This document shows positions 1 to 64,000 of a stretch of DNA of 64,000 bases, one piece after another; the first letter of the stretch is position 1, and every line of letters starts with the position of its first letter. The translations under genes were made by a program, and so were the position numbers. Under the pieces are notes generated by a model. The model did no database searches and was not told where the DNA came from. It worked only from the letters and a program-made list of their open reading frames with translations. Source of the stretch: a virus; the IMG/VR virus record IMGVR_UViG_3300007352_000013, positions 62,001 to 126,000 of that record, one strand, 5' to 3'.

Positions 1-141
1 ATAAGAAAGGATGGTCCATCAGATAAACCGTATTGCGTGTATGGTGAAGAAAGCGGAAAAAATTTTGGATGTTATTCAACTAAGGATGCGGCAGAAAAAA
101 GATTAAAACAAATAAAGATGTTCAAACACATAAACAAATAA
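1..141 (+). CDS. 3' end of a truncated CDS
   Basis: Frame 1 is open from the first base of the window and ends in TAA at 139-141, giving 46 residues of a protein whose start lies outside. The piece contains a compact segment with YCVYGEESGK followed by a helix ending AEKRLKQIK. It looks like the small C-terminal module seen at the end of some phage proteins, where a Tyr/Cys strand is followed by an AExRLKQI helix. The function of the whole protein cannot be told from this piece. The next gene begins 19 bases downstream on the same strand. Confidence 0.6.
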   Translation: MRKDGPSDKPYCVYGEESGKNFGCYSTKDAAEKRLKQIKMFKHINK

Positions 142-160
142 TACTAATTGGAGAAAAAAA

Positions 161-598
161 ATGAATAAGATTATATGTTCTTTATTACTTATGTTTATTT
201 CTATGAATATTATCGGATGTAATTCTACTAAAAAAGTAATTGTTCAAGCAGCTACAACATATGTTGTAGAAAATAGCCCAGAACAAATATCTGTTGTGGT
301 TAAACAGATAGTTAAAATAGCAATAAGAGAAACAGAACCCTCTAAAGAAGAAATAGCGAAAACTATAGAATTCGTTAATGAGTGTAAGACAATAGCAAAT
401 GATCCAAAAGAATATACAATCAATAAGCTAAAAGAACTTGCACAAAAACTACCAGACAATAAATCAAAACTTGTTGCCCTAGCATTTATAGATTTTGCAG
501 AAAGATATGTTAATGTAATAGATAAAAGTCCAAATGCTCGCAAAATAATGATAATCGTATGCGATGCAGCGCTGGAGGTTTTAAACAATGAAAAATAA
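161..598 (+). CDS. Predicted lipoprotein, 145 aa
   Basis: The start is supported by a GGAG box 7 bases before the ATG. Residues 1-20 form a lipoprotein signal: a short basic N-terminus, a hydrophobic stretch and a lipobox IIGC with Cys20 as the likely lipidated residue. The rest is predicted to be helical and charged, with no recognised domain. The stop lies 11 bases inside the next gene, a membrane-anchored or secreted protease, so the two are likely made together. It may be a partner or an envelope anchor for that protease, or an unrelated surface lipoprotein such as an exclusion factor. The function is not identified. Confidence 0.75.
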   Translation: MNKIICSLLLMFISMNIIGCNSTKKVIVQAATTYVVENSPEQISVVVKQIVKIAIRETEPSKEEIAKTIEFVNECKTIANDPKEYTINKLKELAQKLPDNKSKLVALAFIDFAERYVNVIDKSPNARKIMIIVCDAALEVLNNEK

Positions 599-1394
599 AT
601 TTCTTTCACTATATTTAAGTATTTCTTGTGTTGTTTTAATACCTGTTTTGTCTGTAGTTTTAATGCATGATTTAAACAAACCAGTTGCAAAAAATGTTTC
701 AAAAACAAATATGGAATTACAGAAAGAACAATTAATTTCTACTACAGTAAGAATATTTACGAGTAATAAAATATATGGATCTGGAACGATAATCAAAAAA
801 GAAAATATTTCATCTGATGATTTATATACATATTATATTTTAACAGCTAAACATATTACATCAGATAGATTTGTGTTTGGTGATTTAAAAGTTAACAGTA
901 TAACCGGAGAAATATCTCGCGAAACAAAACAACAAAATTTTAATATAGTTACTTTTAAGGAAGACGGAAGTATAGAGAATACTTATGAAGCAGAATTCTT
1001 AAACGAAACCGATGATGATTATTTAGATTGTGGATTATTAATTTTTAATTCAAAAAATGTTTATCCAGTAGCTAATCTAGCAACGAATGAAATTTTAAAT
1101 AATATAAAAATTTTAACAGAAGTATATGCTGTTGGATGTGCATTAAAGCATTCACCAATTATAACAACCGGAATTATTTCAGAATTTAATGAAGAAAATA
1201 ACTATATTCTTTCAACAGCAAATATTGCATTTGGATCTAGTGGAGGTGGTTTATTTATAAAACTAGAAGATAAATATTATTTAATAGGAATATTATTTCA
1301 AATAGAAGGTTATCGTGATTATCTATTTAGCTTCCTATCACGTTCATGTCCAATTAAATCTTTGGATTGTTTTCTAATAGAAAATGGAATTTAA
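588..1394 (+). CDS. Trypsin-like serine protease with N-terminal signal/anchor
   Basis: This 268-residue protein has a hydrophobic segment at about residues 5-25 (signal peptide or membrane anchor) followed by a chymotrypsin/trypsin-fold core (family S1-like). The core shows a catalytic triad pattern: His89 in TAKH, an Asp in the acidic DDDYLDCG segment (142-147), and Ser218 in GSSGGG. The export signal implies that it acts in the envelope or outside the cell. The start follows a GGAGG box and overlaps the preceding lipoprotein gene. Substrates are unknown. Cleavage of host surface or periplasmic proteins is possible, and capsid maturation is less likely given the export signal. Confidence 0.75.
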   Translation: MKNKFLSLYLSISCVVLIPVLSVVLMHDLNKPVAKNVSKTNMELQKEQLISTTVRIFTSNKIYGSGTIIKKENISSDDLYTYYILTAKHITSDRFVFGDLKVNSITGEISRETKQQNFNIVTFKEDGSIENTYEAEFLNETDDDYLDCGLLIFNSKNVYPVANLATNEILNNIKILTEVYAVGCALKHSPIITTGIISEFNEENNYILSTANIAFGSSGGGLFIKLEDKYYLIGILFQIEGYRDYLFSFLSRSCPIKSLDCFLIENGI

Positions 1395-1407
1395 GGTATA
1401 ATATAGT

Positions 1408-1920
1408 ATGGAAAGAATTTCATGGGATGACTATTTCATGGTCATGGCATTTTGGGTATCTAGGCGTAGCCCGGACGAAAGTACGAAATGCGGTTGCGTA
1501 TTAGTGAATAAGAATAATCAAATAGTTGGATTAGGATATAATGGTTATCCAAGAAAAGTAGACGAAACAAAAATGCCAAAGACACGTCCAGAAAAATATC
1601 CGCCCATTTTACATAGCGAAGAAAATGCTATACTTAATTGTTCTTCTAATTTAGAAGGAGCAACGGCATATATAACTGGCCCGCCATGTACCCATTGTTG
1701 GGCGCATATAATCCAAAAAGGAATTAAAAGAGTAGTGTACGGACCAATTACAACATCTAAGAATGGTATTTATGCTGATATCAGAACAGATTCGTTTCCA
1801 GATGTAGTTTGTAATATGTTAGATGGTCAAAATATTGAAATAGTCAGATGGGATTCTAACAATAAAAAATTTCTATCTGATGAAATTGATTTAGTTAAAA
1901 ATTTCTTAGGAAATTATTAA
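1408..1920 (+). CDS. Deoxycytidylate (dCMP) deaminase
   Basis: This member of the cytidine/deoxycytidylate deaminase family has 170 residues. It carries the zinc motif: His69-Ser-Glu71 (HSE, with Glu71 as proton shuttle) and Pro-Cys94-Thr-His-Cys97. It converts dCMP to dUMP, the precursor for dTMP synthesis. It lies directly before a ribonucleotide reductase (stop TAA at 1918-1920, next ATG at 1921), so the pair forms a deoxynucleotide supply unit. The residues around NGYPR are typical of phage and bacterial dCMP deaminases. A thymidylate synthase is not in the window. A related ComE-type deaminase cannot be excluded. Confidence 0.88.
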   Translation: MERISWDDYFMVMAFWVSRRSPDESTKCGCVLVNKNNQIVGLGYNGYPRKVDETKMPKTRPEKYPPILHSEENAILNCSSNLEGATAYITGPPCTHCWAHIIQKGIKRVVYGPITTSKNGIYADIRTDSFPDVVCNMLDGQNIEIVRWDSNNKKFLSDEIDLVKNFLGNY

Positions 1921-3684
1921 ATGACATTAGAGAAATATGAACCGAAAGGTTTTGCTCTACAAATATTTAAAGATAGATATGCTATTAGTGAAAATGAATC
2001 TTTTTCTGATGCATGCCGTAGAGTTGGTAATTTCATAGCAAGTGCAGAAGACGGTGAAAAAATAAGAAAATTTGATGATAGATTTTTCGAAATTCTAAAC
2101 ACAAATAGATTTAGTCCGGGTGGAAGAATTTGGCGTGGTGCGGGACGTAAAAAATCGGCAATGCTAAACTGCTTTGTGTGTCCAGCAGAAGATAGCAGGG
2201 AGGGTTGGGGCCAATTACTAAGCGATGTAACCGTTATAAGTGGGCTTGGTGGTGGAATAGGAATTTCATTTGACAATATACGCCCAAGGGGTACAGAAAT
2301 AAAAGGAACCGGAGGAATCGCAACCGGCGCAGTTTCTTTAATGAAAATTGTAAACAGTGTTTGTAATGAATTAAGAGAAGGCGGTGGAAGGCGTTCTGCT
2401 TTAATGTTTTGTTTATCATATAATCATCCAGATATCGAAGAGTTTTTGCATGTTAAACTAGATAAAAAAGAATTGAATAATGCAAATATAAGTATTTTAG
2501 TAGATAATGAATTTTTTGATCTAGTTAAAAAAGATGAAGATATATATTTAAGATGGCAGGGGAAAATTATTAAAACAATCAAAGCCAAATGGTTATATGA
2601 TAAGGCCGTAGAAAATTCTTTGATAACTGGCGATCCCGGTTTTTTGAATATAGGAAATGCAGAAGAATATAACAACCTTTATTATTGTAGAAATTTTAGT
2701 TCTACAAATCCTTGTGGAGAACAATTCCTTCCGCCATATTCTGTTTGTTGTTTAGGTAACATTGTTTTGTCCAGTCATGTAAATAAACAGAATGGAATAG
2801 ATTGGTCTCTTTTGGATGATACCATTAGATTAGGTGTAAGATTTTTAGACAACGTTTTAGACAAGAATGAATTTCCATTACCAATAATTAAAGATATTTC
2901 CCAAAAAGAGAGGCGAATTGGCTTAGGAGTAATGGGTCTGCACGATACTTTATTAAAGATGGGAATAAAATATTCTTCAGAAAAAGCCTTAGAAATAACT
3001 GATTCATTAATGAGTTTTATTAAGAAAAAAGCATATGAAGCAAGTATATTTTTGTCGGTTGAAAAGGGTCAATTTCCAATATTAGATAGAGACAAATTTA
3101 TAGAAAGTGGTTTTTGTAAAAAGGCTTTAACTCCAAGTATAAGAAAAAAAATTTTAGAATATGGTATAAGAAACTGTTTCATACTGACATGTCCTCCAAC
3201 AGGAACCACTAGTATAGTAGCTGGTTGTAGCTCTGGATTGGAACCAATGTTTGCTCCTGTTTATAAGAGAAACTATAATACTCATAAAGATTTTCATTCA
3301 GAGATGACTAACCAAACAAGCGAGGTTGTTATCCATCCTTTATTGAAAGAATTCATAGAAAGCGGAAAAGACTACTCTCATTTTGAGGGGGCTCACGAAA
3401 TAACGCCAGAGCAACATTGTAAAATTCAAGAAGTCTGCCAGAAACATATTGATAACGCTGTAAGTAAAACTATAAATCTTCCATCAACAGCAACAGAAAA
3501 AGATTTATCAGAAATGATTTTAAAACATATAAAATATTTAAAGGGTATGACGATATATAAAGATGGATCAAAAGGAGAGAGTCCAGTGATGCCATTAAAG
3601 ATTGAAGATGCAAAAAAATATATAGATAAATGTAAATCAGAGATAACAGATAATAGTTGTCCAACTGGAAAGTGTGAATTATAA
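1921..3684 (+). CDS. nrdJ: Ribonucleotide reductase, class II (adenosylcobalamin-dependent) type
   Basis: This 587-residue protein converts ribonucleotides to deoxyribonucleotides. The family signature NPCGEQ is at residues 263-268 (Cys265 as the thiyl-radical residue, Glu267). A first active-site Cys lies at 84 or 87 in a CFVC segment, the Gly-rich SGLGGGIGIS precedes it in the fold, and PPTGTTS lies in the C-terminal half. The tail carries a Cys pair (CPTGKC, Cys580 and Cys585) that would re-reduce the active site. No small radical-generating subunit (NrdB) or activase (NrdG) is nearby. Together with the GTGGIATGAVSLM and TIYKDGSKGES segments, this favours class II. It would depend on host cobalamin. 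The ATG immediately follows the deaminase stop. Confidence 0.88.
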   Translation: MTLEKYEPKGFALQIFKDRYAISENESFSDACRRVGNFIASAEDGEKIRKFDDRFFEILNTNRFSPGGRIWRGAGRKKSAMLNCFVCPAEDSREGWGQLLSDVTVISGLGGGIGISFDNIRPRGTEIKGTGGIATGAVSLMKIVNSVCNELREGGGRRSALMFCLSYNHPDIEEFLHVKLDKKELNNANISILVDNEFFDLVKKDEDIYLRWQGKIIKTIKAKWLYDKAVENSLITGDPGFLNIGNAEEYNNLYYCRNFSSTNPCGEQFLPPYSVCCLGNIVLSSHVNKQNGIDWSLLDDTIRLGVRFLDNVLDKNEFPLPIIKDISQKERRIGLGVMGLHDTLLKMGIKYSSEKALEITDSLMSFIKKKAYEASIFLSVEKGQFPILDRDKFIESGFCKKALTPSIRKKILEYGIRNCFILTCPPTGTTSIVAGCSSGLEPMFAPVYKRNYNTHKDFHSEMTNQTSEVVIHPLLKEFIESGKDYSHFEGAHEITPEQHCKIQEVCQKHIDNAVSKTINLPSTATEKDLSEMILKHIKYLKGMTIYKDGSKGESPVMPLKIEDAKKYIDKCKSEITDNSCPTGKCEL

Positions 3685-3685
3685 A

Positions 3686-4864
3686 ATGAGTAATGAACGA
3701 AAAAAATTACAAGAAGCTATAGATGTAGTTGGAAAATATGGGTCTATAGCTAGCGCGGCTAGAGAATTGGGGATACCAAGAAAAACCTTGAGTTCAAGAT
3801 ATAATAAAGCGTTAGACAAAGGTTTTGTGTCTGGCGCACCAATGCTTAGTCCAGATCAAGAAATAGGACTTGATAGTAAATTAAAATCAATCTCCAAAGA
3901 AAAGAGAGAATTACAGAAAAAATACGATGAGTTATTAAAAGTTCTTGAAAATAAAACAGGAGAATTAGATGCTGTAAGTAGATTCGCAACTATTGCTAAT
4001 TCACTAGAATTTGATAAAATAAAAATAGTATCCGACAATAAACCGTCAGAAAGCACTGCCGTAATACTTTGTAGTGATCTTCATTATGAAGAAACTGTAG
4101 ATCCAAAAACAGTAGATGGACTAAATGAATATAATATTAAAATAGCCAAAGAAAGATTTAACAAGGTATTCCAGAATGGATTAAAGCTTGTAGATATGTC
4201 TAGAAGTAAATCAAATATAGATAATCTGGTATTGTGGCTGGGGGGAGATTTAATAACAGGATATATTCATGAAGAACTCATGGAAAATAACGCCATGAGT
4301 CCAATTGAAGCTTCTATAGACGTATATAAGTTATGCGTATCTGCTATAGATTTCTTAGTAGAAAATGGCGGATTCAAAAAAATAACCATTGTTACAAGCG
4401 TAGGAAACCATTCTCGCACGACAGAAAAGATGAGGGTATCTACAGCAGTAGAAAACAATTTTGAGTGGCTGATATATAACTTCTTGGTCACGCACTATGA
4501 AAAATCTGATACTGTTCGGTTTAAGCTTTCAAGAGGATACTTCAATTATCTAGATGTATATGGTTATTCTATACGATTTCATCATGGCAATTATATCCGT
4601 TACGCTGGTGGTGTTGGCGGTATTAGTGTGCCTATTAATAAGGCAATAGCTCAATGGAATCAGGGAAAAACCGCCTCTATAGATGTATTTGGTCACTGGC
4701 ACCAAAGATTATCCAGTAAAAATTTTGTTGTTAATGGTTCTATTATAGGTTACAATCCGTATGCTATGTCTATTAAGGCGGCATTTGAAAAACCGCAGCA
4801 ATCCTTTTTCTTGATCCATCCAGTATGGGGTAAAACAGTAGAGGCCCCAATCTTTGTAGATTAA
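3686..4864 (+). CDS. Calcineurin-like metallophosphoesterase with N-terminal HTH
   Basis: The likely start is the ATG at 3686, one base after the nrdJ stop; a GTG four codons upstream is in frame but less likely. Residues 1-45 look like a helix-turn-helix (SIASAARELGIPRKTLSSR), followed by a charged coiled coil. A metallophosphoesterase domain then shows the metal-binding series SDLH (130-133), GGDL, GNHSR, HHG and GHWH. Such proteins hydrolyse phosphodiesters, and in phages they are often annotated as DNA repair exonuclease-like. The HTH suggests that it acts on or binds DNA. The exact substrate is not known. Confidence 0.75.
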   Translation: MSNERKKLQEAIDVVGKYGSIASAARELGIPRKTLSSRYNKALDKGFVSGAPMLSPDQEIGLDSKLKSISKEKRELQKKYDELLKVLENKTGELDAVSRFATIANSLEFDKIKIVSDNKPSESTAVILCSDLHYEETVDPKTVDGLNEYNIKIAKERFNKVFQNGLKLVDMSRSKSNIDNLVLWLGGDLITGYIHEELMENNAMSPIEASIDVYKLCVSAIDFLVENGGFKKITIVTSVGNHSRTTEKMRVSTAVENNFEWLIYNFLVTHYEKSDTVRFKLSRGYFNYLDVYGYSIRFHHGNYIRYAGGVGGISVPINKAIAQWNQGKTASIDVFGHWHQRLSSKNFVVNGSIIGYNPYAMSIKAAFEKPQQSFFLIHPVWGKTVEAPIFVD

Positions 4865-4867
4865 AAT

Positions 4868-5002
4868 ATGAAAGAACCATATATAATAGAACCAAAAATC
4901 AAAAAGCCTGAAGATTTTATCAGATATATAATGAACTATAAAAAAGAAAGTACTCCTATCAAAGAAACAAAAACTATAAAGAAGAGGAAGATTGTATTGT
5001 AA
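4868..5002 (+). CDS. Small basic protein, 44 aa
   Basis: The frame runs from an ATG three bases after the metallophosphoesterase stop to TAA at 5000-5002. The peptide is rich in Lys and Glu with a strongly basic end (KKRKIVL). It fills the only gap between two real genes, on the same strand and with the same base usage. There is no recognisable domain, and expression is inferred only from position. Confidence 0.45.
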   Translation: MKEPYIIEPKIKKPEDFIRYIMNYKKESTPIKETKTIKKRKIVL

Positions 5003-5006
5003 TTGT

Positions 5007-5732
5007 ATGTTTAACATAATTACTTATTGCTCAAAAAACTATCATATAAAATTAAAAAGAACAATAAATTCTTGGTACAATCAAGATTCTGTTAAAAATA
5101 TATTTGTTTATACAGATTTTTTGATAACTCAAAAAAGTAATAAAATAATTTATCAAAAGTTATTTGAAGGATCAGAGGATTTCGGGGAAAATTGTTCACG
5201 TAAAGTTCAATGTATATTACATTATTTCAATAATTTTATAACAAAAGATAAGCAAAACGACAATATATTATTTTTGGATATAGATTGTTTTATAGTTAAA
5301 GATATATCGAATCTATTTGATAAAGATTTCTATGTAGGTGTAACCGTATATCCAGAAATTAAAGAAAAATATAAAACAAATAATATTAGTTCTGGATTTA
5401 TAGCTATTAAAAATAATGTAAAATCATTAGATCTTATTCTTAAATGGAAGAAAAAACAAGATTTATTAAGCAAAGAAAGTCCATGCAGGGATCAAAAATC
5501 ATTGTCAGAATCTATAACATCCATTAAAAAAGATCCATCATATAAATTATTATTATTAGATTCTAACGTATGGAATTTGCATCCGAGTACAGGTAATATC
5601 GGACACATCAAAGAATGGTATAAAAAAATAGAAACCAACAACCCAAATATACTCCATTTTTCGTCTGGTGCAATAGATCATCAAGAAATAATTGATAATG
5701 CTTTGGAGGCTTGTAATGTTCAAAAGATATAA
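5007..5732 (+). CDS. Nucleotide-sugar glycosyltransferase-like protein (GT-A fold)
   Basis: The likely start is ATG 5007; a TTG five codons earlier is in frame but overlaps the small gene before it. The protein of about 241 residues has a DxD motif at 91-93 in the context FLDIDCF, the metal and nucleotide-sugar binding site of GT-A glycosyltransferases. This is followed by SSGFIAIKN and a DQKSLSES segment like those of family 8 and related enzymes. It would transfer a sugar onto an unknown acceptor. It is far from the main sugar cluster (20-39 kb), between small phage genes. Confidence 0.6.
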   Translation: MFNIITYCSKNYHIKLKRTINSWYNQDSVKNIFVYTDFLITQKSNKIIYQKLFEGSEDFGENCSRKVQCILHYFNNFITKDKQNDNILFLDIDCFIVKDISNLFDKDFYVGVTVYPEIKEKYKTNNISSGFIAIKNNVKSLDLILKWKKKQDLLSKESPCRDQKSLSESITSIKKDPSYKLLLLDSNVWNLHPSTGNIGHIKEWYKKIETNNPNILHFSSGAIDHQEIIDNALEACNVQKI

Positions 5733-5844
5733 AATTCCAGACGACGTAGGTTGGTTAGGGTGGTTCGAAGATATTTATGGTGATTGCATAGCTTTTGTTG
5801 GATTAGATAGAAAAATTATTTTTATGAAAGAATTAAAATGTTAA
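5716..5844 (+). CDS. Small hypothetical protein, 42 aa
   Basis: The ATG lies inside the end of the glycosyltransferase-like gene, and the TAA at 5842-5844 overlaps the start of the next gene. The peptide is aromatic-rich (GWLGWFEDIYGD) and has no known domain. The overlapping arrangement at both ends matches the translational coupling seen throughout this arm, which is the main support for it. Confidence 0.45.
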   Translation: MFKRYKIPDDVGWLGWFEDIYGDCIAFVGLDRKIIFMKELKC

Positions 5845-6047
5845 ATAACAATAGTCTTCAAGACATAGAAGAAATGGCGCACGATTTATATGGGTGTATG
5901 TGTCCCAACCTCATGATATTACTTGGTAAAATAGGAAATCAGCATCCAAATAATCCTATTACTTTAATGGGGGTTGATGCTGAAACATATTCTGCAATGT
6001 TAAACTTCGCTAATCATGTATTGGATAAATTGAGAGAATCAAAATAA
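5838..6047 (+). CDS. Hypothetical protein, 69 aa
   Basis: This is a short acidic, probably helical protein. Its ATG overlaps the previous stop by 7 bases, and its TAA shares a base with the next ATG (TAATG at 6045-6049). It contains no recognised motif apart from a CMCP segment near the N-terminus. Its position inside a tight run of overlapping genes supports real translation. Confidence 0.6.
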   Translation: MLNNNSLQDIEEMAHDLYGCMCPNLMILLGKIGNQHPNNPITLMGVDAETYSAMLNFANHVLDKLRESK

Positions 6048-6583
6048 TGTTAGATTGTTGTAGAAATAATAATGAATGTGATTGTAGTTGTCATGAAAGT
6101 AATGGTTCTATAATGCATTGTGTTCCATGTTGTTATAAATGTCCTTCTTGTAAAATTAATATTCCAACTTATATGTTCGATAAGCATAAAAAGGTGTGTA
6201 ATCAGAAAGGGTACGCTATTTTCGATAAAATTGGTGTAGTTGGTTCAAGAACATTCAATAATTATCAATATATGAAAAATATATTAGATAAATTATTTTC
6301 ATGTAATAAAATAATAAGTGGTGGTGCTATTGGTGCCGATTCTTTGGCCGCTAGATATGCTAAAGAAAATAACATTGAACTGGAAGAATTTTTACCAGAC
6401 TGGAACAGATATGGTAAGTCCGCTGGTTTTAAAAGAAATAAACAAATAGTTGATGCATCAGACATAATCGTGGCATTTTGGGATGGAGAATCTAGGGGAA
6501 CAGCAAATACTATATCTTTAGCACATAAACAAAATAAAACTGTTTATAGATATTGGCCAAAGGATAATCATATTTATGAGTAA
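6047..6583 (+). CDS. SLOG-fold (YspA/DUF2493-like) protein with Cys-rich N-terminus
   Basis: Residues 1-45 contain many Cys and His residues (CDCSCHE, CCYKCPSC), probably a zinc-binding module. From about residue 60 there is a Rossmann-like SLOG domain: VGSRTFNNY, then ISGGAIGADSLAARYA with the Gly-rich phosphate-binding loop, then a VAFWDGESRGTANTI segment. This family (DprA/YspA/LOG relatives) is thought to bind nucleotide-derived ligands, and related domains occur in antiphage signalling and in phage counter-measures. The actual ligand or reaction is unknown. The zinc module fused in front is unusual. Confidence 0.75.
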   Translation: MLDCCRNNNECDCSCHESNGSIMHCVPCCYKCPSCKINIPTYMFDKHKKVCNQKGYAIFDKIGVVGSRTFNNYQYMKNILDKLFSCNKIISGGAIGADSLAARYAKENNIELEEFLPDWNRYGKSAGFKRNKQIVDASDIIVAFWDGESRGTANTISLAHKQNKTVYRYWPKDNHIYE

Positions 6584-6812
6584 TGCAAGTAAAAGCTATA
6601 TGATGTGCAGAATTTGCAATAACGATATTAATACCATAAGACTTTTATGGACAGATTATTATCCAGAGGGCCATAGGCATTATGATGATCATGTTTGTTT
6701 GAAATGCGGAGCATATGCTAGTCAACCGGGAAGTAGTTTGTGTAAAAAATCTCTTATAGAGTATAGAAGAAAATATATAGGAATTATTAAAGGTGATACA
6801 TGTCAAATTTAG
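6576..6812 (+). CDS. Small zinc-finger-like protein, 78 aa
   Basis: Two CxxC pairs, CRIC near the N-terminus and CLKC in the middle, are spaced like a zinc ribbon, with a further Cys (LCKKS) after them. The ATG overlaps the SLOG gene stop by 8 bases, and the stop overlaps the following nuclease gene. No enzyme motif is visible. It could bind nucleic acid or protein, and the function is unassigned. Confidence 0.6.
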   Translation: MSNASKSYMMCRICNNDINTIRLLWTDYYPEGHRHYDDHVCLKCGAYASQPGSSLCKKSLIEYRRKYIGIIKGDTCQI

Positions 6813-7729
6813 AAATTCAATTCGCTTGGAGCGAATCAAGAGTCAAGACACTAAGGGAGTGTGCTAGAAAATACTATCTGAACTACTTTCTTAGTTGGGA
6901 AGGTTGGTTAAAAAATTCTACCGAACAACAAAAACAAGCTTATAGACTTAAAAATTTAACAACATTCCCTATGTTTGTTGGTACTGTTGTTCATAATGTT
7001 ATAGAATGTGCGATAAAGGAATTCAGAACAAATAATAAATGGCCTTCATTAAATACTTCTAAAGAAAAAGTGATTGAAGCATTAAGAAATGGGTGGATAG
7101 AATCAACAAATAAGGAATGGAAAACTAATGCTAAGAAGATAAACTTTTTTGAACACTATTATAATGAACCACCAACAAAACAAAAATTACAAGAATATAA
7201 AGAAAAATCAATTAGATGTATAGAAGCTTTTTATAAATGTTATATATTCGATATTATGTCTAAATTAGATAAAAATGATTGGATAGAAGCAGAAGAATTT
7301 CAAAAGTTTTCTATGAAAACCGGAGAAGAAGTATCAGTTAAACTTGACTGTGCATTTAAGCATGACGGTAAAGTGTATATTATTGATTGGAAAACTGGAA
7401 AACCAAATAAAGATATTGTAGATCAAGTTGTTACATACAGCATGTATGCTCTTAAAAGGGGTTGGATAAAAGGGGTTAAAGACCTAATAATTATTCCAGT
7501 ATTTCTTGGATTTTTTAATGACGATCCTGTTGGATCGTTACCGATTATTGAGATAACAAAATCACATATAGAAAAACAAGTAAAAATAATTCAATCAGAA
7601 TATCCTATGCTTACCGAGGCCCATAAAAATAGAGATAATATAGATTTTTTTGAAAAAAGACAAGATACAAAAAAATGTAATTGGTGTCAATTCAAAGAGA
7701 TTTGCCATCCAAAAGGAGTCAGACAATAA
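6800..7729 (+). CDS. PD-(D/E)XK exonuclease, RecB/Cas4-like with Fe-S type Cys set
   Basis: This 309-residue protein shows the RecB-family nuclease core: His65 in GTVVH, Asp183 in LDCAF, and Asp196-Trp-Lys198 in IIDWKTGK. One Cys near the N-terminus (Cys21 in RECARKYYL) and three at the C-terminus (Cys293, Cys296, Cys302) reproduce the four-Cys pattern that holds a 4Fe-4S cluster in Cas4 and AddB. It probably degrades or processes DNA ends during replication and recombination. It stops one base into the RNase H start codon (TAATG). A second protein of the same design lies at 16025-16885. Confidence 0.8.
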   Translation: MSNLEIQFAWSESRVKTLRECARKYYLNYFLSWEGWLKNSTEQQKQAYRLKNLTTFPMFVGTVVHNVIECAIKEFRTNNKWPSLNTSKEKVIEALRNGWIESTNKEWKTNAKKINFFEHYYNEPPTKQKLQEYKEKSIRCIEAFYKCYIFDIMSKLDKNDWIEAEEFQKFSMKTGEEVSVKLDCAFKHDGKVYIIDWKTGKPNKDIVDQVVTYSMYALKRGWIKGVKDLIIIPVFLGFFNDDPVGSLPIIEITKSHIEKQVKIIQSEYPMLTEAHKNRDNIDFFEKRQDTKKCNWCQFKEICHPKGVRQ

Positions 7730-8151
7730 TGGATGAAGTATTGCTTCGTACTGACGGCGGAATAAGAGTTGGTAAAATGGCACTAGGATATGTTGCATTT
7801 AATCCAAACAACGAAAATGAAATTTATTTTCAAGGTTCTAAAAGATGCGGATCTAATGGAACATCGAACATAAGTGAATATAGGGCATTAATAGAGGGTT
7901 TAGACAGATGTATCAAGGAAAAAGTTAAGATTGTTCATATAATACTTGATAGTCAATTGGTGGTTAAACAAGTAAATGGAAGTTTTAAAGTAACCAATCC
8001 AGAATTGAAGAAGCATAGAGATAAAGTATTGGAATTATTGAATCAATTTGAAAATTATAGTATTAAATGGGAGCCGAGAAGTCACAATAAATTGGCTGAT
8101 AGATTGGTAAATAATGTATTTGAAAATAAAAGAGGTAAAAATGATAAATAA
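7729..8151 (+). CDS. Ribonuclease H (RNase HI-like)
   Basis: The 140-residue protein starting at ATG 7729 has the four acidic active-site residues of RNase H: Asp9 (TDGG), Glu50 (SEYRALIEGL), Asp74 (ILDSQLVV) and Asp124 (HNKLADRL). It would cut RNA in RNA-DNA hybrids, for example to remove Okazaki primers made by the primase at 14110. A longer in-frame opening upstream lies inside the nuclease gene, so the TAATG coupling start is chosen. The length is close to the short prokaryotic and phage RNase HI type. Confidence 0.85.
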   Translation: MDEVLLRTDGGIRVGKMALGYVAFNPNNENEIYFQGSKRCGSNGTSNISEYRALIEGLDRCIKEKVKIVHIILDSQLVVKQVNGSFKVTNPELKKHRDKVLELLNQFENYSIKWEPRSHNKLADRLVNNVFENKRGKNDK

Positions 8152-8659
8152 GTTTATGTTTTCAGAAATATTATTATCTATTCTAATTCTTTTGGGTTTG
8201 GTTGGATGTGTTGGGAAAGAAGCGGTTAAAGCAGAAGCAAAAATTGCTGCTGTAGAAAACAACCTAAATAGGTTAGAAAAAGTATTAGATGCTAAAGTAG
8301 ATATAGCTCAATTAGATAGAGTAGAACAAAATATATTAAAATTAGATAAGACAATTAACAATTCTGGTGTTATTAAATACGGAGGCGCTGGTTGGGTTGT
8401 TATAGGTATGAGCATAATGGCCCTAATATTTGTTATAGTAATAGCTGGACTAATAAAATTCTATCTAAAATCAAGGGATAGGACTAATTTACTTTCTTTG
8501 GTTACAAAAGCTATAAGTAAAGTAGACCCAAATACACAAACGAAAATAAAAGAAATGATAGAATACGAGACGTTATATGGAGGCCCTTTTGGTGTCAAGC
8601 ACAAAAAGATGTTATCGGACTTCACTCGCCAAAATGGTACATTTGTAAACAAAAAATAA
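8141..8659 (+). CDS. Lipobox membrane protein with coiled coil and transmembrane segment
   Basis: The start at ATG 8141 is chosen because AGAGG lies just before it. Residues 1-23 are a lipoprotein-type signal ending LVGC (Cys23). Residues 35-72 form a heptad-like coiled coil, residues 83-105 are a clear transmembrane helix, and the tail is basic and then charged. A lipid anchor plus a downstream membrane helix could link two membranes or hold both termini on one side. That would fit an envelope or lysis accessory protein, but no holin or spanin family is recognised. It overlaps the RNase H end by 11 bases. Confidence 0.6.
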   Translation: MINKFMFSEILLSILILLGLVGCVGKEAVKAEAKIAAVENNLNRLEKVLDAKVDIAQLDRVEQNILKLDKTINNSGVIKYGGAGWVVIGMSIMALIFVIVIAGLIKFYLKSRDRTNLLSLVTKAISKVDPNTQTKIKEMIEYETLYGGPFGVKHKKMLSDFTRQNGTFVNKK

Positions 8660-8678
8660 AACGTAAAATTGGTATAAT

Positions 8679-8873
8679 ATGGCAGAATTCATTCAGTACG
8701 ATTCGAATTGTAGATATTGTAAAGGTACTGGAATGGTGGATTTAGTTATATCAAGCAAGCCGTGCTTGGATTGTAAAAAAGAAATGAATTATACAAATAA
8801 TACAAATGATATTGATAATATGATTAAAATGACAGATTGTGAATTTGAACAATCGGATGGACAAAATATATGA
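8679..8873 (+). CDS. Small CxxC zinc-binding protein, 64 aa
   Basis: The N-terminal half has CRYCKGTGMVD followed by CLDCKK, a pattern like one unit of the DnaJ-type Cys-rich zinc finger. The rest is acidic and probably disordered. Its stop TGA overlaps the ATG of the next Cys-rich gene. The function is unknown. It may act in protein or nucleic-acid binding. Confidence 0.55.
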   Translation: MAEFIQYDSNCRYCKGTGMVDLVISSKPCLDCKKEMNYTNNTNDIDNMIKMTDCEFEQSDGQNI

Positions 8874-9190
8874 TAGATTTTAATGTAGATAGTAATAGAG
8901 ATAGAGAAATCCTTGGACTTAAGGATCGTGGAATAATAAGTGTTTGTTGCAATAAATGTAAAAATAATTTGGTAGATTTTCAAGTTACTAAAAACAATAT
9001 AGATTTAGTAGAGGAAAATATAAATCCAATAAGCACTAACGCATTAATTATTTGCGATATGTGTAAAACCAATAATTCAATTAATATAAAAGGCCAATTC
9101 TATATTGGTGCTGGACAAGAAAATATATCTCTGGAAACAAAAGATAGCGACCGAGATTATGATCTTATTATTTTGGCAAGATTAAAATAA
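8870..9190 (+). CDS. Zinc-ribbon-like protein, 106 aa
   Basis: Two Cys pairs, CNKC at about residues 26-29 and CDMC at about residues 61-64, are separated by about 32 residues and would form a zinc ribbon. The start ATGA overlaps the previous stop. No catalytic motif is seen. It is one of four Cys-pair proteins between 6.0 and 9.2 kb. Confidence 0.55.
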   Translation: MIDFNVDSNRDREILGLKDRGIISVCCNKCKNNLVDFQVTKNNIDLVEENINPISTNALIICDMCKTNNSINIKGQFYIGAGQENISLETKDSDRDYDLIILARLK

Positions 9191-9191
9191 T

Positions 9192-9506
9192 ATGAATAAA
9201 AATGATATAAATATTGATATCAATGGAACACCGCATAAATGGAATAAAAAAAGAACACTTAATGAAAAATGGTTAGCGCAAAAGAAAGGTTGTTCTTATT
9301 GGGTAACGGTATCTAGCGAGGGTTTTCTTTTTAATCCATTAGATTTGAGTGAAAATATAGATAAAATAGATAAAGAAAGAGGAAAAAGATTTTATTCATT
9401 GCAAAAATGCGGCCCATTATGTTACAATTATTACGTTAATTTTCTTAGAACGAAACAAAGAACTCATTTGATATTGGCACAAAGAAGTTTTCAAGGGGGA
9501 GAATAA
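9192..9506 (+). CDS. Hypothetical protein, 104 aa
   Basis: This basic protein follows the zinc-ribbon gene by one base and ends with TAATG coupling to the next gene. It contains Trp and Tyr residues in the first half (NEKWLAQKKGCSYW) and a basic tail. No family is recognised. Gene order and coupling support it as real. Confidence 0.6.
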   Translation: MNKNDINIDINGTPHKWNKKRTLNEKWLAQKKGCSYWVTVSSEGFLFNPLDLSENIDKIDKERGKRFYSLQKCGPLCYNYYVNFLRTKQRTHLILAQRSFQGGE

Positions 9507-9925
9507 TGGAAAAAGAACATTTAGTATCTTTTACAAAACCGGATAATTTGGATGGCATATATTTTGAAGCCAAGTTGTCTAATGGTAAAACAATTTTTCA
9601 AGATAAAAGAGAAAATGAGCCACATGCTTGGGTAAGATTGTCACAATTTATTAGATCTAATCCACAATTAAAAATAGAATCATATAAAGTAATGAAGCGA
9701 AACGGAAAAATTTTTAATCTTCCAGATAATCAAATGGGCTATGTATTTGGTTTGAAAAAAACAAAAGTATATTTAGCACCGGGAGGAGAATTAGATTTGG
9801 TTTGTTTTGGTCATTATGACGGAAAATTTTGTCATATGATTTGGATAAATAATAATGCTAAAGAAGTTTTAAGAGAAAAAAGAACTAAAGAAAGTGCGGG
9901 ATTTTTTTTGATAGAAAATAATTAA
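9506..9925 (+). CDS. Hypothetical protein, 139 aa
   Basis: The predicted fold is mixed alpha/beta, with no motif I recognise. It is translationally coupled (TAATG) to the preceding gene and followed after one base by the next ATG. It belongs to the run of small genes that leads into the recombination and replication module. Confidence 0.6.
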   Translation: MEKEHLVSFTKPDNLDGIYFEAKLSNGKTIFQDKRENEPHAWVRLSQFIRSNPQLKIESYKVMKRNGKIFNLPDNQMGYVFGLKKTKVYLAPGGELDLVCFGHYDGKFCHMIWINNNAKEVLREKRTKESAGFFLIENN

Positions 9926-9926
9926 T

Positions 9927-10370
9927 ATGCATAAAGATTATAAATCACCAACAACTCCCGGTCTTGATATAGATTTCAAAAACTACGTTATAGAACTAGT
10001 ATGTTTAAACGTAGATAAAAAATTGGGTCCAAAATTTTGGAAGAATAATACGTATTGGTCTAATAAATATAAAAGAGAAATTAAAGGGTTTCATAATCTA
10101 AAAGAACATTTGATATTTTCTCTAGATAATCCACTAGTCCAAAAAATATTGATACAGATTATAAAATCAAAAAATATAAAATCATTATCAGCTACAAAGA
10201 CAATAGAAAAGATAAGATATCATTTGAAAAACCATTATACAAATGAAGTTAATGAAAGATCACAGATTGATATAGAAGAAAATATAAAAATAAATATGAA
10301 TAAAAATTCTAAATTTATAGATGGAAACAAAAAAAATAAAATATCATCAATAAGAGATATGGAAAAATAA
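9927..10370 (+). CDS. Hypothetical basic protein upstream of recA-like gene, 147 aa
   Basis: This is a Lys/Asn-rich protein with a globular N-terminal part and a low-complexity, probably disordered tail after about residue 105. The stop TAA directly abuts the ATG of the RecA-like gene, so the two are likely co-expressed. The composition fits a nucleic-acid-associated protein, but no domain is identified. Confidence 0.6.
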   Translation: MHKDYKSPTTPGLDIDFKNYVIELVCLNVDKKLGPKFWKNNTYWSNKYKREIKGFHNLKEHLIFSLDNPLVQKILIQIIKSKNIKSLSATKTIEKIRYHLKNHYTNEVNERSQIDIEENIKINMNKNSKFIDGNKKNKISSIRDMEK

Positions 10371-11405
10371 ATGGCAAAAAGAAAAAATATAGAATCTGAA
10401 AGTTTTGAGGACTTTTTAAGTAGACAATATGGCAAAGGTGTATTGAGTACAGCTAGTGATATAGTAGAAAGAAAAAGAGAAATACTTCCAACTATTTTAT
10501 CTTTAGATATAGCTCTATCCGGAGGAATCCCGTTTGGGGTTACATCTCTTATTTCTGGCAAACCAAAAGTTGGTAAAACATCTATATGTCTTCAAATTCT
10601 TAAAAATGCTATAGATAGAGGTAAACCCGCATTTTATTTTGATATAGAAAGAAGATGTTCAAAATCTCTTATACAAACAATAAATGGATTGGACGCATCT
10701 AAATTAAATATAATTAAATCTACAGAAGATAAAATATTGAATGCTGAAGATTATCTTAATATCTTAGAAAGAACAATAAAAGACAACAAATATGCTGTTA
10801 TAGTAGTTGATTCATTGGCTATGTTAAGCACTATGGCAGAACAGTCAGAAGATATAGGCAGCAATAAAGATATGAGTGGCCCACCAAAATTGTTATCATC
10901 ATTTTTTAGAAGAACACAACAAATAATAGATAACAATAATATTATATTGATTTTTATATCACAACTTATAACAAATAGAGATCCTAATGGTAAAAAATTT
11001 ATAGAAAAAGGTGGAATGGGAATTCAATATGCAACAAGCGTTTGGTTAAATTGCACATGGGCAAAAACTTGGGACAAAGATTCAAACACTAACGCCCCAT
11101 TAGGACAGGATGTTCAAATAAGTGTGGTTTGTTCTGCATTGGGTCAACCATTTTTACCATGCAGTGTACCAATAAGATTTGGATTTGGTCCAGATGTTAT
11201 AAAAGATATAGTTATAAATGCAGAAAACATTGGACTTATAGAAAAATCAGGAAGTTGGTATATACTACCAATGTTTAAAGATGAAAATGGAGAAAAAATT
11301 AAATTACAAGGAATAAACCAAGTTTGTGAATATTTATCTGAAAATATAGATAAGTCAGAAATCCTAGATAAAGAAATCAGAAATATGTTAATACCAAATA
11401 TATAA
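10371..11405 (+). CDS. RecA/UvsX-like recombinase
   Basis: This 344-residue ATPase of the RecA family has Walker A GKPKVGKT at 63-70 in the context of ALSGGIPFG, and Walker B VIVVDS with Asp147. These are followed by the IFISQLI segment that matches the QxN sensor region of RecA proteins. It would coat single-stranded DNA and drive strand exchange in recombination-dependent replication or repair. It is followed at once by a Vsr-like nuclease (TAATG) and then the helicase and primase. A RadA/DnaB-type core ATPase is less likely given the N-terminal ALSGGIP motif. Confidence 0.85.
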   Translation: MAKRKNIESESFEDFLSRQYGKGVLSTASDIVERKREILPTILSLDIALSGGIPFGVTSLISGKPKVGKTSICLQILKNAIDRGKPAFYFDIERRCSKSLIQTINGLDASKLNIIKSTEDKILNAEDYLNILERTIKDNKYAVIVVDSLAMLSTMAEQSEDIGSNKDMSGPPKLLSSFFRRTQQIIDNNNIILIFISQLITNRDPNGKKFIEKGGMGIQYATSVWLNCTWAKTWDKDSNTNAPLGQDVQISVVCSALGQPFLPCSVPIRFGFGPDVIKDIVINAENIGLIEKSGSWYILPMFKDENGEKIKLQGINQVCEYLSENIDKSEILDKEIRNMLIPNI

Positions 11406-11764
11406 TGAAAATAAGATTATTAAACGGATCAGAAGAGAACATAAATCTTAAAAACTATATAATAGACAGGGATGGATTTTGTAAATCTAAATTTCAAAAA
11501 GATATCCGTGATCAATTAATAAAAAAATATCCCAACGATATTATATGTGAAGAAGTTTATATAAGAGGTGAAAAATTTTATTTAGATTTTTTTATACCAT
11601 CTTTAAAATTAATAATAGAAGTTAATGGCAGGCAGCACAAACAACATGTTAAATTTTTTCACAAAACAAAAAGGGATTTTCATGAACAGTTATCAACCGA
11701 TAAACGTAAAAAGGATTGGGCTGATATAAACAATTTTAGAATACAAGAGATCAACTATGAATAG
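11405..11764 (+). CDS. Vsr/DUF559-like endonuclease
   Basis: This 119-residue protein contains the core EEVYIRGEKFYLDFFIP followed by LIIEVNGRQH. Asp61 and Glu72 fit the PD-(D/E)XK active site of very-short-patch repair and DUF559 proteins. It probably cuts or nicks DNA in repair or recombination intermediates. It is coupled (TAATG) to the recombinase and overlaps the following gene by 8 bases. A free-standing homing-type nuclease is an alternative. Confidence 0.7.
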   Translation: MKIRLLNGSEENINLKNYIIDRDGFCKSKFQKDIRDQLIKKYPNDIICEEVYIRGEKFYLDFFIPSLKLIIEVNGRQHKQHVKFFHKTKRDFHEQLSTDKRKKDWADINNFRIQEINYE

Positions 11765-12173
11765 TTTTGATGCAGAATATAATAAGTATAATGATGATTT
11801 GATTAAATGGGAAAAATCCATTTGTTTATCAAGTAAAGAACCAGATAGAAATAAAGTAGAAGATATTTTAGGATACGATATATCAGATATAAGAAAATCT
11901 GATACTATGACATTAACAGAATATGTATTTATAATATCACAATATCTTATATTTCTTCAAAAAAAGAGTAATGAATGTGATACATTTCTAAAATGGATTA
12001 AAAATAATATATCCAAATTTTTTGGAGACGATAAGGCTAGAGCAGCAAGATTAGCTAATAAAGTAGAATTAAGACAGTCAAGAATAGCCTATCTCTCGCG
12101 TAGAATTGAATTTTATTGTCAAGCTATACAAGGAATAGTTAGACAACGTAATGTGGAGCATAAAAATGGCTAA
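11757..12173 (+). CDS. Helical protein, possible recombination mediator
   Basis: This 138-residue protein appears wholly helical, with a basic second half rich in Arg (RQSRIAYLSRRIE). Its size, helical character and place two genes after the RecA-like recombinase resemble T4 UvsY, which loads UvsX on SSB-coated DNA. This is inference from context only; I see no sequence motif that proves it. It overlaps both neighbours. Confidence 0.5.
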   Translation: MNSFDAEYNKYNDDLIKWEKSICLSSKEPDRNKVEDILGYDISDIRKSDTMTLTEYVFIISQYLIFLQKKSNECDTFLKWIKNNISKFFGDDKARAARLANKVELRQSRIAYLSRRIEFYCQAIQGIVRQRNVEHKNG

Positions 12174-12696
12174 TGCGATAGAAAAAATAAGGAATGGTAT
12201 AATAAAAACCGATTGGGGTTTAATTTGTTCTGCTTATAAAGATTTAACAGGAGAAGTTTTAGAACCGCCTAATTCTAATGCAGATCATTACCGTAATACA
12301 ATAAACAAAATAAAAGAAATATGTTTATCATATGATTCACAAGAACCTTTTGTTTCAGAACAACAGCCCAGAAAACAGAAAAAGAAAACAATTCCCAAAC
12401 CACCACCACCACCAGAAAACGAAACAACGACTAATGGGGAACCTATTCCACCCCAATCAAATAAAACTAATATTTTTGGTAATAAGACTAATTTTATAAC
12501 AGAAGAAGTTTCAGATGAAGAAATTAAAGAAACAAGAAAGAATTTCAAACAAAAAGAACATAGACCTCCTGTAACCATGTACGATATTATTTGTTGTATA
12601 TGCGATAATCCATTTAAGAGTTTTATTCCATCGTCTGATGAAATAGGACAAAGATGTGGTAAATGCTTAAAGGATACAATTAAAAATGCAAAATAA
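12166..12696 (+). CDS. Pro-rich protein with C-terminal zinc module, next to helicase
   Basis: The start is taken at ATG 12166 (MANAIEK), 8 bases inside the previous gene. There is a helical N-terminal domain (about 1-65) and a basic, proline-rich linker with a run of five prolines. The C-terminal module has Cys pairs CCIC and CGKC, probably zinc-binding. It overlaps the DnaB-like helicase by 11 bases, so a role as helicase loader or replication accessory is possible, but this is based on position only. Confidence 0.55.
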   Translation: MANAIEKIRNGIIKTDWGLICSAYKDLTGEVLEPPNSNADHYRNTINKIKEICLSYDSQEPFVSEQQPRKQKKKTIPKPPPPPENETTTNGEPIPPQSNKTNIFGNKTNFITEEVSDEEIKETRKNFKQKEHRPPVTMYDIICCICDNPFKSFIPSSDEIGQRCGKCLKDTIKNAK

Positions 12697-14113
12697 AAAT
12701 TTATTGAATGATTCTGGTTTAGAAAGATCTGTATTGTCCGGAATATTAAATCATGGATCTGATTTATTTATAGATATAGAAGATATTTTAGATACAAAAG
12801 ATTTTTTTTATACCATTAATCAAAAAATATATTCTATAATAAAATATCTTGTACATGATAAAGCAATTGAAAAATTTGATATCCCAACAATATTGGCTGG
12901 GGCAAAATTTATAAATGTTGATAAATTTGACGGCGATAATAAAGCGTCAGAATATCTTGAGGCACTTTTCGACGGTTCTCCTACACAAGAAAATACAAAA
13001 TCAATTGCAGTATATATATATAAGCTATCTTTAGCAAGACAGGCAAATAAATGTCTTAATAATATAATAGATGATGTTAATACAATAAACGGTAGTGAAA
13101 AAATAGATGATATATTAAAGAAAATAGAAGAACCGATATTCGAATTTACTGATAAATTGAACTCTAATGATAATAGCCTAGTTCTTATTCATGATAATTT
13201 GAGCGAAAGATTACAGGAATTATCAAAAGAACCAAAAGATATAGTTGGATTACCTACTGGATTTTCAAATTGGGATTATTGTATAGGTGGTGGATTTCGT
13301 AGGGGTACAGTTAATGTTGTTGGTGCAAGAGCTAAAGTTGGTAAAAGTCATTTCTGTTTAAATATAGCAAGAAATATCGGCACCCTTGGGATTCCAGTTC
13401 TTTATCTCGATACAGAAATGAATCAAACAGAACAACAAGACAGACTTACATCCCTTATATCTGGAATTGATTTCAATCTAATAGAAACTGGAAAATTTTC
13501 TACTATGGAAGAAGAAAGTAAAATTGTATGGGATTCTGTAGATTATATAAAAAAAATACCAATAACGCACACAAATATAGCCGGTGTTTCTATGGAACAG
13601 ATTCTGTCATTAACCAGAAGATGGTTGGTAAAAAGTGTTGGTTTAAATGATAATGGATTAGCGAAACCGTGTATAGTAATTTATGATTATCTAAAATTAA
13701 TGAATTCTAATGATCTAAAGGGTAATATACAAGAAACTCAATTGTTAGGCTTTTTAATAACGGCACTTCATAATTTTGCTGTAAAATATGGTATACCGAT
13801 ATTGGCTACAGTACAATTAAATAGAGACGGAGTAGAAAAAGAAGGATCAGAGGTAATATCTGGATCTGATAGGATATTGTGGTTATGTAGTAATTTTTCA
13901 ATTTTGAAACATAAATCACAAGAAGATTTTATAGAAGATCCGCCATCTAATGGAAGAATGAAATTGATAGTGTGTGATACAAGATTTGGTTCGGGTTTAG
14001 AAAAGGGTAATTATATAAACATTAAAGAAGATTTGTCTAAGGCAAAAATGGAAGAAGGAAGCCTATTTTCACAAATAGTATCTAAATCATTTAAAAATGA
14101 AAAAATAAAATGA
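12686..14113 (+). CDS. Replicative DNA helicase, DnaB-like
   Basis: The 475-residue protein has a DnaB-type N-terminal helical domain (GLERSVLSGIL, residues about 10-110), a linker, and a RecA-like motor with GLPTGFSNWD just before it. Walker A is GARAKVGKS at 213-221, the catalytic acidic segment YLDTEMNQTEQQDRL follows, and Walker B is IVIYDYLK with Asp334. It would form the hexameric helicase that unwinds the fork ahead of the polymerase. The primase starts in an ATGA overlap with its stop. The length is typical for the family. Confidence 0.9.
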   Translation: MQNKNLLNDSGLERSVLSGILNHGSDLFIDIEDILDTKDFFYTINQKIYSIIKYLVHDKAIEKFDIPTILAGAKFINVDKFDGDNKASEYLEALFDGSPTQENTKSIAVYIYKLSLARQANKCLNNIIDDVNTINGSEKIDDILKKIEEPIFEFTDKLNSNDNSLVLIHDNLSERLQELSKEPKDIVGLPTGFSNWDYCIGGGFRRGTVNVVGARAKVGKSHFCLNIARNIGTLGIPVLYLDTEMNQTEQQDRLTSLISGIDFNLIETGKFSTMEEESKIVWDSVDYIKKIPITHTNIAGVSMEQILSLTRRWLVKSVGLNDNGLAKPCIVIYDYLKLMNSNDLKGNIQETQLLGFLITALHNFAVKYGIPILATVQLNRDGVEKEGSEVISGSDRILWLCSNFSILKHKSQEDFIEDPPSNGRMKLIVCDTRFGSGLEKGNYINIKEDLSKAKMEEGSLFSQIVSKSFKNEKIK

Positions 14114-15273
14114 CTAGAAGATTTAATGATAAAGAAGTAGCATATATTCAGGACCGTGCCAATGAAAGAGTTGCAGAAATTTTAGATGCATTGGGCATAG
14201 AATATTCTGAAAGAGGAGATTATTTACAAGGCAAATGCCCATGTCATGACGGAGATAATCCAAGATCATTTTATTGGGCAATAAGAACGAATCACTGGAG
14301 ATGTAATACAAAGCATTGCGAAAAAGATGCAATATCTGGAAAATCTTCAAGTATATTTGGATTAATACGCGGTGCAATGTCTAATAAAATACATGAAAAA
14401 TTTTATTTTAATCAGGCCGTATTTTTTGCAGGCAAAATACTTGGCATAGGTGATATAAAATTTGATAAATCAACAAAAGAAGATATTGAAGTAAATAAAA
14501 TAATAAAACAATATAAAAGAAAAAAAAATAAGGCAGTTGGATTAAATTTGACACCATTATCCAATGTTATTGAAGTTCTTGAAAAAGATGATTTTTATTA
14601 TATACGCAGGGGGGTAACACAAGAAATAATAGATAGATATAATATATCGTATTGTAATAATAAATACAAAAGATTCTACAAAAGAGCATTTTTCCCGATT
14701 CTTGACGAAACTGGAAAATTCGTTGCTGGATTTTCTGCAAGAAGCATATATGATAAATGTCCTGAATGTAAACATTATCATGATACAAGATTTTCTTGCC
14801 CACAAAAAGAAAAATTATGCCATTATGTTAAATGGATACATTCAAAAGGATTTAAATCTGAATTATATTTATATAATTATTGGTATGCAAAATATCACAT
14901 AGCAAAATCTGGAACAGCAATAATATGCGAAGGGCCGGGTAATGTATGGGCGCTAGAAATGGCCGGAATAAATAATAGTGTGTCAATAATGGGTTCTAGC
15001 ATGTCAAAGACACAAAGACAATTGCTGCAAAAAGCTGGTGCATTAACATTAATACCTGTATTCGATAATGACAAGGCCGGGGAAAATGCAAGAGATAAAA
15101 TGCTTAAAGAATTAAATTATTATTTCAGAATAATACCAGTAAATCTAACAGAAGTCAACGATGTAGCAGAAATGGAAAAATCTGATATAATAAATAAAAT
15201 AGGATCTGTTTTAAAAAGTGAATCAAAAAAATTTCTATTAGAAGATGGAGAAGAATTATGTCAAACCCATTAA
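14110..15273 (+). CDS. DNA primase, CHC2/Toprim type
   Basis: This 387-residue protein has an N-terminal zinc finger of CHC2 type: the CPCHDG segment with Cys43, Cys45 and His46, then Cys65 and Cys70 in RCNTKHC. Next is a primase core including RRGVTQEIIDRYNI and a second Cys cluster (CPECKH...CPQ) in mid-protein, then a Toprim domain with Glu274 (ICEGPGN) and Asp319-Asn-Asp321 (VFDNDKAGENA). It makes RNA primers for lagging-strand synthesis together with the DnaB-like helicase it overlaps. The second Cys cluster inside the core is also found in other phage primases. Confidence 0.88.
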   Translation: MTRRFNDKEVAYIQDRANERVAEILDALGIEYSERGDYLQGKCPCHDGDNPRSFYWAIRTNHWRCNTKHCEKDAISGKSSSIFGLIRGAMSNKIHEKFYFNQAVFFAGKILGIGDIKFDKSTKEDIEVNKIIKQYKRKKNKAVGLNLTPLSNVIEVLEKDDFYYIRRGVTQEIIDRYNISYCNNKYKRFYKRAFFPILDETGKFVAGFSARSIYDKCPECKHYHDTRFSCPQKEKLCHYVKWIHSKGFKSELYLYNYWYAKYHIAKSGTAIICEGPGNVWALEMAGINNSVSIMGSSMSKTQRQLLQKAGALTLIPVFDNDKAGENARDKMLKELNYYFRIIPVNLTEVNDVAEMEKSDIINKIGSVLKSESKKFLLEDGEELCQTH

Positions 15274-16028
15274 TTATTTGTTTGTCTGGTAAAAAGCAAT
15301 CTGGTAAAAACACTGCGGCAAATTATATTCTTGGTTCCTATTTATTATCAATGAGGCAAATAACTTGTTTTAGATTAGATAAATTTGGAATATTGCATTG
15401 TAATGCTAATAGTCATGAATTCGAAGTTAAAGAAGGTGAATTTAATACAATATTCAAAGACCTGAAGATTAAGGTTTACAGTTTCGCCGATTATTTAAAA
15501 GAATTTTGTATTGATGTGTATGGTCTTACATATGAACAATGCTATGGAACAGATCAACAGAAAAATAGTCCAACAAATCTTAAATGGAGAGATATGCCAA
15601 CCTATAACGAGAAACATGATACGAAATTTAGAGAATATATGAATATGGACCCGCTTCCAGAATTTATGACAGCACGCCAAGTTTTACAATATTTTGGAAC
15701 AGATATAGTAAGAAAAATGTTTAGCGATGCTTGGGTACGAGCTACTATAAATAAGATTAACAGAGAAAAACCAAAAATTGCTATTATAACAGATGGAAGA
15801 TTTCCGAATGAAATAAGTGGTATAAATAGTGCTGGTGGAAAAACATTAAGATTGCTAAGAAATGTCAATAAAGATAATGATCAACATAAGTCTGAAATTG
15901 CTTTAGACGATTTTCCTCTTAACAAATACACTTTAGTTGTAGACAATCAAAATATGAGCATAGAGCAACAATGCGAGGCTTTAAAACCAGTAGTAAACGA
16001 ATGGTTTAAAGAAATAGGAATTAAATGA
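15258..16028 (+). CDS. Deoxynucleoside monophosphate kinase
   Basis: The 256-residue P-loop kinase has SGKKQSGKNT at residues 10-19, then FADYLKEFC, a DAWVRATINKI segment and ITDGRFPNE. This is the pattern of phage T4 gp1-type dNMP kinases, in which the RFPNE Arg and Asn lie in the active site. It phosphorylates dNMPs to dNDPs and complements the RNR and dCMP deaminase. It starts 16 bases before the end of the primase gene and ends in an ATGA overlap with the next nuclease. Confidence 0.85.
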   Translation: MSNPLIICLSGKKQSGKNTAANYILGSYLLSMRQITCFRLDKFGILHCNANSHEFEVKEGEFNTIFKDLKIKVYSFADYLKEFCIDVYGLTYEQCYGTDQQKNSPTNLKWRDMPTYNEKHDTKFREYMNMDPLPEFMTARQVLQYFGTDIVRKMFSDAWVRATINKINREKPKIAIITDGRFPNEISGINSAGGKTLRLLRNVNKDNDQHKSEIALDDFPLNKYTLVVDNQNMSIEQQCEALKPVVNEWFKEIGIK

Positions 16029-16885
16029 AAATTACTACTTGTAGTCCAAATTCAATAAATATATATAGATCATGTTCATTTAAATATTATTTGAACTATA
16101 TACTCGGCATTAAGATTCCTTCTGGTAAAGCCGCTGTGCTAGGAACAATAGTGCATCAAGTTTTTGAATGGATGGCTAGACTCAAAAAAGCTGGTAAAAC
16201 ACATATAGATTACGACTGGTTATTTGAACGCGCTTGGGAAGAAAATAAACATATAGAATTAAGAAAATTTACTAGTAGGGGTATAAGCGCAGATTTTAAA
16301 AAATGCAAAGAATCCATAAAAAAAGTAGTTGAAGATAAATATTATAATCCATATAATATGAATATACTCGATATTGAAAAATGGTTTGAATTGGACATGG
16401 AAGGTGAAGAATGGTTTACTATAGATAATAAACCATTCAAAATACGTGGATTTATTGATGCAATTAATATTATAGATGACAATACCATAGAAATAGTAGA
16501 CTGGAAAAATGGACAACAAAAAGATCTTTCTAATATGGAAGAAATAAATTTTGATAATATATCAAAAAAAATACAACCAAGAATATATCATTTGGCAGCG
16601 AGCATTCTTTATCCTCAATATAAGAATATTATTATTACATTCTATTATATTAATGGGGATGGACCAATCAGTATAAGTTTATCGGAAGAAGATCTTGTTA
16701 ATACTTTAACTGGTTTATATACTTTTTTTACTACGGTTAAAAAAGATAATCTAATAAAAAGAAATAGAAGCTGGCGTTGTAAAATGTGTCCATACAATAA
16801 AAATGATCTTTGTACAAGTATATGGTCGGATTTGAATACATTCGGAGAACAATTCATTAAGGAAAAGTACGGCAAAAATGAATAA
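16025..16885 (+). CDS. Second PD-(D/E)XK nuclease, RecB/Cas4-like
   Basis: This 286-residue protein has the same plan as the protein at 6800-7729. Cys17 is in RSCSFKYYL, His44 in GTIVH, Asp145 in RGFIDA, Asp159-Trp-Lys161 in IVDWKNG, and three C-terminal Cys are at 252, 255 and 263. The motifs predict a Mg-dependent DNA end nuclease with a 4Fe-4S cluster. It lies between the dNMP kinase and the DNA polymerase, overlapping both, so it probably acts at the fork, for example as a 5' exonuclease for primer removal or recombination. Confidence 0.8.
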   Translation: MKITTCSPNSINIYRSCSFKYYLNYILGIKIPSGKAAVLGTIVHQVFEWMARLKKAGKTHIDYDWLFERAWEENKHIELRKFTSRGISADFKKCKESIKKVVEDKYYNPYNMNILDIEKWFELDMEGEEWFTIDNKPFKIRGFIDAINIIDDNTIEIVDWKNGQQKDLSNMEEINFDNISKKIQPRIYHLAASILYPQYKNIIITFYYINGDGPISISLSEEDLVNTLTGLYTFFTTVKKDNLIKRNRSWRCKMCPYNKNDLCTSIWSDLNTFGEQFIKEKYGKNE

Positions 16886-19196
16886 CATTTATGTACCATT
16901 GCACTGTCACTCTCATTACAGTTTATTAGATGGTTTATCTACACCAACAAAGATAGCAGAAAGATGTAAAGAAATAGGATCTCCATGCGCAACATTAACG
17001 GATCATGGTGGAATAGCCGGATGGGTAGAACTTCAAAAATCATGTAAAAAATTTGGTATTAAACCAATATTCGGAAGCGAATTATATCTTTGTGAAAAAG
17101 ATCCATCAATAAAAAATAAAGAAAATAATAAAAGATATCATCTTACTGTCTTAGCAAGAAATCAGAATGGTATAGAAGATTTGATGAAACTTATTAGTGA
17201 AAGTAATCGTCCCGATTATTTTTACAGAAAACCCAGATTAGATCTTAAGAATATATATAATTTCACTAAAAATAGAAACATAATATGTCTTTCTGGCTGT
17301 TTAGCTGGTGAACTTTCTGAAAATATATTCTCTGATATGAAGCAGGCGTGTATATATGGAGCGGATATAAAAAATATAGAGAGTGTAAGAAAATTATTGA
17401 AACCAAATTGGAAAGATATAGCCGAAAAAATAGTAGATAAATATATAAAAATATTTGGTAAAGAAAATTATTTCATAGAACTTCAGTCGGAAGGTATGAT
17501 TTCTCAAATAGTAACTGTTGAATGTCTAAGGGAACTTGCAAAAGCTTTGAACATACCAACAGTAGCAACTTTAGATAGTCATTATACGTGCAAAGGTGAT
17601 GCAGACGATCAAAGAATATTATTATATTCCCAAATGAGAACAACACAAGAAGAACAAGATAGATTACGTAAAAGTGGCGAAGATTCTATGGCATTTTTCT
17701 ATCTTGATAATTTTTATATATTCTCATATGATGAAATGAAAGAATTTTATGCAGATCATGAAATAGAACAAACATTAATAATATCTGATATGATTAAAAC
17801 ATCGTCATTAGGAAGGCAACCTTGCTTACCTAAATATAATACAGAAGAAAATATTACATCAGACAAACTTATAGAATCATTATGTATAAATGAAGCGAAA
17901 GAAAGATTTGCCAATTTTACACAAGATAAAAAGAGAGTATATTGGGAAAGACTCAAGAAAGAATTGTCTGTAATAGAAGAAGCAAAGTTGGCAGATTACT
18001 TCTTGATAGTATATGATGCTTGTAAATTTATAGACGCACATAATGCACCAAGAGGTAAGGGCAGAGGGTCTGGCGCTGGAAGCTTGGTCAATTATCTATT
18101 AAATATAACGCAGATAGATCCTATAGAATATAATCTTTATTTCGAAAGATTCTATAACGTATCAAGATCAATCCCACCACATTTTGATGTCGGGCCAATA
18201 AAATTTACTCAATGGTTATCAGATAATTATGGCAAAATAAATAAACAACAAATAGAAGAAGCTAGATGTTATATTATAAACAGAATAAGAGATAATATAA
18301 GAAATCATAAACTTAGTGTAAATAATAAATTGTTAAAAGAAGAAAGAGACTGGATAGACAAAAATAATCCTAAAATGTGGTTGTATATATCATATTGTTC
18401 TAAACAATTAGAACCACCAAATCCTAATAATTCACACATAACAGAATTTTATAATTCAAAAATAGAAAAACTGGATGGTAAATATAAAGTTGAAATAAAA
18501 ATAGATATTAATAAACCTGTGAAAATTAATGATGGCCATATAAGTCTACCGGATATAGATACTGATATAGGAGTTGAATTCAGAGAAAGGGTTGTTGAAT
18601 ATCTAATTAATAAATGGGGAGAAAATAAAGTTTCTCAAATGATAACATTTGGAAAATTAATGGGTAAGGCAGCTTTGAAAGAAGTGTTTAGAGCACAACC
18701 CGATCTCGTTAAACATCTGATGAAAGTTAAAGCAGAAAAAGAAGGAAAAGATCCTAATGATATAAATATTACACCATTGGATCTATGTAATGAAATAACG
18801 TCACTTATTCCGGACGAAGCAAGTATTATAGATGAATTACAACATATGAGAGATGAAACCGACGAAGATTATACCATACTTAATTGGGCTATAGATAATA
18901 TAGATAAAATGAAAGAATATTACCAATGGTATAAGCCATTATTCGATACTGCTATACGATTAGAAGGAACTAAAAAGAGTCAATCAAAACATCCTGCTGG
19001 ACTTGTTATATCCGATGTTCCAATAAATCAATTAGTTCCAATGGTTTATGAACCTAAGAATAAAACTAGAGTGGTTGGTTTTGAAATGGGCGCAGCAGAG
19101 TATATGGGATGCGTTAAGTTTGATTTCTTGGGTGTTGTAGCCTTAGACAAAATGTGGTACGCACAAAGTTTAATAAATGGCGTTACAAATGGGTAA
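16878..19196 (+). CDS. dnaE: DNA polymerase III alpha (family C), N-terminal part of a split gene
   Basis: The 772 residues cover the first part of a DnaE polymerase. The PHP domain begins HCHSHYSLLDG (9-19) with TDHGG after it. The palm has KGRGSGAGSLVNYLL and the catalytic aspartates in PDIDTD (Asp559, Asp561), with the third (Asp749) in VKFDFLG. The frame stops 20 residues after that motif, where bacterial DnaE runs on to the FQLESR segment. The missing part is encoded at 32890-34647. An extra stretch of about 120 residues (about 430-553) separates the YFERF and PDIDTD motifs, which are adjacent in bacterial enzymes. The stop overlaps an HNH endonuclease start by 8 bases. The two polypeptides probably associate without covalent linkage. 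Confidence 0.92.
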   Translation: MNNIYVPLHCHSHYSLLDGLSTPTKIAERCKEIGSPCATLTDHGGIAGWVELQKSCKKFGIKPIFGSELYLCEKDPSIKNKENNKRYHLTVLARNQNGIEDLMKLISESNRPDYFYRKPRLDLKNIYNFTKNRNIICLSGCLAGELSENIFSDMKQACIYGADIKNIESVRKLLKPNWKDIAEKIVDKYIKIFGKENYFIELQSEGMISQIVTVECLRELAKALNIPTVATLDSHYTCKGDADDQRILLYSQMRTTQEEQDRLRKSGEDSMAFFYLDNFYIFSYDEMKEFYADHEIEQTLIISDMIKTSSLGRQPCLPKYNTEENITSDKLIESLCINEAKERFANFTQDKKRVYWERLKKELSVIEEAKLADYFLIVYDACKFIDAHNAPRGKGRGSGAGSLVNYLLNITQIDPIEYNLYFERFYNVSRSIPPHFDVGPIKFTQWLSDNYGKINKQQIEEARCYIINRIRDNIRNHKLSVNNKLLKEERDWIDKNNPKMWLYISYCSKQLEPPNPNNSHITEFYNSKIEKLDGKYKVEIKIDINKPVKINDGHISLPDIDTDIGVEFRERVVEYLINKWGENKVSQMITFGKLMGKAALKEVFRAQPDLVKHLMKVKAEKEGKDPNDINITPLDLCNEITSLIPDEASIIDELQHMRDETDEDYTILNWAIDNIDKMKEYYQWYKPLFDTAIRLEGTKKSQSKHPAGLVISDVPINQLVPMVYEPKNKTRVVGFEMGAAEYMGCVKFDFLGVVALDKMWYAQSLINGVTNG

Positions 19197-19800
19197 AATA
19201 ATTGATTTAACAGGTAAAATATTCGGCAGATTAAAAGTTATAAAATTCTTTGGTAAAGATAAACAAAATCATGCTATTTGGACTTGTAAATGTGTATGTG
19301 GGAATACAAGGATGATACTTTCTAATAGTTTAAAAAGTGGCAAAACAAAAAGTTGTGGATGTCTATCTTCGGAAATAGCTTCTAAAAATATGACAAAACA
19401 CGGATTGAGTTGTATTAAAACATACCATATATGGAAAGGTATAAAAAATAGATGTAATAATCCAAATAATCCATCTTATTATAATTATGGAGGACGTGGT
19501 ATCAAGGTTTGTGAAAGATGGATGAAATTTGAAAATTTCTTTGAAGACATGGGAGAACCACCAACAAATAGGCACAGTATAGATAGAATAAATAATAATA
19601 AAGGTTATTCCAAGTCAAATTGTAGATGGACAACAAAAGATAAGCAAGTCAGAAATACAAGACACAATTATAATATAAAATATAAGGGAAAAACCAAATG
19701 TCTAAAAGATTGGGCGAATGAATTGAATATTCCATATGTGACAATATGGTATAGATTGCGCAAATTTAATTGGACAGTAAAAAGAGCTTTTGTTAAATAA
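19189..19800 (+). CDS. HNH homing-type endonuclease, at the polymerase break
   Basis: The start at ATG 19189 (MGKIIDLTGK) lies inside the last codons of the dnaE N-part. The 203-residue protein has an N-terminal Cys module (CKCVCG, then SCGC), then NYGGRGIKVCERW, the HNH core HSIDRINNN at 129-137 with NCRW after it, and a C-terminal DNA-binding region (KCLKDWANELNIPYVTIW). It is built like other free-standing phage HNH endonucleases, which cut near their own insertion site in genomes lacking them. Two relatives lie at 21220-21858 and 60867-61487. Its place exactly at the polymerase break suggests that it caused or inherited the split. Confidence 0.85.
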   Translation: MGKIIDLTGKIFGRLKVIKFFGKDKQNHAIWTCKCVCGNTRMILSNSLKSGKTKSCGCLSSEIASKNMTKHGLSCIKTYHIWKGIKNRCNNPNNPSYYNYGGRGIKVCERWMKFENFFEDMGEPPTNRHSIDRINNNKGYSKSNCRWTTKDKQVRNTRHNYNIKYKGKTKCLKDWANELNIPYVTIWYRLRKFNWTVKRAFVK

Positions 19801-19826
19801 TAGTAAATTTTATAGGTAATTATTAT

Positions 19827-20429
19827 ATGAATAGAATGCAACAATTAGTAATGGAATTTCACAAAAAATTCGGACATACTAATAATAATAAACCAACATT
19901 AACAAACAAAGAACTTAATAAATTTAGAGAGAATTTGCTAGACGAAGAAATTCAGGAGCTTAAGGATGCAATAAATGCCGGTGATTTAGTTGAGATTGCC
20001 GATGCTTTGGGGGATGCACTATATGTTATATTCGGCACTTGTTGTTCACATGGTATAGATATAGAACCAATTTTTGAAGAAGTGCATAGATCTAATATGA
20101 GCAAAAGTTCTTCTGGAAGCAATTGTATAAAACAAAAAAAGGGTAAGAATTATTTTAAACCAAATATAAAATTAGTTCTTAATAAACAATTAATGAAGTG
20201 TAAAAATTGTAAATCAAATAATCTTATTCCTGATCATGCATGTCTATATATTGATGCTGTTGATTTAGATCATCGTCCATATTATTGTTATGACTGTTGT
20301 AATAGCAGTATTAAAAGGGCAGGGATAAAATCGCCAATATATTGTGAACATACTAATCAAATGCCCGCAAATTGTCCGTGCTTAAACGATTGTTATTGCA
20401 AAAATCATTCGTGTAAACAAATTGGATAA
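19827..20429 (+). CDS. MazG-like nucleotide pyrophosphohydrolase with Cys-rich C-terminus
   Basis: Residues 1-95 match the all-helical MazG/dCTPase-type fold, with EExxE at 40-44 and the metal-binding Glu56, Asp59 and Asp63 in VEIADALGDALYVIFG. Such enzymes hydrolyse (d)NTPs to monophosphates and pyrophosphate. In phages they shape the nucleotide pool or lower ppGpp signalling. From about residue 125 the protein has a Cys/His-rich region (CKNCKSN, YDCCN, CPCLNDCYCKNH), probably zinc-binding, which typical MazG-like proteins lack. It is the first gene after the HNH insertion in the polymerase. Confidence 0.7.
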   Translation: MNRMQQLVMEFHKKFGHTNNNKPTLTNKELNKFRENLLDEEIQELKDAINAGDLVEIADALGDALYVIFGTCCSHGIDIEPIFEEVHRSNMSKSSSGSNCIKQKKGKNYFKPNIKLVLNKQLMKCKNCKSNNLIPDHACLYIDAVDLDHRPYYCYDCCNSSIKRAGIKSPIYCEHTNQMPANCPCLNDCYCKNHSCKQIG

Positions 20430-20433
20430 TATA

Positions 20434-21213
20434 ATGAATCAATTTAATTTTAATTGGAATTGTACTAATAAAGAATTGGTAATTTATGTTCCTAACTTTG
20501 GTCGTAAGCATCTACTAATTCCTACATTGAAAAGATTTAAAACTATCGTGCCATATACCAAATGGATGTGGCTGGTAGTTAACGATGGTATTGACGAAGA
20601 TATGTCTGATCTTGATAAGGAATTTAATCTTAAATGGTTTACTTTTCAAAGAGAACCAGCCAATGAACGAAATGGATGTATGATTAGAAATATGTGTATA
20701 AAGAACTGTATGAGTAAATGGCTTTGTACTAAAGACCCGGAAATAATCATAGAAGGCGATATTATATCTAAAATTTTAGATATTAAAGATGATATAGTTT
20801 ATAGACCAAGAGGAATGATTGAATTGTTTGAACAAAACACCCAACAAATAATAGATAATCCATTTTTAGATTTAACTGAATTACCAATATTGAGACAGTG
20901 GGAAGCTAATGATAAAAGGAATCAGGCTTTCCATGCTGGTTGTGCTATAAGAACACAAAGACTGAAAGATATGCGAGGATATGACGAGGGATATAGTGCA
21001 GGATATGGTTTTGAGGATTGGTCAATGCTTGAAAGACTTAAAAAATCAACAAGAGTTATTATAGATAATGATATACAAACTTATCATATCGGTCATCCAA
21101 TTATAAGAAAGTTCCACAAGACTATAGTAAATAATGAATCTATCTATAAAAAAGATTTACAAAATTTAAATATTATAGCCAATAAAAATGTTGAATGGGG
21201 TTATGGAGAATAA
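20434..21213 (+). CDS. Glycosyltransferase family 2-like protein
   Basis: The likely start is ATG 20434 (MNQFNFN); an in-frame TTG lies four codons earlier. The sequence contains LVIYVPNFGRK, VVNDGIDED, NERNGCMIRNMCI, KDPEIIIEGD and a GYDEGYSAGYGFEDWSMLERL segment. The last is typical of GT-A enzymes in which the second acidic motif is E-D-W. It is a paralogue of the protein at 23162-23977, with the same order of motifs. It probably adds a sugar to a phage or host glycan. Confidence 0.7.
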   Translation: MNQFNFNWNCTNKELVIYVPNFGRKHLLIPTLKRFKTIVPYTKWMWLVVNDGIDEDMSDLDKEFNLKWFTFQREPANERNGCMIRNMCIKNCMSKWLCTKDPEIIIEGDIISKILDIKDDIVYRPRGMIELFEQNTQQIIDNPFLDLTELPILRQWEANDKRNQAFHAGCAIRTQRLKDMRGYDEGYSAGYGFEDWSMLERLKKSTRVIIDNDIQTYHIGHPIIRKFHKTIVNNESIYKKDLQNLNIIANKNVEWGYGE

Positions 21214-21219
21214 AAATAA

Positions 21220-21858
21220 ATGCTAAATTTGTCTGGATTAAAATTTGGAAGATTAATAGCAAAAAATATAGTTGGATTAACAAAAGATAAAAGATGTCTT
21301 TGGCTGTGTGTTTGCGATTGCGGCAATACTAAAATATGTACATCTAAAAATTTAAAGGATGGATGCACTAAAAGTTGTGGTTGCTTAAAAAAGGAAACTG
21401 ATATAAAAAATGGAAAAGCAAATAAAAAACATGGATATAAAGGCACTAGAACATATAACATATGGAGAGATATGCTTGATAGATGTAAAAATGAAAAAAA
21501 TATAAGTTATAAAAACTACGGTGGTAGAGGAATTAAAGTTTGCGATAGATGGGATATTTCTGAAGGAGGTTCTTTCGAGAATTTTATTAAAGATATGGGT
21601 GAAATTCCAAAAGGATTGACTATTGATAGAATTGACAACAACGGGAATTATTGTCCAGAAAATTGTAAATTATCTACAAGAAAACAGCAAAGTAGGAATA
21701 CTAGAAAAAATCATTTAATAACTTTTGGCGGTAAAACTCAATGCTTATCTGCTTGGGCAGAAGAATACAACATATGTTTACAAACATTATGGTATAGAAT
21801 AAAAAGGGGATTATCAATTAAAGATGCTATTAATATCCGGAAAGATAATTATGAATAA
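21220..21858 (+). CDS. HNH homing-type endonuclease, second copy of the family
   Basis: The 212-residue protein has the same plan as the one at 19189. It has LTIDRIDNNGNYCPENCK as HNH core, an N-terminal VCDCGN...SCGCL module, YGGRGIKVCDRW, and a C-terminal CLSAWAEEYNI DNA-binding part. It sits between a glycosyltransferase and a sulfotransferase-like gene without disrupting either, so it is a free-standing invader. The stop overlaps the next start by 8 bases. Confidence 0.82.
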   Translation: MLNLSGLKFGRLIAKNIVGLTKDKRCLWLCVCDCGNTKICTSKNLKDGCTKSCGCLKKETDIKNGKANKKHGYKGTRTYNIWRDMLDRCKNEKNISYKNYGGRGIKVCDRWDISEGGSFENFIKDMGEIPKGLTIDRIDNNGNYCPENCKLSTRKQQSRNTRKNHLITFGGKTQCLSAWAEEYNICLQTLWYRIKRGLSIKDAINIRKDNYE

Positions 21859-22453
21859 AAATATAATAATAGGATTAGGAACGGGACGATGCGGCACCGT
21901 TACTTTAGCACATTTGTTAAATAAACAGCCAAATTTTAGTGTCACGCATGAATTTAATCCTACTTTTTGGGAATTTGATTACGGGTCTTTGATATTCCTT
22001 TTGAATAAACTAGAAAAAAGAACGCAGAATAATATTGGTGATATAGCCTATTATCATCTTAATTATTGTGAGCATATATTAGATAAAATTAATAATGTTA
22101 AATTTCCTATAATGATTAGGAACAAAGAAGATGTTGTTAAAAGTTACATGAAGTGGACTAACGGACGTAATCATTGGTCAAAAGAAAGATCTAGAAATGA
22201 AAAAGAAGACAAATATTGGGATAAAACTTATCCAAAGTATAATTTACCAAAAATAGAAGCACTTAATAAATATTATGACGATTACTACACAAAGTGCAAT
22301 GATTTAATAAATAAGTATCCAAATAAATTCAAGTTATTTGAAATGCTTGAAACATTTAATACTGAATCTGGACAAAATAATTTATTAGATTTTATTGGTA
22401 TAAATGAGAATGACAGGATATTAGATATTGGAATTAGGAAAAATGCTTCTTGA
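21851..22453 (+). CDS. Sulfotransferase-like protein
   Basis: The start at ATG 21851 is chosen because the longer opening is inside the HNH gene. Residues 6-18 (IIGLGTGRCGTVT) form the 5'-phosphosulfate binding loop typical of sulfotransferases, where GTGRCGT replaces the usual P-loop Lys with Arg. A motif that would bind the 3'-phosphate (IRNKEDVVKSYMKW) follows near residue 90. These features predict transfer of sulfate from PAPS to a sugar or similar acceptor. It lies inside the sugar cluster and overlaps the next gene by 11 bases. Confidence 0.65.
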   Translation: MNKNIIIGLGTGRCGTVTLAHLLNKQPNFSVTHEFNPTFWEFDYGSLIFLLNKLEKRTQNNIGDIAYYHLNYCEHILDKINNVKFPIMIRNKEDVVKSYMKWTNGRNHWSKERSRNEKEDKYWDKTYPKYNLPKIEALNKYYDDYYTKCNDLINKYPNKFKLFEMLETFNTESGQNNLLDFIGINENDRILDIGIRKNAS

Positions 22454-23165
22454 TAAAGTAACATTATTAATAAAAACATTTGAAAGACCAGACTGTTTAA
22501 AAAAATTGCTTAATAGCATATATAAATATTATAAAAATATTCCAATAATAGTAGTAAACGATGGCGTTCCAATAAATGACATTCCAAATGTATTTCAAAT
22601 CAATGTTGACTTCGATATGGGCGCTTCATATTGTAGAAATCTGGGATTATCAATGGTTAATACACCCTATGTTGTCACGCTCGATGACGATTTTATATTT
22701 AATGAAAGAACCAAATTAGAGACATGGTTAGATATACTTGAAAATACTTCTATTGATTTGATTTCTGGCGACGTAACAAATACGAGATATGAAGCTTGTT
22801 TTAAATTAGAAAATAAAATTTTACAATTTGTTAGAAAAAATAAAGGTATAGAATCTGGTTATCCGTTATATGATATAGTTCTTCAGTTTTGGATGGCAAG
22901 AACAGAAAAAATAAGATCTTTTGGTGGATGGTGCAATGAATTTAAAACAATAGATCATATGCCCTTTTTTATAAATGCTTTTAACAAAATTAAGATAGCG
23001 TATTGTAATAGCGTATACGTAGACCATAAACAAGAAAGAACAAAAGAATATAATAGATTTAGACAAGATAGATCTCAAATGTATTTTGATTTGATTTTAG
23101 ATAAATTTAATTTAAATAAAATAATAGGATATTGGGGCAATGTTGTTTCGGAAAAAAGAAAATGA
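22443..23165 (+). CDS. Glycosyltransferase family 2
   Basis: The start at ATG 22443 is preceded by AGGA. The 240-residue protein shows a GT2 core: TLLIKTFERPDCLKKLL at the N-terminus, IIVVNDG, a segment GASYCRNLGL, and the metal-binding triplet DDDF (VVTLDDDFIF). The N-terminal pattern resembles GalNAc-type transferases of vertebrate-like and bacterial capsule enzymes. It acts on a sugar acceptor within the local glycan pathway. The ATGA overlap with the next glycosyltransferase indicates coupled expression. Confidence 0.75.
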   Translation: MLLDKVTLLIKTFERPDCLKKLLNSIYKYYKNIPIIVVNDGVPINDIPNVFQINVDFDMGASYCRNLGLSMVNTPYVVTLDDDFIFNERTKLETWLDILENTSIDLISGDVTNTRYEACFKLENKILQFVRKNKGIESGYPLYDIVLQFWMARTEKIRSFGGWCNEFKTIDHMPFFINAFNKIKIAYCNSVYVDHKQERTKEYNRFRQDRSQMYFDLILDKFNLNKIIGYWGNVVSEKRK

Positions 23166-23977
23166 TATCATTTAAAAATTTCGATTGGAAACAAACAAAT
23201 AAAGAACTTGTATTATTAATCCCAAATTTTGGTCGTGGAAAATATGTAAGACAAACATTAAATAATCTTATAGAAACTTCTATTTCAAAAGACAGATGGG
23301 TAATTTTGCTTATTAATGATTCTATACATGAAGATTTTAGCGATTTAGAAAATGAAAATATTTTATATTTTACTGTAGAAAGAAATAGTAAACATGAAAG
23401 GGGTGATGCTTTCATGAGAAATATTTGTATTAAATATTCACAATCAAAATTGCTGGCACAAAAAGACCCTGAAATTTTTTATACTAATGATTTTATAAAA
23501 GGATGTTTTAACAATCAGGGTGTATTGTATAGATGTGGTGGTATGGCACATTTAGCCAAAGAACAAGACACACATAATTATCTTGATAATAATATTGATG
23601 TTAATAAATTGATTAAAAATTCTGATAAATATCCAATAACAGAAAGATTTGTTTATTGGCATTTCGGTCATTGCGCACCAATAGAATGTTTTAGAAAATT
23701 AAATGGATACGATGAAGATTTTAAATATTATGGATATGTAGATACGAATATGTGGGATAGACTAATGAAGTCCGGATTAAAACAACGTATTGATCCAACC
23801 TGTAACCCCATACACTTATGGCATCCAAAACCCCATTTTAAAACTCACGAAAGAGACATAAAGAGATACGAAGCTATGGGTAAGCTTTATAATAACAAAA
23901 TAAATCAAGATATAGTTGCTAATATTAATGTCGAATGGGGCGAGGGCGATACCTTATATTTACCGGAGATAATATAA
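23162..23977 (+). CDS. Glycosyltransferase family 2-like protein, paralogue of 20434
   Basis: The start is ATG 23162 (MISFKNFDW); upstream in-frame codons lie in the previous gene. Motifs line up with the 20434 protein: LVLLIPNFGRGK, LINDSIHED, NSKHERGDAFMRNICI, QKDPEIFYTND and GYDEDFKYYGYVDTNMWDRL, where the second acidic site reads D-T-N-M-W. It was probably produced by duplication within the locus. It ends with TAATG coupling to a sulfotransferase-like gene. Confidence 0.7.
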   Translation: MISFKNFDWKQTNKELVLLIPNFGRGKYVRQTLNNLIETSISKDRWVILLINDSIHEDFSDLENENILYFTVERNSKHERGDAFMRNICIKYSQSKLLAQKDPEIFYTNDFIKGCFNNQGVLYRCGGMAHLAKEQDTHNYLDNNIDVNKLIKNSDKYPITERFVYWHFGHCAPIECFRKLNGYDEDFKYYGYVDTNMWDRLMKSGLKQRIDPTCNPIHLWHPKPHFKTHERDIKRYEAMGKLYNNKINQDIVANINVEWGEGDTLYLPEII

Positions 23978-24711
23978 TGAATAATGTAATAATACTTGGA
24001 GCCGGTAGAAGCGGAACAAGTGCAATAGCCGGTTCTTTTCTTGGTGACTTTAATCGTGGAGGCACTTTGCATTTACCGAATGATGCAAATCCAAGGGGCT
24101 TTTTTGAATCAAACAATGTTAATAGAATAAACGACGATTTACTCTGGATGTGTAAAGCAGTTAGAACAACAAGGGGTTTAAAACAAGGATGGTTGACGGC
24201 ACTTGATAAAAGCCATTTACTTTGTGAAACAACAAAAAACATAGAAGATAGAATAGAAAATACGATAGAAAACAAACCCGTATTATTAAAAGATCCAAGA
24301 TTTTCTTACACTCTTCCTGTATGGTTAAGATATTTATCAAATTTGAAGATTGTGTGCGTATTCAGAAATCCTCAACAATTTCTATCAAGTTTATTATATC
24401 ATTGTAAAACACAACAATATCTTAAAGAAATAGTTGTTGATCCAGAATTTTTCCAAGAAGTTTGGATTTCTATGTACAAATATATTTTAAAGTATTACAT
24501 TAGATTAAATATTTTATTTATAAATTATTCAGAAATATTATATGGAGATGGGCTTAAAAAGTTATCGGACTTTACCGGATACAAAACGAATTGCAATTTT
24601 CCAGAAAAAACTCTACAAAGATCGAACAATAATCAACAAGTAGCGTATAATTTATTAGAAGTTTACGAAGAACTTTGTAATCTTGCTAATTGTCCAGAAG
24701 TTTTGAGATAA
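23977..24711 (+). CDS. Sulfotransferase family protein
   Basis: The start is ATG 23977 in a TAATG overlap. Residues 4-16 (VIILGAGRSGTSA) are the phosphosulfate-binding loop of bacterial sulfotransferases. KDPRFSYTLPVW and the FRNPQQFLSSLL segment correspond to the 3'-phosphate binding region. It would sulfate a carbohydrate or another acceptor. It is the second sulfotransferase-like gene in this cluster. The 245-residue length fits short bacterial and phage members. Confidence 0.72.
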   Translation: MNNVIILGAGRSGTSAIAGSFLGDFNRGGTLHLPNDANPRGFFESNNVNRINDDLLWMCKAVRTTRGLKQGWLTALDKSHLLCETTKNIEDRIENTIENKPVLLKDPRFSYTLPVWLRYLSNLKIVCVFRNPQQFLSSLLYHCKTQQYLKEIVVDPEFFQEVWISMYKYILKYYIRLNILFINYSEILYGDGLKKLSDFTGYKTNCNFPEKTLQRSNNNQQVAYNLLEVYEELCNLANCPEVLR

Positions 24712-24714
24712 AAT

Positions 24715-25791
24715 ATGTTTATAAAAACTATACCTCAATTCCAACCATTGAATAGACGTAAAGATGCTAAAGCTGTTTATAAAGCTATACGTAAAGGGAA
24801 TTTAGGTCCGGGTGCCGTTTGTTTAAAATTAGAAGAACGGATTAAACAATTAACGGGGGCAAAACATTGCCTAACAACCACGAGCGGAACAACAGCCCTT
24901 ATAATGGCCATAGAAGCCCTAGATTTGCCCAGGGGTTCAACGATCTTGTTTCCAAGCTATACTTTCCTTGCCGGAGCTAATGCGGCCCGTTTTATGGGTT
25001 ATAAAGTAAAGCTTATAGATATACATCCAGACACGATATGTATGAGCGCACTAGAATTAGAAGAAAAAATTAATAAAAATGTCAGTTGTGTAATATTTGT
25101 AAATCATAACGCCAGATCGCGTTATCATGGATTTGGCATAGATTACGCTAAATCAATATGTGAGAAACATAATATTCCAATAATAGAAGATTCGTGTCAG
25201 TCTATTGGGGTTAAAAATGCTGGTAGGACCGGAAATATAGGGGTGTTCTCTTTCAGTGTTCCAAAACTTATTACGGGCGGACAAGGTGGAGCTATTATAA
25301 CTGATGACGATAAACTTGCTAAGAGACTTTCTGAAATAAGAGATCATGGTGACAATTGGCGAAAAAATCGTATTCATAAAAATATTGGTGTTAACTTTCG
25401 TTATAATGATATCCAAGCGAGTTACGTATTATCTCAATTGAATGATATTCAGGAATTATTAACTAAAAGGTGGATGCTATGCAATGAGTATAGTAAATAC
25501 ATAAATATAGAAAGTTTTGATTGTATAACATTTTCTAATGAAACCCCTTGGATGGTAATATATAAATCTAAGAATGCTGATAAAATAATAGAAGCATTAG
25601 CCGAAAAGAAAATACAAGCAGTTAAATATTACAGACCAATTAATGAGAATAAACCATATAAAACAAGATTAAAATTTCCAGTGGCCGAACAGATGGCACA
25701 CGAATTAGTATATTTGCCGTCAAGCTTAAATTTATCAAAGAAACAAATAAGAAAAATATGTAATATTATTTTAAAAGTAGAAAGGAATTAA
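24715..25791 (+). CDS. DegT/DnrJ/EryC1/StrS-family PLP aminotransferase
   Basis: This 358-residue sugar aminotransferase has a TTTSGTTALIMAIEAL cofactor-phosphate segment, FPSYTFLAGANA, IIEDSCQSIG, and the PLP lysine Lys184 in SFSVPKLITGGQGG. VNFRYNDIQASYVLSQL lies in the C-terminal half. Family members put an amino group on keto-deoxysugar nucleotides. With the GDP-mannose 4,6-dehydratase gene 240 bases downstream, the expected product would be GDP-perosamine, but this substrate choice is inferred from neighbours. The segment after VIFVNHNARSRYHG departs from the usual HxxG pattern. Confidence 0.85.
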   Translation: MFIKTIPQFQPLNRRKDAKAVYKAIRKGNLGPGAVCLKLEERIKQLTGAKHCLTTTSGTTALIMAIEALDLPRGSTILFPSYTFLAGANAARFMGYKVKLIDIHPDTICMSALELEEKINKNVSCVIFVNHNARSRYHGFGIDYAKSICEKHNIPIIEDSCQSIGVKNAGRTGNIGVFSFSVPKLITGGQGGAIITDDDKLAKRLSEIRDHGDNWRKNRIHKNIGVNFRYNDIQASYVLSQLNDIQELLTKRWMLCNEYSKYINIESFDCITFSNETPWMVIYKSKNADKIIEALAEKKIQAVKYYRPINENKPYKTRLKFPVAEQMAHELVYLPSSLNLSKKQIRKICNIILKVERN

Positions 25792-25793
25792 TA

Positions 25794-26018
25794 ATGAATG
25801 TTTTGGCGATAGTTGTTTTTTGGATATTATCTTTTTGTTCACCAATTTTGATTGCACACCCATGTTATTGTCCAGATAGTGATCTACAAGCATCTTTCCC
25901 CTGTGATTGTAGTAGAGTCAGAGATGAAATGAATGAGTGTGGTGAATGTTTTATGGATATAGGTATATGTGGCGATGTTACAGATGAAGAATGCGGTTGG
26001 TATTTATTAGCCTATTAA
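25794..26018 (+). CDS. Small secreted Cys-rich protein, 74 aa
   Basis: Residues 1-21 form a hydrophobic signal-like segment, and the remainder carries eleven Cys in a short acidic domain (CYCPDS, CDCSR, CGECF, GICGD, EECGW). Such density suggests disulphide bonds after export, or metal binding. It sits between two enzymes of the sugar-nucleotide pathway and has no apparent enzymatic role. The family is not recognised. Confidence 0.55.
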   Translation: MNVLAIVVFWILSFCSPILIAHPCYCPDSDLQASFPCDCSRVRDEMNECGECFMDIGICGDVTDEECGWYLLAY

Positions 26019-26031
26019 TAAGAGGAAGATT

Positions 26032-27018
26032 ATGGGTAAGAAAAGGGCATTAATATTCGGTATAACTGGTCAAGACGGTTCTTATTTAGCTGAACATTTG
26101 CTTGAATTGAATTATGACATATTTGGAACAGTGAGGCGGAATTCTGTTCCGGAAAGCCAAGGTACTAGAATAGACCATCTTTCTGGTTTAATAACAACAT
26201 CATATGCAGATTTAAGCGACAATTCATCTATAGAAAGAATTATTAAAGATTGTCATCCAGATGAAATATATAATTTAGCAGCACAATCACATGTAAGAAT
26301 AGGTGCCGATATTCCATTATATACAGTACAGACCAACGCTCTTGGAGTGGCTAACATTTTAGAAGCTTATAGAAAATTCGCACCAAATGCCAAGTTCTAT
26401 CAGGCATCTTCTAGTGAAATGTTCGGTAACAATGTTGATAAAGATGGATTCCAAAGAGAAACAACGCCTATGGAACCAGTTTCAGTTTATGGATGCACCA
26501 AATTATTCGCATTCAATCTCGTTAAATATTATCGTCGAGCATTTAATCTATTCGCTTGCAATGGCATTCTGTTCAATCACGAATCGCCACGTAGAGGAAG
26601 TAATTTTGTTACATCTAAAGTAGTTAAAACGGCAGTAGAAATTTCATTGGGTATTAGTGATAAATTAATTCTTGGAAATCTTGATAGCTATAGGGATTGG
26701 GGTCATAGCTATGATTACGTCAGAGCTATGAAATTGATTCTTGATGAAAATGGACCAAATGATTTTGTTGTTGCAACAGGAGAAACGCATTCTGTTAGAG
26801 AAATGTGCGAATATGTTTTTAATAGATTAGATTTAGATTATAGAGATTATATTGAAATAAATCCGGCATTTTATAGACCAGAAGAATTAAAATATTTAAA
26901 GGGTGATAGCACAAGAGCCAGAAATATTCTTGGATGGAAACCAAAATTTACTTTCCAAACTATGTTGGATGATATGATCTATCATTGGCAAAAAGAATTA
27001 GTTACCAAAAGGAATTAA
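26032..27018 (+). CDS. gmd: GDP-mannose 4,6-dehydratase
   Basis: This extended short-chain dehydrogenase of 328 residues has GITGQDGSYL (10-19) for NADP binding, SSSEMFG around Ser128 and Glu129, and the catalytic Tyr153 and Lys157 in YGCTK. FNHESPRRG and FVVATGE are typical of Gmd rather than of dTDP-glucose dehydratases. It converts GDP-D-mannose to GDP-4-keto-6-deoxymannose, the precursor of GDP-fucose, GDP-rhamnose and GDP-perosamine. It has a GAGGAAG ribosome binding site. The aminotransferase upstream and the fucosyltransferase-like genes downstream fit use of this product. Confidence 0.92.
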   Translation: MGKKRALIFGITGQDGSYLAEHLLELNYDIFGTVRRNSVPESQGTRIDHLSGLITTSYADLSDNSSIERIIKDCHPDEIYNLAAQSHVRIGADIPLYTVQTNALGVANILEAYRKFAPNAKFYQASSSEMFGNNVDKDGFQRETTPMEPVSVYGCTKLFAFNLVKYYRRAFNLFACNGILFNHESPRRGSNFVTSKVVKTAVEISLGISDKLILGNLDSYRDWGHSYDYVRAMKLILDENGPNDFVVATGETHSVREMCEYVFNRLDLDYRDYIEINPAFYRPEELKYLKGDSTRARNILGWKPKFTFQTMLDDMIYHWQKELVTKRN

Positions 27019-27019
27019 T

Positions 27020-27310
27020 ATGTCTAAAATTAGAGTATATGATCGTGAAATAAATAATATAGTTAATTACCTTAATAAGCTTTTAGAATTAGATCGTGCA
27101 GCTATTAATAAATTATTTTTAGATAATTATGTTGTAGTTAATAAAAATATAATGAATCATAAATATGCCCAAGTAAGAATGGATGGTAAATTTGGAATCC
27201 TCGGTTTAATAAATGGAATTATTATTCCGCACAATAGAGTTATTTATATGGATTTGGACGAAAAAGAAAATATAATAAAATTTAGATCGAGTAAATACAA
27301 AAATGATTAA
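27020..27310 (+). CDS. Hypothetical protein, 96 aa
   Basis: This small protein starts 1 base after gmd and is mostly alpha/beta by composition. It has an RMDGKFGILGLINGI segment, which resembles a strand pair. No known motif is seen. Its place within the sugar operon suggests co-expression, and nothing more can be said. Confidence 0.55.
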   Translation: MSKIRVYDREINNIVNYLNKLLELDRAAINKLFLDNYVVVNKNIMNHKYAQVRMDGKFGILGLINGIIIPHNRVIYMDLDEKENIIKFRSSKYKND

Positions 27311-27336
27311 TAGAATTATCACAAAAGGAAAATATA

Positions 27337-27711
27337 ATGGCTGGGAAAGGCGATAGATATAGACCAGTTAATAAAGAAGTTTATGATAAAAATTTTGAAT
27401 GTGTATTTGGTATTAAAAAATTAAATATTATGTCCAATGAAGATCGTGAAGAATTAATTTATGACAGAGATGGAAAAATTGGTAGAAATATATCTTCGGA
27501 CGGATATGACAGTAGAAACATTCATGAAGCGAGCCAAATTGCTTCGGGCAAAAAGAGACGCCGTAAAGCAAAAACATTCTGGATCGGCCCCGGCTACAGA
27601 GGCGAATATAGTTGTCCACACGGAGTAGGACACGGAAATCATATTCATGGATGCTGTCAAGAACGATGTTGCACAAGAGAAGACTTTCCATTGAGGAATA
27701 AAAATGGCTAG
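27337..27711 (+). CDS. Hypothetical basic protein with Cys/His-rich end, 124 aa
   Basis: It starts after an AGGAAA box with MAGKGDRYRP, an N-terminus common to several phage hypothetical proteins. The middle is basic (GKKRRRKAKTFWIGPGY), and the C-terminal part is His/Cys-rich (CPHGVGHGNHIHGCCQERCC), probably metal-binding. It overlaps the next gene by 8 bases. No enzyme class can be assigned. Confidence 0.55.
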   Translation: MAGKGDRYRPVNKEVYDKNFECVFGIKKLNIMSNEDREELIYDRDGKIGRNISSDGYDSRNIHEASQIASGKKRRRKAKTFWIGPGYRGEYSCPHGVGHGNHIHGCCQERCCTREDFPLRNKNG

Positions 27712-28117
27712 ATATATTTATTCTAAGGTTGATCCAACTAAACTTTTACATATTATACATGACATAACAGAAACAAAAGAACAAAGAGAAGATCTTGTTC
27801 CACCCAATAATTTTCTTCAAATAGCAACTATACCATTAAAAGCAAATCAAACATTTAAGGCTCACAAACATATATGGAATAACTTTAATGGTCCCAAAAT
27901 CGCGCAAGAATCGTGGATAGTTATTCGCGGAAGAGTTGAAGCTACTTTATACGACATAGATAATACTATATTGGAAAAAGTTATACTACACGAGGGTCAT
28001 TTATCTATTACATTAGAAGGCGGTCATAATTATATGGCTTCACCTGAAGGTGCATTTGTTTATGAAGTAAAAACAGGGCCGTATCAAGGAATAGAGTTGG
28101 ATAAGGAATTTATTTAA
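27704..28117 (+). CDS. Cupin-fold protein, possibly sugar-modifying
   Basis: The 137-residue protein reads as a single cupin barrel. There is a KANQTFKAHKHIWNN strand with histidines, then WIVIRGRVEATLYD, then EGHLSITLEGGHNYMASPEGAFVYEVKTGPY. The double His cluster could bind a metal. Related cupins in sugar loci isomerise or epimerise keto-sugar nucleotides (FdtA/WxcM type) or act in sialic-acid pathways. The locus supports a sugar role, but the exact reaction is not shown. Confidence 0.6.
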   Translation: MARYIYSKVDPTKLLHIIHDITETKEQREDLVPPNNFLQIATIPLKANQTFKAHKHIWNNFNGPKIAQESWIVIRGRVEATLYDIDNTILEKVILHEGHLSITLEGGHNYMASPEGAFVYEVKTGPYQGIELDKEFI

Positions 28118-28497
28118 TGAAAATTTATATAGCAACTAAAAAACAAGATGCAGCCGTAGCATTAAGAAGAAAATTAAAAGAAATTTTTCAAGATAAAGTT
28201 AGTTTTGTTAGTTCATGGATAGATCAAGAAAGCTATGGAAATACTCCTATATGCCAAAAAATGGCTATTGCCGAAAGATGTGAAAACGATGTTAAACAAT
28301 GCGATTTATTAATAAACATAGCTGATGAAGTAAATACGCACGGAGGAAAGCACGTAGAACTAGGAATAGCTCTGGCTTTAGGGAAAAAAATAATGGTTTT
28401 GGGTAGAAAAGAGAATATCTTCCATCATCATAAATCTGTTATATTTTTCGAAACAGATGATAAATTGATTGATAAAATGAAAGAAATGATTCACTAA
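28117..28497 (+). CDS. Nucleoside 2-deoxyribosyltransferase-like protein
   Basis: The 126-residue Rossmann-like protein has MKIYIATKK at the start. A central helix carries AERCENDVKQCDLLINIADE. The GKHVELGIALALGKKIMVLG segment resembles the GTxxExGxAxAxGKPV pattern of deoxyribosyltransferase and MTH538/SLOG-type proteins, with Glu as the likely nucleophile. It may cleave or exchange the N-glycosidic bond of nucleotides, or bind nucleotide-derived signals. The neighbours are sugar genes, so a nucleotide-sugar link is possible. Confidence 0.6.
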   Translation: MKIYIATKKQDAAVALRRKLKEIFQDKVSFVSSWIDQESYGNTPICQKMAIAERCENDVKQCDLLINIADEVNTHGGKHVELGIALALGKKIMVLGRKENIFHHHKSVIFFETDDKLIDKMKEMIH

Positions 28498-28526
28498 ATG
28501 GCTTAAGATATCTGCGAGAAAAAGAA

Positions 28527-29066
28527 ATGCTAAAATTACATTTAGGCGCTGGAAAACGAGATTTTGGAGAAGGATGGTTCAATGTTGATATAGCCGATTT
28601 TCCTCATATTCATCACAAAGATATAACTAAACTTCCATTCGAAGACAATTCTGTCGATCTTATCTATTCTGCACATACCATAGAATACTTTGATAGACAA
28701 GAGATTATCCCAATTTTACAAGAATGGAAACGTACTCTCAAACCAAATGGAATACTTCGTCTAGCTGTACCAGATTTTGAAACTATGTGTATGCTTTATT
28801 TTTCACAAATGTATCCAATAGAAAATTTCTTGGGTCCATTATACGGAAAAATGGATGTAGGTGATAAAAAAATATATCATAAAACATGTTATGATTTCAA
28901 AAGTTTATCGACATTATTAATGTCTATTGGAATGAAAAATATAAGAAGATATAAGTGGAGAAATACTGAACACGCACAATTTGACGATCATTCTCAAGCA
29001 TATCTTCCGCATATGGATAAAGTAAATGGGGTGTGTTTAAGTCTAAATGTTGAATGTGAAAAATAA
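28527..29066 (+). CDS. Class I SAM-dependent methyltransferase
   Basis: This 179-residue protein begins with LHLGAGKRDFGEGWFNVDI, which combines the SAM-binding GxGxR-like motif with an acidic strand end. LPFEDNSVDLIYSAHTIEYF and LKPNGILRLAVPDFE follow in the order of the methyltransferase fold (family 11 type). Its closest relatives by pattern methylate sugars in polysaccharide loci. It shares one base with the FkbM gene that follows (TAATG). The substrate is not known. Confidence 0.78.
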   Translation: MLKLHLGAGKRDFGEGWFNVDIADFPHIHHKDITKLPFEDNSVDLIYSAHTIEYFDRQEIIPILQEWKRTLKPNGILRLAVPDFETMCMLYFSQMYPIENFLGPLYGKMDVGDKKIYHKTCYDFKSLSTLLMSIGMKNIRRYKWRNTEHAQFDDHSQAYLPHMDKVNGVCLSLNVECEK

Positions 29067-29695
29067 TGGAAATAATTCAGAGATTAAAAGACATAATAAA
29101 AAAGCCAAATCCACTAATTATAGAAATAGGATGCTGGAATGGTAGAGACACAGAATTATTTTTGAATATATTCCCTGAATGTAAGATATTTGGATTTGAA
29201 CCAGACCCAAGGAACATAGAAAAAATAAAAAAAAGAATAAATAATCGAAGATTCGAATTAATAGAAGAAGCTATAAGTGATAAAGATGGGATTATAACTT
29301 TTTATGAAAGTCATGGAATAGCTAATGGGGAAAGTGATTGGAGCGCTTCTAGCTCTTTGAATAAACCCAAAAAACATTTAGATATAAATCCCCATATTAC
29401 TTTTGGAAATGGAGTTAAAGTTTTTGGAAGAAAATTAGATAATTTCATAGAAAAAAAACAAATAAAAAATATAGACTTAATTTGGGCCGACGTTAATGGT
29501 GCAGAATATAAGATGATAAATGGTGCTTTAGAAACCATGAAAATAACAAAATTTCTATATACCGAATTCAGCGAAAAGGAAATATACGAAGAAAGCATCA
29601 CTAAAGAAAAAATTAAAAGCATGTTACCTAATTTCAAAGAAATATTTACCCACAAAAATAACGTATTATTGGAGAATAAATTATTATCTACATAA
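29066..29695 (+). CDS. FkbM-family methyltransferase
   Basis: The 209-residue protein has IIEIGCWNGRDTELFL (SAM motif I), FGFEPDPRNIEKI with the acidic residue that binds the ribose, VFGRKLDNFIEKKQI and LIWADVNGAEYKMINGAL. This is the ordered set seen in FkbM methyltransferases (usually KIDVEGxE, here DVNGAE). Such enzymes O-methylate sugars in glycan pathways. The stop lies inside the proposed start region of the next gene. Confidence 0.8.
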   Translation: MEIIQRLKDIIKKPNPLIIEIGCWNGRDTELFLNIFPECKIFGFEPDPRNIEKIKKRINNRRFELIEEAISDKDGIITFYESHGIANGESDWSASSSLNKPKKHLDINPHITFGNGVKVFGRKLDNFIEKKQIKNIDLIWADVNGAEYKMINGALETMKITKFLYTEFSEKEIYEESITKEKIKSMLPNFKEIFTHKNNVLLENKLLST

Positions 29696-30630
29696 CAACA
29701 CAACATGAACGGGGTGTCAAAAATCGTTACAATAGTGATGGCGCTATTGGTCATCATTTCTTAAATTGGTTAAAGGGTCCGGTTTTGGCGCAAAGATATG
29801 GTTTAAGATATGTATATAATAATATAGTTCCAGATTATATGGGTACGCAATGGAACGAATTCTTGGGTTTAGATAAAAGAGTTCCTTCCAAACTTAATGA
29901 ATTAGGAGTTCCGGTTTACTCCATTAGTGACATAAAAAATTGTCAAATAGTAGATATCCCACAAATAGAATGGAACGCATCATATACCCATCCAATAATT
30001 ATTGAATATATTAATAAATACAAATATGCATCAATAAATGAAGATGAAAATATTTTATTAAGAACATCACCCGGACGTGGATTTTATATAGATTGGCAAT
30101 ATTGGCTTAATAATGATTTAAGAGAAAAATATGATTTTGCTAGACAAGAAAATCCTGTTGAGCTACATAATGCTGATGATTTTTATATGGTTTGTATTCA
30201 TTGGAGAAGGGGAGATATAAATAATAAAGATCAGCCGGAAAGATGGATCACTAATGAACGATATTATAAATTAATAAATAATATTAAAAATACATTAGAT
30301 AATTTATATATAAGATATAAGATACAAATAATTTCAGAAGGTGAACAAAAAGATTTTGGATGCGTAAATGATATAGACAATATAGAATTCGTATTAAATG
30401 AAAACCCGATAATATCATTCCATAGAATGATTATATCCGATATTCTTATTAATGCAAAATCTGCATTTTCTGTTTGTGCAGCATATTTTCATAAGGGTCC
30501 AAAGCTTTGTATTCCATTTAGTATATATTGGCAGCAAACTCATCCAGATAATGATAACTTTAAAGATCTTATATGGATAAATGAGAGTATGGATTTTCAT
30601 ATTAAAACATTGGATATATTGTTAGGATGA
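29680..30630 (+). CDS. Fucosyltransferase-like glycosyltransferase (HxRRGD type), apparent ATT start
   Basis: The conserved protein begins upstream of any usual start codon. The frame is open from 29680, directly after an in-frame TAA, and the peptide GAIGHHFLNWLKGP...LAQRYGL matches the start of the paralogue at 31210 (GIGHQFLNWL...LAQRYGL). A GGAG box at 29671-29674 precedes ATT codons at 29680 and 29683. The first usual start is TTG 29785, which would remove this conserved region. HWRRGD at 174-179 is the donor-binding motif of GT11 and related fucosyltransferases. It would use GDP-fucose or another GDP-sugar such as that made from the Gmd product. Confidence 0.65.
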   Translation: MIIYITTQHERGVKNRYNSDGAIGHHFLNWLKGPVLAQRYGLRYVYNNIVPDYMGTQWNEFLGLDKRVPSKLNELGVPVYSISDIKNCQIVDIPQIEWNASYTHPIIIEYINKYKYASINEDENILLRTSPGRGFYIDWQYWLNNDLREKYDFARQENPVELHNADDFYMVCIHWRRGDINNKDQPERWITNERYYKLINNIKNTLDNLYIRYKIQIISEGEQKDFGCVNDIDNIEFVLNENPIISFHRMIISDILINAKSAFSVCAAYFHKGPKLCIPFSIYWQQTHPDNDNFKDLIWINESMDFHIKTLDILLG

Positions 30631-31208
30631 AAATATTAGTGGGCTGTGAATTTTCTGGAGTCGTTCGTAGTGCTTTTGCAGCAAAGGGTCACGATGCTTG
30701 GTCTTGTGATTTGCTAGATACAGAAGTTAATGGTAATCATATAAGGGGTGATCTTTTAAAGATACTAGATAACGGTTGGGATTTGGCTATATTCCATCCA
30801 CCATGCACATATTTGTGTAGTAGTGGTTTGCATTGGAACAAAAGAAAACCAGAAAGACAAAAATTAACAGAAGAAGCTTTAGAATTTGTTAGAAAATTAT
30901 TGAATGCGCCTATAGAAAAAATAGCGTTAGAAAACCCAATAGGTTGTATTTCGACAAGAATAAGAAAGCCGGATCAAATTATACAACCGTTTCAATTCGG
31001 CCATTCGGAGAGTAAATCAACTTGTTTATGGTTAAAAAATCTACCATTATTAAAACCCACTAAAATATTGGATACACCAGAATGTGGATATTGGAACAAC
31101 CAAACTCCTTCTAGACAAAATAAGTTAGGACCATCTGATAATAGGTGGAAATTAAGATCAATAACCTATCAGGGTTTTGCCGACGCTATGGCGAATCAAT
31201 GGGGATAA
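30627..31208 (+). CDS. DNA cytosine methyltransferase-like protein
   Basis: This 193-residue protein has a Rossmann start (LVGCEFSGVVRSAF, with GCEFSG as the SAM-type loop), a short D-L-L-D strand end, and HPPCTYLCSSG (Cys60), a PPC motif as in C5-cytosine methyltransferases. It is much shorter than full C5 enzymes and lacks an obvious target-recognition domain. Similar short proteins occur in phages and may modify DNA or be inactive. It overlaps the preceding stop (ATGA). Function in this sugar locus is unclear. Confidence 0.55.
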   Translation: MKILVGCEFSGVVRSAFAAKGHDAWSCDLLDTEVNGNHIRGDLLKILDNGWDLAIFHPPCTYLCSSGLHWNKRKPERQKLTEEALEFVRKLLNAPIEKIALENPIGCISTRIRKPDQIIQPFQFGHSESKSTCLWLKNLPLLKPTKILDTPECGYWNNQTPSRQNKLGPSDNRWKLRSITYQGFADAMANQWG

Positions 31209-31209
31209 A

Positions 31210-32178
31210 ATGAATAGATATATAACTGTTAAACCACATGGTGGATTTGCGGGAATTGGTCATCAATTTCTGAATTGGTTAGTTCCTTACGTGCTTGCGC
31301 AAAGATATGGTCTTAAATTCGTTCATCAAAATTTCGTTGGAGAAACAGACGGTACTTTTGCTCCAAGGGGTTCTAACGCTAATCAAATAACTAGACCAGT
31401 AAAAGAATGGAATAATTTTCTAAATTTAGGAGAAGGTGAAATAACATTACAAGATTTAAATATACATAGCTTAACAGAAATAAATCTACCGTATATAGAT
31501 CAAGAAAAAGCAACTTGGAATAATATAGAATTTTCGTCTTTATTAGAAAATGATCTTCGTACAATTGGCAAATTTTGTGGAACATTGTATAGAGTATCGG
31601 AAGATATAGATGGACAATTTGTACACATAGATTGGGATTTTTATAAAAGTAATAATCTAAAGAAAAAATATAATAACTCACAACAGGTAAAGAATTTCAA
31701 ATGTTATTTTGATGAAGGATGTACAAATGTAGCCATACATATCAGAAGAGGTGACGTTACAGAGAATACACCGTACAGAAGATGGCAAAATCTAGGTTAT
31801 TATCTTGGAATAATAGATAATTTATCAAATATAAAAGAACTAAAGAATGTAGTTTTTCATATCTATTCTTGGGATATGTCTAAGGAAGAAAGAGATGTAT
31901 TGTTTTTGCATAGTATTTTCGGGAAAAGAGAGATAGAATTACATATAGACGAAGATGTTTTTTCAACATTCTACCATATGACAAAAGCAGATATATTTGT
32001 GTCTGGCCAAGGTGCATTTTCTTTAATGGCTAATTACTTGACCGATGCAGTGAAATTAACAACACCATTTTATATGCATTGGAAAGATTTTCCAGAAGAT
32101 ATTCATGATATAATAGAAGTTAGACCAGATAGTTCTTTTAATCAAAAAAAACTTTTAAAAGCATTGGGAAATAAATGA
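31210..32178 (+). CDS. Fucosyltransferase-like glycosyltransferase (HxRRGD type), paralogue of 29680
   Basis: The start is ATG 31210, preceded by GGGGATAAA; a longer opening lies in the previous gene. HIRRGD at 177-182 is the GT11-type donor site, and GHQFLNWL near the N-terminus corresponds to the acceptor-side glycine-rich segment of fucosyltransferases. The last third (DIFVSGQGAFSLMANYLT) matches the SxxSxxA-type motif. The GDP-sugar donor could come from the gmd branch. It overlaps the next methyltransferase by four bases (ATGA). Confidence 0.72.
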   Translation: MNRYITVKPHGGFAGIGHQFLNWLVPYVLAQRYGLKFVHQNFVGETDGTFAPRGSNANQITRPVKEWNNFLNLGEGEITLQDLNIHSLTEINLPYIDQEKATWNNIEFSSLLENDLRTIGKFCGTLYRVSEDIDGQFVHIDWDFYKSNNLKKKYNNSQQVKNFKCYFDEGCTNVAIHIRRGDVTENTPYRRWQNLGYYLGIIDNLSNIKELKNVVFHIYSWDMSKEERDVLFLHSIFGKREIELHIDEDVFSTFYHMTKADIFVSGQGAFSLMANYLTDAVKLTTPFYMHWKDFPEDIHDIIEVRPDSSFNQKKLLKALGNK

Positions 32179-32747
32179 AAAAATTAGACTGGAGAGAGGT
32201 TGAGGGTTGGTTTTCTGAAGCTGACGCCGCTTTCGTATCAGATATATTGAAAGATACTCGCAACGGAACCGTAGTAGAAATAGGATTATTTTATGGTCGA
32301 GCTAGTGCTGTTATGATGCCACTGGCCCTTGATAATGGAAATCAGTATTATGCAATCGATAATTTTTATGGTGGTGTAGACGAAACAACACCAGCTTCAA
32401 AAATTCAAAGATCAGACGGCGCTAAAGTTATGGCAAAATTTATATCTAATATGAAGGCTTTAGGAATAAATCGTTCCGATTACGCTTTATATAAATCCAA
32501 TAGTATTGAAGCTTCAGTTTATTTACCCGACGAATCTGTAGATTTTTGTTTTATAGATTCGGATCATGCTTATGAATCGGTGAAACTAGATTTAGAAACT
32601 TGGTGGAAAAAAATCAAAATTAATGGTATATTAGGGGGCCATGATTACAACAATCCGGATGTTAGAAGAGCTTTGGACGAATTCGTTAAAGACAAAAATG
32701 TGACCGTACAAACCGGGGGAAATTGTTGGAATCTTATAAAAAAATAA
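32175..32747 (+). CDS. Class I SAM-dependent methyltransferase (MTase 24-like)
   Basis: This 190-residue protein has VVEIGLFYGRASAVMMPLAL (SAM motif I), YYAIDNFYGG, VDFCFIDSDHAYESVKLDLETWW and LGGHDYNNPDVRRALDEF. This order and the FIDSDHAYE motif match family 24/CmcI-type methyltransferases, which act on sugars or small molecules. It is the last gene of the sugar block, and the polymerase sequence resumes 143 bases after it. Confidence 0.78.
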   Translation: MKKLDWREVEGWFSEADAAFVSDILKDTRNGTVVEIGLFYGRASAVMMPLALDNGNQYYAIDNFYGGVDETTPASKIQRSDGAKVMAKFISNMKALGINRSDYALYKSNSIEASVYLPDESVDFCFIDSDHAYESVKLDLETWWKKIKINGILGGHDYNNPDVRRALDEFVKDKNVTVQTGGNCWNLIKK

Positions 32748-32908
32748 ATAGACTATTCGATGATGCTCCTAGTAATAAAGAGGTTTTAGAAATAAAAAGA
32801 AGGAATAAAAACGGAGAATCTGTCGCTAAAATTAAAAAAGATATGAATATACATCCAAAATTTATAACAGATATAATAAAGAAGTATAAATGGAAAAAAC
32901 TAAAATAA
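32723..32908 (+). pseudogene. Short HTH ORF, possible homing endonuclease remnant
   Basis: The frame encodes 61 residues from TTG 32723 (second TTG at 32726), after a GGGGGA stretch, with no ATG in a sensible place. The part EVLEIKRRNKNGESVAKIKK followed by IHPKFITDIIKKYKWKKL has the form of the DNA-binding helix-turn-helix that ends many HNH homing endonucleases. No HNH core remains. It overlaps the end of the methyltransferase and the start of the polymerase C-part. I read it as the tail of a lost endonuclease, but a small DNA-binding protein is possible. Confidence 0.4.
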
Positions 32909-34647
32909 AATTTGCTAATTGTGACTGTATCGTTGAACCGGGAAAATTTGATGTAAATAAAATTCCAACAAATTGCCCAGCTACTTTTGCGCTCATTTCT
33001 TCTGGTTTTACAACTGGAATTTTTCAACTCGAAAGTAGATTGGGAATGGATTGGGCTAAGAAGGTACAGCCACAGAATATAGAAGAGATTGCAGCTTTAT
33101 CTGCATTATTAAGGCCCGGCGCTTTAGAGAGTGGACAATCCGAGGAATATGTAGATATAAAATTTGGTAGAAAACAACCTTCGTATTTACATCCGGCATT
33201 AAAAGATATTTTGTCAAGTACATATAATTCTATGATTTATCAAGAACAGGCATTGGCCATAGCGAAAGAAATAGCCGGATTTACTATGGAAGAAGCAGAT
33301 AATTTAAGAAAAGCTGTTGGAAAAAAGATTCCAGAATTGATGGCTTCTTTAAAACAAAAATTCATAGACGGAGCATTAAATAATAAGGTAACTAAAAATG
33401 TTGCAGAACAAATATTCGATTGGATTGAGAAAAGTCAGCGATATTCGTTTAATAAATCTCATGCAATTGCTTATGGAATATTAAGTTATAATACGGCTTG
33501 GATGAAATGTCATTTCCCATTAGAATTTTTTACAAGCTATTTAACGTATTCGGATTATAAAGCTGATACGATGGATGAAATTTATAGATTGGTTCAGGAT
33601 GCTCGTTTATTTGGAATAGAAGTTTTGCAACCGGATATAAAAGAATGTAATGTAAAATTTAAGATGACAGATGATAAAATAAAATTTGGATTATCTAATA
33701 TAAAGGGGGTTGGTCCATCTGCAATAGAAAAAATTATAAAGAACGGAAAAGAATCATTATCAACTTGGCAAGGATTTTTAAAATCTTTACCAGCATTACA
33801 TAGAAATGTTGGAATAGCACTTATAAAATCTGGATCTTGTGATTGTTATAATAAATCAAGATCACAAATGATCAAAGAACTAGAATGTATATTTGGCACT
33901 CAGATTAAAGATGAAAATGGCAAAACAAAAGAAATCAGAGGTTTAACAGAAAGAGAAAGAAAATGGTTTTTTCATAAACTTGGTGATGAAAAGTCTGTTA
34001 TAGATGTATTAAATGAAATGACAAATAAAGTAAATGAGATGTCAACTAGATCATTAGGCGGAATGAATAAGGGTGAAATAATAGATTTCACGAAAGAATA
34101 TACCGGATTAAAAGACGAAGATTTAATTGGAAAGACAAAATTCGATGTTATAAATATACTTAAAAAATATGGATACGAAACAAATAGAGATAATAAACCT
34201 CTTTCAAATATAAAAAGAATATCTATTATAAAAGAAAAAATAAAAGAACTACAAGAAATATCAGAAGATACTAATTTGGGAAAAGCTACTGCTGAAAAAT
34301 ACTTTTTAGGAATCTCTTTATCATGCTCGCCAGCAGATGACGCAGATGACGAATGTGCAACTCATACATGTCTAGATTTGGCAAAAGCTTTAAATGGAGA
34401 AAATTTTTCAATTTGTGCTGTAATAGATAATGTAAAACATACCAAAACTAAAAGAGGTAAAAATATTGGGGCGGCAATGTGTTTCTTAACCATTTCTGAT
34501 TCTACCTACAGTATAGATCATGCGGTGGTTTTTCCCGATTCATATGAAAAATTAAGCAAATACTGTAAAGATGGTATGATTTGTTTGCTACAGGGTTATA
34601 AAAAGAATGGATCTATAATTATTGAAAATATAAGAAAATTAATTTAA
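32890..34647 (+). CDS. dnaE: DNA polymerase III alpha (family C), C-terminal part of a split gene
   Basis: The 585 residues continue DnaE from where the 16878-19196 part stops. GIFQLESR (43-50), ALLRPGALESG, MIYQEQALAIA, EADNLRKAVGKK and RYSFNKSHAIAYGILSY (185-201) are the fingers and thumb-side motifs. The helix-hairpin-helix region has FGLSNIKGVGPSAIEKI, and an OB fold lies at the end (CAVIDNVKHTKTKRGK...GYKKNGSIIIENI). About 40 N-terminal residues before FQLESR fill most of the loop missing from the first part. It carries no catalytic Asp, so it is useless without the first part. SSB follows after 45 bases. Confidence 0.92.
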   Translation: MEKTKIKFANCDCIVEPGKFDVNKIPTNCPATFALISSGFTTGIFQLESRLGMDWAKKVQPQNIEEIAALSALLRPGALESGQSEEYVDIKFGRKQPSYLHPALKDILSSTYNSMIYQEQALAIAKEIAGFTMEEADNLRKAVGKKIPELMASLKQKFIDGALNNKVTKNVAEQIFDWIEKSQRYSFNKSHAIAYGILSYNTAWMKCHFPLEFFTSYLTYSDYKADTMDEIYRLVQDARLFGIEVLQPDIKECNVKFKMTDDKIKFGLSNIKGVGPSAIEKIIKNGKESLSTWQGFLKSLPALHRNVGIALIKSGSCDCYNKSRSQMIKELECIFGTQIKDENGKTKEIRGLTERERKWFFHKLGDEKSVIDVLNEMTNKVNEMSTRSLGGMNKGEIIDFTKEYTGLKDEDLIGKTKFDVINILKKYGYETNRDNKPLSNIKRISIIKEKIKELQEISEDTNLGKATAEKYFLGISLSCSPADDADDECATHTCLDLAKALNGENFSICAVIDNVKHTKTKRGKNIGAAMCFLTISDSTYSIDHAVVFPDSYEKLSKYCKDGMICLLQGYKKNGSIIIENIRKLI

Positions 34648-34655
34648 TAATTTGT

Positions 34656-34661
34656 TATAAT
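34656..34661 (+). promoter_or_regulatory. Possible -10 element upstream of ssb
   Basis: TATAAT lies 31 bases before the ssb start, in the 45-base gap after the polymerase C-part, with a GTTATAAT context. A -35 box is not evident. In such A+T-rich DNA this could be chance, but it is one of the few intergenic gaps on this strand. Confidence 0.35.
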
Positions 34662-34692
34662 AGTTGTTAACTAATTTTAAAGGAGAATAATT

Positions 34693-35163
34693 GTGGAATT
34701 GAAAGTGTACGGCGTAGGAAATGTAACAGTAGATCCAGAAGTTCGTCAAGTTGGAGCCAATAAAACATCGGTATGTTCTGCCAATCTAGCTTTTAATAGA
34801 CGATTTAAGAGTGGAGATGATTGGAAAGATGAAGTTTGTTTCATTCAGGCAAAACTATGGGGTGGGCAGGCAGATAGATTTGCAGAAAAATGCAAGAAGG
34901 GTACTCCGGTTTTGATTGAAGGATATTTAGTACAAGAATCTTGGACAGATAAAAAGGATGTTAAACATAACACGTTAGTTGTTAGAGTAACTAATTTTAC
35001 TGTATGTGAAAAAAATAATATTGATAAACCATCGGCAAAGCCAGTAGTAAAAACAACTCCTGCTAAATCTGAAGTTCCACAAAATACAAAAACTAAACCG
35101 GCAGCACAACCAAGTAAGCCAAAACCAAAGCCCGTAGAAGAAAGCGACGATATTCCATTTTAG
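34693..35163 (+). CDS. ssb: Single-stranded DNA-binding protein
   Basis: The 156-residue protein starts with GTG, 7 bases after AGGAGAA. Residues 1-105 form the SSB OB fold (VYGVGNVTVDPEVR, CSANLAFNRRF, KLWGGQADRFAEKCKKG, VLIEGYLVQESW). A Lys/Pro-rich disordered linker follows, and the acidic tip is DDIPF, the tail by which bacterial SSB recruits partner proteins. It coats single-stranded DNA at the phage fork and lies beside the second part of the polymerase, as expected for a replication unit. Confidence 0.92.
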   Translation: MELKVYGVGNVTVDPEVRQVGANKTSVCSANLAFNRRFKSGDDWKDEVCFIQAKLWGGQADRFAEKCKKGTPVLIEGYLVQESWTDKKDVKHNTLVVRVTNFTVCEKNNIDKPSAKPVVKTTPAKSEVPQNTKTKPAAQPSKPKPKPVEESDDIPF

Positions 35164-35171
35164 AAAATATA

Positions 35172-36878
35172 ATGAATAAGAAAAAACGTATACTATTTGT
35201 CGGCGAGGCTAGTTATCTCGGCACTGGTTTTAGTACATACTGGAATGAAGTGCTTAAAAGATTGCATGAAATGGATCTATTCGATATAGCCGAATTGGGA
35301 TCTTATTCAGAAGATGGAGATCCAAGAATAAAATATGTACCTTGGAAATTCTATCCAGTTATGCCAAATAGAAACGATCAAGCAGGACAACACATATATA
35401 AATCTGATGTCTTGAATCAATTTGGAAAATGGAGATTCGAAAATGTATGTCTGGATTTTAAACCAGATATAGTTTGCGATATACGTGATCAATGGATGAC
35501 AAGCTGGATATTACAATCACCATATAGAAATAATTTTAAATTTTATCATCTTTTAACTATAGACGGCATTCCACAAAGAATACAATGGTTAGACGATTAT
35601 AGAAGAAATGATGGTTGTTTAACATATTCACAGTGGGCTATGGATGTTATGAAAAAAGATGGTATAGAAGGAACTAATTTGATAACAGTAGCCTCTCCGG
35701 GAGCGGACATAGATACATTTTGTCCGCCTCCGGACAAAGGACAACACAAAGCTAAAATGGGCATTGATCCAAATTCTATTATAGTTGGTATGGTTTCAAG
35801 AAATCAAAAAAGAAAATTATTCTACGATCTTATAGAAGCATTTTCACAATGGATATATAAAGCAAAAACAAAAGGACATTTTGATTCTATAAAGAAAACA
35901 TTCTTGTGGCTACACACAAGTTATCCAGATGTTGGATTTGATATAGGAAGGGCAATATCTGAATTCAAGGTCGGAAATAAAGTTATAATGACATATATGT
36001 GCAATAGTTGTGGTGCTGTATATCCATCATTTTTCTCGGGAGAATTGTCTATATGTAGAAAATGCAAACAAAAAACAGCACATGCACCAAATGCCAATTC
36101 TAATGTTCCAAGAGAAGTTCTTGCTAATATAATGAAATGCTTTGATCTTGGAGTTCAGTACACAATTAGTGAAGGCTGGTCAATGACAGTGACAGAGCAA
36201 AATGCATGCGGGGTTCCTGTTATGGCAACTGATTATTCCGCAATAAAAGATCATCTTAAAAATCCTGCAAATATATCAATTAATGTTGGTAAATATTTTT
36301 ATGAATCAATAATGGAAACCGAACAAAGAAGGGCTTTGCCAGATAATAATGATTTTATAAATAAATTGGATAATTTTATTAAATTAAATGATGAAAAAAG
36401 AAAAGAATTATCTAAAAAGGCTAGACAATATATAATTGAGGATACTGATGTTTATGGACAAAAAGAAAAATTACCAAGATATAGTTGGGATAGAACAGCA
36501 GCAATATGGAAAAATGTTTTAAATGAATGTGAAATATTTGATGAAAATACAACATGGTTTAATCAACAACCAAAGTTAATAGAAAATAGTAAAAAAATAA
36601 TACCAGAAAATTTAGATAATTTAGAATTTGTAAATTGGATTATAGAAAATATATATAATAAACCAGAATTGATTAATGGCTGGATGGCTATGGAATGGAC
36701 AAAGGCTTTAAATGTAGGATACAAATTTGATGGATTACAACAAATAAAAGTAGATAGAAATATGGTTATAAAATATTTTACAAAATTGGTAGAAATTTAC
36801 AATAAAGCAGAGATAAAAAGAGCATTGTTTCTCCAGAGACAGTCTAAGCCAGATTCTTTGGAAATAGGCGTATTTTAA
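35172..36878 (+). CDS. GT-B glycosyltransferase with inserted zinc ribbon
   Basis: This 568-residue protein has an N-terminal RILFVGEASYLGTGFSTYW segment and a group 1 (GT4-like) C-terminal half: VGMVSRNQKRKLFYDLIEAF and LGVQYTISEGWSMTVTEQNACGVPVMATD, where the SEG...E motif binds the nucleotide sugar. Between these lies a zinc ribbon with Cys277, Cys280, Cys295 and Cys298, unusual in a sugar transferase. The last 100 residues add a helical domain. It begins the second group of sugar genes, right after ssb, and shares a base with the next gene. Confidence 0.75.
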   Translation: MNKKKRILFVGEASYLGTGFSTYWNEVLKRLHEMDLFDIAELGSYSEDGDPRIKYVPWKFYPVMPNRNDQAGQHIYKSDVLNQFGKWRFENVCLDFKPDIVCDIRDQWMTSWILQSPYRNNFKFYHLLTIDGIPQRIQWLDDYRRNDGCLTYSQWAMDVMKKDGIEGTNLITVASPGADIDTFCPPPDKGQHKAKMGIDPNSIIVGMVSRNQKRKLFYDLIEAFSQWIYKAKTKGHFDSIKKTFLWLHTSYPDVGFDIGRAISEFKVGNKVIMTYMCNSCGAVYPSFFSGELSICRKCKQKTAHAPNANSNVPREVLANIMKCFDLGVQYTISEGWSMTVTEQNACGVPVMATDYSAIKDHLKNPANISINVGKYFYESIMETEQRRALPDNNDFINKLDNFIKLNDEKRKELSKKARQYIIEDTDVYGQKEKLPRYSWDRTAAIWKNVLNECEIFDENTTWFNQQPKLIENSKKIIPENLDNLEFVNWIIENIYNKPELINGWMAMEWTKALNVGYKFDGLQQIKVDRNMVIKYFTKLVEIYNKAEIKRALFLQRQSKPDSLEIGVF

Positions 36879-38053
36879 TGAATAAATTAATTTATATATC
36901 TCCCTATAAAGATGGTACAGGATATTCTCACGCAGCAATAGATAATATTTTGTGTTTAGATTCAATAGGCATTAATATTGTATGCAGACCAATAAGAATG
37001 TCTGAACCAAAATTTAGAGAAACATCAATAATAAAACATCTGGAAAAAAAAGATTTAAAAAATATAAGTCATTTGATACAACTCAATCTTCCACATACTT
37101 TTGAAAGAAAGAATGGTATTAAAAATATAGGATCATTTTATTGGGAAACTACAAATTTCAATAGTTCTTCATGGGCAAAGTCATGTAATTTTATGGATGA
37201 AATATGGGTGCCTAATATACAACAAAAACAGGCATGTATAAACAGTGGTGTAGAAGTTCCTTTAAAAATAATAAATCATCCATACAATACAAAAAAAAAT
37301 AATGAATCACCTAAAAAATTAGAAATACCAATCCTTAAAAATAAATGTGTATTCTATTTTATAGGAGAAATGATTAAAAGAAAAAATTTAGCAGCCTTAA
37401 TAAGAGGGTATTATTCTGCTTTTTATAATAATGAAAATGTCGCATTGGTTATAAAAACAAATGCTCCAAATAGTAATCAGCAACAAACAATGTCTTTGAT
37501 GCACAAATTCATTGAAGACATAAAATTGTCAATGCATATACATAAAAATAATGAAAATTATCCTAAGATATTGGTAATTTCCGATACGTTAAAAGAAGAG
37601 CAAATTGCTCAATTGCATGCTTCGTGTGATATATTTGTTTCTCCTTCTCATGGTGAAGCTATCTGTTTACCAGCTATGGACGCAATGTATTATGGAAATC
37701 CACTAATAGTTAGTAATTGGGGAAACTTCCCAGAACTATGTTATGGTCAAGCGCACAAATATTGGGAACCAACTAAAGATCAATTTAAATATCCGGGTGA
37801 AATTGATTGTGGATGGTTAATAAATGGTGGACTTACATATTGTTTTGGGATGATAAATGGATTCTACGATCTTTATACAGGTCTAGAAAAATGGTTTGAA
37901 ATAGATTTATGCGATTTTGTACACAAATTACAATCGGCATATAATGAATGGTCCAATGGTTCTATTACTAAAAGAAAAGAATCTGCAAGACAAAGAATAG
38001 AATCGTTTTCTTATGATGTTATAGGTGAACAAATTAAAAGGGCTTTGGAGTAA
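36878..38053 (+). CDS. GT-B glycosyltransferase (group 1-like)
   Basis: The 391-residue protein shows IGSFYWETTNF, FYFIGEMIKRKNLAALIRGYYSAF (equivalent to the R/K donor-binding motif) and ASCDIFVSPSHGEAICLPAMDAMYYGNPLIVSNWG, which contains the acidic E..E-type motif typical of GT4 enzymes. It transfers a sugar from a nucleotide donor to an unknown acceptor. It lies in a run of three glycosyltransferases whose ends share single bases (TAATG), so they are translationally coupled. Confidence 0.78.
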   Translation: MNKLIYISPYKDGTGYSHAAIDNILCLDSIGINIVCRPIRMSEPKFRETSIIKHLEKKDLKNISHLIQLNLPHTFERKNGIKNIGSFYWETTNFNSSSWAKSCNFMDEIWVPNIQQKQACINSGVEVPLKIINHPYNTKKNNESPKKLEIPILKNKCVFYFIGEMIKRKNLAALIRGYYSAFYNNENVALVIKTNAPNSNQQQTMSLMHKFIEDIKLSMHIHKNNENYPKILVISDTLKEEQIAQLHASCDIFVSPSHGEAICLPAMDAMYYGNPLIVSNWGNFPELCYGQAHKYWEPTKDQFKYPGEIDCGWLINGGLTYCFGMINGFYDLYTGLEKWFEIDLCDFVHKLQSAYNEWSNGSITKRKESARQRIESFSYDVIGEQIKRALE

Positions 38054-39054
38054 TGGGAACTATATTGGGATCAACATTAAGGGGTATAAATAGACCCGAA
38101 AATGATAAACTTAATATTTTAATGCTAAATACTTGTGAAAAATTTCAAAGCTGTTTAGCTAAAACTGGTCATAATTTTTATTTAGTTAAATCTAATGGAT
38201 ATAAACCTTGGAATACTAATATAAGAAATATACCGACGAATTATGTAGAAGTAACAGTAGAAGAACTTAATTTTATAGATATAGATATAGTTTTATGTCA
38301 AGATAGAGTTAAACATTATGGATTTCTTGCTAATTTAGCTATAAGATTATCATGTCCTATAATTGTTGTTGATTATGATTTACCAATTCCGGAATATAAT
38401 CAATTTCAAATTCAAACTATGGCCGATATACCATCTAATTGTAATATTGTTTCATCAAAATTCGTAGCAGAAAGATGGGGATTAGATGTTAATGATACTG
38501 AAGTAATACCAAAATCAATTGATACCGAATTATTTAATGGATGGGTTGGTGGAGATAATAAGATATTAAGCGTAGTAGATTTTTATGGTAATAGAAAAAA
38601 TATAACCGGATTTGATCTTTGGGAAAAGATAAACAAACAATTCAAAACTAATCCTGTTGGAAATTCTCCGGGATTTTCCAATCAAACAAAGAACCAAAAT
38701 GACTTAATAGACGTATATAATAAGGCTGCTGTTTTTTTAAATACGTCCAATTGGCTTTCAACGCCGTATGAAATATTAGAAGCCATGTCATGTGGATGTC
38801 CAGTTGTTACAACAAAAACAACTGATATAGTAAATTTGATAGTTAATGGTGAAAATGGATTTATAACTAATAATTATAACGAAATGGTAGAATATATAAA
38901 TTCTTTACTAAAAGATAATAAACTATCACAAAAAATAGGTAATGCAGGAAGGGAAACGATTTTAAGTAAATATAATATAGACGATTTTGTTGAAAAATGG
39001 AATAAAGTTTTCTATTCAGTTATAGATAATGTTTGTGTTTTATTTGGTGATTAA
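38053..39054 (+). CDS. GT-B glycosyltransferase (group 1-like)
   Basis: This 333-residue protein has SVVDFYGNRKNITGFDLW as the donor-site segment and AAVFLNTSNWLSTPYEILEAMSCGCPVVTTKTTDIVNLIVNGENGF, which is the classical GT4 C-terminal motif (PYEILEAMSCG). The N-terminal half lacks recognisable acceptor motifs. It is coupled by TAATG to both neighbours. The function is presumably addition of a sugar in the same glycan as the two preceding enzymes. Confidence 0.78.
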   Translation: MGTILGSTLRGINRPENDKLNILMLNTCEKFQSCLAKTGHNFYLVKSNGYKPWNTNIRNIPTNYVEVTVEELNFIDIDIVLCQDRVKHYGFLANLAIRLSCPIIVVDYDLPIPEYNQFQIQTMADIPSNCNIVSSKFVAERWGLDVNDTEVIPKSIDTELFNGWVGGDNKILSVVDFYGNRKNITGFDLWEKINKQFKTNPVGNSPGFSNQTKNQNDLIDVYNKAAVFLNTSNWLSTPYEILEAMSCGCPVVTTKTTDIVNLIVNGENGFITNNYNEMVEYINSLLKDNKLSQKIGNAGRETILSKYNIDDFVEKWNKVFYSVIDNVCVLFGD

Positions 39055-39791
39055 TGATTGCTAGCCCATGTAATAAGTGCTGTTTTTTTAAAGATAATAA
39101 ATGTTTACAAAATAAATTTTTTGTAACAAATAAAAACTGTTCGTTCGCACCTGGATTTTGTCAATTTTACAGATCATATAAATGGTCAGAAAATAAAGAT
39201 AAAAATCAATTAATCCAATTAGTACATGACGAGTTAGATTTTCGTTATGATATAATAGTTATGTACACGGAGAATAATAGTGAATTGCTAGATATAAGAA
39301 TAAATGAAATAATAGAAAATGAAAAGAATAGATGCAATAAAATAATAATTTGTGATGTTAGAAAACTTAAAACAGAACAAGAAAAAACAGATATAATAGA
39401 ATGGTTTAGAAAGAGATTAAAATCAGACCAAAAAATACCAATAATTCTTCATGTAGTTTTGAATTCTGAAGAAAAAATGAGTGAAACAATAAAAAATATC
39501 AATAATCAAATCACTCAAAAATATTTTTGCGTTGTTCCTTATTATGCATCTATGAAAAATAATATCTCTTTAGATATTTCAAAAGACAAAAATTGTAGAT
39601 ACGTATTCTGGTCGTTTATTCGAAAGATTGGATCTTCATTTATGATTCCATATAGTTCAATTTATGGTATATATATAAATGATGCATATAAAAAAATGAT
39701 TACTAATAGCAAGACTTTTCATGAAAATTTAAGAGAAGAAGAAGTATCTACTGGAATACTTTTATCTAAACAATTGGAATTTTATATATAA
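39054..39791 (+). CDS. Hypothetical protein with N-terminal Cys cluster, 245 aa
   Basis: The first 40 residues contain six Cys (CNKCCFF, DNKCLQN, NKNCSFAPGFC), suggesting a metal site. The remainder reads as an alpha/beta domain with IIVMYTENN and IPIILHVVLN strands, in the style of a GT-A or Rossmann protein, but I see no catalytic motif. It is coupled to the glycosyltransferases upstream and may assist them. Confidence 0.55.
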   Translation: MIASPCNKCCFFKDNKCLQNKFFVTNKNCSFAPGFCQFYRSYKWSENKDKNQLIQLVHDELDFRYDIIVMYTENNSELLDIRINEIIENEKNRCNKIIICDVRKLKTEQEKTDIIEWFRKRLKSDQKIPIILHVVLNSEEKMSETIKNINNQITQKYFCVVPYYASMKNNISLDISKDKNCRYVFWSFIRKIGSSFMIPYSSIYGIYINDAYKKMITNSKTFHENLREEEVSTGILLSKQLEFYI

Positions 39792-40336
39792 TGTCTAAAA
39801 AGATAAAAAACTCACAACATAAGCAGGCTTTAAAAAGAAAGGGTAATGCAGAATTAACGCTTAGTTTGATAGATATGAGTTTGGATAGTAAATTATTATC
39901 TATAATTATAATACTTAAAGATCTTAAGGAAAATAAGATAAATTTACAATGCTTTAATCAAATAAATAAAATATCAAAAGAATTTGTTGGTATTGATTTC
40001 GGAATAATTTCTCATGAAATTAATAATTCACCAATTATAACATGTCCGATATTGAATCTGCCAATGATAAAACAGTTAACACATCCGATTATAAGCACTA
40101 ATATTTCAACAACAACAACCGCGTTATTAAGTAAATCTGATAAAATATATTATTATATATTTGACGATGAATTCATACCAGCAAAAATAAAAAATAATAA
40201 AAGAATAAAATATGTTGCATGTAATAATGAAATATTTGATAAAATAAATAAAGATAAAGAAATAGAAAATTCGCAAATGATAGAAGATTTTAATATGATA
40301 GAATTTATTAAACTTATAAATAAGGATTTAAAATGA
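39791..40336 (+). CDS. Hypothetical protein, 181 aa
   Basis: This Lys/Ile/Asn-rich alpha/beta protein is coupled to its neighbour by TAATG. The start is basic (KKIKNSQHKQALKRKGN), and the pattern of hydrophobic strands (SIIIILKDL, IGIDFGIIS, ITCPILNLPMI) hints at a Rossmann-like fold. No motif allows assignment. It ends in an ATGA overlap with the next gene. Confidence 0.5.
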   Translation: MSKKIKNSQHKQALKRKGNAELTLSLIDMSLDSKLLSIIIILKDLKENKINLQCFNQINKISKEFVGIDFGIISHEINNSPIITCPILNLPMIKQLTHPIISTNISTTTTALLSKSDKIYYYIFDDEFIPAKIKNNKRIKYVACNNEIFDKINKDKEIENSQMIEDFNMIEFIKLINKDLK

Positions 40337-41160
40337 AGAAAAAAGAAATATTAGATCAATTAATAACAAAGGGATTCAAATCGGAAGAATTAGAAAATCT
40401 TAGTCTTAAAGAATTGAAAGCTATGCTAGACCAAGAAATTGTCGGTGATCAATCTTTGTGTTCAATAAGAGAAGTTTCGCCAGAAGAAAATGGTTTACCA
40501 TTACCAGAAGCGGTTTTCGATCTTATTACAGATAAGAATGTCGAAGATTGTAAGCCTATGGAAAAGCCACTTATTAATGACAAAGAATGGACACAATACG
40601 TTATGTCTTTGTTTGACGACGATGAACTTGAGGGTGATAGTCCAAGACTAGAAGGTTTGCGGCGTGTTACCGGTCAACTTTTGGGGCAGATACTCGAAGA
40701 AGGTTGCGAATTGGTTATGTCACCAAATCAAGACAATGGGTTCAGAGCATGCGCTAAAGCTTGGATAGTAATAAATAATGGATTTGGGCAATCTGTGAGA
40801 TTCGAAGCCTTGGCCGATGCATGTCCAGAAAATTGCACCGGAGAATTTGTAATATATCCTACCGCAATAGCAGACACAAGAGCTAAGGCCAGATGTTATA
40901 GAAACGCATTAAGACTTAAGAGAGTATTAGCAGCAGAAGAAAAATGTGGAGACATTTCTATATCAATTACAAATCCAGACAATATTCACGCAGGGCAAAT
41001 TTCTGCCATAACATTGTTATCTGGAAGACACAATATAGATCCGATTAAACTTGCTAACGAATTATTTCCTGGCAAAGATATAAAATCTATTAAAGTATTG
41101 AATTTTAATGAGGCACAATCTGTTTTGAGAAAGTTAAATGAATTGAGAGCTAATAAATAA
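40333..41160 (+). CDS. Conserved phage protein, possible single-strand annealing type
   Basis: The 275-residue protein has an N-terminal SAP-like helix pair (LDQLITKGFKSEELENLSLKEL). A central domain contains ADACPENCTGEFVIYPTAIADTRAKARCYRNALRLKRVLAAEE, and the C-terminal part is ISAITLLSGRHNID...SVLRKLNEL. The AIADTRA...RNALRL segment and the small C-terminal domain recall Rad52/Erf-type annealing proteins, in which a similar helix shapes the DNA-binding ring. This is a resemblance of layout, not proof. It is the last gene of the + arm and meets the opposite arm 4 bases later. Confidence 0.5.
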   Translation: MKKKEILDQLITKGFKSEELENLSLKELKAMLDQEIVGDQSLCSIREVSPEENGLPLPEAVFDLITDKNVEDCKPMEKPLINDKEWTQYVMSLFDDDELEGDSPRLEGLRRVTGQLLGQILEEGCELVMSPNQDNGFRACAKAWIVINNGFGQSVRFEALADACPENCTGEFVIYPTAIADTRAKARCYRNALRLKRVLAAEEKCGDISISITNPDNIHAGQISAITLLSGRHNIDPIKLANELFPGKDIKSIKVLNFNEAQSVLRKLNELRANK

Positions 41161-41173
41161 AGAATTATTTATT
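41152..41173. terminator. A/T-only hairpin at the convergent gene ends
   Basis: AATAAATAA at 41152-41160 and TTATTTATT at 41165-41173 form a perfect 9-bp inverted repeat with a 4-base loop, spanning the stop codons of the two converging arms. With no G-C pairs it would be weak, so its use as a bidirectional terminator is uncertain. Confidence 0.3.
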
Positions 41174-41446
41174 TCTATTTGATTCTTCTATTCTTAGAAC
41201 TATAGCACGTAACACTTCCACCTGTATTTTTAGTTCTGATACGGACGATATTAAAGATTGGTTTATGTCATATAGTTTTCCGTCTATTATTGATTGAATT
41301 TTTGCTATATTATTTGTATTTTCATTTATTCTTTGCTCTGTATTCGCCTTGCTAAAACCCAAAGCATAAACTGTGCTGGCCATACCTATTACAACTCCTA
41401 AAAATGGCCCAATAATATTTGTTAAAAAATCAGAATTTAATTTCAC
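41165..41446 (-). CDS. Small membrane protein with coiled coil, 93 aa
   Basis: It starts with GTG at 41446 after a GGGGAG box. Residues 8-32 form one transmembrane helix (IIGPFLGVVIGMASTVYAL), followed by a long amphipathic region with regular Asn/Ile/Leu spacing, likely a coiled coil. Size and layout would suit a holin-like or lysis accessory protein, but a single helix and no lysin nearby leave this open. It is the last gene of the - arm. Confidence 0.55.
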   Translation of the reverse strand: MKLNSDFLTNIIGPFLGVVIGMASTVYALGFSKANTEQRINENTNNIAKIQSIIDGKLYDINQSLISSVSELKIQVEVLRAIVLRIEESNRNK

Positions 41447-41449
41447 AAA

Positions 41450-41785
41450 CTAACTCCCCAATATAACTTCGTATAATTTATTTTCCCAATCGTCATTTCT
41501 TGTAAGAACAAGGTATTTCATTTTATGTTTTTCATAAAATTGAACTTTTTTAGAAGCACGTTTATCAGCAGAACAAGACGACATTGATCTTACCTGCATA
41601 AGACCATCCCATTCTAACCACAAATCATAGTCTGGCAAATAGAAATCACATTTTTGTTTTGATGGTTTTGGGAGTTGTTTATGTGGTTCAAAATTAATAG
41701 AACGAGTAAATAACCAATCTGCTATAGTAGCTTCTTGGGCCGAGTCATATTCTATACCGTCTAATCCAAATTTCTTTTTGTACAT
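41450..41785 (-). CDS. PD-(D/E)XK endonuclease-like protein, 111 aa
   Basis: The start at ATG 41785 follows an AGGAAA box; a longer opening of 8 residues lacks one. The sequence DSAQEATIADWL, then KCDFYLPDYDLWLEWDGL (Asp47, Glu58), and YLVLTRND at the end fits small Vsr/DUF559-type or Holliday-junction-type nucleases. It may act in DNA repair or packaging-related processing. A GTGTATAAA element at 41802-41810 lies 17 bases upstream, so the gene and its downstream neighbour form their own unit. Confidence 0.6.
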   Translation of the reverse strand: MYKKKFGLDGIEYDSAQEATIADWLFTRSINFEPHKQLPKPSKQKCDFYLPDYDLWLEWDGLMQVRSMSSCSADKRASKKVQFYEKHKMKYLVLTRNDDWENKLYEVILGS

Positions 41786-41801
41786 AATATTTCCTAATCT
41801 T

Positions 41802-41810
41802 TTATACACT
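41802..41810 (-). promoter_or_regulatory. Shared-motif promoter (AGTGTATAA)
   Basis: The - strand reads AGTGTATAAAAG, about 17 bases before the start of the nuclease at 41785. It matches the GTGTATAA(A/T) motif found before four other right-arm units. A -35 box is not clear. Confidence 0.5.
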
Positions 41811-41837
41811 AAAATGAACTGAAATTAATGTTAACAA

Positions 41838-41867
41838 ATAAAAAAGGCCCGGAGATTAATCGGGCCT
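41838..41867 (-). terminator. Rho-independent terminator, bidirectional
   Basis: A 7-bp G+C-rich stem (AGGCCCG at 41845-41851, CGGGCCT at 41861-41867) with a 9-base loop is followed on the - strand by TTTTTTATTT and on the + strand by a T-rich stretch. It lies 35 bases after the stop of the structural gene 41902-42528 and would end the tail transcript. It could also stop + transcripts that read through from the left arm. Confidence 0.8.
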
Positions 41868-41901
41868 AATTTTATTTTATTTTATTTTATTTATTAATCG
41901 T

Positions 41902-42528
41902 TTATAGATATTCCAAAGAGACATAACAACCGAATAGGGTCTTACTTCCTATGCTATCTGGACTTGCACTCATAGTAAAATACCAGTCATGTCTTGTATC
42001 TGTAGTATCGACACCAGATGGACTTAGACCAGATGTTCCAGGACTTGCCAATAATGTTAATGTAGTTCCAGAACCTGCAAGATCGAACCAGCCATCATTG
42101 GCGGCATCTGCTGCACCAGTTGACTGATTTACACCGGAGAAACCGTTTACAATCTGATTCACTTGACAAGTCACACCAGACGGATCGCTGTCCGGATTTG
42201 ACCTGTCGAATATTCTTAGTTGTCCATTTTGTGTTTTAACAGCACTATCGAATGTAAATCTAACATTTAATGTACCAGATATCGTTGGAAAAGCCGTAAA
42301 ATCAATAGTTGGTCCACCATTAATTTGAACACCAGATGTAGTTCCTACATATTTATTATTAGTTAATTGTCCACCATTAATAGTTCCATTAGAATTTGTT
42401 ATAAATGTAGTATCCTGATACGATGCAACTTGAACCGAAGACCCAAATGTAGATCCGTAAAAACCAACGCCACTAGCGCCAAGATCAGTAGCGCCATCAC
42501 CAGAAAAGAAACCAATTGCAGCAGCCAT
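41902..42528 (-). CDS. Putative virion structural protein, 208 aa
   Basis: This Gly/Ser/Thr-rich, probably all-beta protein is a paralogue of the protein at 43003-43626. Both share GVGFYG or GIGFYG near the start, an FxTNSxGT segment, DPSGxTC in the middle, SPGTSGLxPxG and TDTRHDWY/LDTRHDWY near the end. Such a pair at the end of a tail operon suggests distal tail, fibre or decoration components. It has its own GTGTATAAT-type promoter and a strong terminator, so it may be produced at high level. Confidence 0.6.
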   Translation of the reverse strand: MAAAIGFFSGDGATDLGASGVGFYGSTFGSSVQVASYQDTTFITNSNGTINGGQLTNNKYVGTTSGVQINGGPTIDFTAFPTISGTLNVRFTFDSAVKTQNGQLRIFDRSNPDSDPSGVTCQVNQIVNGFSGVNQSTGAADAANDGWFDLAGSGTTLTLLASPGTSGLSPSGVDTTDTRHDWYFTMSASPDSIGSKTLFGCYVSLEYL

Positions 42529-42567
42529 ATATCATATCTCCTTTAAAAAATGTTAATTGTCTATTAA

Positions 42568-42577
42568 ATTATACACA
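42568..42577 (-). promoter_or_regulatory. Shared-motif promoter (TGTGTATAAT), - strand
   Basis: The - strand reads ATTGTGTATAATTTAATAG, 39 bases before the structural gene at 42528. It is back to back with an identical TGTGTATAAT on the + strand at 42614-42623. Confidence 0.6.
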
Positions 42578-42613
42578 ATAATTTTGGTAAAAAAATAAAT
42601 TAGGCATAAAAAA

Positions 42614-42623
42614 TGTGTATAAT
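42614..42623 (+). promoter_or_regulatory. Shared-motif promoter (TGTGTATAAT), + strand
   Basis: TGTGTATAAT followed by another ATAAT lies 31 bases before the HTH gene at 42655, with an AAAGGAAAA ribosome binding site between. Its identity with the divergent motif at 42568-42577 suggests that both are read by the same polymerase form. Confidence 0.6.
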
Positions 42624-42654
42624 ATAATATATTTCTATACCAAAGGAAAATAAA

Positions 42655-43008
42655 ATGAATAATAAAAACATACAAAATGGCAATATCAATCTTATAATTG
42701 GACCAACTAGAGAAAGTGAAGCTAGACGCCTAAGATCGGAGGGGTGTTCTTTAAGTGAAATAAGTAGAGCATTAGATATTCCAGTAACGTCATTAAGAAG
42801 AATAACTAGCGATATTAAATTAACAGAAGAACAAAAAATTAAATTATTGACTAAAAAAAGAAAAAGATCAAGAAAAGTTATAAGATTAAATTATAATGAT
42901 GGTAATATTATAATAGATGGAAAAATAAATTTAAAAGTATCTAAAAGAAAAAGATTTCATCACAATCTAGAAGAATTAATTATTAGGTATATATTAGAAC
43001 AATTATAA
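42655..43008 (+). CDS. HTH DNA-binding protein, lone + strand gene in the - arm
   Basis: The 117-residue protein has a resolvase/MerR-like helix-turn-helix at residues 24-48 (ARRLRSEGCSLSEISRALDI, then PVTSLRRI). A very basic stretch follows (KKRKRSRKVIR), and a short beta/helix end. It is the only gene on this strand between 41.2 and 64 kb and is expressed from a motif identical to that of its divergent neighbour, so it is a candidate regulator of the right arm. Its stop overlaps the end of the converging structural gene by 6 bases. Confidence 0.65.
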   Translation: MNNKNIQNGNINLIIGPTRESEARRLRSEGCSLSEISRALDIPVTSLRRITSDIKLTEEQKIKLLTKKRKRSRKVIRLNYNDGNIIIDGKINLKVSKRKRFHHNLEELIIRYILEQL

Positions 43009-43626
43009 AAATTCTGTTTCAAAATATAAACCAAACTGTTTATCACCAAATTCTTCTGGTGTAACACTTATTGCTACGTACCAATCGTGTCTAGTATCTA
43101 GTGTCAAACTGCCATTTGGTCTTAAACCACTCGTTCCCGGAGAACTTATAAGGTTTAAAAATGTTGATCCATGCGTATCTATCCACGTAGAATCGCCCAG
43201 CCCAACATCATCCTGAACTTCACTGGGATGTCTTATTTCTGCGCAATAACACGTTAGTCCAGAGGGATCATTATTTATATTAGGTGTTGTTCCACTTATA
43301 GATCCATCATATATGTATACTTTTGCAGATAATGTTCTTACAGAAGATGGGTGTTCAAATCGTATATTTAACGAAGCTAGCGTATTCGGCAAATCAGTTA
43401 ATTTTATACCAGATCCAGTTTGTCCGTGGATTAAACCCGAACTTGATATTCTTTTAATATTATTACACTCAAAACCCTCTTCTGTTCCAACAGAATTTGT
43501 CACAAATGTTCTTCCATTAAATTGTCCTATTAGTACCGGAGAACCAAATCCATCATCTCCATAAAATCCTATTCCAGAACCATCTGGTAGTAATTGATTT
43601 TCTCCTAAATATATAGAAACAGACAT
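43003..43626 (-). CDS. Putative virion structural protein, 207 aa, paralogue of 41902
   Basis: This protein shares its order of motifs with the protein at 41902-42528 (GIGFYG, TFVTNSVGT, DPSGLTC, SPGTSGLRPNG, LDTRHDWY) but is clearly diverged. It is probably beta-rich. It has its own promoter motif at 43642-43650 and an AAGGAGGT ribosome binding site, one of the strongest in the window, which fits an abundant virion protein. The exact place in the particle is unknown. Confidence 0.6.
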   Translation of the reverse strand: MSVSIYLGENQLLPDGSGIGFYGDDGFGSPVLIGQFNGRTFVTNSVGTEEGFECNNIKRISSSGLIHGQTGSGIKLTDLPNTLASLNIRFEHPSSVRTLSAKVYIYDGSISGTTPNINNDPSGLTCYCAEIRHPSEVQDDVGLGDSTWIDTHGSTFLNLISSPGTSGLRPNGSLTLDTRHDWYVAISVTPEEFGDKQFGLYFETEFL

Positions 43627-43641
43627 AAAACCTCCTTATTA

Positions 43642-43650
43642 ATTATACAC
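43642..43650 (-). promoter_or_regulatory. Shared-motif promoter (GTGTATAAT)
   Basis: The - strand reads GGTGTATAATTAATAAGG, 16 bases before the structural gene at 43626. It lies directly after the stop of the next upstream gene (43651), so this gene has its own start signal. Confidence 0.55.
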
Positions 43651-45240
43651 CTATAGCTGTATAAAGCTTGTTAATAAATTTACATTACCACCATTAATAT
43701 TCAAATTAAGCGTTAATTGTTCATAGCCATTAAAAAATGGTTGTCCTATATCTATTAATACTTTAGATTTAACTATTATTCTAGACCTTATAGTATGTAA
43801 TCCATTACCAATTATATGTGTTTTAGTGAAACTAAAATCTGTTGAAGTTGGTAAAATATCAAATACCGAGCTTGCTTCTGGCGGTACTCCATCCTGTAAA
43901 GTTTTTGATATATAAAAATTATCTTGATTCTCTATACTTTGAACAATATTGTCATCCAAGTCATACCACTTTCTATCCCAACCAAATTTATTAGTTAAAG
44001 AATTTATAAAAGATACTTGTCTAGAAACATTTCTATGATTTAATGGAGAATTTATATCATCTATTGTAGTTATATTGCCATCTACAGATATTTCTATATT
44101 ATCTTTTTGAAAAGTATTTAAAACTATATCACATATCAAATAAGAAACATATACTATACCACCGGCAGAATCCCAAGATGGTCTTGGCGACGATGATGTA
44201 TCTATTGTATAATAATATTTTAATCCATTAATTTGGACAGGTAATACGTTTATAACAGAATTCAATTCTGTCAAAGATCTGTATTCGTATTGAATATCAT
44301 TTGCTTTATGGAAAAGGGTAGATCCAGTCATTAATTTTAACGAATCAGAAACAGACATTGATTTGCATTTATTTAAATATTCATACTCTCCAAAAAATCC
44401 AGCATCTTCAACAAAAATTGTACTATTATCCCCTTGCGGAAAATTTGAGTTATCATTAATTGGATTAGGTAAACTACTTATCAAAGTATTTTCAGTACCC
44501 CAAGGTCCATCACTAGTTAATTCTATAACAACTTGTGATTCTAAATTAAATGCTTGATTAGCAAGACTAGAATAAAATCCTTGATATATTTCTGCTAATC
44601 CATAATATGATTCTAATGAAACATTTCTAAATAATGTCTCAAGATCTATATTTGTTGACGTTGGTGTGTGTTTCGTTCCTCCAAAAACAAAAGGCTCTCC
44701 AGTTCTTGGATTCAATACTAATTCACCATCTTCAACAAACGCATTTAAATAATCGCTTGGAATTTCAGTATATATTGGATATAAGTTGGACAAATTTATA
44801 GTTATATTGCTGATAGTTCCATCAAAAGTTCCGTCTACGAATTTTAATAATGGTAAATTTATTGTTACTCCCGGTGTTATAGAGAATGATTCCAAAGCGT
44901 CTCTAGAAGCTTTTATTATACTAAGACCATAGGACATTCTTCCATATGTATCTAAAATGCCCAGTATATGACCGGGATTTCTATAATTTATTCCCGGATT
45001 TCCAATTCCAAAACCAGAATCATATGGATCATCACCAGAAGCAGCCATCGTATAAGGCGTAGCCACTGGATTTTGATATAATGATGTATCAAACGAAAAT
45101 CCCGGTATAACAAATGTACTAGGATTAGGATATAGTGGGCCTTGATATCCTCCGCAAAAAATTCCAGCATCAGGTGTAAACGGAGTATATCCATGAACCA
45201 TTGTGAGCATAGATGGGACATTTTTTATATTACTTGCCAT
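43651..45240 (-). CDS. Putative tail/virion structural protein, 529 aa
   Basis: This Ser/Thr/Asn/Ile-rich protein is probably dominated by beta structure, with no signal or transmembrane segment. It contains Pro/Gly-rich loops near the start (GYQGPLYPNPSTF). It follows the 909-residue structural gene by 7 bases on the same strand, in a run that begins with the tape measure, so a baseplate or tail-tip role is likely. No family motif is recognised. Confidence 0.6.
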   Translation of the reverse strand: MASNIKNVPSMLTMVHGYTPFTPDAGIFCGGYQGPLYPNPSTFVIPGFSFDTSLYQNPVATPYTMAASGDDPYDSGFGIGNPGINYRNPGHILGILDTYGRMSYGLSIIKASRDALESFSITPGVTINLPLLKFVDGTFDGTISNITINLSNLYPIYTEIPSDYLNAFVEDGELVLNPRTGEPFVFGGTKHTPTSTNIDLETLFRNVSLESYYGLAEIYQGFYSSLANQAFNLESQVVIELTSDGPWGTENTLISSLPNPINDNSNFPQGDNSTIFVEDAGFFGEYEYLNKCKSMSVSDSLKLMTGSTLFHKANDIQYEYRSLTELNSVINVLPVQINGLKYYYTIDTSSSPRPSWDSAGGIVYVSYLICDIVLNTFQKDNIEISVDGNITTIDDINSPLNHRNVSRQVSFINSLTNKFGWDRKWYDLDDNIVQSIENQDNFYISKTLQDGVPPEASSVFDILPTSTDFSFTKTHIIGNGLHTIRSRIIVKSKVLIDIGQPFFNGYEQLTLNLNINGGNVNLLTSFIQL

Positions 45241-45247
45241 GTTTATA

Positions 45248-47977
45248 TTATCCAGTTATAGGAGGAGCAAATACTTGTGGAGTCTGTTCTATATATGGAA
45301 CTTGTGGCCTATGTTCTCCTTCAGAAAATATACTAACAGTAACTCTTGTTCCAGGCAATAAATATCCAAAACTATCCTCTGGTTCCGCAAGATTTCTAAC
45401 ATTGTGCCATTCTGATAAAAAGTAACTTTCTGTTATATTTAATCCACCAGCAAATGTTTGCGGATCAATATCTGCATAATTTAATCTTCTAACAAAATAA
45501 AATGGACCAGTAGAACTTTCTTTTCCAACGATAACACCAAGTCCGCCTTCTGGTTTTTTATATATATATGATTTTTCCGCATCGCTAAGTCCAACCTGTT
45601 CTAAATCGTGAGGAAGTTCATATTCATCTATAACCGGATCTATTTGTGCTGCCGCGTCAGATTCACCACTCTCCAAAACTGGATCATCTGGCATAGTACC
45701 TATTTCATCTCTTGGTTTTTCTACTATTGGTTCTGATTTTATATAATAAATAGTTTTTATACCTTCTACAGAAAATGAAACAGATATTCTACTTATTTTA
45801 GCACCATCTGGAAAAATTGTTCCATCAAAAGCTTCTTTTCTAGGAAGCCCAGCGACTTCAAGTGTTCCAAAAGATTGAGATACTGGTGCTAAAGATGATA
45901 AGGAATTTATATTCTTAGAAATATAATCTTTCATTTGTTCTATTGATTCAGACCTGCTGAATGTTCCATTATTACTAAATCTTTCCGGAACTAAACGATC
46001 ATCGACTATATTAACTATTTTATATTTTGGATCATTCAATGCATTTATAAATACATTACTTTGTTCATCTATTATTTCACCATCTAAAACTATAAATGGA
46101 CCATATCTTTCTTGTGTATTAATAGATGAAAAGAAAAAATTATCAAGTGTATCAGCCATACTCAAAACAGTAACAGATCCGCTTTCTCCATCTCCGGTTA
46201 CTATTGTTTTAGAAACCATCATGGCTTGTCCCGGTATGGTTATTATAAAATATCCTTTGTATTTTTTAACACTAACTTTTATAAAATGTCTACTATCCGA
46301 TTCTATATGATTAATTGATGATACTATTTTTGATGACCAACCATAAGATGTCAACCCAATATTCCTAGGAAGATCTGGTAATTCTATATATGAAGGCCAT
46401 CTACCATCTGTATTTCTAAAATTTTCTTGAGCATTTGCATCATTTACTAATGGATGTGCTCCGGATGGAAAAGCATAAAATACAACTTCTGTTCCGGACG
46501 GCACTGGTCTTTCTATTAAAGCTTGATCCAAATTTGATGTTTCTAAAGATATTTGAGTACCTATTTCTAATTGAATTTCATCAATAGAAGGATAATTTTG
46601 TCCACCGATACCATTCAATGCTTCGTCTATCAAATCTAATAATGTATCGCCAGCAAGTGGATCTGAAATTTGATTTAGACTAGCACCAGCATCTTCAATA
46701 ATTCTATTTTCTTCACTATCAGTTAGTTCTGTATGTATAATAAAATAATCAGAAACAAAATTTCTAAATAATGTTCCTGGGTCTCTGTACGGATCGCCCA
46801 ATTGTCTTTCCGGTAATGAATTAAAATATATCAATAAAGCTTCGCAAAAGTCCGTCATTGCCTGTTGTTCATTGGCAATATCTTGCAATTGTTCTTGTGT
46901 ATATTCTGCAATTTCTGTATAAGTATCTGCATTTACTATATATTGTCTACCCCATAAATTCATAAATTTACGAAGTTCTATATCCTCGTCTACAATATTT
47001 TCATCGTTTAATATTTGCACCATTTTAGAAAATTTCTCTGGTGTTCCTAATAAAGATCCGTCAGAATCGAATCCCCAAAATTGTCTTATGTCACTAGATG
47101 TAAAATTAAGAAGATTAGATGTATAACCACCTTTAACTACGTGTATAATTTTTTGTGTAAGAAAATCTGTTTTTGGTATTCCATCTCCATGTTGCTGAAC
47201 GAAATTTTCTGTTATCGTATAACCCTTTCTATAACTTATTATTTTATCGTTATCGGCATCAGCAATGGCATCCAATATATTATCAAAAGCACTAGATAAA
47301 CTACTTGATTCTTCAATTAATCCAGTTTTAACAAATGAAATACCTATATTACCATTCAATAAAGAAAAATCTAATGAATAATCGAAATTATTTGACCTAG
47401 TGAAGTCTTCTATTGCATCTAATAATGTAGTTTCACCAGAACGAACCTCTACGAATCTTTCCTCATTTATATCTGGATCTAATCCATCGAAGTTAAAAAA
47501 TATGGTATTTTCCGCCATTTGAAAAATTTGATCGTCAAATAATCTAAAAATACTTTGAATAGATGGACCAAATGTTTTGCCATTTATTATTTGTGTTGGA
47601 ACTAATATGTTATTATTTATTAATTGTGGTGAATCTACATATGAAGCTTCTACTATTTTAAACGAGTTCAAAAATATACTACCATTCGAAGTTAATACAA
47701 CTGTGAATATAGAATTACCATTTATATCAATAAGCGTTTCTTCCCAAGAAACTACTGAGGCTATTATATTCAATTCACCAAAATGTAAATTGGTTAGTGG
47801 AGCAACGCCATTAGTAAAATCAAGATTTCTTAATTCAAAAATTTGGCCAGAATCTTGAATTAACGTTAATGTATATTTTACTTCCTTGTCGTCTAAATCC
47901 AAACTTAAACTTTTTATAGTTAATCCGAAAACGGTTCTTTGACCAGACGGAACAATATCACTTAATGCAGTAGCCAT
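45248..47977 (-). CDS. Putative tail tip or baseplate hub protein, 909 aa
   Basis: The large acidic protein starts with alternating strands (VFGLTIKSLSLDLDDKEVKYTLTL), as in baseplate and tail-hub proteins, has a mixed central region, and ends in a Pro/Gly/Glu-rich tail. Its place, third large protein downstream of the tape measure, is where tail-tip (Tal-like) proteins are found. No peptidase or lysozyme motif is evident. The call rests on position and composition. Confidence 0.6.
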   Translation of the reverse strand: MATALSDIVPSGQRTVFGLTIKSLSLDLDDKEVKYTLTLIQDSGQIFELRNLDFTNGVAPLTNLHFGELNIIASVVSWEETLIDINGNSIFTVVLTSNGSIFLNSFKIVEASYVDSPQLINNNILVPTQIINGKTFGPSIQSIFRLFDDQIFQMAENTIFFNFDGLDPDINEERFVEVRSGETTLLDAIEDFTRSNNFDYSLDFSLLNGNIGISFVKTGLIEESSSLSSAFDNILDAIADADNDKIISYRKGYTITENFVQQHGDGIPKTDFLTQKIIHVVKGGYTSNLLNFTSSDIRQFWGFDSDGSLLGTPEKFSKMVQILNDENIVDEDIELRKFMNLWGRQYIVNADTYTEIAEYTQEQLQDIANEQQAMTDFCEALLIYFNSLPERQLGDPYRDPGTLFRNFVSDYFIIHTELTDSEENRIIEDAGASLNQISDPLAGDTLLDLIDEALNGIGGQNYPSIDEIQLEIGTQISLETSNLDQALIERPVPSGTEVVFYAFPSGAHPLVNDANAQENFRNTDGRWPSYIELPDLPRNIGLTSYGWSSKIVSSINHIESDSRHFIKVSVKKYKGYFIITIPGQAMMVSKTIVTGDGESGSVTVLSMADTLDNFFFSSINTQERYGPFIVLDGEIIDEQSNVFINALNDPKYKIVNIVDDRLVPERFSNNGTFSRSESIEQMKDYISKNINSLSSLAPVSQSFGTLEVAGLPRKEAFDGTIFPDGAKISRISVSFSVEGIKTIYYIKSEPIVEKPRDEIGTMPDDPVLESGESDAAAQIDPVIDEYELPHDLEQVGLSDAEKSYIYKKPEGGLGVIVGKESSTGPFYFVRRLNYADIDPQTFAGGLNITESYFLSEWHNVRNLAEPEDSFGYLLPGTRVTVSIFSEGEHRPQVPYIEQTPQVFAPPITG

Positions 47978-47985
47978 ACCATCTC

Positions 47986-49710
47986 CTAATCAATAATATA
48001 CGATCTAGTTCTAGTATATTTTTTATTTGTTGGAGAATAATTTTCTTTATCATCCTGTAATATCCAAGTAGACAGAAAGCCTATGGCATTTTCTATTATT
48101 GATACAACCGTAGTATTATCCGGCTTAATATCATTGTTTACACTTGTCAATGTGGCTGTCACTATTTGTTGGGTTGTAGTTTCCATATCCTGAATAATTG
48201 GACCACCAATTCTTCCCGGAATAGGTATTATTGCAATTATTTGATGTGGATATTGTATATCTATTGATATTTCAAATTTATCAAAACCATCAGTTATATT
48301 CTTCCATGAATAACTAAATCTAACGCTTCCTTGAATTTCATTAACAGATATAGATTTAGATGAAAATTCATCTGATATTTGAATCCCAGATGGAAGTCCG
48401 CTTCCAACCAATTCTATAGCTTTCAATCTAGCATCAGATTCACTCAATATTGCCGATCTAGCATTTGTTAATTTTTCAGCACTAGTTTCACCGTTACCCC
48501 TTATATCGCATGACAAAGAAAGATTGTATAGACCGTTTGATGTATCAAGGGATAGATTTGCTTCACAAGTTCTTGTGAACAATTCTTGGCCGAACTCGTC
48601 GGTTGTCCAGTTAAAAGAGAAATTAATTGTTGCATCGGTATTATTTATTGATACATTCTTTTGAGATGGAGTTGATCCTAATATGAAATCTTCTAATAAA
48701 GAACCCAATATAGTTTCTGTTTCTAGTTTTGCCTGAGAGTTTGTTGGAACAGCATTCTTGGCATTAGTAATGGCTAATATTCCACCGGTACTTTCTCCAT
48801 CTGATAGTCCGGTTATTTTACCCTGATAACTTACATCTATTGTACCGGCAGTATTCTTATTTATAGAAAATGATTTTTCTATAAAATAATTACTTGGTGA
48901 TAATATCCATCTTTCTGTTATAGAATAATCACCATTATAATTTGTTAAATTAGTATTTTTAACATAAGAACCACCTATTAATCCGCTTACACCTATAACG
49001 GAAAACATAACGTCTGGATTAACAGCACCAACCACTCTATTGTCGCACCATCTTTTTGCATGTTTCCAAGATTCGCCGCCAGAAGTTTCTCCTACGCCCG
49101 AAAATGGAATTCCAGTTTCATCATATCCTAATATACCTTGTGCAGACACGGTATGAGAAACATCATATACGACACCGCTTTGACCCAATTTTTCTTCGAA
49201 ACTCCATTGTTCTTGTCCAGACCTTATAAGTTCAACCTCAAGATCATCTTCTACGTCTTGCGATAATCCGGCTATAAAAATCCAATCTGCCTCTAATGTT
49301 ATTGTATATTCTTTTCTGTCTACCCATTGACCTTCTGTAAAATTTACAGAAACAATTCTTGGGTTACATCTTATAATGGCAGGAGAACCACCGGCATATA
49401 TTTCTAGCAATTTTCCGTTCGTGCTAAAAAGATTGCGAATAGCCTCTTCTTTTTTAATAAGATGCGAAAATGCAGTATCATTATCGCCAAAAGTTTCATC
49501 TGGCGGTTCACCAGATAGTATCCAAAAAGCATCTTCTGGTGATACGAATGTTCCACTAGGAGAACCCCTAAAAGGTAGAAGGGTACCGGTTAATGTTAAA
49601 TTATAAACAACACCAACTTTTGTTCCATCTCCGGTATTAGTATAATTCTTGTTAATGGAGACAAGAGGTGCTGGAATTATAGCTTTTGAATCATATATTA
49701 CTCTAGCCAT
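47986..49710 (-). CDS. Putative tail structural protein, 574 aa
   Basis: The protein of 574 residues is rich in Ser, Thr, Ile and Gly and begins MARVIYDSKAIIPAPLVSI. Segments with strand-turn-strand character and repeated FSF(N/S)W or RFSYSW patterns (NFSFNWTT, VRFSYSWKN) suggest repeated beta-domains. It lies between the LFISG repeat protein and the 909-residue protein in the tail operon. A baseplate or distal-tail role is inferred from position. Confidence 0.6.
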   Translation of the reverse strand: MARVIYDSKAIIPAPLVSINKNYTNTGDGTKVGVVYNLTLTGTLLPFRGSPSGTFVSPEDAFWILSGEPPDETFGDNDTAFSHLIKKEEAIRNLFSTNGKLLEIYAGGSPAIIRCNPRIVSVNFTEGQWVDRKEYTITLEADWIFIAGLSQDVEDDLEVELIRSGQEQWSFEEKLGQSGVVYDVSHTVSAQGILGYDETGIPFSGVGETSGGESWKHAKRWCDNRVVGAVNPDVMFSVIGVSGLIGGSYVKNTNLTNYNGDYSITERWILSPSNYFIEKSFSINKNTAGTIDVSYQGKITGLSDGESTGGILAITNAKNAVPTNSQAKLETETILGSLLEDFILGSTPSQKNVSINNTDATINFSFNWTTDEFGQELFTRTCEANLSLDTSNGLYNLSLSCDIRGNGETSAEKLTNARSAILSESDARLKAIELVGSGLPSGIQISDEFSSKSISVNEIQGSVRFSYSWKNITDGFDKFEISIDIQYPHQIIAIIPIPGRIGGPIIQDMETTTQQIVTATLTSVNNDIKPDNTTVVSIIENAIGFLSTWILQDDKENYSPTNKKYTRTRSYIID

Positions 49711-49722
49711 ACGTACCTCTTA

Positions 49723-52110
49723 TTAAAACCCTCTAATAAATAAATTAAAATCAACTTCACTGAAACCTATGCCATCAGTAAATAAATTTATACTGTTATT
49801 TATTATATCTATAATTCCATATAATATTAGATTCAAACTATCATTAATTACGAAAATTCCTTCTACAAACAAATTGCAATCACTAATTATAGAAGCAAAA
49901 TTACCATTTATAAAAAGATCTATATTATTGGTAGAACCATCCGGAACTCTTAAGAATAAAGTCCAATAATCATTTATAGGAACTGCATCAATTTGTCCTG
50001 GAAAATCAGGAATTCTTTCTATAAATAAATTTATAGAATCATTAATAGACGGATCAATAGTGGTTATATATAAATCTATATCATTATTTTTTATAGTATT
50101 AGAATTTAAAAATAATGTCCAGTATCCATTATTGGAAATATTTCCTTGTTCGGTTTTCAAAAATAATGAATAATAATTATTATCAAATGGTGGATAATCA
50201 CTATCTAATATAGAACTTTTAATGAATAAATCTAAGTCATTACCAGTATATGATAGATTTATACCACTAGGAGAACCGTATATAAATAATATTCTACTTG
50301 TGGCTAAATCATTATCTTCACCATTTAAAAATAAATTCCAATAATCAAAATCGCCTTGTCCAGATATAAATAGATCAATAGATCCGCTTGTAGATCCAGA
50401 AGAATCTTCTATTCCAAATACAAGCCATTTCTTACCAGTTGGTTCGACGGATGTAAAATTCAAAATCCATCCATCCGATGTCATACTATCAAAAACAGCT
50501 TCGAATGATGGCAAACCACTATGATTAGGAAAATTTATCGCCTGATTATCGAATAATATTCTATTATCGGTTATCGTCGATGATCTTTCAGATATACTAT
50601 GACAGTATTCTTTATTATTAGTAAAAACAGATAAACCATAGGCACCAGCTTCATCAAAATCTTCCAATATATTTATACCAGAAACTTGTGTTAATAACTG
50701 CATCACAAATAATGGTTTAAACAAAGGATTATTAAAAGAATTAATTCCAGATATCGTAGGAGAATCTATTATGCCTACATAATGTTTTCTATTATCAGCA
50801 TATTTAAATGCTAAATAACTTACTGATGTTGAACCATTACTTATAACAGTATTTGCTACAAATCCAGAAGGAGTAAATCCAGATACAGACACAGAATTAA
50901 CTATGCTGCTTAATGTTATTCTACTTGCGATTAATCCACTATATATTACAAGGGATGGACTTCCTATAGATGCATTATCAGAATTCCTATAAGTAACCAA
51001 CCCCTGCGATAATGTATTGCCATTATCTGCAAATCCTATACAAAACGTTCCCAAATCTTGAACGGTATCGTCTAATGCAAAACTAAATCCATTAGATAAT
51101 GTTACCAATTGATCTGGTTCAAATCCAGTGTTTACATCAACAGATTGTCCTACAGTTCCCGATGATGTAAATGTACCAAGAATTGCCTGAAAAGATTCGC
51201 CCCCAAAAAATATTGCTGTAATAAGATAATTTTCTGGCGGTGCCATATCCCAATTTATTCTAATACCATCTGTTATTAAAGAATCAAATGTTGCAGATGC
51301 TATAACCGTACTCGTACTTCTATCCGGTAAATATATTAAATGATTTCCTCCTATAGAATGCGTATTTGTATTAGCAACATTTTCTTCAGATGAAAAACCA
51401 ATTGATCTAGAAGATAGGCCGTCAGTTATACCTATACCATAATTTATTCCACTAATATCAACGCCATTAACCGTTGCATTTCCAATAATTAATATGGCAG
51501 CTTTAACATCACCAAAATCTGGTATTGTTATATCTTGCATTCCGGATGAAGCAGATTGAACTTGCGTAATATCAACTTTTACATTACTAGAAATTGGCAT
51601 CGGTGCGCTAGTAAATAAATCTATATCTGAAGATATATTAAGTGGGCCAGACACAAAAAGATCTATCGAATTTGATATTGGACTGAAACCATTAATAAAT
51701 AAATCTTTATTGTCATTTATAGTCTGTAAATTAAATATAAAAAGATCTATGCTATTTACTATCGTATCATTACCATTTATAAATAGATTTGAGTTATTAG
51801 CAAAAACGTTTATAGTTGTTATAAATAGTGTTATATCATCGGATATTAATTCTTTTCCAGAAATAAATAAATCTGTGTCATTTACTACGATATCATAACC
51901 ATTTGTAAATAGATTTACATTATCTGTTAAAATCTCTCTACCACGAATAAATAAATCTAAATTTCCAGTTATAGACGGAAATGAAGCGCCACTAATTGCT
52001 AAATTTATAGATCCACTAAAAGTATTAAATTCTAGAAATAGTCTATTACTACCATCTTCTAACAGATATCCGTCTACTGAACTATTACCTAATAAATATT
52101 TGCCTATCAT
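49723..52110 (-). CDS. Virion protein with tandem LFISG-type repeats, 795 aa
   Basis: Residues 53-178 consist of nine consecutive 14-residue units beginning LF(I/T/V)xG and ending in an Asn/Asp-rich turn. About residues 575-795 contain more irregular copies (IDLFISGQG, WNLFLNGE, WTLFLNSN, IDLFINGN, NLFVEGI). The middle, about 180-570, is a different Ser/Gly-rich globular region. Regular short beta-repeats of this kind suggest a solenoid or prism-like fibre. Its position after the two 205-residue proteins in the tail operon fits a tail fibre or decoration protein. It shares one base with the upstream gene. Confidence 0.65.
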   Translation of the reverse strand: MIGKYLLGNSSVDGYLLEDGSNRLFLEFNTFSGSINLAISGASFPSITGNLDLFIRGREILTDNVNLFTNGYDIVVNDTDLFISGKELISDDITLFITTINVFANNSNLFINGNDTIVNSIDLFIFNLQTINDNKDLFINGFSPISNSIDLFVSGPLNISSDIDLFTSAPMPISSNVKVDITQVQSASSGMQDITIPDFGDVKAAILIIGNATVNGVDISGINYGIGITDGLSSRSIGFSSEENVANTNTHSIGGNHLIYLPDRSTSTVIASATFDSLITDGIRINWDMAPPENYLITAIFFGGESFQAILGTFTSSGTVGQSVDVNTGFEPDQLVTLSNGFSFALDDTVQDLGTFCIGFADNGNTLSQGLVTYRNSDNASIGSPSLVIYSGLIASRITLSSIVNSVSVSGFTPSGFVANTVISNGSTSVSYLAFKYADNRKHYVGIIDSPTISGINSFNNPLFKPLFVMQLLTQVSGINILEDFDEAGAYGLSVFTNNKEYCHSISERSSTITDNRILFDNQAINFPNHSGLPSFEAVFDSMTSDGWILNFTSVEPTGKKWLVFGIEDSSGSTSGSIDLFISGQGDFDYWNLFLNGEDNDLATSRILFIYGSPSGINLSYTGNDLDLFIKSSILDSDYPPFDNNYYSLFLKTEQGNISNNGYWTLFLNSNTIKNNDIDLYITTIDPSINDSINLFIERIPDFPGQIDAVPINDYWTLFLRVPDGSTNNIDLFINGNFASIISDCNLFVEGIFVINDSLNLILYGIIDIINNSINLFTDGIGFSEVDFNLFIRGF
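51577..51954 (-). repeat. Nine tandem 42-bp coding repeats (14-residue LFISG units)
   Basis: The stretch encodes residues 53-178 of the 795-residue virion protein as nine 14-residue units in register. DNA copies are diverged but keep an AAATAGATT-like core on the - strand complement. The protein pattern is conserved more than the DNA, so selection acts on structure. Confidence 0.75.
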
Positions 52111-52730
52111 TAACCAACCTTTTTAACAATTAGGCATGTACCAGATTTTATTGTAATATTACCATTTGCAGCACTTTCTGCGCCAACAAATAATTGCAAA
52201 GTTCCTAAATCCGTTATGATTGCTGTTCCACTTATTCTATATAATAAATCAGAATTTATAGTATCAACACTAGCTTGTGGACCTAAAGTGGTATTTTTTG
52301 TTCTTGTGGTATTAACACAATATATGGCACCGGCAGCCCCACTTCTTTCTTGGTCTGACGATGAATTAGCCTGAGTATTTAAACTTCCCGGATGAAACAT
52401 ATTATAAATGAACATAGTTGTAGTACCAGTATGATTTACGGCAAGTTTTATACTTTGTGTTGTATTGGCAAACTGAGCACGGACATAATATTCAAATGTA
52501 TACATTCCGGATGGAATTATTACATCCATTCCGGATACTCTTACCATAGACGTACTTGAAGTTGGTGATTCATCGTTTGATAATGAAACTAATATACCAC
52601 TAGTATTTGTAAATATTGATATTTGTGAAAGAGTTATCTTTTCCGATATTCCGGATGATTCTATAGCAAATTCATCTAAAGAAATACCAGAAGGTACTAA
52701 ATCCAAAGAACTAATTGTTGGACCAGCCAT
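52110..52730 (-). CDS. Virion structural protein, 206 aa, tandem paralogue of 52732
   Basis: This protein lines up along its length with the upstream 205-residue protein: IS.L.L..SGI, EFAI.S.G.S.KITL.QIS.FTN.SG, VRVSGMDV, an AVNHTGTTT segment and SGTCLIVKKVG at the end. It is Ser/Thr/Ile-rich and probably beta-structured. A tandem pair of this kind just after the tape measure could be tail-tube or decoration proteins of which one has specialised. Its TAA shares the first base of the next ATG. Confidence 0.62.
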   Translation of the reverse strand: MAGPTISSLDLVPSGISLDEFAIESSGISEKITLSQISIFTNTSGILVSLSNDESPTSSTSMVRVSGMDVIIPSGMYTFEYYVRAQFANTTQSIKLAVNHTGTTTMFIYNMFHPGSLNTQANSSSDQERSGAAGAIYCVNTTRTKNTTLGPQASVDTINSDLLYRISGTAIITDLGTLQLFVGAESAANGNITIKSGTCLIVKKVG

Positions 52731-52731
52731 A

Positions 52732-53349
52732 TTATCCCACCTTAGTAAGAATTAAACACGTTCCTTGTTTTATCGTTATTAGATTTCCGGCAACTTCAGA
52801 CGCCTGATACAATTCTAGCGTGCCAGCTACTGTAACAACAGCCAATCCCGTTATTCTAAACATTATATCTGCATTAATACTATCTACACTTACTTCTGGT
52901 CCAAGTAATGTATTGACTGTTCTTGTTGCTTGAAATGCCCATATTTGACCAGTAGTAGTATTTGCTTCTTGATCTATAGCACCAGTAGATGCAGTTACAC
53001 CAGCATCCGGAAAAAATAAATTATACATAAAACTAGTTGTAGTTCCTGTATGATTTACGGCAAATTTAGGACTATTGCTCGCTTCTGCAAATTGTGCTCT
53101 TATATAATATTCAAAAACATATATGCCAGATCCAACAGTTACATCCATGCCAGATACTCTTACAGGAGTTGTTAGTCCATTTGCAACAGCATCATTTGAA
53201 AGTGAAATATGAACACCACTTATATTGGTAAATTGGGATATCTGATCTAATGTAATTTTTTTGGATGTACCACCATCGTTTATAGCAAATTCTTGCGATC
53301 CAATACCAGAGGCCGTTAAAGTTAAATTACTTATTTTTGTATCTGCCAT
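52732..53349 (-). CDS. Virion structural protein, 205 aa, tandem paralogue of 52110
   Basis: This protein is homologous over its full length to its downstream neighbour: ISNLTLTASGIG, EFAINDGGTSKKITLDQIS, VRVSGMDVTVGSGIYVFEYYIRAQFA, AVNHTGTTT and GTCLILTKVG at the end. It starts 8 bases after the tape-measure stop. Such gene pairs arise by tandem duplication. A tail role is inferred from position. Confidence 0.62.
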   Translation of the reverse strand: MADTKISNLTLTASGIGSQEFAINDGGTSKKITLDQISQFTNISGVHISLSNDAVANGLTTPVRVSGMDVTVGSGIYVFEYYIRAQFAEASNSPKFAVNHTGTTTSFMYNLFFPDAGVTASTGAIDQEANTTTGQIWAFQATRTVNTLLGPEVSVDSINADIMFRITGLAVVTVAGTLELYQASEVAGNLITIKQGTCLILTKVG

Positions 53350-53357
53350 ATATCACC

Positions 53358-56300
53358 TTACCCCAAAGCATTCTTAGCATTACTGAATGCAAGAGCGGCG
53401 TCCGTACTTCCTGCCGATCTTTCTAATTCACTCAAAACATCAAATATAACACTTTTAGCTATATCTCTTGCAACAACCTGAAGTCTATCGCCTATACCAT
53501 CTATTTCATCTGGAATACCAGTGATATTTACATTAACTTGTTGAACCGCATCCAAAGTTAAATTAACACCTTTTGCCAAAGCATCTTCTGTTTTAGATAA
53601 TTGATTAGAAAGATTAGAAATATTGGTATTTGCATCTGCTAATACTTCAGAATTCTTATTTGTTGCTTCTTGCACATCATTAAGTCCATCTATTTTCACT
53701 TCTTGCGTCTTATCTTTTGAAACTATCTGTTCTTGGTTTTCTGTTTGCGTTTGAACAGCAGCAACTAATTCTGATATTTTTTCGCTTATAGTTTTTATAA
53801 AATCACTGGACGGAACATCTTGAGTGGCCTGTACCACAGCATTACCTATGTTGTCTGGCGAAACTTTTGACTGATCAATAAATGATTGCAAATTAGTTAT
53901 TACAGAACCAAATAAATCAGAAAAAGTAATCAACGAAGCAGAGGCCGAATCTAAGTTTATAGCAGATGACTGTAAATTTGTAATATCTAATGGTTGTCCC
54001 AATTGTTCCACCGGATTCAACGGAATTTGTGGAGTATTATTAATTGGTGATAAAAATTGTTTTGCTTCTGGAGACAAATTAATAATTAATTTCGATTGTG
54101 TCTCTTGATCTAATGTTAATTTAAGATTTTTTTGAATATCTTCTACTGAAGTTCCAAGAAAAGCCAACGGATTTGTTGCTATATTTGGATTATTAACATT
54201 ATTTACTGCTATTTGAGCTATTGTATTTTTTATAGCTTCGGTAAATTGGCCCTGATCAAATGGTGCTCTAGATACATTGGCTGCATCATCTAAAAATTGT
54301 GTTCCCAAAATAGAATCAGATACAAATTTTGAAAATAATCCTATTGCAGTTCCTGCATCGACTATATTTTGAGAAAAATTTCTTTGATTTTCTAATTGAC
54401 TTTGGAAAATATCTTGAACTTCATTTTTCAATAAATTGGATTCTGTTGTATTAGTTTGTGGTAAAAACCTAATATTTGATTCATTTTGTTGTAAGTTGCT
54501 GAAACCCTTTATTATAGTGGCTTCAAATTTATCGACACTTTTACTAAATTTTACATTAGCTGATTCAAATATCCTACTTGATTCTGTCGCTGCATCTAAT
54601 TCTGTTAGCTTTGCTGCAACACCAGATATTTCTTTTATTGTATCTAATTGATCTTTAACCTGTTTGGCCTGAAGTGTATCTACATCATCCCCTCCTATTT
54701 TTGAAGCAGCTATATCAGATATTTTTCCAACTTCTGCAAATGCCTTTTTAATTTCTCTTACTTTAATAGACGCTTCTGTAAATTGATCTGTTAATTGGCC
54801 AATATTAGATGCATTTTCTTTAGTGGCTTGTCTTAATTCTGCTTCTAATTTATTTCTTTCTTCAATTGCCGGAGCTAATTCTTGAAAAAGTAATTTAGAA
54901 ATAACTAAGCCCTGATCTATTCTGCTTATAGCATCTTGTGCTTCATCTATATTATCAGACACCCTTAGTCCAGTTATTCCCAACCCCTCTAACGTATCAC
55001 TTAATGATTGCAATATAGTTGCCGGTCTAACAGATTCAGATGTTATTATTTGTGCTTCTAAATCTCTTGCTTTGTTTTGTGCATTGGATAATCTTAATTG
55101 TGCTTCTATTAAACCCTGAACCTGTTCTACAACTTGATTACTAACATCACCAAATCCACCAAGTGCATTTTTTATAATATTCTTTAATTTATCTGGATCT
55201 ATACCAATTTGACTGTTTATTAAGGATTGTTCTATTTCCGATGATATTAAACCAGCAGACGATCTTATGGCATCCTGTGCCTCTGGCGGTAAACCTTCTG
55301 ATTTAGATAAGAATTCATTAACAAAATTATTTATTATATCAGAAGCAGAAATTCCACCTATACCAACTTGTTTTTCTATATCGCCTAAAGAAATTATTAA
55401 AGAATTTGTGAAATCCGATATAGCCCTTTGGGTTACAAGAATTTTTTGTGTTGCCGTATCTAATGTATCAAATCCTGTACCCAAATCCAAATTACCAGAT
55501 TCTATAGATCTCCTAACAGCTTCTGGAGTAACCGTAGTAGATATTTGTGGTGTTTCTATTTTTCCTATTGTTGAAGTTAAACTATCAAAAGAAGATATTG
55601 ATGAATCTATTGATTCTACTGTTTTACTAATAACATTTGATAATCTTGTTAATTCTGACCCCAATGCTTGTGGCAATATTATACTTCTTAAATTTTCGGC
55701 TATTCTTTTTGTTGAATCTACAATTAATTTTTCGGCAGCATCTCTTTCGGCTTGCAGTCTCAGATCCGGTATTACCTTAAATCCACCAATAGATTGTATA
55801 ATTCTTTCTCTTATTTTAACAGATAAAGCCTTTACATCTATTATATTACTAAATGGCTCTAAAGTTTTTTCTATTTTACCTTCTAATCCGGACTGAAAAT
55901 TTGTTCCAAATTCTGTTATAGATTCTTTTACTATATCGGACAATAATTTTGGATTATCTCCTATTATTTGTTTTATTATTTTATCTGCATCAGAATTTGT
56001 TATAGTAACATTACCTTTTATTTCATTTGATAAATCTAATCCTAAACCTTTGGATATATCTCCGGTAAAAATTGATTTTAGTCTTTCTGAAAATGTTTTA
56101 GCGACACCCTTAAATGTATTTGGATCAAATTCATCAGCAATAGAAGAAAATGTAGATGCTAGTGGACCGGTTATTTTAGAAATAGCATTCTCTAAACCGA
56201 ATTTATCTCCAGATTGTATATCTACATTTAATGAATTTATTTCTTTTTCTGCTTTAGAAACTAATTCGTCTATATTTACAGACGTTTGACTTGTTATAGC

Positions 56301-58118
56301 ATTAACAGCACCTATTCCTAATGCGCTGATACCAAGTAGTTTTCCGCCTAAAGCACCAAGACCTTTAAATAATCCGGTAATAGATTGACCAGTTAAAATT
56401 GATGCAAGACCCAAAAGTGTTGTTGCTGTTTGTAAAGCACCAGATCCTAATTTTACTATACTGTTGTCTGTTTTTTCAAAACTATCAGATAATTTACCAG
56501 CTATTAAATTTAATCCTAACAACGCTCCTAATTGACCAATTTGTGAACCAATTATAGCTCCTGCACCAGAAACAGTTCTTGCGCCAGCACCTCCTACTGG
56601 AATAACATTTTGTCCAGGTCCAGCAACAGATCTTGCGCCATTACCAAAAAATCCGCCAAGTTGTGGAAGACCACCAAGACTTATAGAAGATAAGGATGTA
56701 GCCAATCCCTTAACAGCAGACGCAGCAACTCCAAATACTTTAAGTCCAGCAGCAATACTAATTAATTGAACAAATAATGGTAATACTGGTTTTATAGCAT
56801 CTAATACAGTTACTAATGCATTACCTAATGTTAAAGCACCTTCTATAAATGGTACGAAAATTGGTTCTGCTAAAGACTGTGCTAATTCATTAAATCTAGC
56901 AACTAATAAATCTATCTGTGTACTTATTTTTTCTAGACCTTTAGCAGCACTCTCCGATACGGCACCAGCAGACGCCCTAGAAACCGCTAAAACATTTTGT
57001 GTTAAATCTGGATTTTGTAATCCTGCGAATACTCTACCTATATTTCTTAAGCCGCCTAACTGTGTACCTATTGCAGCCTGTTGTTCTTTACTTGATTGAT
57101 TAAATACTTCTCCTACATTTTTAAATATATCTATAAGACCAAGAAGTTCACCCTTTTGATCCCTAACAGACACACCTATACTTTCTAAAAATGTTAGTGT
57201 TGCTGGTTGTGCTAGTCTTGTACTAATAGTCTTTAATGATGTCGCAATAGCTTCAGCACTTTCTCTGGTAGTAGCCCTTATTGTAGTAAAAATAGCCAAA
57301 AATTCATCAAGATCTCCACCCAATGCAGAAAATGTACCACCAGCACGTCTCAAACCTTCAATTAAGTCGGCAGATTCAACGGCGAATCTATCTGCTACTC
57401 TAGTTAATTTATCAAGAACATCTATTGGTTCTAATCCGGCTTTACCAAATTGACTTAATGAAGCTATTATACCTTCTGTAGCCTGATTTATATCTTTGAA
57501 TGTTGGCAGTAATGGAACTTTTGATAATGGCTCTAAGAATTTAGCAAAATCTTGTGGTCCACTAAGAAAACCGGCTTGAGCTAAGGTTAGTGCCGATTCA
57601 GATATTTGTTTTATAGATGTTCCTGTATCTACAGACAATCTTATTATTTCTTTTCTAAGAGCATCTATATCTTCTTGCGGCTGTCTTAAAACTTGACTCA
57701 ATTTTATCATAGCCGCATCTAATTCTATGATAGATTGTGTAGCCTGTCCTATAACAGCAAGACCAGCAAATGGAATAGCGGTTGCTATAACGAATGCAGA
57801 ATATCTGGCACCTGCTAATGCCACTCTATTTGCGTAGTTGTCGAATAAACTAGCACCACTACGAATAGCAGCATTGCTAGCAGTAGTTGTGGCTACTGAT
57901 TTTATTTGTGCAGAACTGACATTATTTAATGCTACTGCGGCGGTTGCGGCAGCTTTTGCTGTAGAACCTAATGCAGCATTTGTTTGGTTAACACCCTGTG
58001 CTCCAACATTAACCTGTGCAGAAGAACCGGCAACTGAAGATAGTTGTTGTTTAACATTATTTAAACCAAGTATTTCCTGTATTTGTAAGTTAACATCAAG
58101 AACAAATGGTTGTGCCAT
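53358..58118 (-). CDS. Tail tape-measure protein
   Basis: This is the longest gene (1586 residues). It has a helical N-terminus, a tape-measure core at about 130-420 (IIELDAAMIKLSQVLRQP, ISESALTLAQAGFLSG, DLIEGLRRAGGTFSALG) typical of the TP901-1-type domain, and hydrophobic, Gly-rich segments at about 470-620 that may insert in the membrane during DNA entry. A very long Gln/Asn/Ser-rich helical remainder follows. It sets tail length and marks a long-tailed phage (siphovirus or myovirus). By the usual relation of about 1.5 angstroms per residue the tail would be near 2400 angstroms. Confidence 0.9.
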   Translation of the reverse strand: MAQPFVLDVNLQIQEILGLNNVKQQLSSVAGSSAQVNVGAQGVNQTNAALGSTAKAAATAAVALNNVSSAQIKSVATTTASNAAIRSGASLFDNYANRVALAGARYSAFVIATAIPFAGLAVIGQATQSIIELDAAMIKLSQVLRQPQEDIDALRKEIIRLSVDTGTSIKQISESALTLAQAGFLSGPQDFAKFLEPLSKVPLLPTFKDINQATEGIIASLSQFGKAGLEPIDVLDKLTRVADRFAVESADLIEGLRRAGGTFSALGGDLDEFLAIFTTIRATTRESAEAIATSLKTISTRLAQPATLTFLESIGVSVRDQKGELLGLIDIFKNVGEVFNQSSKEQQAAIGTQLGGLRNIGRVFAGLQNPDLTQNVLAVSRASAGAVSESAAKGLEKISTQIDLLVARFNELAQSLAEPIFVPFIEGALTLGNALVTVLDAIKPVLPLFVQLISIAAGLKVFGVAASAVKGLATSLSSISLGGLPQLGGFFGNGARSVAGPGQNVIPVGGAGARTVSGAGAIIGSQIGQLGALLGLNLIAGKLSDSFEKTDNSIVKLGSGALQTATTLLGLASILTGQSITGLFKGLGALGGKLLGISALGIGAVNAITSQTSVNIDELVSKAEKEINSLNVDIQSGDKFGLENAISKITGPLASTFSSIADEFDPNTFKGVAKTFSERLKSIFTGDISKGLGLDLSNEIKGNVTITNSDADKIIKQIIGDNPKLLSDIVKESITEFGTNFQSGLEGKIEKTLEPFSNIIDVKALSVKIRERIIQSIGGFKVIPDLRLQAERDAAEKLIVDSTKRIAENLRSIILPQALGSELTRLSNVISKTVESIDSSISSFDSLTSTIGKIETPQISTTVTPEAVRRSIESGNLDLGTGFDTLDTATQKILVTQRAISDFTNSLIISLGDIEKQVGIGGISASDIINNFVNEFLSKSEGLPPEAQDAIRSSAGLISSEIEQSLINSQIGIDPDKLKNIIKNALGGFGDVSNQVVEQVQGLIEAQLRLSNAQNKARDLEAQIITSESVRPATILQSLSDTLEGLGITGLRVSDNIDEAQDAISRIDQGLVISKLLFQELAPAIEERNKLEAELRQATKENASNIGQLTDQFTEASIKVREIKKAFAEVGKISDIAASKIGGDDVDTLQAKQVKDQLDTIKEISGVAAKLTELDAATESSRIFESANVKFSKSVDKFEATIIKGFSNLQQNESNIRFLPQTNTTESNLLKNEVQDIFQSQLENQRNFSQNIVDAGTAIGLFSKFVSDSILGTQFLDDAANVSRAPFDQGQFTEAIKNTIAQIAVNNVNNPNIATNPLAFLGTSVEDIQKNLKLTLDQETQSKLIINLSPEAKQFLSPINNTPQIPLNPVEQLGQPLDITNLQSSAINLDSASASLITFSDLFGSVITNLQSFIDQSKVSPDNIGNAVVQATQDVPSSDFIKTISEKISELVAAVQTQTENQEQIVSKDKTQEVKIDGLNDVQEATNKNSEVLADANTNISNLSNQLSKTEDALAKGVNLTLDAVQQVNVNITGIPDEIDGIGDRLQVVARDIAKSVIFDVLSELERSAGSTDAALAFSNAKNALG

Positions 58119-58128
58119 AACGATACCT

Positions 58129-58953
58129 CTAAATTTCTATTTGTTCGCCGGTTTCATCATCTATAAATGGTTTTGGTTCAATAATATAAAAGTCACCATT
58201 TTTATCTATCAAATTACCATTTTTATCTATTAAATCACCATTTTCATTTATATATCTATTTTCTTCATTAATTCTACGGCCATCCTTGTCGGTGAACTCG
58301 CCTTTGCTATTTATATATCTTCCCATATCGTCAACAAATCCTGCTTTTTTCAACCATTGAATTTCAAATAAATTAGACTTTATATCATCTTGTAATCCAT
58401 ACAACATTTTAGCAAGTATTGTTGCGCCACCTATAGCAGCGGGTTCCGAACTTTTATCAATATAATCATCCAAACTTTTAAAATATGGTTCATTGGTAGG
58501 ATCTATTAATATACATTTACTTGCAAGAAAATTAAATCTATGATTTTCTGCAACAGATTCTACGGTCAAAGAATCATATTGCTGTCTCTTATTATATAAT
58601 TTAATCATATTGTTTCTTAATTCTGACATTTTTATTGCCAATTGTTTACCTTCTGATTTTTTTAATCCCCCTTTTTTAAGCATCAATTCACACGCCCTAA
58701 TTTCAAGACCTAATTTTTCCATAGTGAGTGCATCATCTTTTGTCCATATGCCCAATTTATTCAAATGAGATTCTAATTCTGATCTCATCAATAATCTTTC
58801 ATCTGTTTTCATAGCTTGTCTAATTAATGATGACATTTTATAATTATATTGGAGATTGGCGTCTTGTATAATCTTATGATTTGGATACATTACAACAAGA
58901 CATATATCGTTACCATTATCATTACAAGAAAATTTTTCCTTAATTTGTTCCAT
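58129..58953 (-). CDS. Tail module protein with C-terminal DKNG repeats, 274 aa
   Basis: The start is ATG 58953, preceded by AAAGGAGAT. Residues 1-200 are helical with many Lys/Leu, and the last 70 hold a tandem array of 7-9-residue units of the form (R/D)xI(N/D)(E/K)NG(D/N/R) (GRYINSKGEFTDKDGRRINE, then GDLIDKNGNLIDKNGDF). Its place directly upstream of the tape measure, and overlap with the gene before it by 14 bases, is that of tail assembly chaperones. The repeats could be a calcium-binding or protein-docking tail. Chaperone role is inferred from position. Confidence 0.55.
   Translation of the reverse strand: MEQIKEKFSCNDNGNDICLVVMYPNHKIIQDANLQYNYKMSSLIRQAMKTDERLLMRSELESHLNKLGIWTKDDALTMEKLGLEIRACELMLKKGGLKKSEGKQLAIKMSELRNNMIKLYNKRQQYDSLTVESVAENHRFNFLASKCILIDPTNEPYFKSLDDYIDKSSEPAAIGGATILAKMLYGLQDDIKSNLFEIQWLKKAGFVDDMGRYINSKGEFTDKDGRRINEENRYINENGDLIDKNGNLIDKNGDFYIIEPKPFIDDETGEQIEI
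58180..58330 (-). repeat. Tandem coding repeats (DKNG-type units)
   Basis: The region encodes several copies of a short unit centred on I(D/N)(K/E)NG. The clearest DNA copies read TTACCATTTTTATCTAT on the + strand, repeated with small changes. It lies inside the 274-residue tail gene. Confidence 0.6.
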
Positions 58954-59329
58954 TTTTATCTCCTTTATTTCCGACGAAAGTTATAGTATATCCTTTAAAA
59001 TCAATATTATGCAAATCAATTTCAGATTCAAAACCCCTTAATTGATTATTTCCTTTATCTAGAATATCTCTTCTTACCTGTTCCCATCTTACTCTATTAG
59101 CCCTCTGCACATCTGTTAATTTTTCGTCTGGCAATCCATGACCCCACAATTCTTGACCCCAAACCTTTTCAAATTCTGATATAGCAAAAATAAAACATGT
59201 AGTAAACTTTTTCTTTGCTATAGATTTAAGTCTATTTTTTATATATTCTAAAAATTTTATTTCTGATTCTCTTTTTTGTATTTTCTTAAGATTATATAAT
59301 TTTTCAGCAGAATTATTTTCCTCTACCAT
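58940..59329 (-). CDS. Tail module protein, 129 aa
   Basis: This helical protein has a WGQELWGHGLPDEKL turn and VQRANRVRWEQVRRDIL. Its stop lies inside the next gene, and its start shares a base with the upstream gene (TAATG). Small proteins in this position between the major tail genes and the tape measure usually help fold it. Expression of the following frame by ribosomal shift is possible but not needed, since it has its own AAAGGAG box. Confidence 0.5.
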   Translation of the reverse strand: MVEENNSAEKLYNLKKIQKRESEIKFLEYIKNRLKSIAKKKFTTCFIFAISEFEKVWGQELWGHGLPDEKLTDVQRANRVRWEQVRRDILDKGNNQLRGFESEIDLHNIDFKGYTITFVGNKGDKNGTN

Positions 59330-60408
59330 TATTTTTTTCCTTTCGCAATAGATTGCTTACTAAATTGTATCCTGATTTCTTCTTTACCTTCTGGGGTATC
59401 CTGTTCTTTTATTTCACCTTTTTCTGTTAATATTTTTTGTTTTGCTTTTATTTTTATTCTAGAAGATGCATCGTTCATACTATATACATCTTTGGAAGAT
59501 GCGTTGTCTGTAACAATAAATGTTTCTTTTCTTCCCGGCTTATTATTGTCATTAATAATATTATTTATATTATTTTTATTAGATTGAGCCTCCATTTTAT
59601 CTGATTGTCTAATAAACCAAGAATCCAATAGGTCGTCGTCGTCTATTATTTTGTTTGATGGTCTATCTGATGATTCTGATATATTATCATAAACTTTAGA
59701 CCAATATACCAAACCCCTCTGATTGTCTGTCCACTGCATTGGCGGTATATCAAATATATTCATTTCTTTACTTGTTGTCCATATCATTTTCCAATAATTA
59801 GATCTTGCTAAGAACCTCAATGTTTTAGAACCAATTCTTGATTCTTCAAAAAATAATCTACACAACCTATTTATTAACGACAAATCTTGATAATTTTCAA
59901 AATCAAAATCATTTTGCCATAATGGTTTATCGTCTAACGTATAAACTATTTTAGATATTAGATATCTTTGTTGTTGCATTATACTGTAATTTTCTGCACT
60001 ATTTATCATTAACTTATTTTTTTCGTCTATTAACTTATAAAGTGTTTTTTCCGCTTTTCTAAGCATAAGTCTTGCTTGTTCAAGTTTTTTGTTATTTAAT
60101 ATGAAATCAAGTAATCCCTTCGTTATCTTATGTATATCATCTTTTATGGATTCTATTTTTATATTATTTTCTACAGACCATTGGCCAGTTTCCACGAGCC
60201 AACACATCAATTCCTTTTCGGTTAGAATATCCATTATAATAGCATTATTATATTCGTTTTCATAAATAAAAGTAGAGTTGGCTTTATTTATATCGGTTGG
60301 TGGATAAAGTAGTAATTTAATTATAGAATTATCTATTAATTTTTGTTCTGTAAGTATTTTACCACAAGATATTTTATAAATCATTCTTTCTACTTGAAAT
60401 GAATCCAT
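59329..60408 (-). CDS. Tail module protein, first gene of the unit, 359 aa
   Basis: This charged, mostly helical protein begins MDSFQVERMIYKIS. It has a Trp-rich middle (WFIRQ, MIWTTSKEM, MQWTDNQRGLVYWSKVY) and a Lys/Asn-rich, disordered last 100 residues. It is the first gene after the promoter motif at 60463 and the hairpin region, so it opens the tail transcript. No family is recognised. Position makes a role in tail assembly likely. Confidence 0.5.
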   Translation of the reverse strand: MDSFQVERMIYKISCGKILTEQKLIDNSIIKLLLYPPTDINKANSTFIYENEYNNAIIMDILTEKELMCWLVETGQWSVENNIKIESIKDDIHKITKGLLDFILNNKKLEQARLMLRKAEKTLYKLIDEKNKLMINSAENYSIMQQQRYLISKIVYTLDDKPLWQNDFDFENYQDLSLINRLCRLFFEESRIGSKTLRFLARSNYWKMIWTTSKEMNIFDIPPMQWTDNQRGLVYWSKVYDNISESSDRPSNKIIDDDDLLDSWFIRQSDKMEAQSNKNNINNIINDNNKPGRKETFIVTDNASSKDVYSMNDASSRIKIKAKQKILTEKGEIKEQDTPEGKEEIRIQFSKQSIAKGKK

Positions 60409-60462
60409 ATTTTATTCCCAACACAATAAAAGTGCCGAAAATCCTAAAGCTATCCTATTTAG

Positions 60463-60474
60463 ATTTATACACAA
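60463..60474 (-). promoter_or_regulatory. Shared-motif promoter (TTGTGTATAAAT)
   Basis: The - strand reads TTGTGTATAAATC about 55 bases before the first tail gene. It matches the GTGTATAA motif of four other right-arm units and lies just downstream of the hairpin at 60482-60535. It is a good candidate for the start of the whole tail transcript. Confidence 0.6.
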
Positions 60475-60481
60475 TTAAAAT

Positions 60482-60535
60482 ACCCCCCGTTATTTTAGCT
60501 TATCTTAGGTGGTCTAAGATAGAGGCTCGGAGGGT
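60482..60535. terminator. Large nested hairpin in the intergenic gap, probable terminator or structured RNA
   Basis: The gap 60409-60563 holds the most G+C-rich short sequence of the region. An outer stem pairs 60482-60489 with 60528-60535 (7 of 8 pairs), then comes AGC/GCT, then a perfect 8-bp inner stem (60501-60508 with 60514-60521) closing a 5-base loop. On + it is followed by CTGACTTTTTATAT, on - by ATTTTAATT. It lies between the end of the small-gene block and the tail promoter, so it could stop the first and insulate the second. Confidence 0.5.
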
Positions 60536-60563
60536 CTACTGACTTTTTATATACAATATGTTA

Positions 60564-60866
60564 TTATTCTATTATTTTATATTCTTTTTTATTTATTATT
60601 TCAACCTTTTTAATTAATGATAATTTTTCCTCGAAACAATCGTCACAAATACAGGCTATGTATTTATAATTTTCATGATCAAGAAGATTCTCTATTTGAT
60701 CATATCTTGAGCCATATCCAAAACCTATTTCCGCTGTCCCACCCTCTATATTTGGATGCACCCCTGAATTATCATACTTATCATCGTCAGAACATAAACA
60801 AATATTTATTAACCGCTTACCGCATATTATACAAAACCAATCGTTATTCCATAAAGTTTTTTTCAT
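60564..60866 (-). CDS. Zinc-binding conserved protein, 100 aa
   Basis: Cys pairs CIIC (with CG), LCLC and CICDDC frame a central segment GTAEIGFGYGSRYD. The layout of Cys-x2-Cys at both ends around an EGGTAEIGFGYGS core looks like a small zinc-stabilised domain found in phages and bacteria of unknown role. It directly follows the HNH gene (TAGATG overlap at 60864-60869) and is the last gene before the hairpin. Confidence 0.6.
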   Translation of the reverse strand: MKKTLWNNDWFCIICGKRLINICLCSDDDKYDNSGVHPNIEGGTAEIGFGYGSRYDQIENLLDHENYKYIACICDDCFEEKLSLIKKVEIINKKEYKIIE

Positions 60867-61487
60867 CTATCTTTTCCTTTTAATCGGTTTAGTCAAAGAT
60901 TTTTCTATACTCCAATTTAATTTAGATAATCTTAACCATAAAATTTTTGGACTTATATTATACTCTTCTGCCCAAGCTGATAAACATTGTATTCTACCAT
61001 TGTAACATATTAATCTATTATGTCTAGTATTTCTTGCTTGTTCAACTCTAGTAGCCCATTTACAATTATTCAATTCATAATTACCGTCATTGTTTATTCT
61101 TTCTAGAGTCATTCCGTTTTTAGGGATACCAATATCTTTAAGAAAATTTTCAAATTTTAGCCATCGTTCGCAAACTTTGATTCCTCTTCCTCCATAATTT
61201 TTATAATCTTTATTGTTCTGATTTGTGCATCTTTGAATCATAGTATACCAAATATTATTAATATTAGTCTTTGAATGTCCGTGAGTTGTAAAGTTTATCT
61301 TGCAATTGTTAATTCTAGTTTCGGTGTTTAGACATCCACAGCTTTTAGTATGGCCATTTCTAAGACTATCTTGCCTAACCAAAATGTAATTTCCACAATC
61401 GCATTTACATAACCATTTTACTCTATTATTATTTATTCGTTCTATGGGCGTTAATCTACTAAATCTTTGTCCTGTTAAGTTTAACAT
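60867..61487 (-). CDS. HNH homing-type endonuclease, third copy of the family
   Basis: The 206-residue protein has the plan of the proteins at 19189 and 21220: CKCDCGN...SCGCLN at the start, YGGRGIKVCERW, the HNH core MTLERINNDGNYELNNCKWA, and a C-terminal CLSAWAEEYNISPKILW DNA-binding part. It lies on the opposite strand from the others, between two small genes with no disruption visible. It starts one base after the stop of the small gene upstream. Confidence 0.82.
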   Translation of the reverse strand: MLNLTGQRFSRLTPIERINNNRVKWLCKCDCGNYILVRQDSLRNGHTKSCGCLNTETRINNCKINFTTHGHSKTNINNIWYTMIQRCTNQNNKDYKNYGGRGIKVCERWLKFENFLKDIGIPKNGMTLERINNDGNYELNNCKWATRVEQARNTRHNRLICYNGRIQCLSAWAEEYNISPKILWLRLSKLNWSIEKSLTKPIKRKR

Positions 61488-61488
61488 G

Positions 61489-61668
61489 TCAAGTGGCTAT
61501 TTTCGATATATGTGGCGGTTTTTTCATCGGAGGAAATTGTTCATAAATTTCTCTTTTTGATAGTTTTCCTAATTGCCTTAACCATTTATCTTCAGATTCT
61601 GGACTCCAAGGATTTGGCGAATTTATTGATTCTAATATATTTTTGTCTATTTTAGTTTTCTTTTTCAT
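61489..61668 (-). CDS. Small basic protein, 59 aa
   Basis: The frame runs from ATG 61668 to TGA at 61489-61491. The start overlaps the stop of the upstream gene (ATGA), and the stop lies one base before the HNH start. The peptide is Lys/Pro-rich, with a central SPESEDKWLRQLGKLSKREI helix. Overlaps at both ends and normal composition support it. The function is unknown. Confidence 0.55.
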   Translation of the reverse strand: MKKKTKIDKNILESINSPNPWSPESEDKWLRQLGKLSKREIYEQFPPMKKPPHISKIAT

Positions 61669-61970
61669 TTACAATTCTCTCTATAATTTCTCCAAACTTC
61701 TTTTCTAAATTCTTTATCAGAAATAAATGATAAAGCATCTCTTAGCGCCATTTTTCTTCCGGTAGATTTACTAAAATTATCTGGGGGTCTACATACAGAC
61801 ACCCCTATAGATACTTCATTATCATTTCTAATTATTTTTGCCGCAGTACACCTTCTACCATATTCGTCATGTATTTTGAATCCTTCAAAAAGCATATCTT
61901 CTTCTGATACGGTATCGTAAAAAAATACTATTTCTACTTTTTCATTATTGTATTCGAATCTAATTGCCAT
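61665..61970 (-). CDS. Hypothetical protein, 101 aa
   Basis: The start at ATG 61970 (MAIRFEY) has GGAGG about 9 bases before it. The protein has strands (RFEYNNEKVEIVFFYD), a VSEEDMLFEGFKIHDEYGR segment and a C-terminal ALRDALSFISDKEFRKEVW helix. No known family is recognised. It overlaps its upstream neighbour by 11 bases. Confidence 0.55.
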   Translation of the reverse strand: MAIRFEYNNEKVEIVFFYDTVSEEDMLFEGFKIHDEYGRRCTAAKIIRNDNEVSIGVSVCRPPDNFSKSTGRKMALRDALSFISDKEFRKEVWRNYRENCK

Positions 61971-62292
61971 TTCCTTCCTCCATAATTCCTGTAACAAGCC
62001 ATTTTAAATGTTTAGGATTAATATCTTCAAAACTCAAATTTAATGATTGACAAACGATATCAATCCATTCACCAGATGTTTTATCATCATACCCCATCTT
62101 TTTTAATACAGGAATGACAGGGGTTATTAATGTTTCATCGGATGAAAAGCCTCTTTCGTTTATTGATATTAACAGACTCGTATCTATACCATTCTCTATA
62201 GCCTTTGATAATGTTTTTTTTGCAGCTTCAAAAAAATCTTCTGCATCAACAATATTATTAAAGCTTGCGGTGGTGCAATAGAATTTAGGCAT
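61960..62292 (-). CDS. Hypothetical protein, 110 aa
   Basis: This acidic, helical protein has FYCTTASFNNIVDAEDFFEAAKK at the start. No motif allows assignment. It overlaps both the phosphoribosyltransferase upstream (8 bases) and the next gene (11 bases), so it is part of the same transcript. Confidence 0.55.
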   Translation of the reverse strand: MPKFYCTTASFNNIVDAEDFFEAAKKTLSKAIENGIDTSLLISINERGFSSDETLITPVIPVLKKMGYDDKTSGEWIDIVCQSLNLSFEDINPKHLKWLVTGIMEEGNGN

Positions 62293-62818
62293 ATGTAAAT
62301 ACCCCCTGTAAGTTGCGATAAAATCCTTTATAATCTAAACCATAGCCAATTACAAATTCATCCGGTATATTAAACCCGATATAATCTGGTTTTATATCGG
62401 TTTTATTTTTATTCAATAAAAGTGCAAATTCTAAATTAGCTGGTCCTAAAGCCATTATTGTTTTTTCTATCATATTAATTGTATTACCAGTATCAAGAAT
62501 ATCATCTACCACTATTACATTGGCATTCTTTATATTACATGATGATAACTCTTTTAACGGACTACTAATAGACCTAGATTTATACACTCCGTCATAAGTC
62601 TTTATTTTGACAGTAAATATTTCTAACTTGGTTTCAATATTCTTTATTAGATCGAATAGAAATGGGCCAGCCCCATCCATCACACCTATTAATACTAATC
62701 TATTCAAATCCGACGTATATTTGTCAGAAATTTCTTTTCCTATTTCCTTTATCCTGTTATCTATTTCTTCTATAGATATCAATGGTTTTATTCTGTCAGA
62801 CCACAATTCGTTGAGCAT
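62285..62818 (-). CDS. Hypoxanthine-type phosphoribosyltransferase
   Basis: The 177-residue protein carries the PRPP-binding loop VIVVDDILDTGNT at 101-113, an earlier LVLIGVMDGAGPFLFDL strand that holds the PPi loop, and EFVIGYGLDYKGFYRNL near the C-terminus, as in bacterial Hpt. It would salvage hypoxanthine or guanine to IMP or GMP using PRPP. A phage copy would supply purine nucleotides or act on a modified base. It overlaps both neighbours. Confidence 0.85.
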   Translation of the reverse strand: MLNELWSDRIKPLISIEEIDNRIKEIGKEISDKYTSDLNRLVLIGVMDGAGPFLFDLIKNIETKLEIFTVKIKTYDGVYKSRSISSPLKELSSCNIKNANVIVVDDILDTGNTINMIEKTIMALGPANLEFALLLNKNKTDIKPDYIGFNIPDEFVIGYGLDYKGFYRNLQGVFTYA

Positions 62819-62997
62819 GTATGATATTTCCTATCTAATCTAACCAAACATTGAAATAATTGTTCAAAAGTTTCACCAGTTATATATCCTTGATTCATTT
62901 GAAAATGGAAATAAAAAAATAGTTCATTCCAAGCAGAATCTTGCATGTCCCTTTCTTGATTTTTATATATAACTTTGTCGCAATCAACGCATCTCAT
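62788..62997 (-). CDS. Small Cys-containing protein, 69 aa
   Basis: The N-terminus MRCVDCDK has a CxxC pair, and a second Cys pair lies near the end (CSTNC), which together could bind zinc. The middle is aromatic and helical (NELFFYFHFQMNQGYIT). It starts after AAGGAGTG and the hairpin at 63022-63039 and overlaps the phosphoribosyltransferase by 31 bases. The function is unknown. Confidence 0.6.
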   Translation of the reverse strand: MRCVDCDKVIYKNQERDMQDSAWNELFFYFHFQMNQGYITGETFEQLFQCLVRLDRKYHTCSTNCGLTE

Positions 62998-63021
62998 ACA
63001 TCACTCCTTAAATCAGAAATA

Positions 63022-63039
63022 GCCCACCTTTCGGTGGGC
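63022..63039. terminator. Strong hairpin between lipoprotein gene and small-gene block
   Basis: GCCCACC and GGTGGGC form a perfect 7-bp stem with a 4-base loop (GAAA on the - strand, a GNRA tetraloop). The - strand continues ATTTCTGATTT, which is only moderately U-rich. It may be a partial terminator after the lipoprotein gene, or a structure in the leader of the next gene. Confidence 0.55.
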
Positions 63040-63069
63040 CATCTCTGTGGTTACTTTTGTTTCTTTTAA

Positions 63070-63348
63070 TTATTCGGGTTGCGTTTGTGACGGAACATCA
63101 ACGCCAAATCCAAAATCAAAAACTCTTGGTTGACGATCTTCTAAACGTGCATCGCCACCCAATGTTACAACGCCAAGGGTTACTGAACGATGACCATTTT
63201 CTGGATTAACAGAAAAACCACGATATGCATGCGCTTCTGTTCTCACATCTAGTCTGCCACGACCAACCTTAGCCGTAGTAATTGAAGCACAACCAGCTAT
63301 ACACGAAAGGATTAGACCAACGCCCAAAATACTAACGATACGATTCAT
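63070..63348 (-). CDS. Small lipoprotein, 92 aa
   Basis: The start at ATG 63348 follows AGGAGAAAC; a longer opening adds 11 residues without support. Residues 1-20 form a lipoprotein signal ending IAGC (Cys20). The mature part is Arg/Gly/Val-rich with strands (VGRGRLDVRTEAHAYRGFSV). It could be an envelope protein for superinfection exclusion. The unit is framed by a TATAAT element upstream and a hairpin downstream, so it may be expressed on its own. Confidence 0.68.
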   Translation of the reverse strand: MNRIVSILGVGLILSCIAGCASITTAKVGRGRLDVRTEAHAYRGFSVNPENGHRSVTLGVVTLGGDARLEDRQPRVFDFGFGVDVPSQTQPE

Positions 63349-63381
63349 TTTGTTTCTCCTAAAAGTTAAAGTTTCCACCAT

Positions 63382-63387
63382 ATTATA
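63382..63387 (-). promoter_or_regulatory. Possible -10 element of the lipoprotein gene
   Basis: TATAAT on the - strand in the context TTGGGTATAATATGG, 34 bases before the lipoprotein start. It lies in a short intergenic gap. A -35 box is not evident. Confidence 0.45.
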
Positions 63388-63395
63388 CCCAATTT

Positions 63396-63689
63396 TTACG
63401 ATTTTGTTTCTAAATTATTTAAATAATTTGCAATAATGTCACAATGACAAGCTTTGGGCTTACAAAAACAACCCAACACTTTACCTTTTAAAGCTAAAAT
63501 TCTTTCTTTGAAATCCGGATCAGTCTCTAATCTTTTATAAAAATATTCTCTATAAGGTTCTATAGCAGACCCTCGTATTCCGTTTATTATACGAAATGGG
63601 TTCCCGAAATACCCATCTTTACCATGACCGGCACGACCGCAATATACATCATACGGTTCTTTCTTAAGGTTTACTACAGTTGTTTTCAT
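63396..63689 (-). CDS. DUF4326-domain protein, 97 aa
   Basis: The sequence has VVNLKKEPYDVYCGRAGHGK, FGNPF and GCFCKPKACHCDIIANYL, the signature of the DUF4326 family (a Cys/His set near the end and the CGR...NPF motif). Family members are widespread in phages and bacteria, are small, and have no proven activity. Co-occurrence with nucleotide enzymes has been suggested. It overlaps the small membrane protein upstream by 26 bases. Confidence 0.8.
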   Translation of the reverse strand: MKTTVVNLKKEPYDVYCGRAGHGKDGYFGNPFRIINGIRGSAIEPYREYFYKRLETDPDFKERILALKGKVLGCFCKPKACHCDIIANYLNNLETKS

Positions 63690-63792
63690 GTTTACACCCG
63701 TTCCGTCGTATATTTACATCTTCTATATAAAACCAAACCATACAACCAACAAATGCTATTATAAATGGAGAAAAACATAATATAACATCCAT
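63664..63792 (-). CDS. Small membrane protein, 42 aa
   Basis: The frame runs from ATG 63792 (TAATG overlap with the upstream stop) to TAA at 63664-63666. Residues 1-22 form a hydrophobic helix (ILCFSPFIIAFVGCMVWFYI), and the rest is short and polar with Cys residues. Coupling to the upstream gene supports translation. A role in the membrane is likely but not known. Confidence 0.5.
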   Translation of the reverse strand: MDVILCFSPFIIAFVGCMVWFYIEDVNIRRNGCKHENNCSKP

Positions 63793-63998
63793 TACTTCAT
63801 ACCTCTTTTATCGGCGTTTAAAACATTATCTGTATAACAATTGTCTTTTTTAACATTCTCTACAATAGGAAATATTTCTATGTCATGCTTAGAAACATAA
63901 CCATAATCTTCTAAAGATCTAAATTCTGCAATTATAGATTCACCATTTTGTAATTTTTCTATTTGTTCTTTTGTTAAATATAAAGTATCATATACCAT
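63792..63998 (-). CDS. Hypothetical protein, 68 aa
   Basis: It starts with ATG two bases from the window end, so a longer N-terminus cannot be ruled out. The peptide is acidic with strands and helices (LYLTKEQIEKLQNGESIIAEF). No motif is recognised. It ends in a TAATG overlap with the small membrane protein gene. Confidence 0.5.
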   Translation of the reverse strand: MVYDTLYLTKEQIEKLQNGESIIAEFRSLEDYGYVSKHDIEIFPIVENVKKDNCYTDNVLNADKRGMK

Positions 63999-64000
63999 AA

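What the first reader, a model, noticed from the sequence alone, without database searches (positions are those of the whole stretch)
16878..34647. Family C DNA polymerase split into two genes 13.7 kb apart
Seen: the first 772 residues hold PHP, PDIDTD and VKFDFLG, all catalytic Asp included, and then stop. GIFQLESR, ALLRPG, NKSHA, the helix-hairpin-helix and the OB fold are in a separate 585-residue gene at 32890. The break falls in the loop between VKFDFLG and FQLESR. Known: an HNH gene splits the nrdA gene in Aeromonas phage Aeh1, and T4-type family B polymerases are split in some phages. A natural split of a DnaE at this loop, with a complete operon between the parts, would be unusual. It implies that the two chains assemble into an active polymerase.
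Basis: partly seen in the sequence, partly recalled or inferred. Interest (0 to 1): 0.92.

Follow-up and report, generated by a model that had tools for sequence, protein, structure and literature searches.

The report
Phage DNA polymerase in two genes
A large group of uncultivated phages carries its only recognisable DNA-copying enzyme, a relative of the bacterial chromosome replicase, as two separate genes cut between catalytic palm and fingers; the cut is ancestral to the group, so these phages probably replicate with a natural two-piece polymerase.

Summary
The N part (16878-19196: PHP, palm, thumb, all three catalytic Asp) and C part (32890-34647: fingers, HhH, OB) are one DnaE cut in the palm-fingers loop, with nothing missing or duplicated. 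It is neither a misassembly nor a private event. The same cut, order and strand occur in 147 IMG/VR loci; after clustering at 85%, 93 sequences are monophyletic in N, C and joint trees (support 0.98, 1.00, 1.00), with congruent N and C histories (r = 0.92). Twenty-six contigs of 97-205 kb each hold one fingers gene and no recognisable PolA or PolB. In 132 of the 147 loci a DnaQ-like exonuclease gene lies between the halves. The window's lineage lacks it, keeps the PHP metal-binding residues, and carries 1-18 kb of variable cargo there; in the window this is a glycan island. No intein or known intron lies at the junction, so non-covalent assembly of two chains is most likely. The HNH gene after the N part is a late, local insertion, not the maintained cause. 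Isolated phages show other split DnaEs (phiT1 in the same loop; Bacillus phage G; KLEB27-3; Crestdrop), so this is a new, lineage-wide variant of a known kind. Function is untested.

The parts
16878..19196 (+). dnaE-N: PHP, thumb and palm of a family C polymerase, 772 aa, with all three catalytic Asp and the PHP metal-binding positions
32890..34647 (+). dnaE-C: fingers, helix-hairpin-helix and OB fold, 585 aa, with an extra N-terminal leader FxxCxC
19177..19800 (+). HNH endonuclease gene overlapping the last codons of dnaE-N; a local insertion found directly after dnaE-N only in the window
   Evidence: phrog_374, 5e-74
19827..32747 (+). cargo island between the halves: MazG-like, glycosyltransferases, sulfotransferases, DegT aminotransferase, GDP-mannose 4,6-dehydratase, methyltransferases
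   Evidence: shared with L038/L039/L040, different in other relatives
32748..32889 (+). gap upstream of dnaE-C; one frame reads like the DNA-binding tail of a homing endonuclease (possible remnant, window only); a promoter-like TATACA-18-TATAAT lies at 32848-32877
   Evidence: reading by eye, not tested with a profile
34693..35163 (+). single-strand binding protein, conserved neighbour downstream of dnaE-C in the window lineage
12686..16885 (+). [quoted passage not shown]

Best explanation
It is a family C (DnaE-type) replicative polymerase made as two polypeptides. Chain N carries the PHP domain, thumb and palm with the catalytic aspartates; chain C carries fingers, HhH and OB fold. The chains most likely bind each other without a covalent link along the natural palm-fingers interface, and neither works alone. 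The split arose once, in the ancestor of a large phage group, and has been kept since. In most of the group a DnaQ-like exonuclease gene lies between the halves, suggesting a three-gene core (N, exonuclease, C); in the window lineage that gene is absent and the intact PHP domain may proofread. Because the halves are separate genes, the junction became a tolerated place for cargo, here a 13-kb glycan-modification island. Shown here: completeness, conservation, single copy, monophyly, N-C congruence, no intein or known intron. Inferred: assembly, activity, proofreading, reason for the cargo.
For: Domains and motifs divide without loss. 147 loci carry N and C as separate ORFs at the same place; N ends 22-41 residues after the start of the KxDxLG motif in nearly all, and C starts 19-68 residues before GxFQLE in nearly all. 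Across 137 complete members the three catalytic Asp and FQLE are invariant and NKSH nearly so. Monophyly 0.981 (N), 0.999 (C), 1.0 (joint); N-C distance correlation 0.92. dN 0.11-0.38 with dS about 1.5-4 or saturated, both halves. 26 of 26 large contigs have one fingers gene and no PolA or PolB hit. DnaQ between halves in 132 of 147, absent from the window lineage and from G000. No intein domain and no Rfam match at E<=1 at either junction. Functional precedent from another family: phage 25 gp43A/gp43B co-purify and polymerise (PMC2988022).
Against: No biochemistry and no model of the complex (the tool folds single chains only). N-C congruence follows from shared genomes and does not prove contact. 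The contigs are fragments, so a second polymerase outside them, or one of an unrecognised kind, cannot be excluded. Novel introns or processing are not excluded.
Confidence: 0.83

Rival explanations
1. The halves are joined covalently after expression, by protein trans-splicing (split intein) or RNA trans-splicing.
For: Split-intein-like halves do occur in the same gene at another site: L101 and L091 have ORF pieces ending 'YNVEG(I/L)(G/A)VHN' directly before 'SAAG' of the palm motif GRG-SAAG; cyanobacterial DnaE is split with an intein (PMC3919608).
Against: At the palm-fingers junction the N ends and C starts inspected carry no intein sequence and are too short to hold one in nearly all members; no intein domain in P0001/P0002; no Rfam intron, even at E<=1. 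Each half has its own start and stop.
Confidence: 0.05
2. The gene is decaying: the two pieces are remnants and the phage uses the host polymerase.
For: Fragmentation is extensive in the clade (three-piece versions in L158, L101, L129).
Against: Invariant catalytic and fingers motifs in 137 members, dN much lower than dS, both ORFs open, retention over divergence down to ~35-40% identity, and neighbouring helicase, primase and SSB genes.
Confidence: 0.05
3. The two proteins have separate jobs: the N chain as a PHP nuclease or nucleotidyltransferase, the C chain as a DNA-binding factor.
For: They are separate genes, in some genomes 8-18 kb apart.
Against: Both keep the residues that make up one active site in Pol III alpha; single-copy co-inheritance and congruent trees.
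Confidence: 0.05
4. The HNH gene at 19177 split the gene, as mobE split nrdA in Aeh1.
For: HNH overlaps the end of dnaE-N; endonuclease genes sit at DnaE breaks in Bacillus phages G and KLEB27-3.
Against: The split predates it: the relatives compared have no HNH at this place. An ancient endonuclease at the origin of the split cannot be excluded.
Confidence: 0.04
5. Misassembly of the contig.
For: None found.
Against: Same order in many independent metagenome contigs.
Confidence: 0.01

Closest known systems
Rossellomorea phage phiT1 gp20/gp18 (PV767480)
   Same: Isolated phage; DnaE in two genes, cut in the same palm-fingers loop
   Different: Gap of about 150 bp with a 49-aa ORF; outside the clade in the tree, so an independent split; no CxC leader, no DnaQ between
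Bacillus phage G gp329/gp331/gp339 (NC_023719)
   Same: Isolated phage; DnaE pieces as separate genes over 10.8 kb with several genes between
   Different: Three pieces; the last break is before VKFDILG, so one catalytic Asp is on the C chain; a cis-intein-like insert and a homing endonuclease gene are present; not placed in the tree
Bacillus phage KLEB27-3 gp166/HNH/gp164 (OM634661)
   Same: DnaE split into two genes
   Different: Cut lies later, after FQIE inside the fingers, with an HNH gene in the gap
Microbacterium phage Crestdrop gp56/gp57, Papyrusvirus Nilo gp74/gp76
   Same: DnaE in two genes
   Different: Cut between PHP and palm; polymerase core stays in one chain
Cyanobacterial split DnaE
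   Same: Replicative DnaE encoded by two distant genes
   Different: Joined by a split intein (PMC3919608), and cut just before the FNKSH motif (position from my own knowledge); no intein here
T4-type split gp43A/gp43B (phages 25, 44RR) and Aeh1 split NrdA
   Same: Split phage enzymes shown to work as two chains (PMC2988022)
   Different: Family B polymerase and ribonucleotide reductase; described for single phages, with an endonuclease gene or short untranslated sequence between

Membership tests
Family C DNA polymerase (DnaE type) | PHP domain, palm with PDxD and KxD catalytic Asp | tested here: met
Family C DNA polymerase (DnaE type) | fingers domain, HhH, OB fold | tested here: met
   (OB below the Pfam cut-off; supported by fold and profile)
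Family C DNA polymerase (DnaE type) | single polypeptide (usual form, not a strict requirement) | tested here: not met
   two ORFs in the window and in 147 related loci
Family C DNA polymerase (DnaE type) | template-directed DNA synthesis | not testable with these tools
   needs purified proteins
Split-intein DnaE (cyanobacterial type) | intein halves at the ends that face the gap | tested here: not met
Fractured gene with split intein and endonuclease gene between (Dassa 2009, known by title and memory) | intein halves at the break | tested here: not met
   not met at the palm-fingers break; seen at another site in L101 and L091
Gene split by a homing endonuclease (Aeh1 nrdA type) | endonuclease gene in the gap, tied to the origin of the split | tested here: inconclusive
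   HNH present in the window only; relatives split without it; origin of the ancestral split unknown
Two-chain replicase (as phage 25 gp43A/B) | chains co-purify and are active together | not testable with these tools
   no complex modelling or bench work possible

The most novel reading that the evidence does not exclude
A whole lineage of phages replicates with an obligate two-subunit family C polymerase (palm chain plus fingers chain), in most members as a three-gene core with a DnaQ-type exonuclease encoded between the two chains. The split has been stable across deep divergence and has opened the locus to cargo islands.
Probability: 0.72. Interest if true: 0.78.

Novelty: new variant of a known kind. 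Interest (0 to 1): 0.7.

Why it matters
If the pair is active, palm and fingers of a replicative family C polymerase can be purified, mutated and swapped as separate subunits, which makes assembly and fingers movement directly testable. It also shows that a central replicase can remain fragmented, without inteins at the break, through long evolution in a widespread phage group. Gene callers and polymerase surveys that expect one long ORF would record such phages as carrying partial or no DnaE.

Tried and rejected
Misassembly, second DnaE, PolA or PolB: tested and not found. Intron at either junction: no Rfam match. HNH as the maintained cause: rejected because relatives lack it. Promoter/terminator scan between the halves: no more sites than in shuffles. 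YN00 dN/dS failed; NG86 dS often saturated, so only the direction is used. Literature: nine searches found no paper describing a palm-fingers split of phage DnaE; the library holds only open-licence papers and Dassa 2009 was not held, so absence is weak. The genome-contig scan with the C part gave only two bacterial, unsplit relatives.

Full report
Observation. The window lies in a 129,435-bp viral contig. Two + strand ORFs, 16878-19196 (772 aa) and 32890-34647 (585 aa), are the two parts of one family C polymerase. The N part holds PHP, thumb and palm with PDIDTD and VKFDFLG; the C part holds fingers, HhH and an OB fold. Profiles of both match Pol III alpha structures, the C profile starting at E. 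coli residue 583. Single-chain AlphaFold2 models are confident (91.3 and 92.8 pLDDT) and both match Pol III alpha by fold. Nothing is missing or duplicated; the C chain has an extra short leader with a CxC motif, present in 114 of 137 members. No other DnaE is in the record.

The split is shared and old. Protein searches of IMG/VR brought close relatives in which N and C are again separate, in the same order and strand: gaps of 13.2 kb (G001, 77/80% identity), about 11.8 kb (G006), about 18 kb (G007), about 8.5 kb (G008), and under 1 kb in more distant ones. Two profile scans brought more loci. In 147 loci N and C are separate ORFs; only three loci had both in one ORF (L048 and L049, bacterial; L172, where palm-b and fingers are fused but the PHP/palm-a part is split off). 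Some contigs occur twice in that count; clustering at 85% leaves 93 sequences of the clade, counting the window, its close relatives and L172. The scans were seeded with split sequences and keep only the best 80, so the counts do not measure how common the split is among all DnaE phages.

Phylogeny. With E. coli DnaE and phage DnaEs as outgroups, the 93 sequences (92 split plus L172, nested inside) are monophyletic in the N tree (0.981), the C tree (0.999) and the joint tree (1.0); N and C distances correlate at 0.92 over 4278 pairs. The trees are FastTree trees. The window subclade has support 1.0 in the joint tree. L147, where the two genes abut with 2 bp between, groups with it only weakly (0.68). 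phiT1 falls outside, so its split in the same loop is independent.

What lies between. In 132 of 147 loci a DnaQ-like exonuclease gene lies between N and C: 131 by script, plus L087, where the ORF overlaps the predicted C start. The 15 loci without it all belong to the window lineage or L147. In the window the gap holds an HNH gene and about 13 kb of MazG, glycosyltransferase, sulfotransferase, aminotransferase, GDP-mannose dehydratase and methyltransferase genes. This island is shared with G001, G006 and G007 and is different in the other relatives, while primase, dNMP kinase and nuclease genes upstream of N and SSB plus a 568-aa protein downstream of C are conserved. No RNase_T match was found in G000. 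The window's PHP metal-binding positions are all retained (the list of positions is from knowledge of bacterial DnaE), so the PHP domain may proofread; that is inference.

Function. The three catalytic Asp, FQLE and other fingers motifs are invariant or nearly so in 137 members. Both halves show dN far below dS. Twenty-six contigs of 97-205 kb each carry one fingers gene and no PolA or PolB match. No intein or known intron sits at the break. The best explanation is a two-chain polymerase assembled non-covalently. A direct precedent in another family is phage 25, whose split gp43A and gp43B co-purify and polymerise, and Aeh1 NrdA (PMC2988022).

Comparison. Isolated phages contain other split DnaEs: phiT1 (same loop), Bacillus phage G (three pieces over 10.8 kb), KLEB27-3 (inside fingers, HNH between), Crestdrop and Nilo (PHP | palm). 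In the papers I could search none was found that discusses them. Cyanobacterial DnaE is also split but joined by an intein (PMC3919608). What is new here is the lineage-wide, ancestral, intein-free palm-fingers split, the exonuclease gene between the halves, and the cargo islands in the window lineage. Hence: new variant of a known kind.

Limits. Assembly and activity are untested; the complex could not be modelled; contigs are fragments; novel splicing cannot be excluded.

Noticed in passing
L039 16203, L041 2067, L042 12704, L057 9985, L146 9982, L053/L055/L133/L141 9985: GGTATAAT lies 13 nt upstream of the dnaE-C start in most of the window lineage, and again just after dnaE-C in L039 and L041; a promoter-like element of its own for dnaE-C. 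The window has only a degenerate form.
   Followed up: partly
L101 6002-9062; L091 5286-7975: dnaE-N further broken at GRG|SAAG with intein-like ends and, in L101, an endonuclease-like ORF between: probable split inteins in the same gene.
   Followed up: partly
L158 6012-9005 (also L161, L164, L169, L171, L173); L129 5347-7633: dnaE-N in two pieces without inteins, cut at the palm insertion loop; a LAGLIDADG-like ORF lies between in L158. These are three-gene DnaEs.
   Followed up: partly
L041 2080-4791; L045 10766-12919: Apparent cis-inteins in dnaE-C next to the RPG motif.
   Followed up: no
window 32748-32889: One frame reads like the DNA-binding tail of a homing endonuclease just before dnaE-C; not seen in relatives.
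   Followed up: partly
L172 9143-11593: Palm-b and fingers fused in one ORF while PHP/palm-a is separate; nested inside the split clade, so possibly a re-fusion.
   Followed up: partly
window 32920-32928 and 32974-32976 (C-part residues 11, 13, 29): Conserved Cys triad (CxC ... C) in the leader of the C chain: 114/137, 114/137 and 128/137; possible metal site or redox link at the junction.
   Followed up: no
window 43651-52107, - strand: Four large proteins (528-908 aa) with no PHROG match, on the opposite strand.
   Followed up: no
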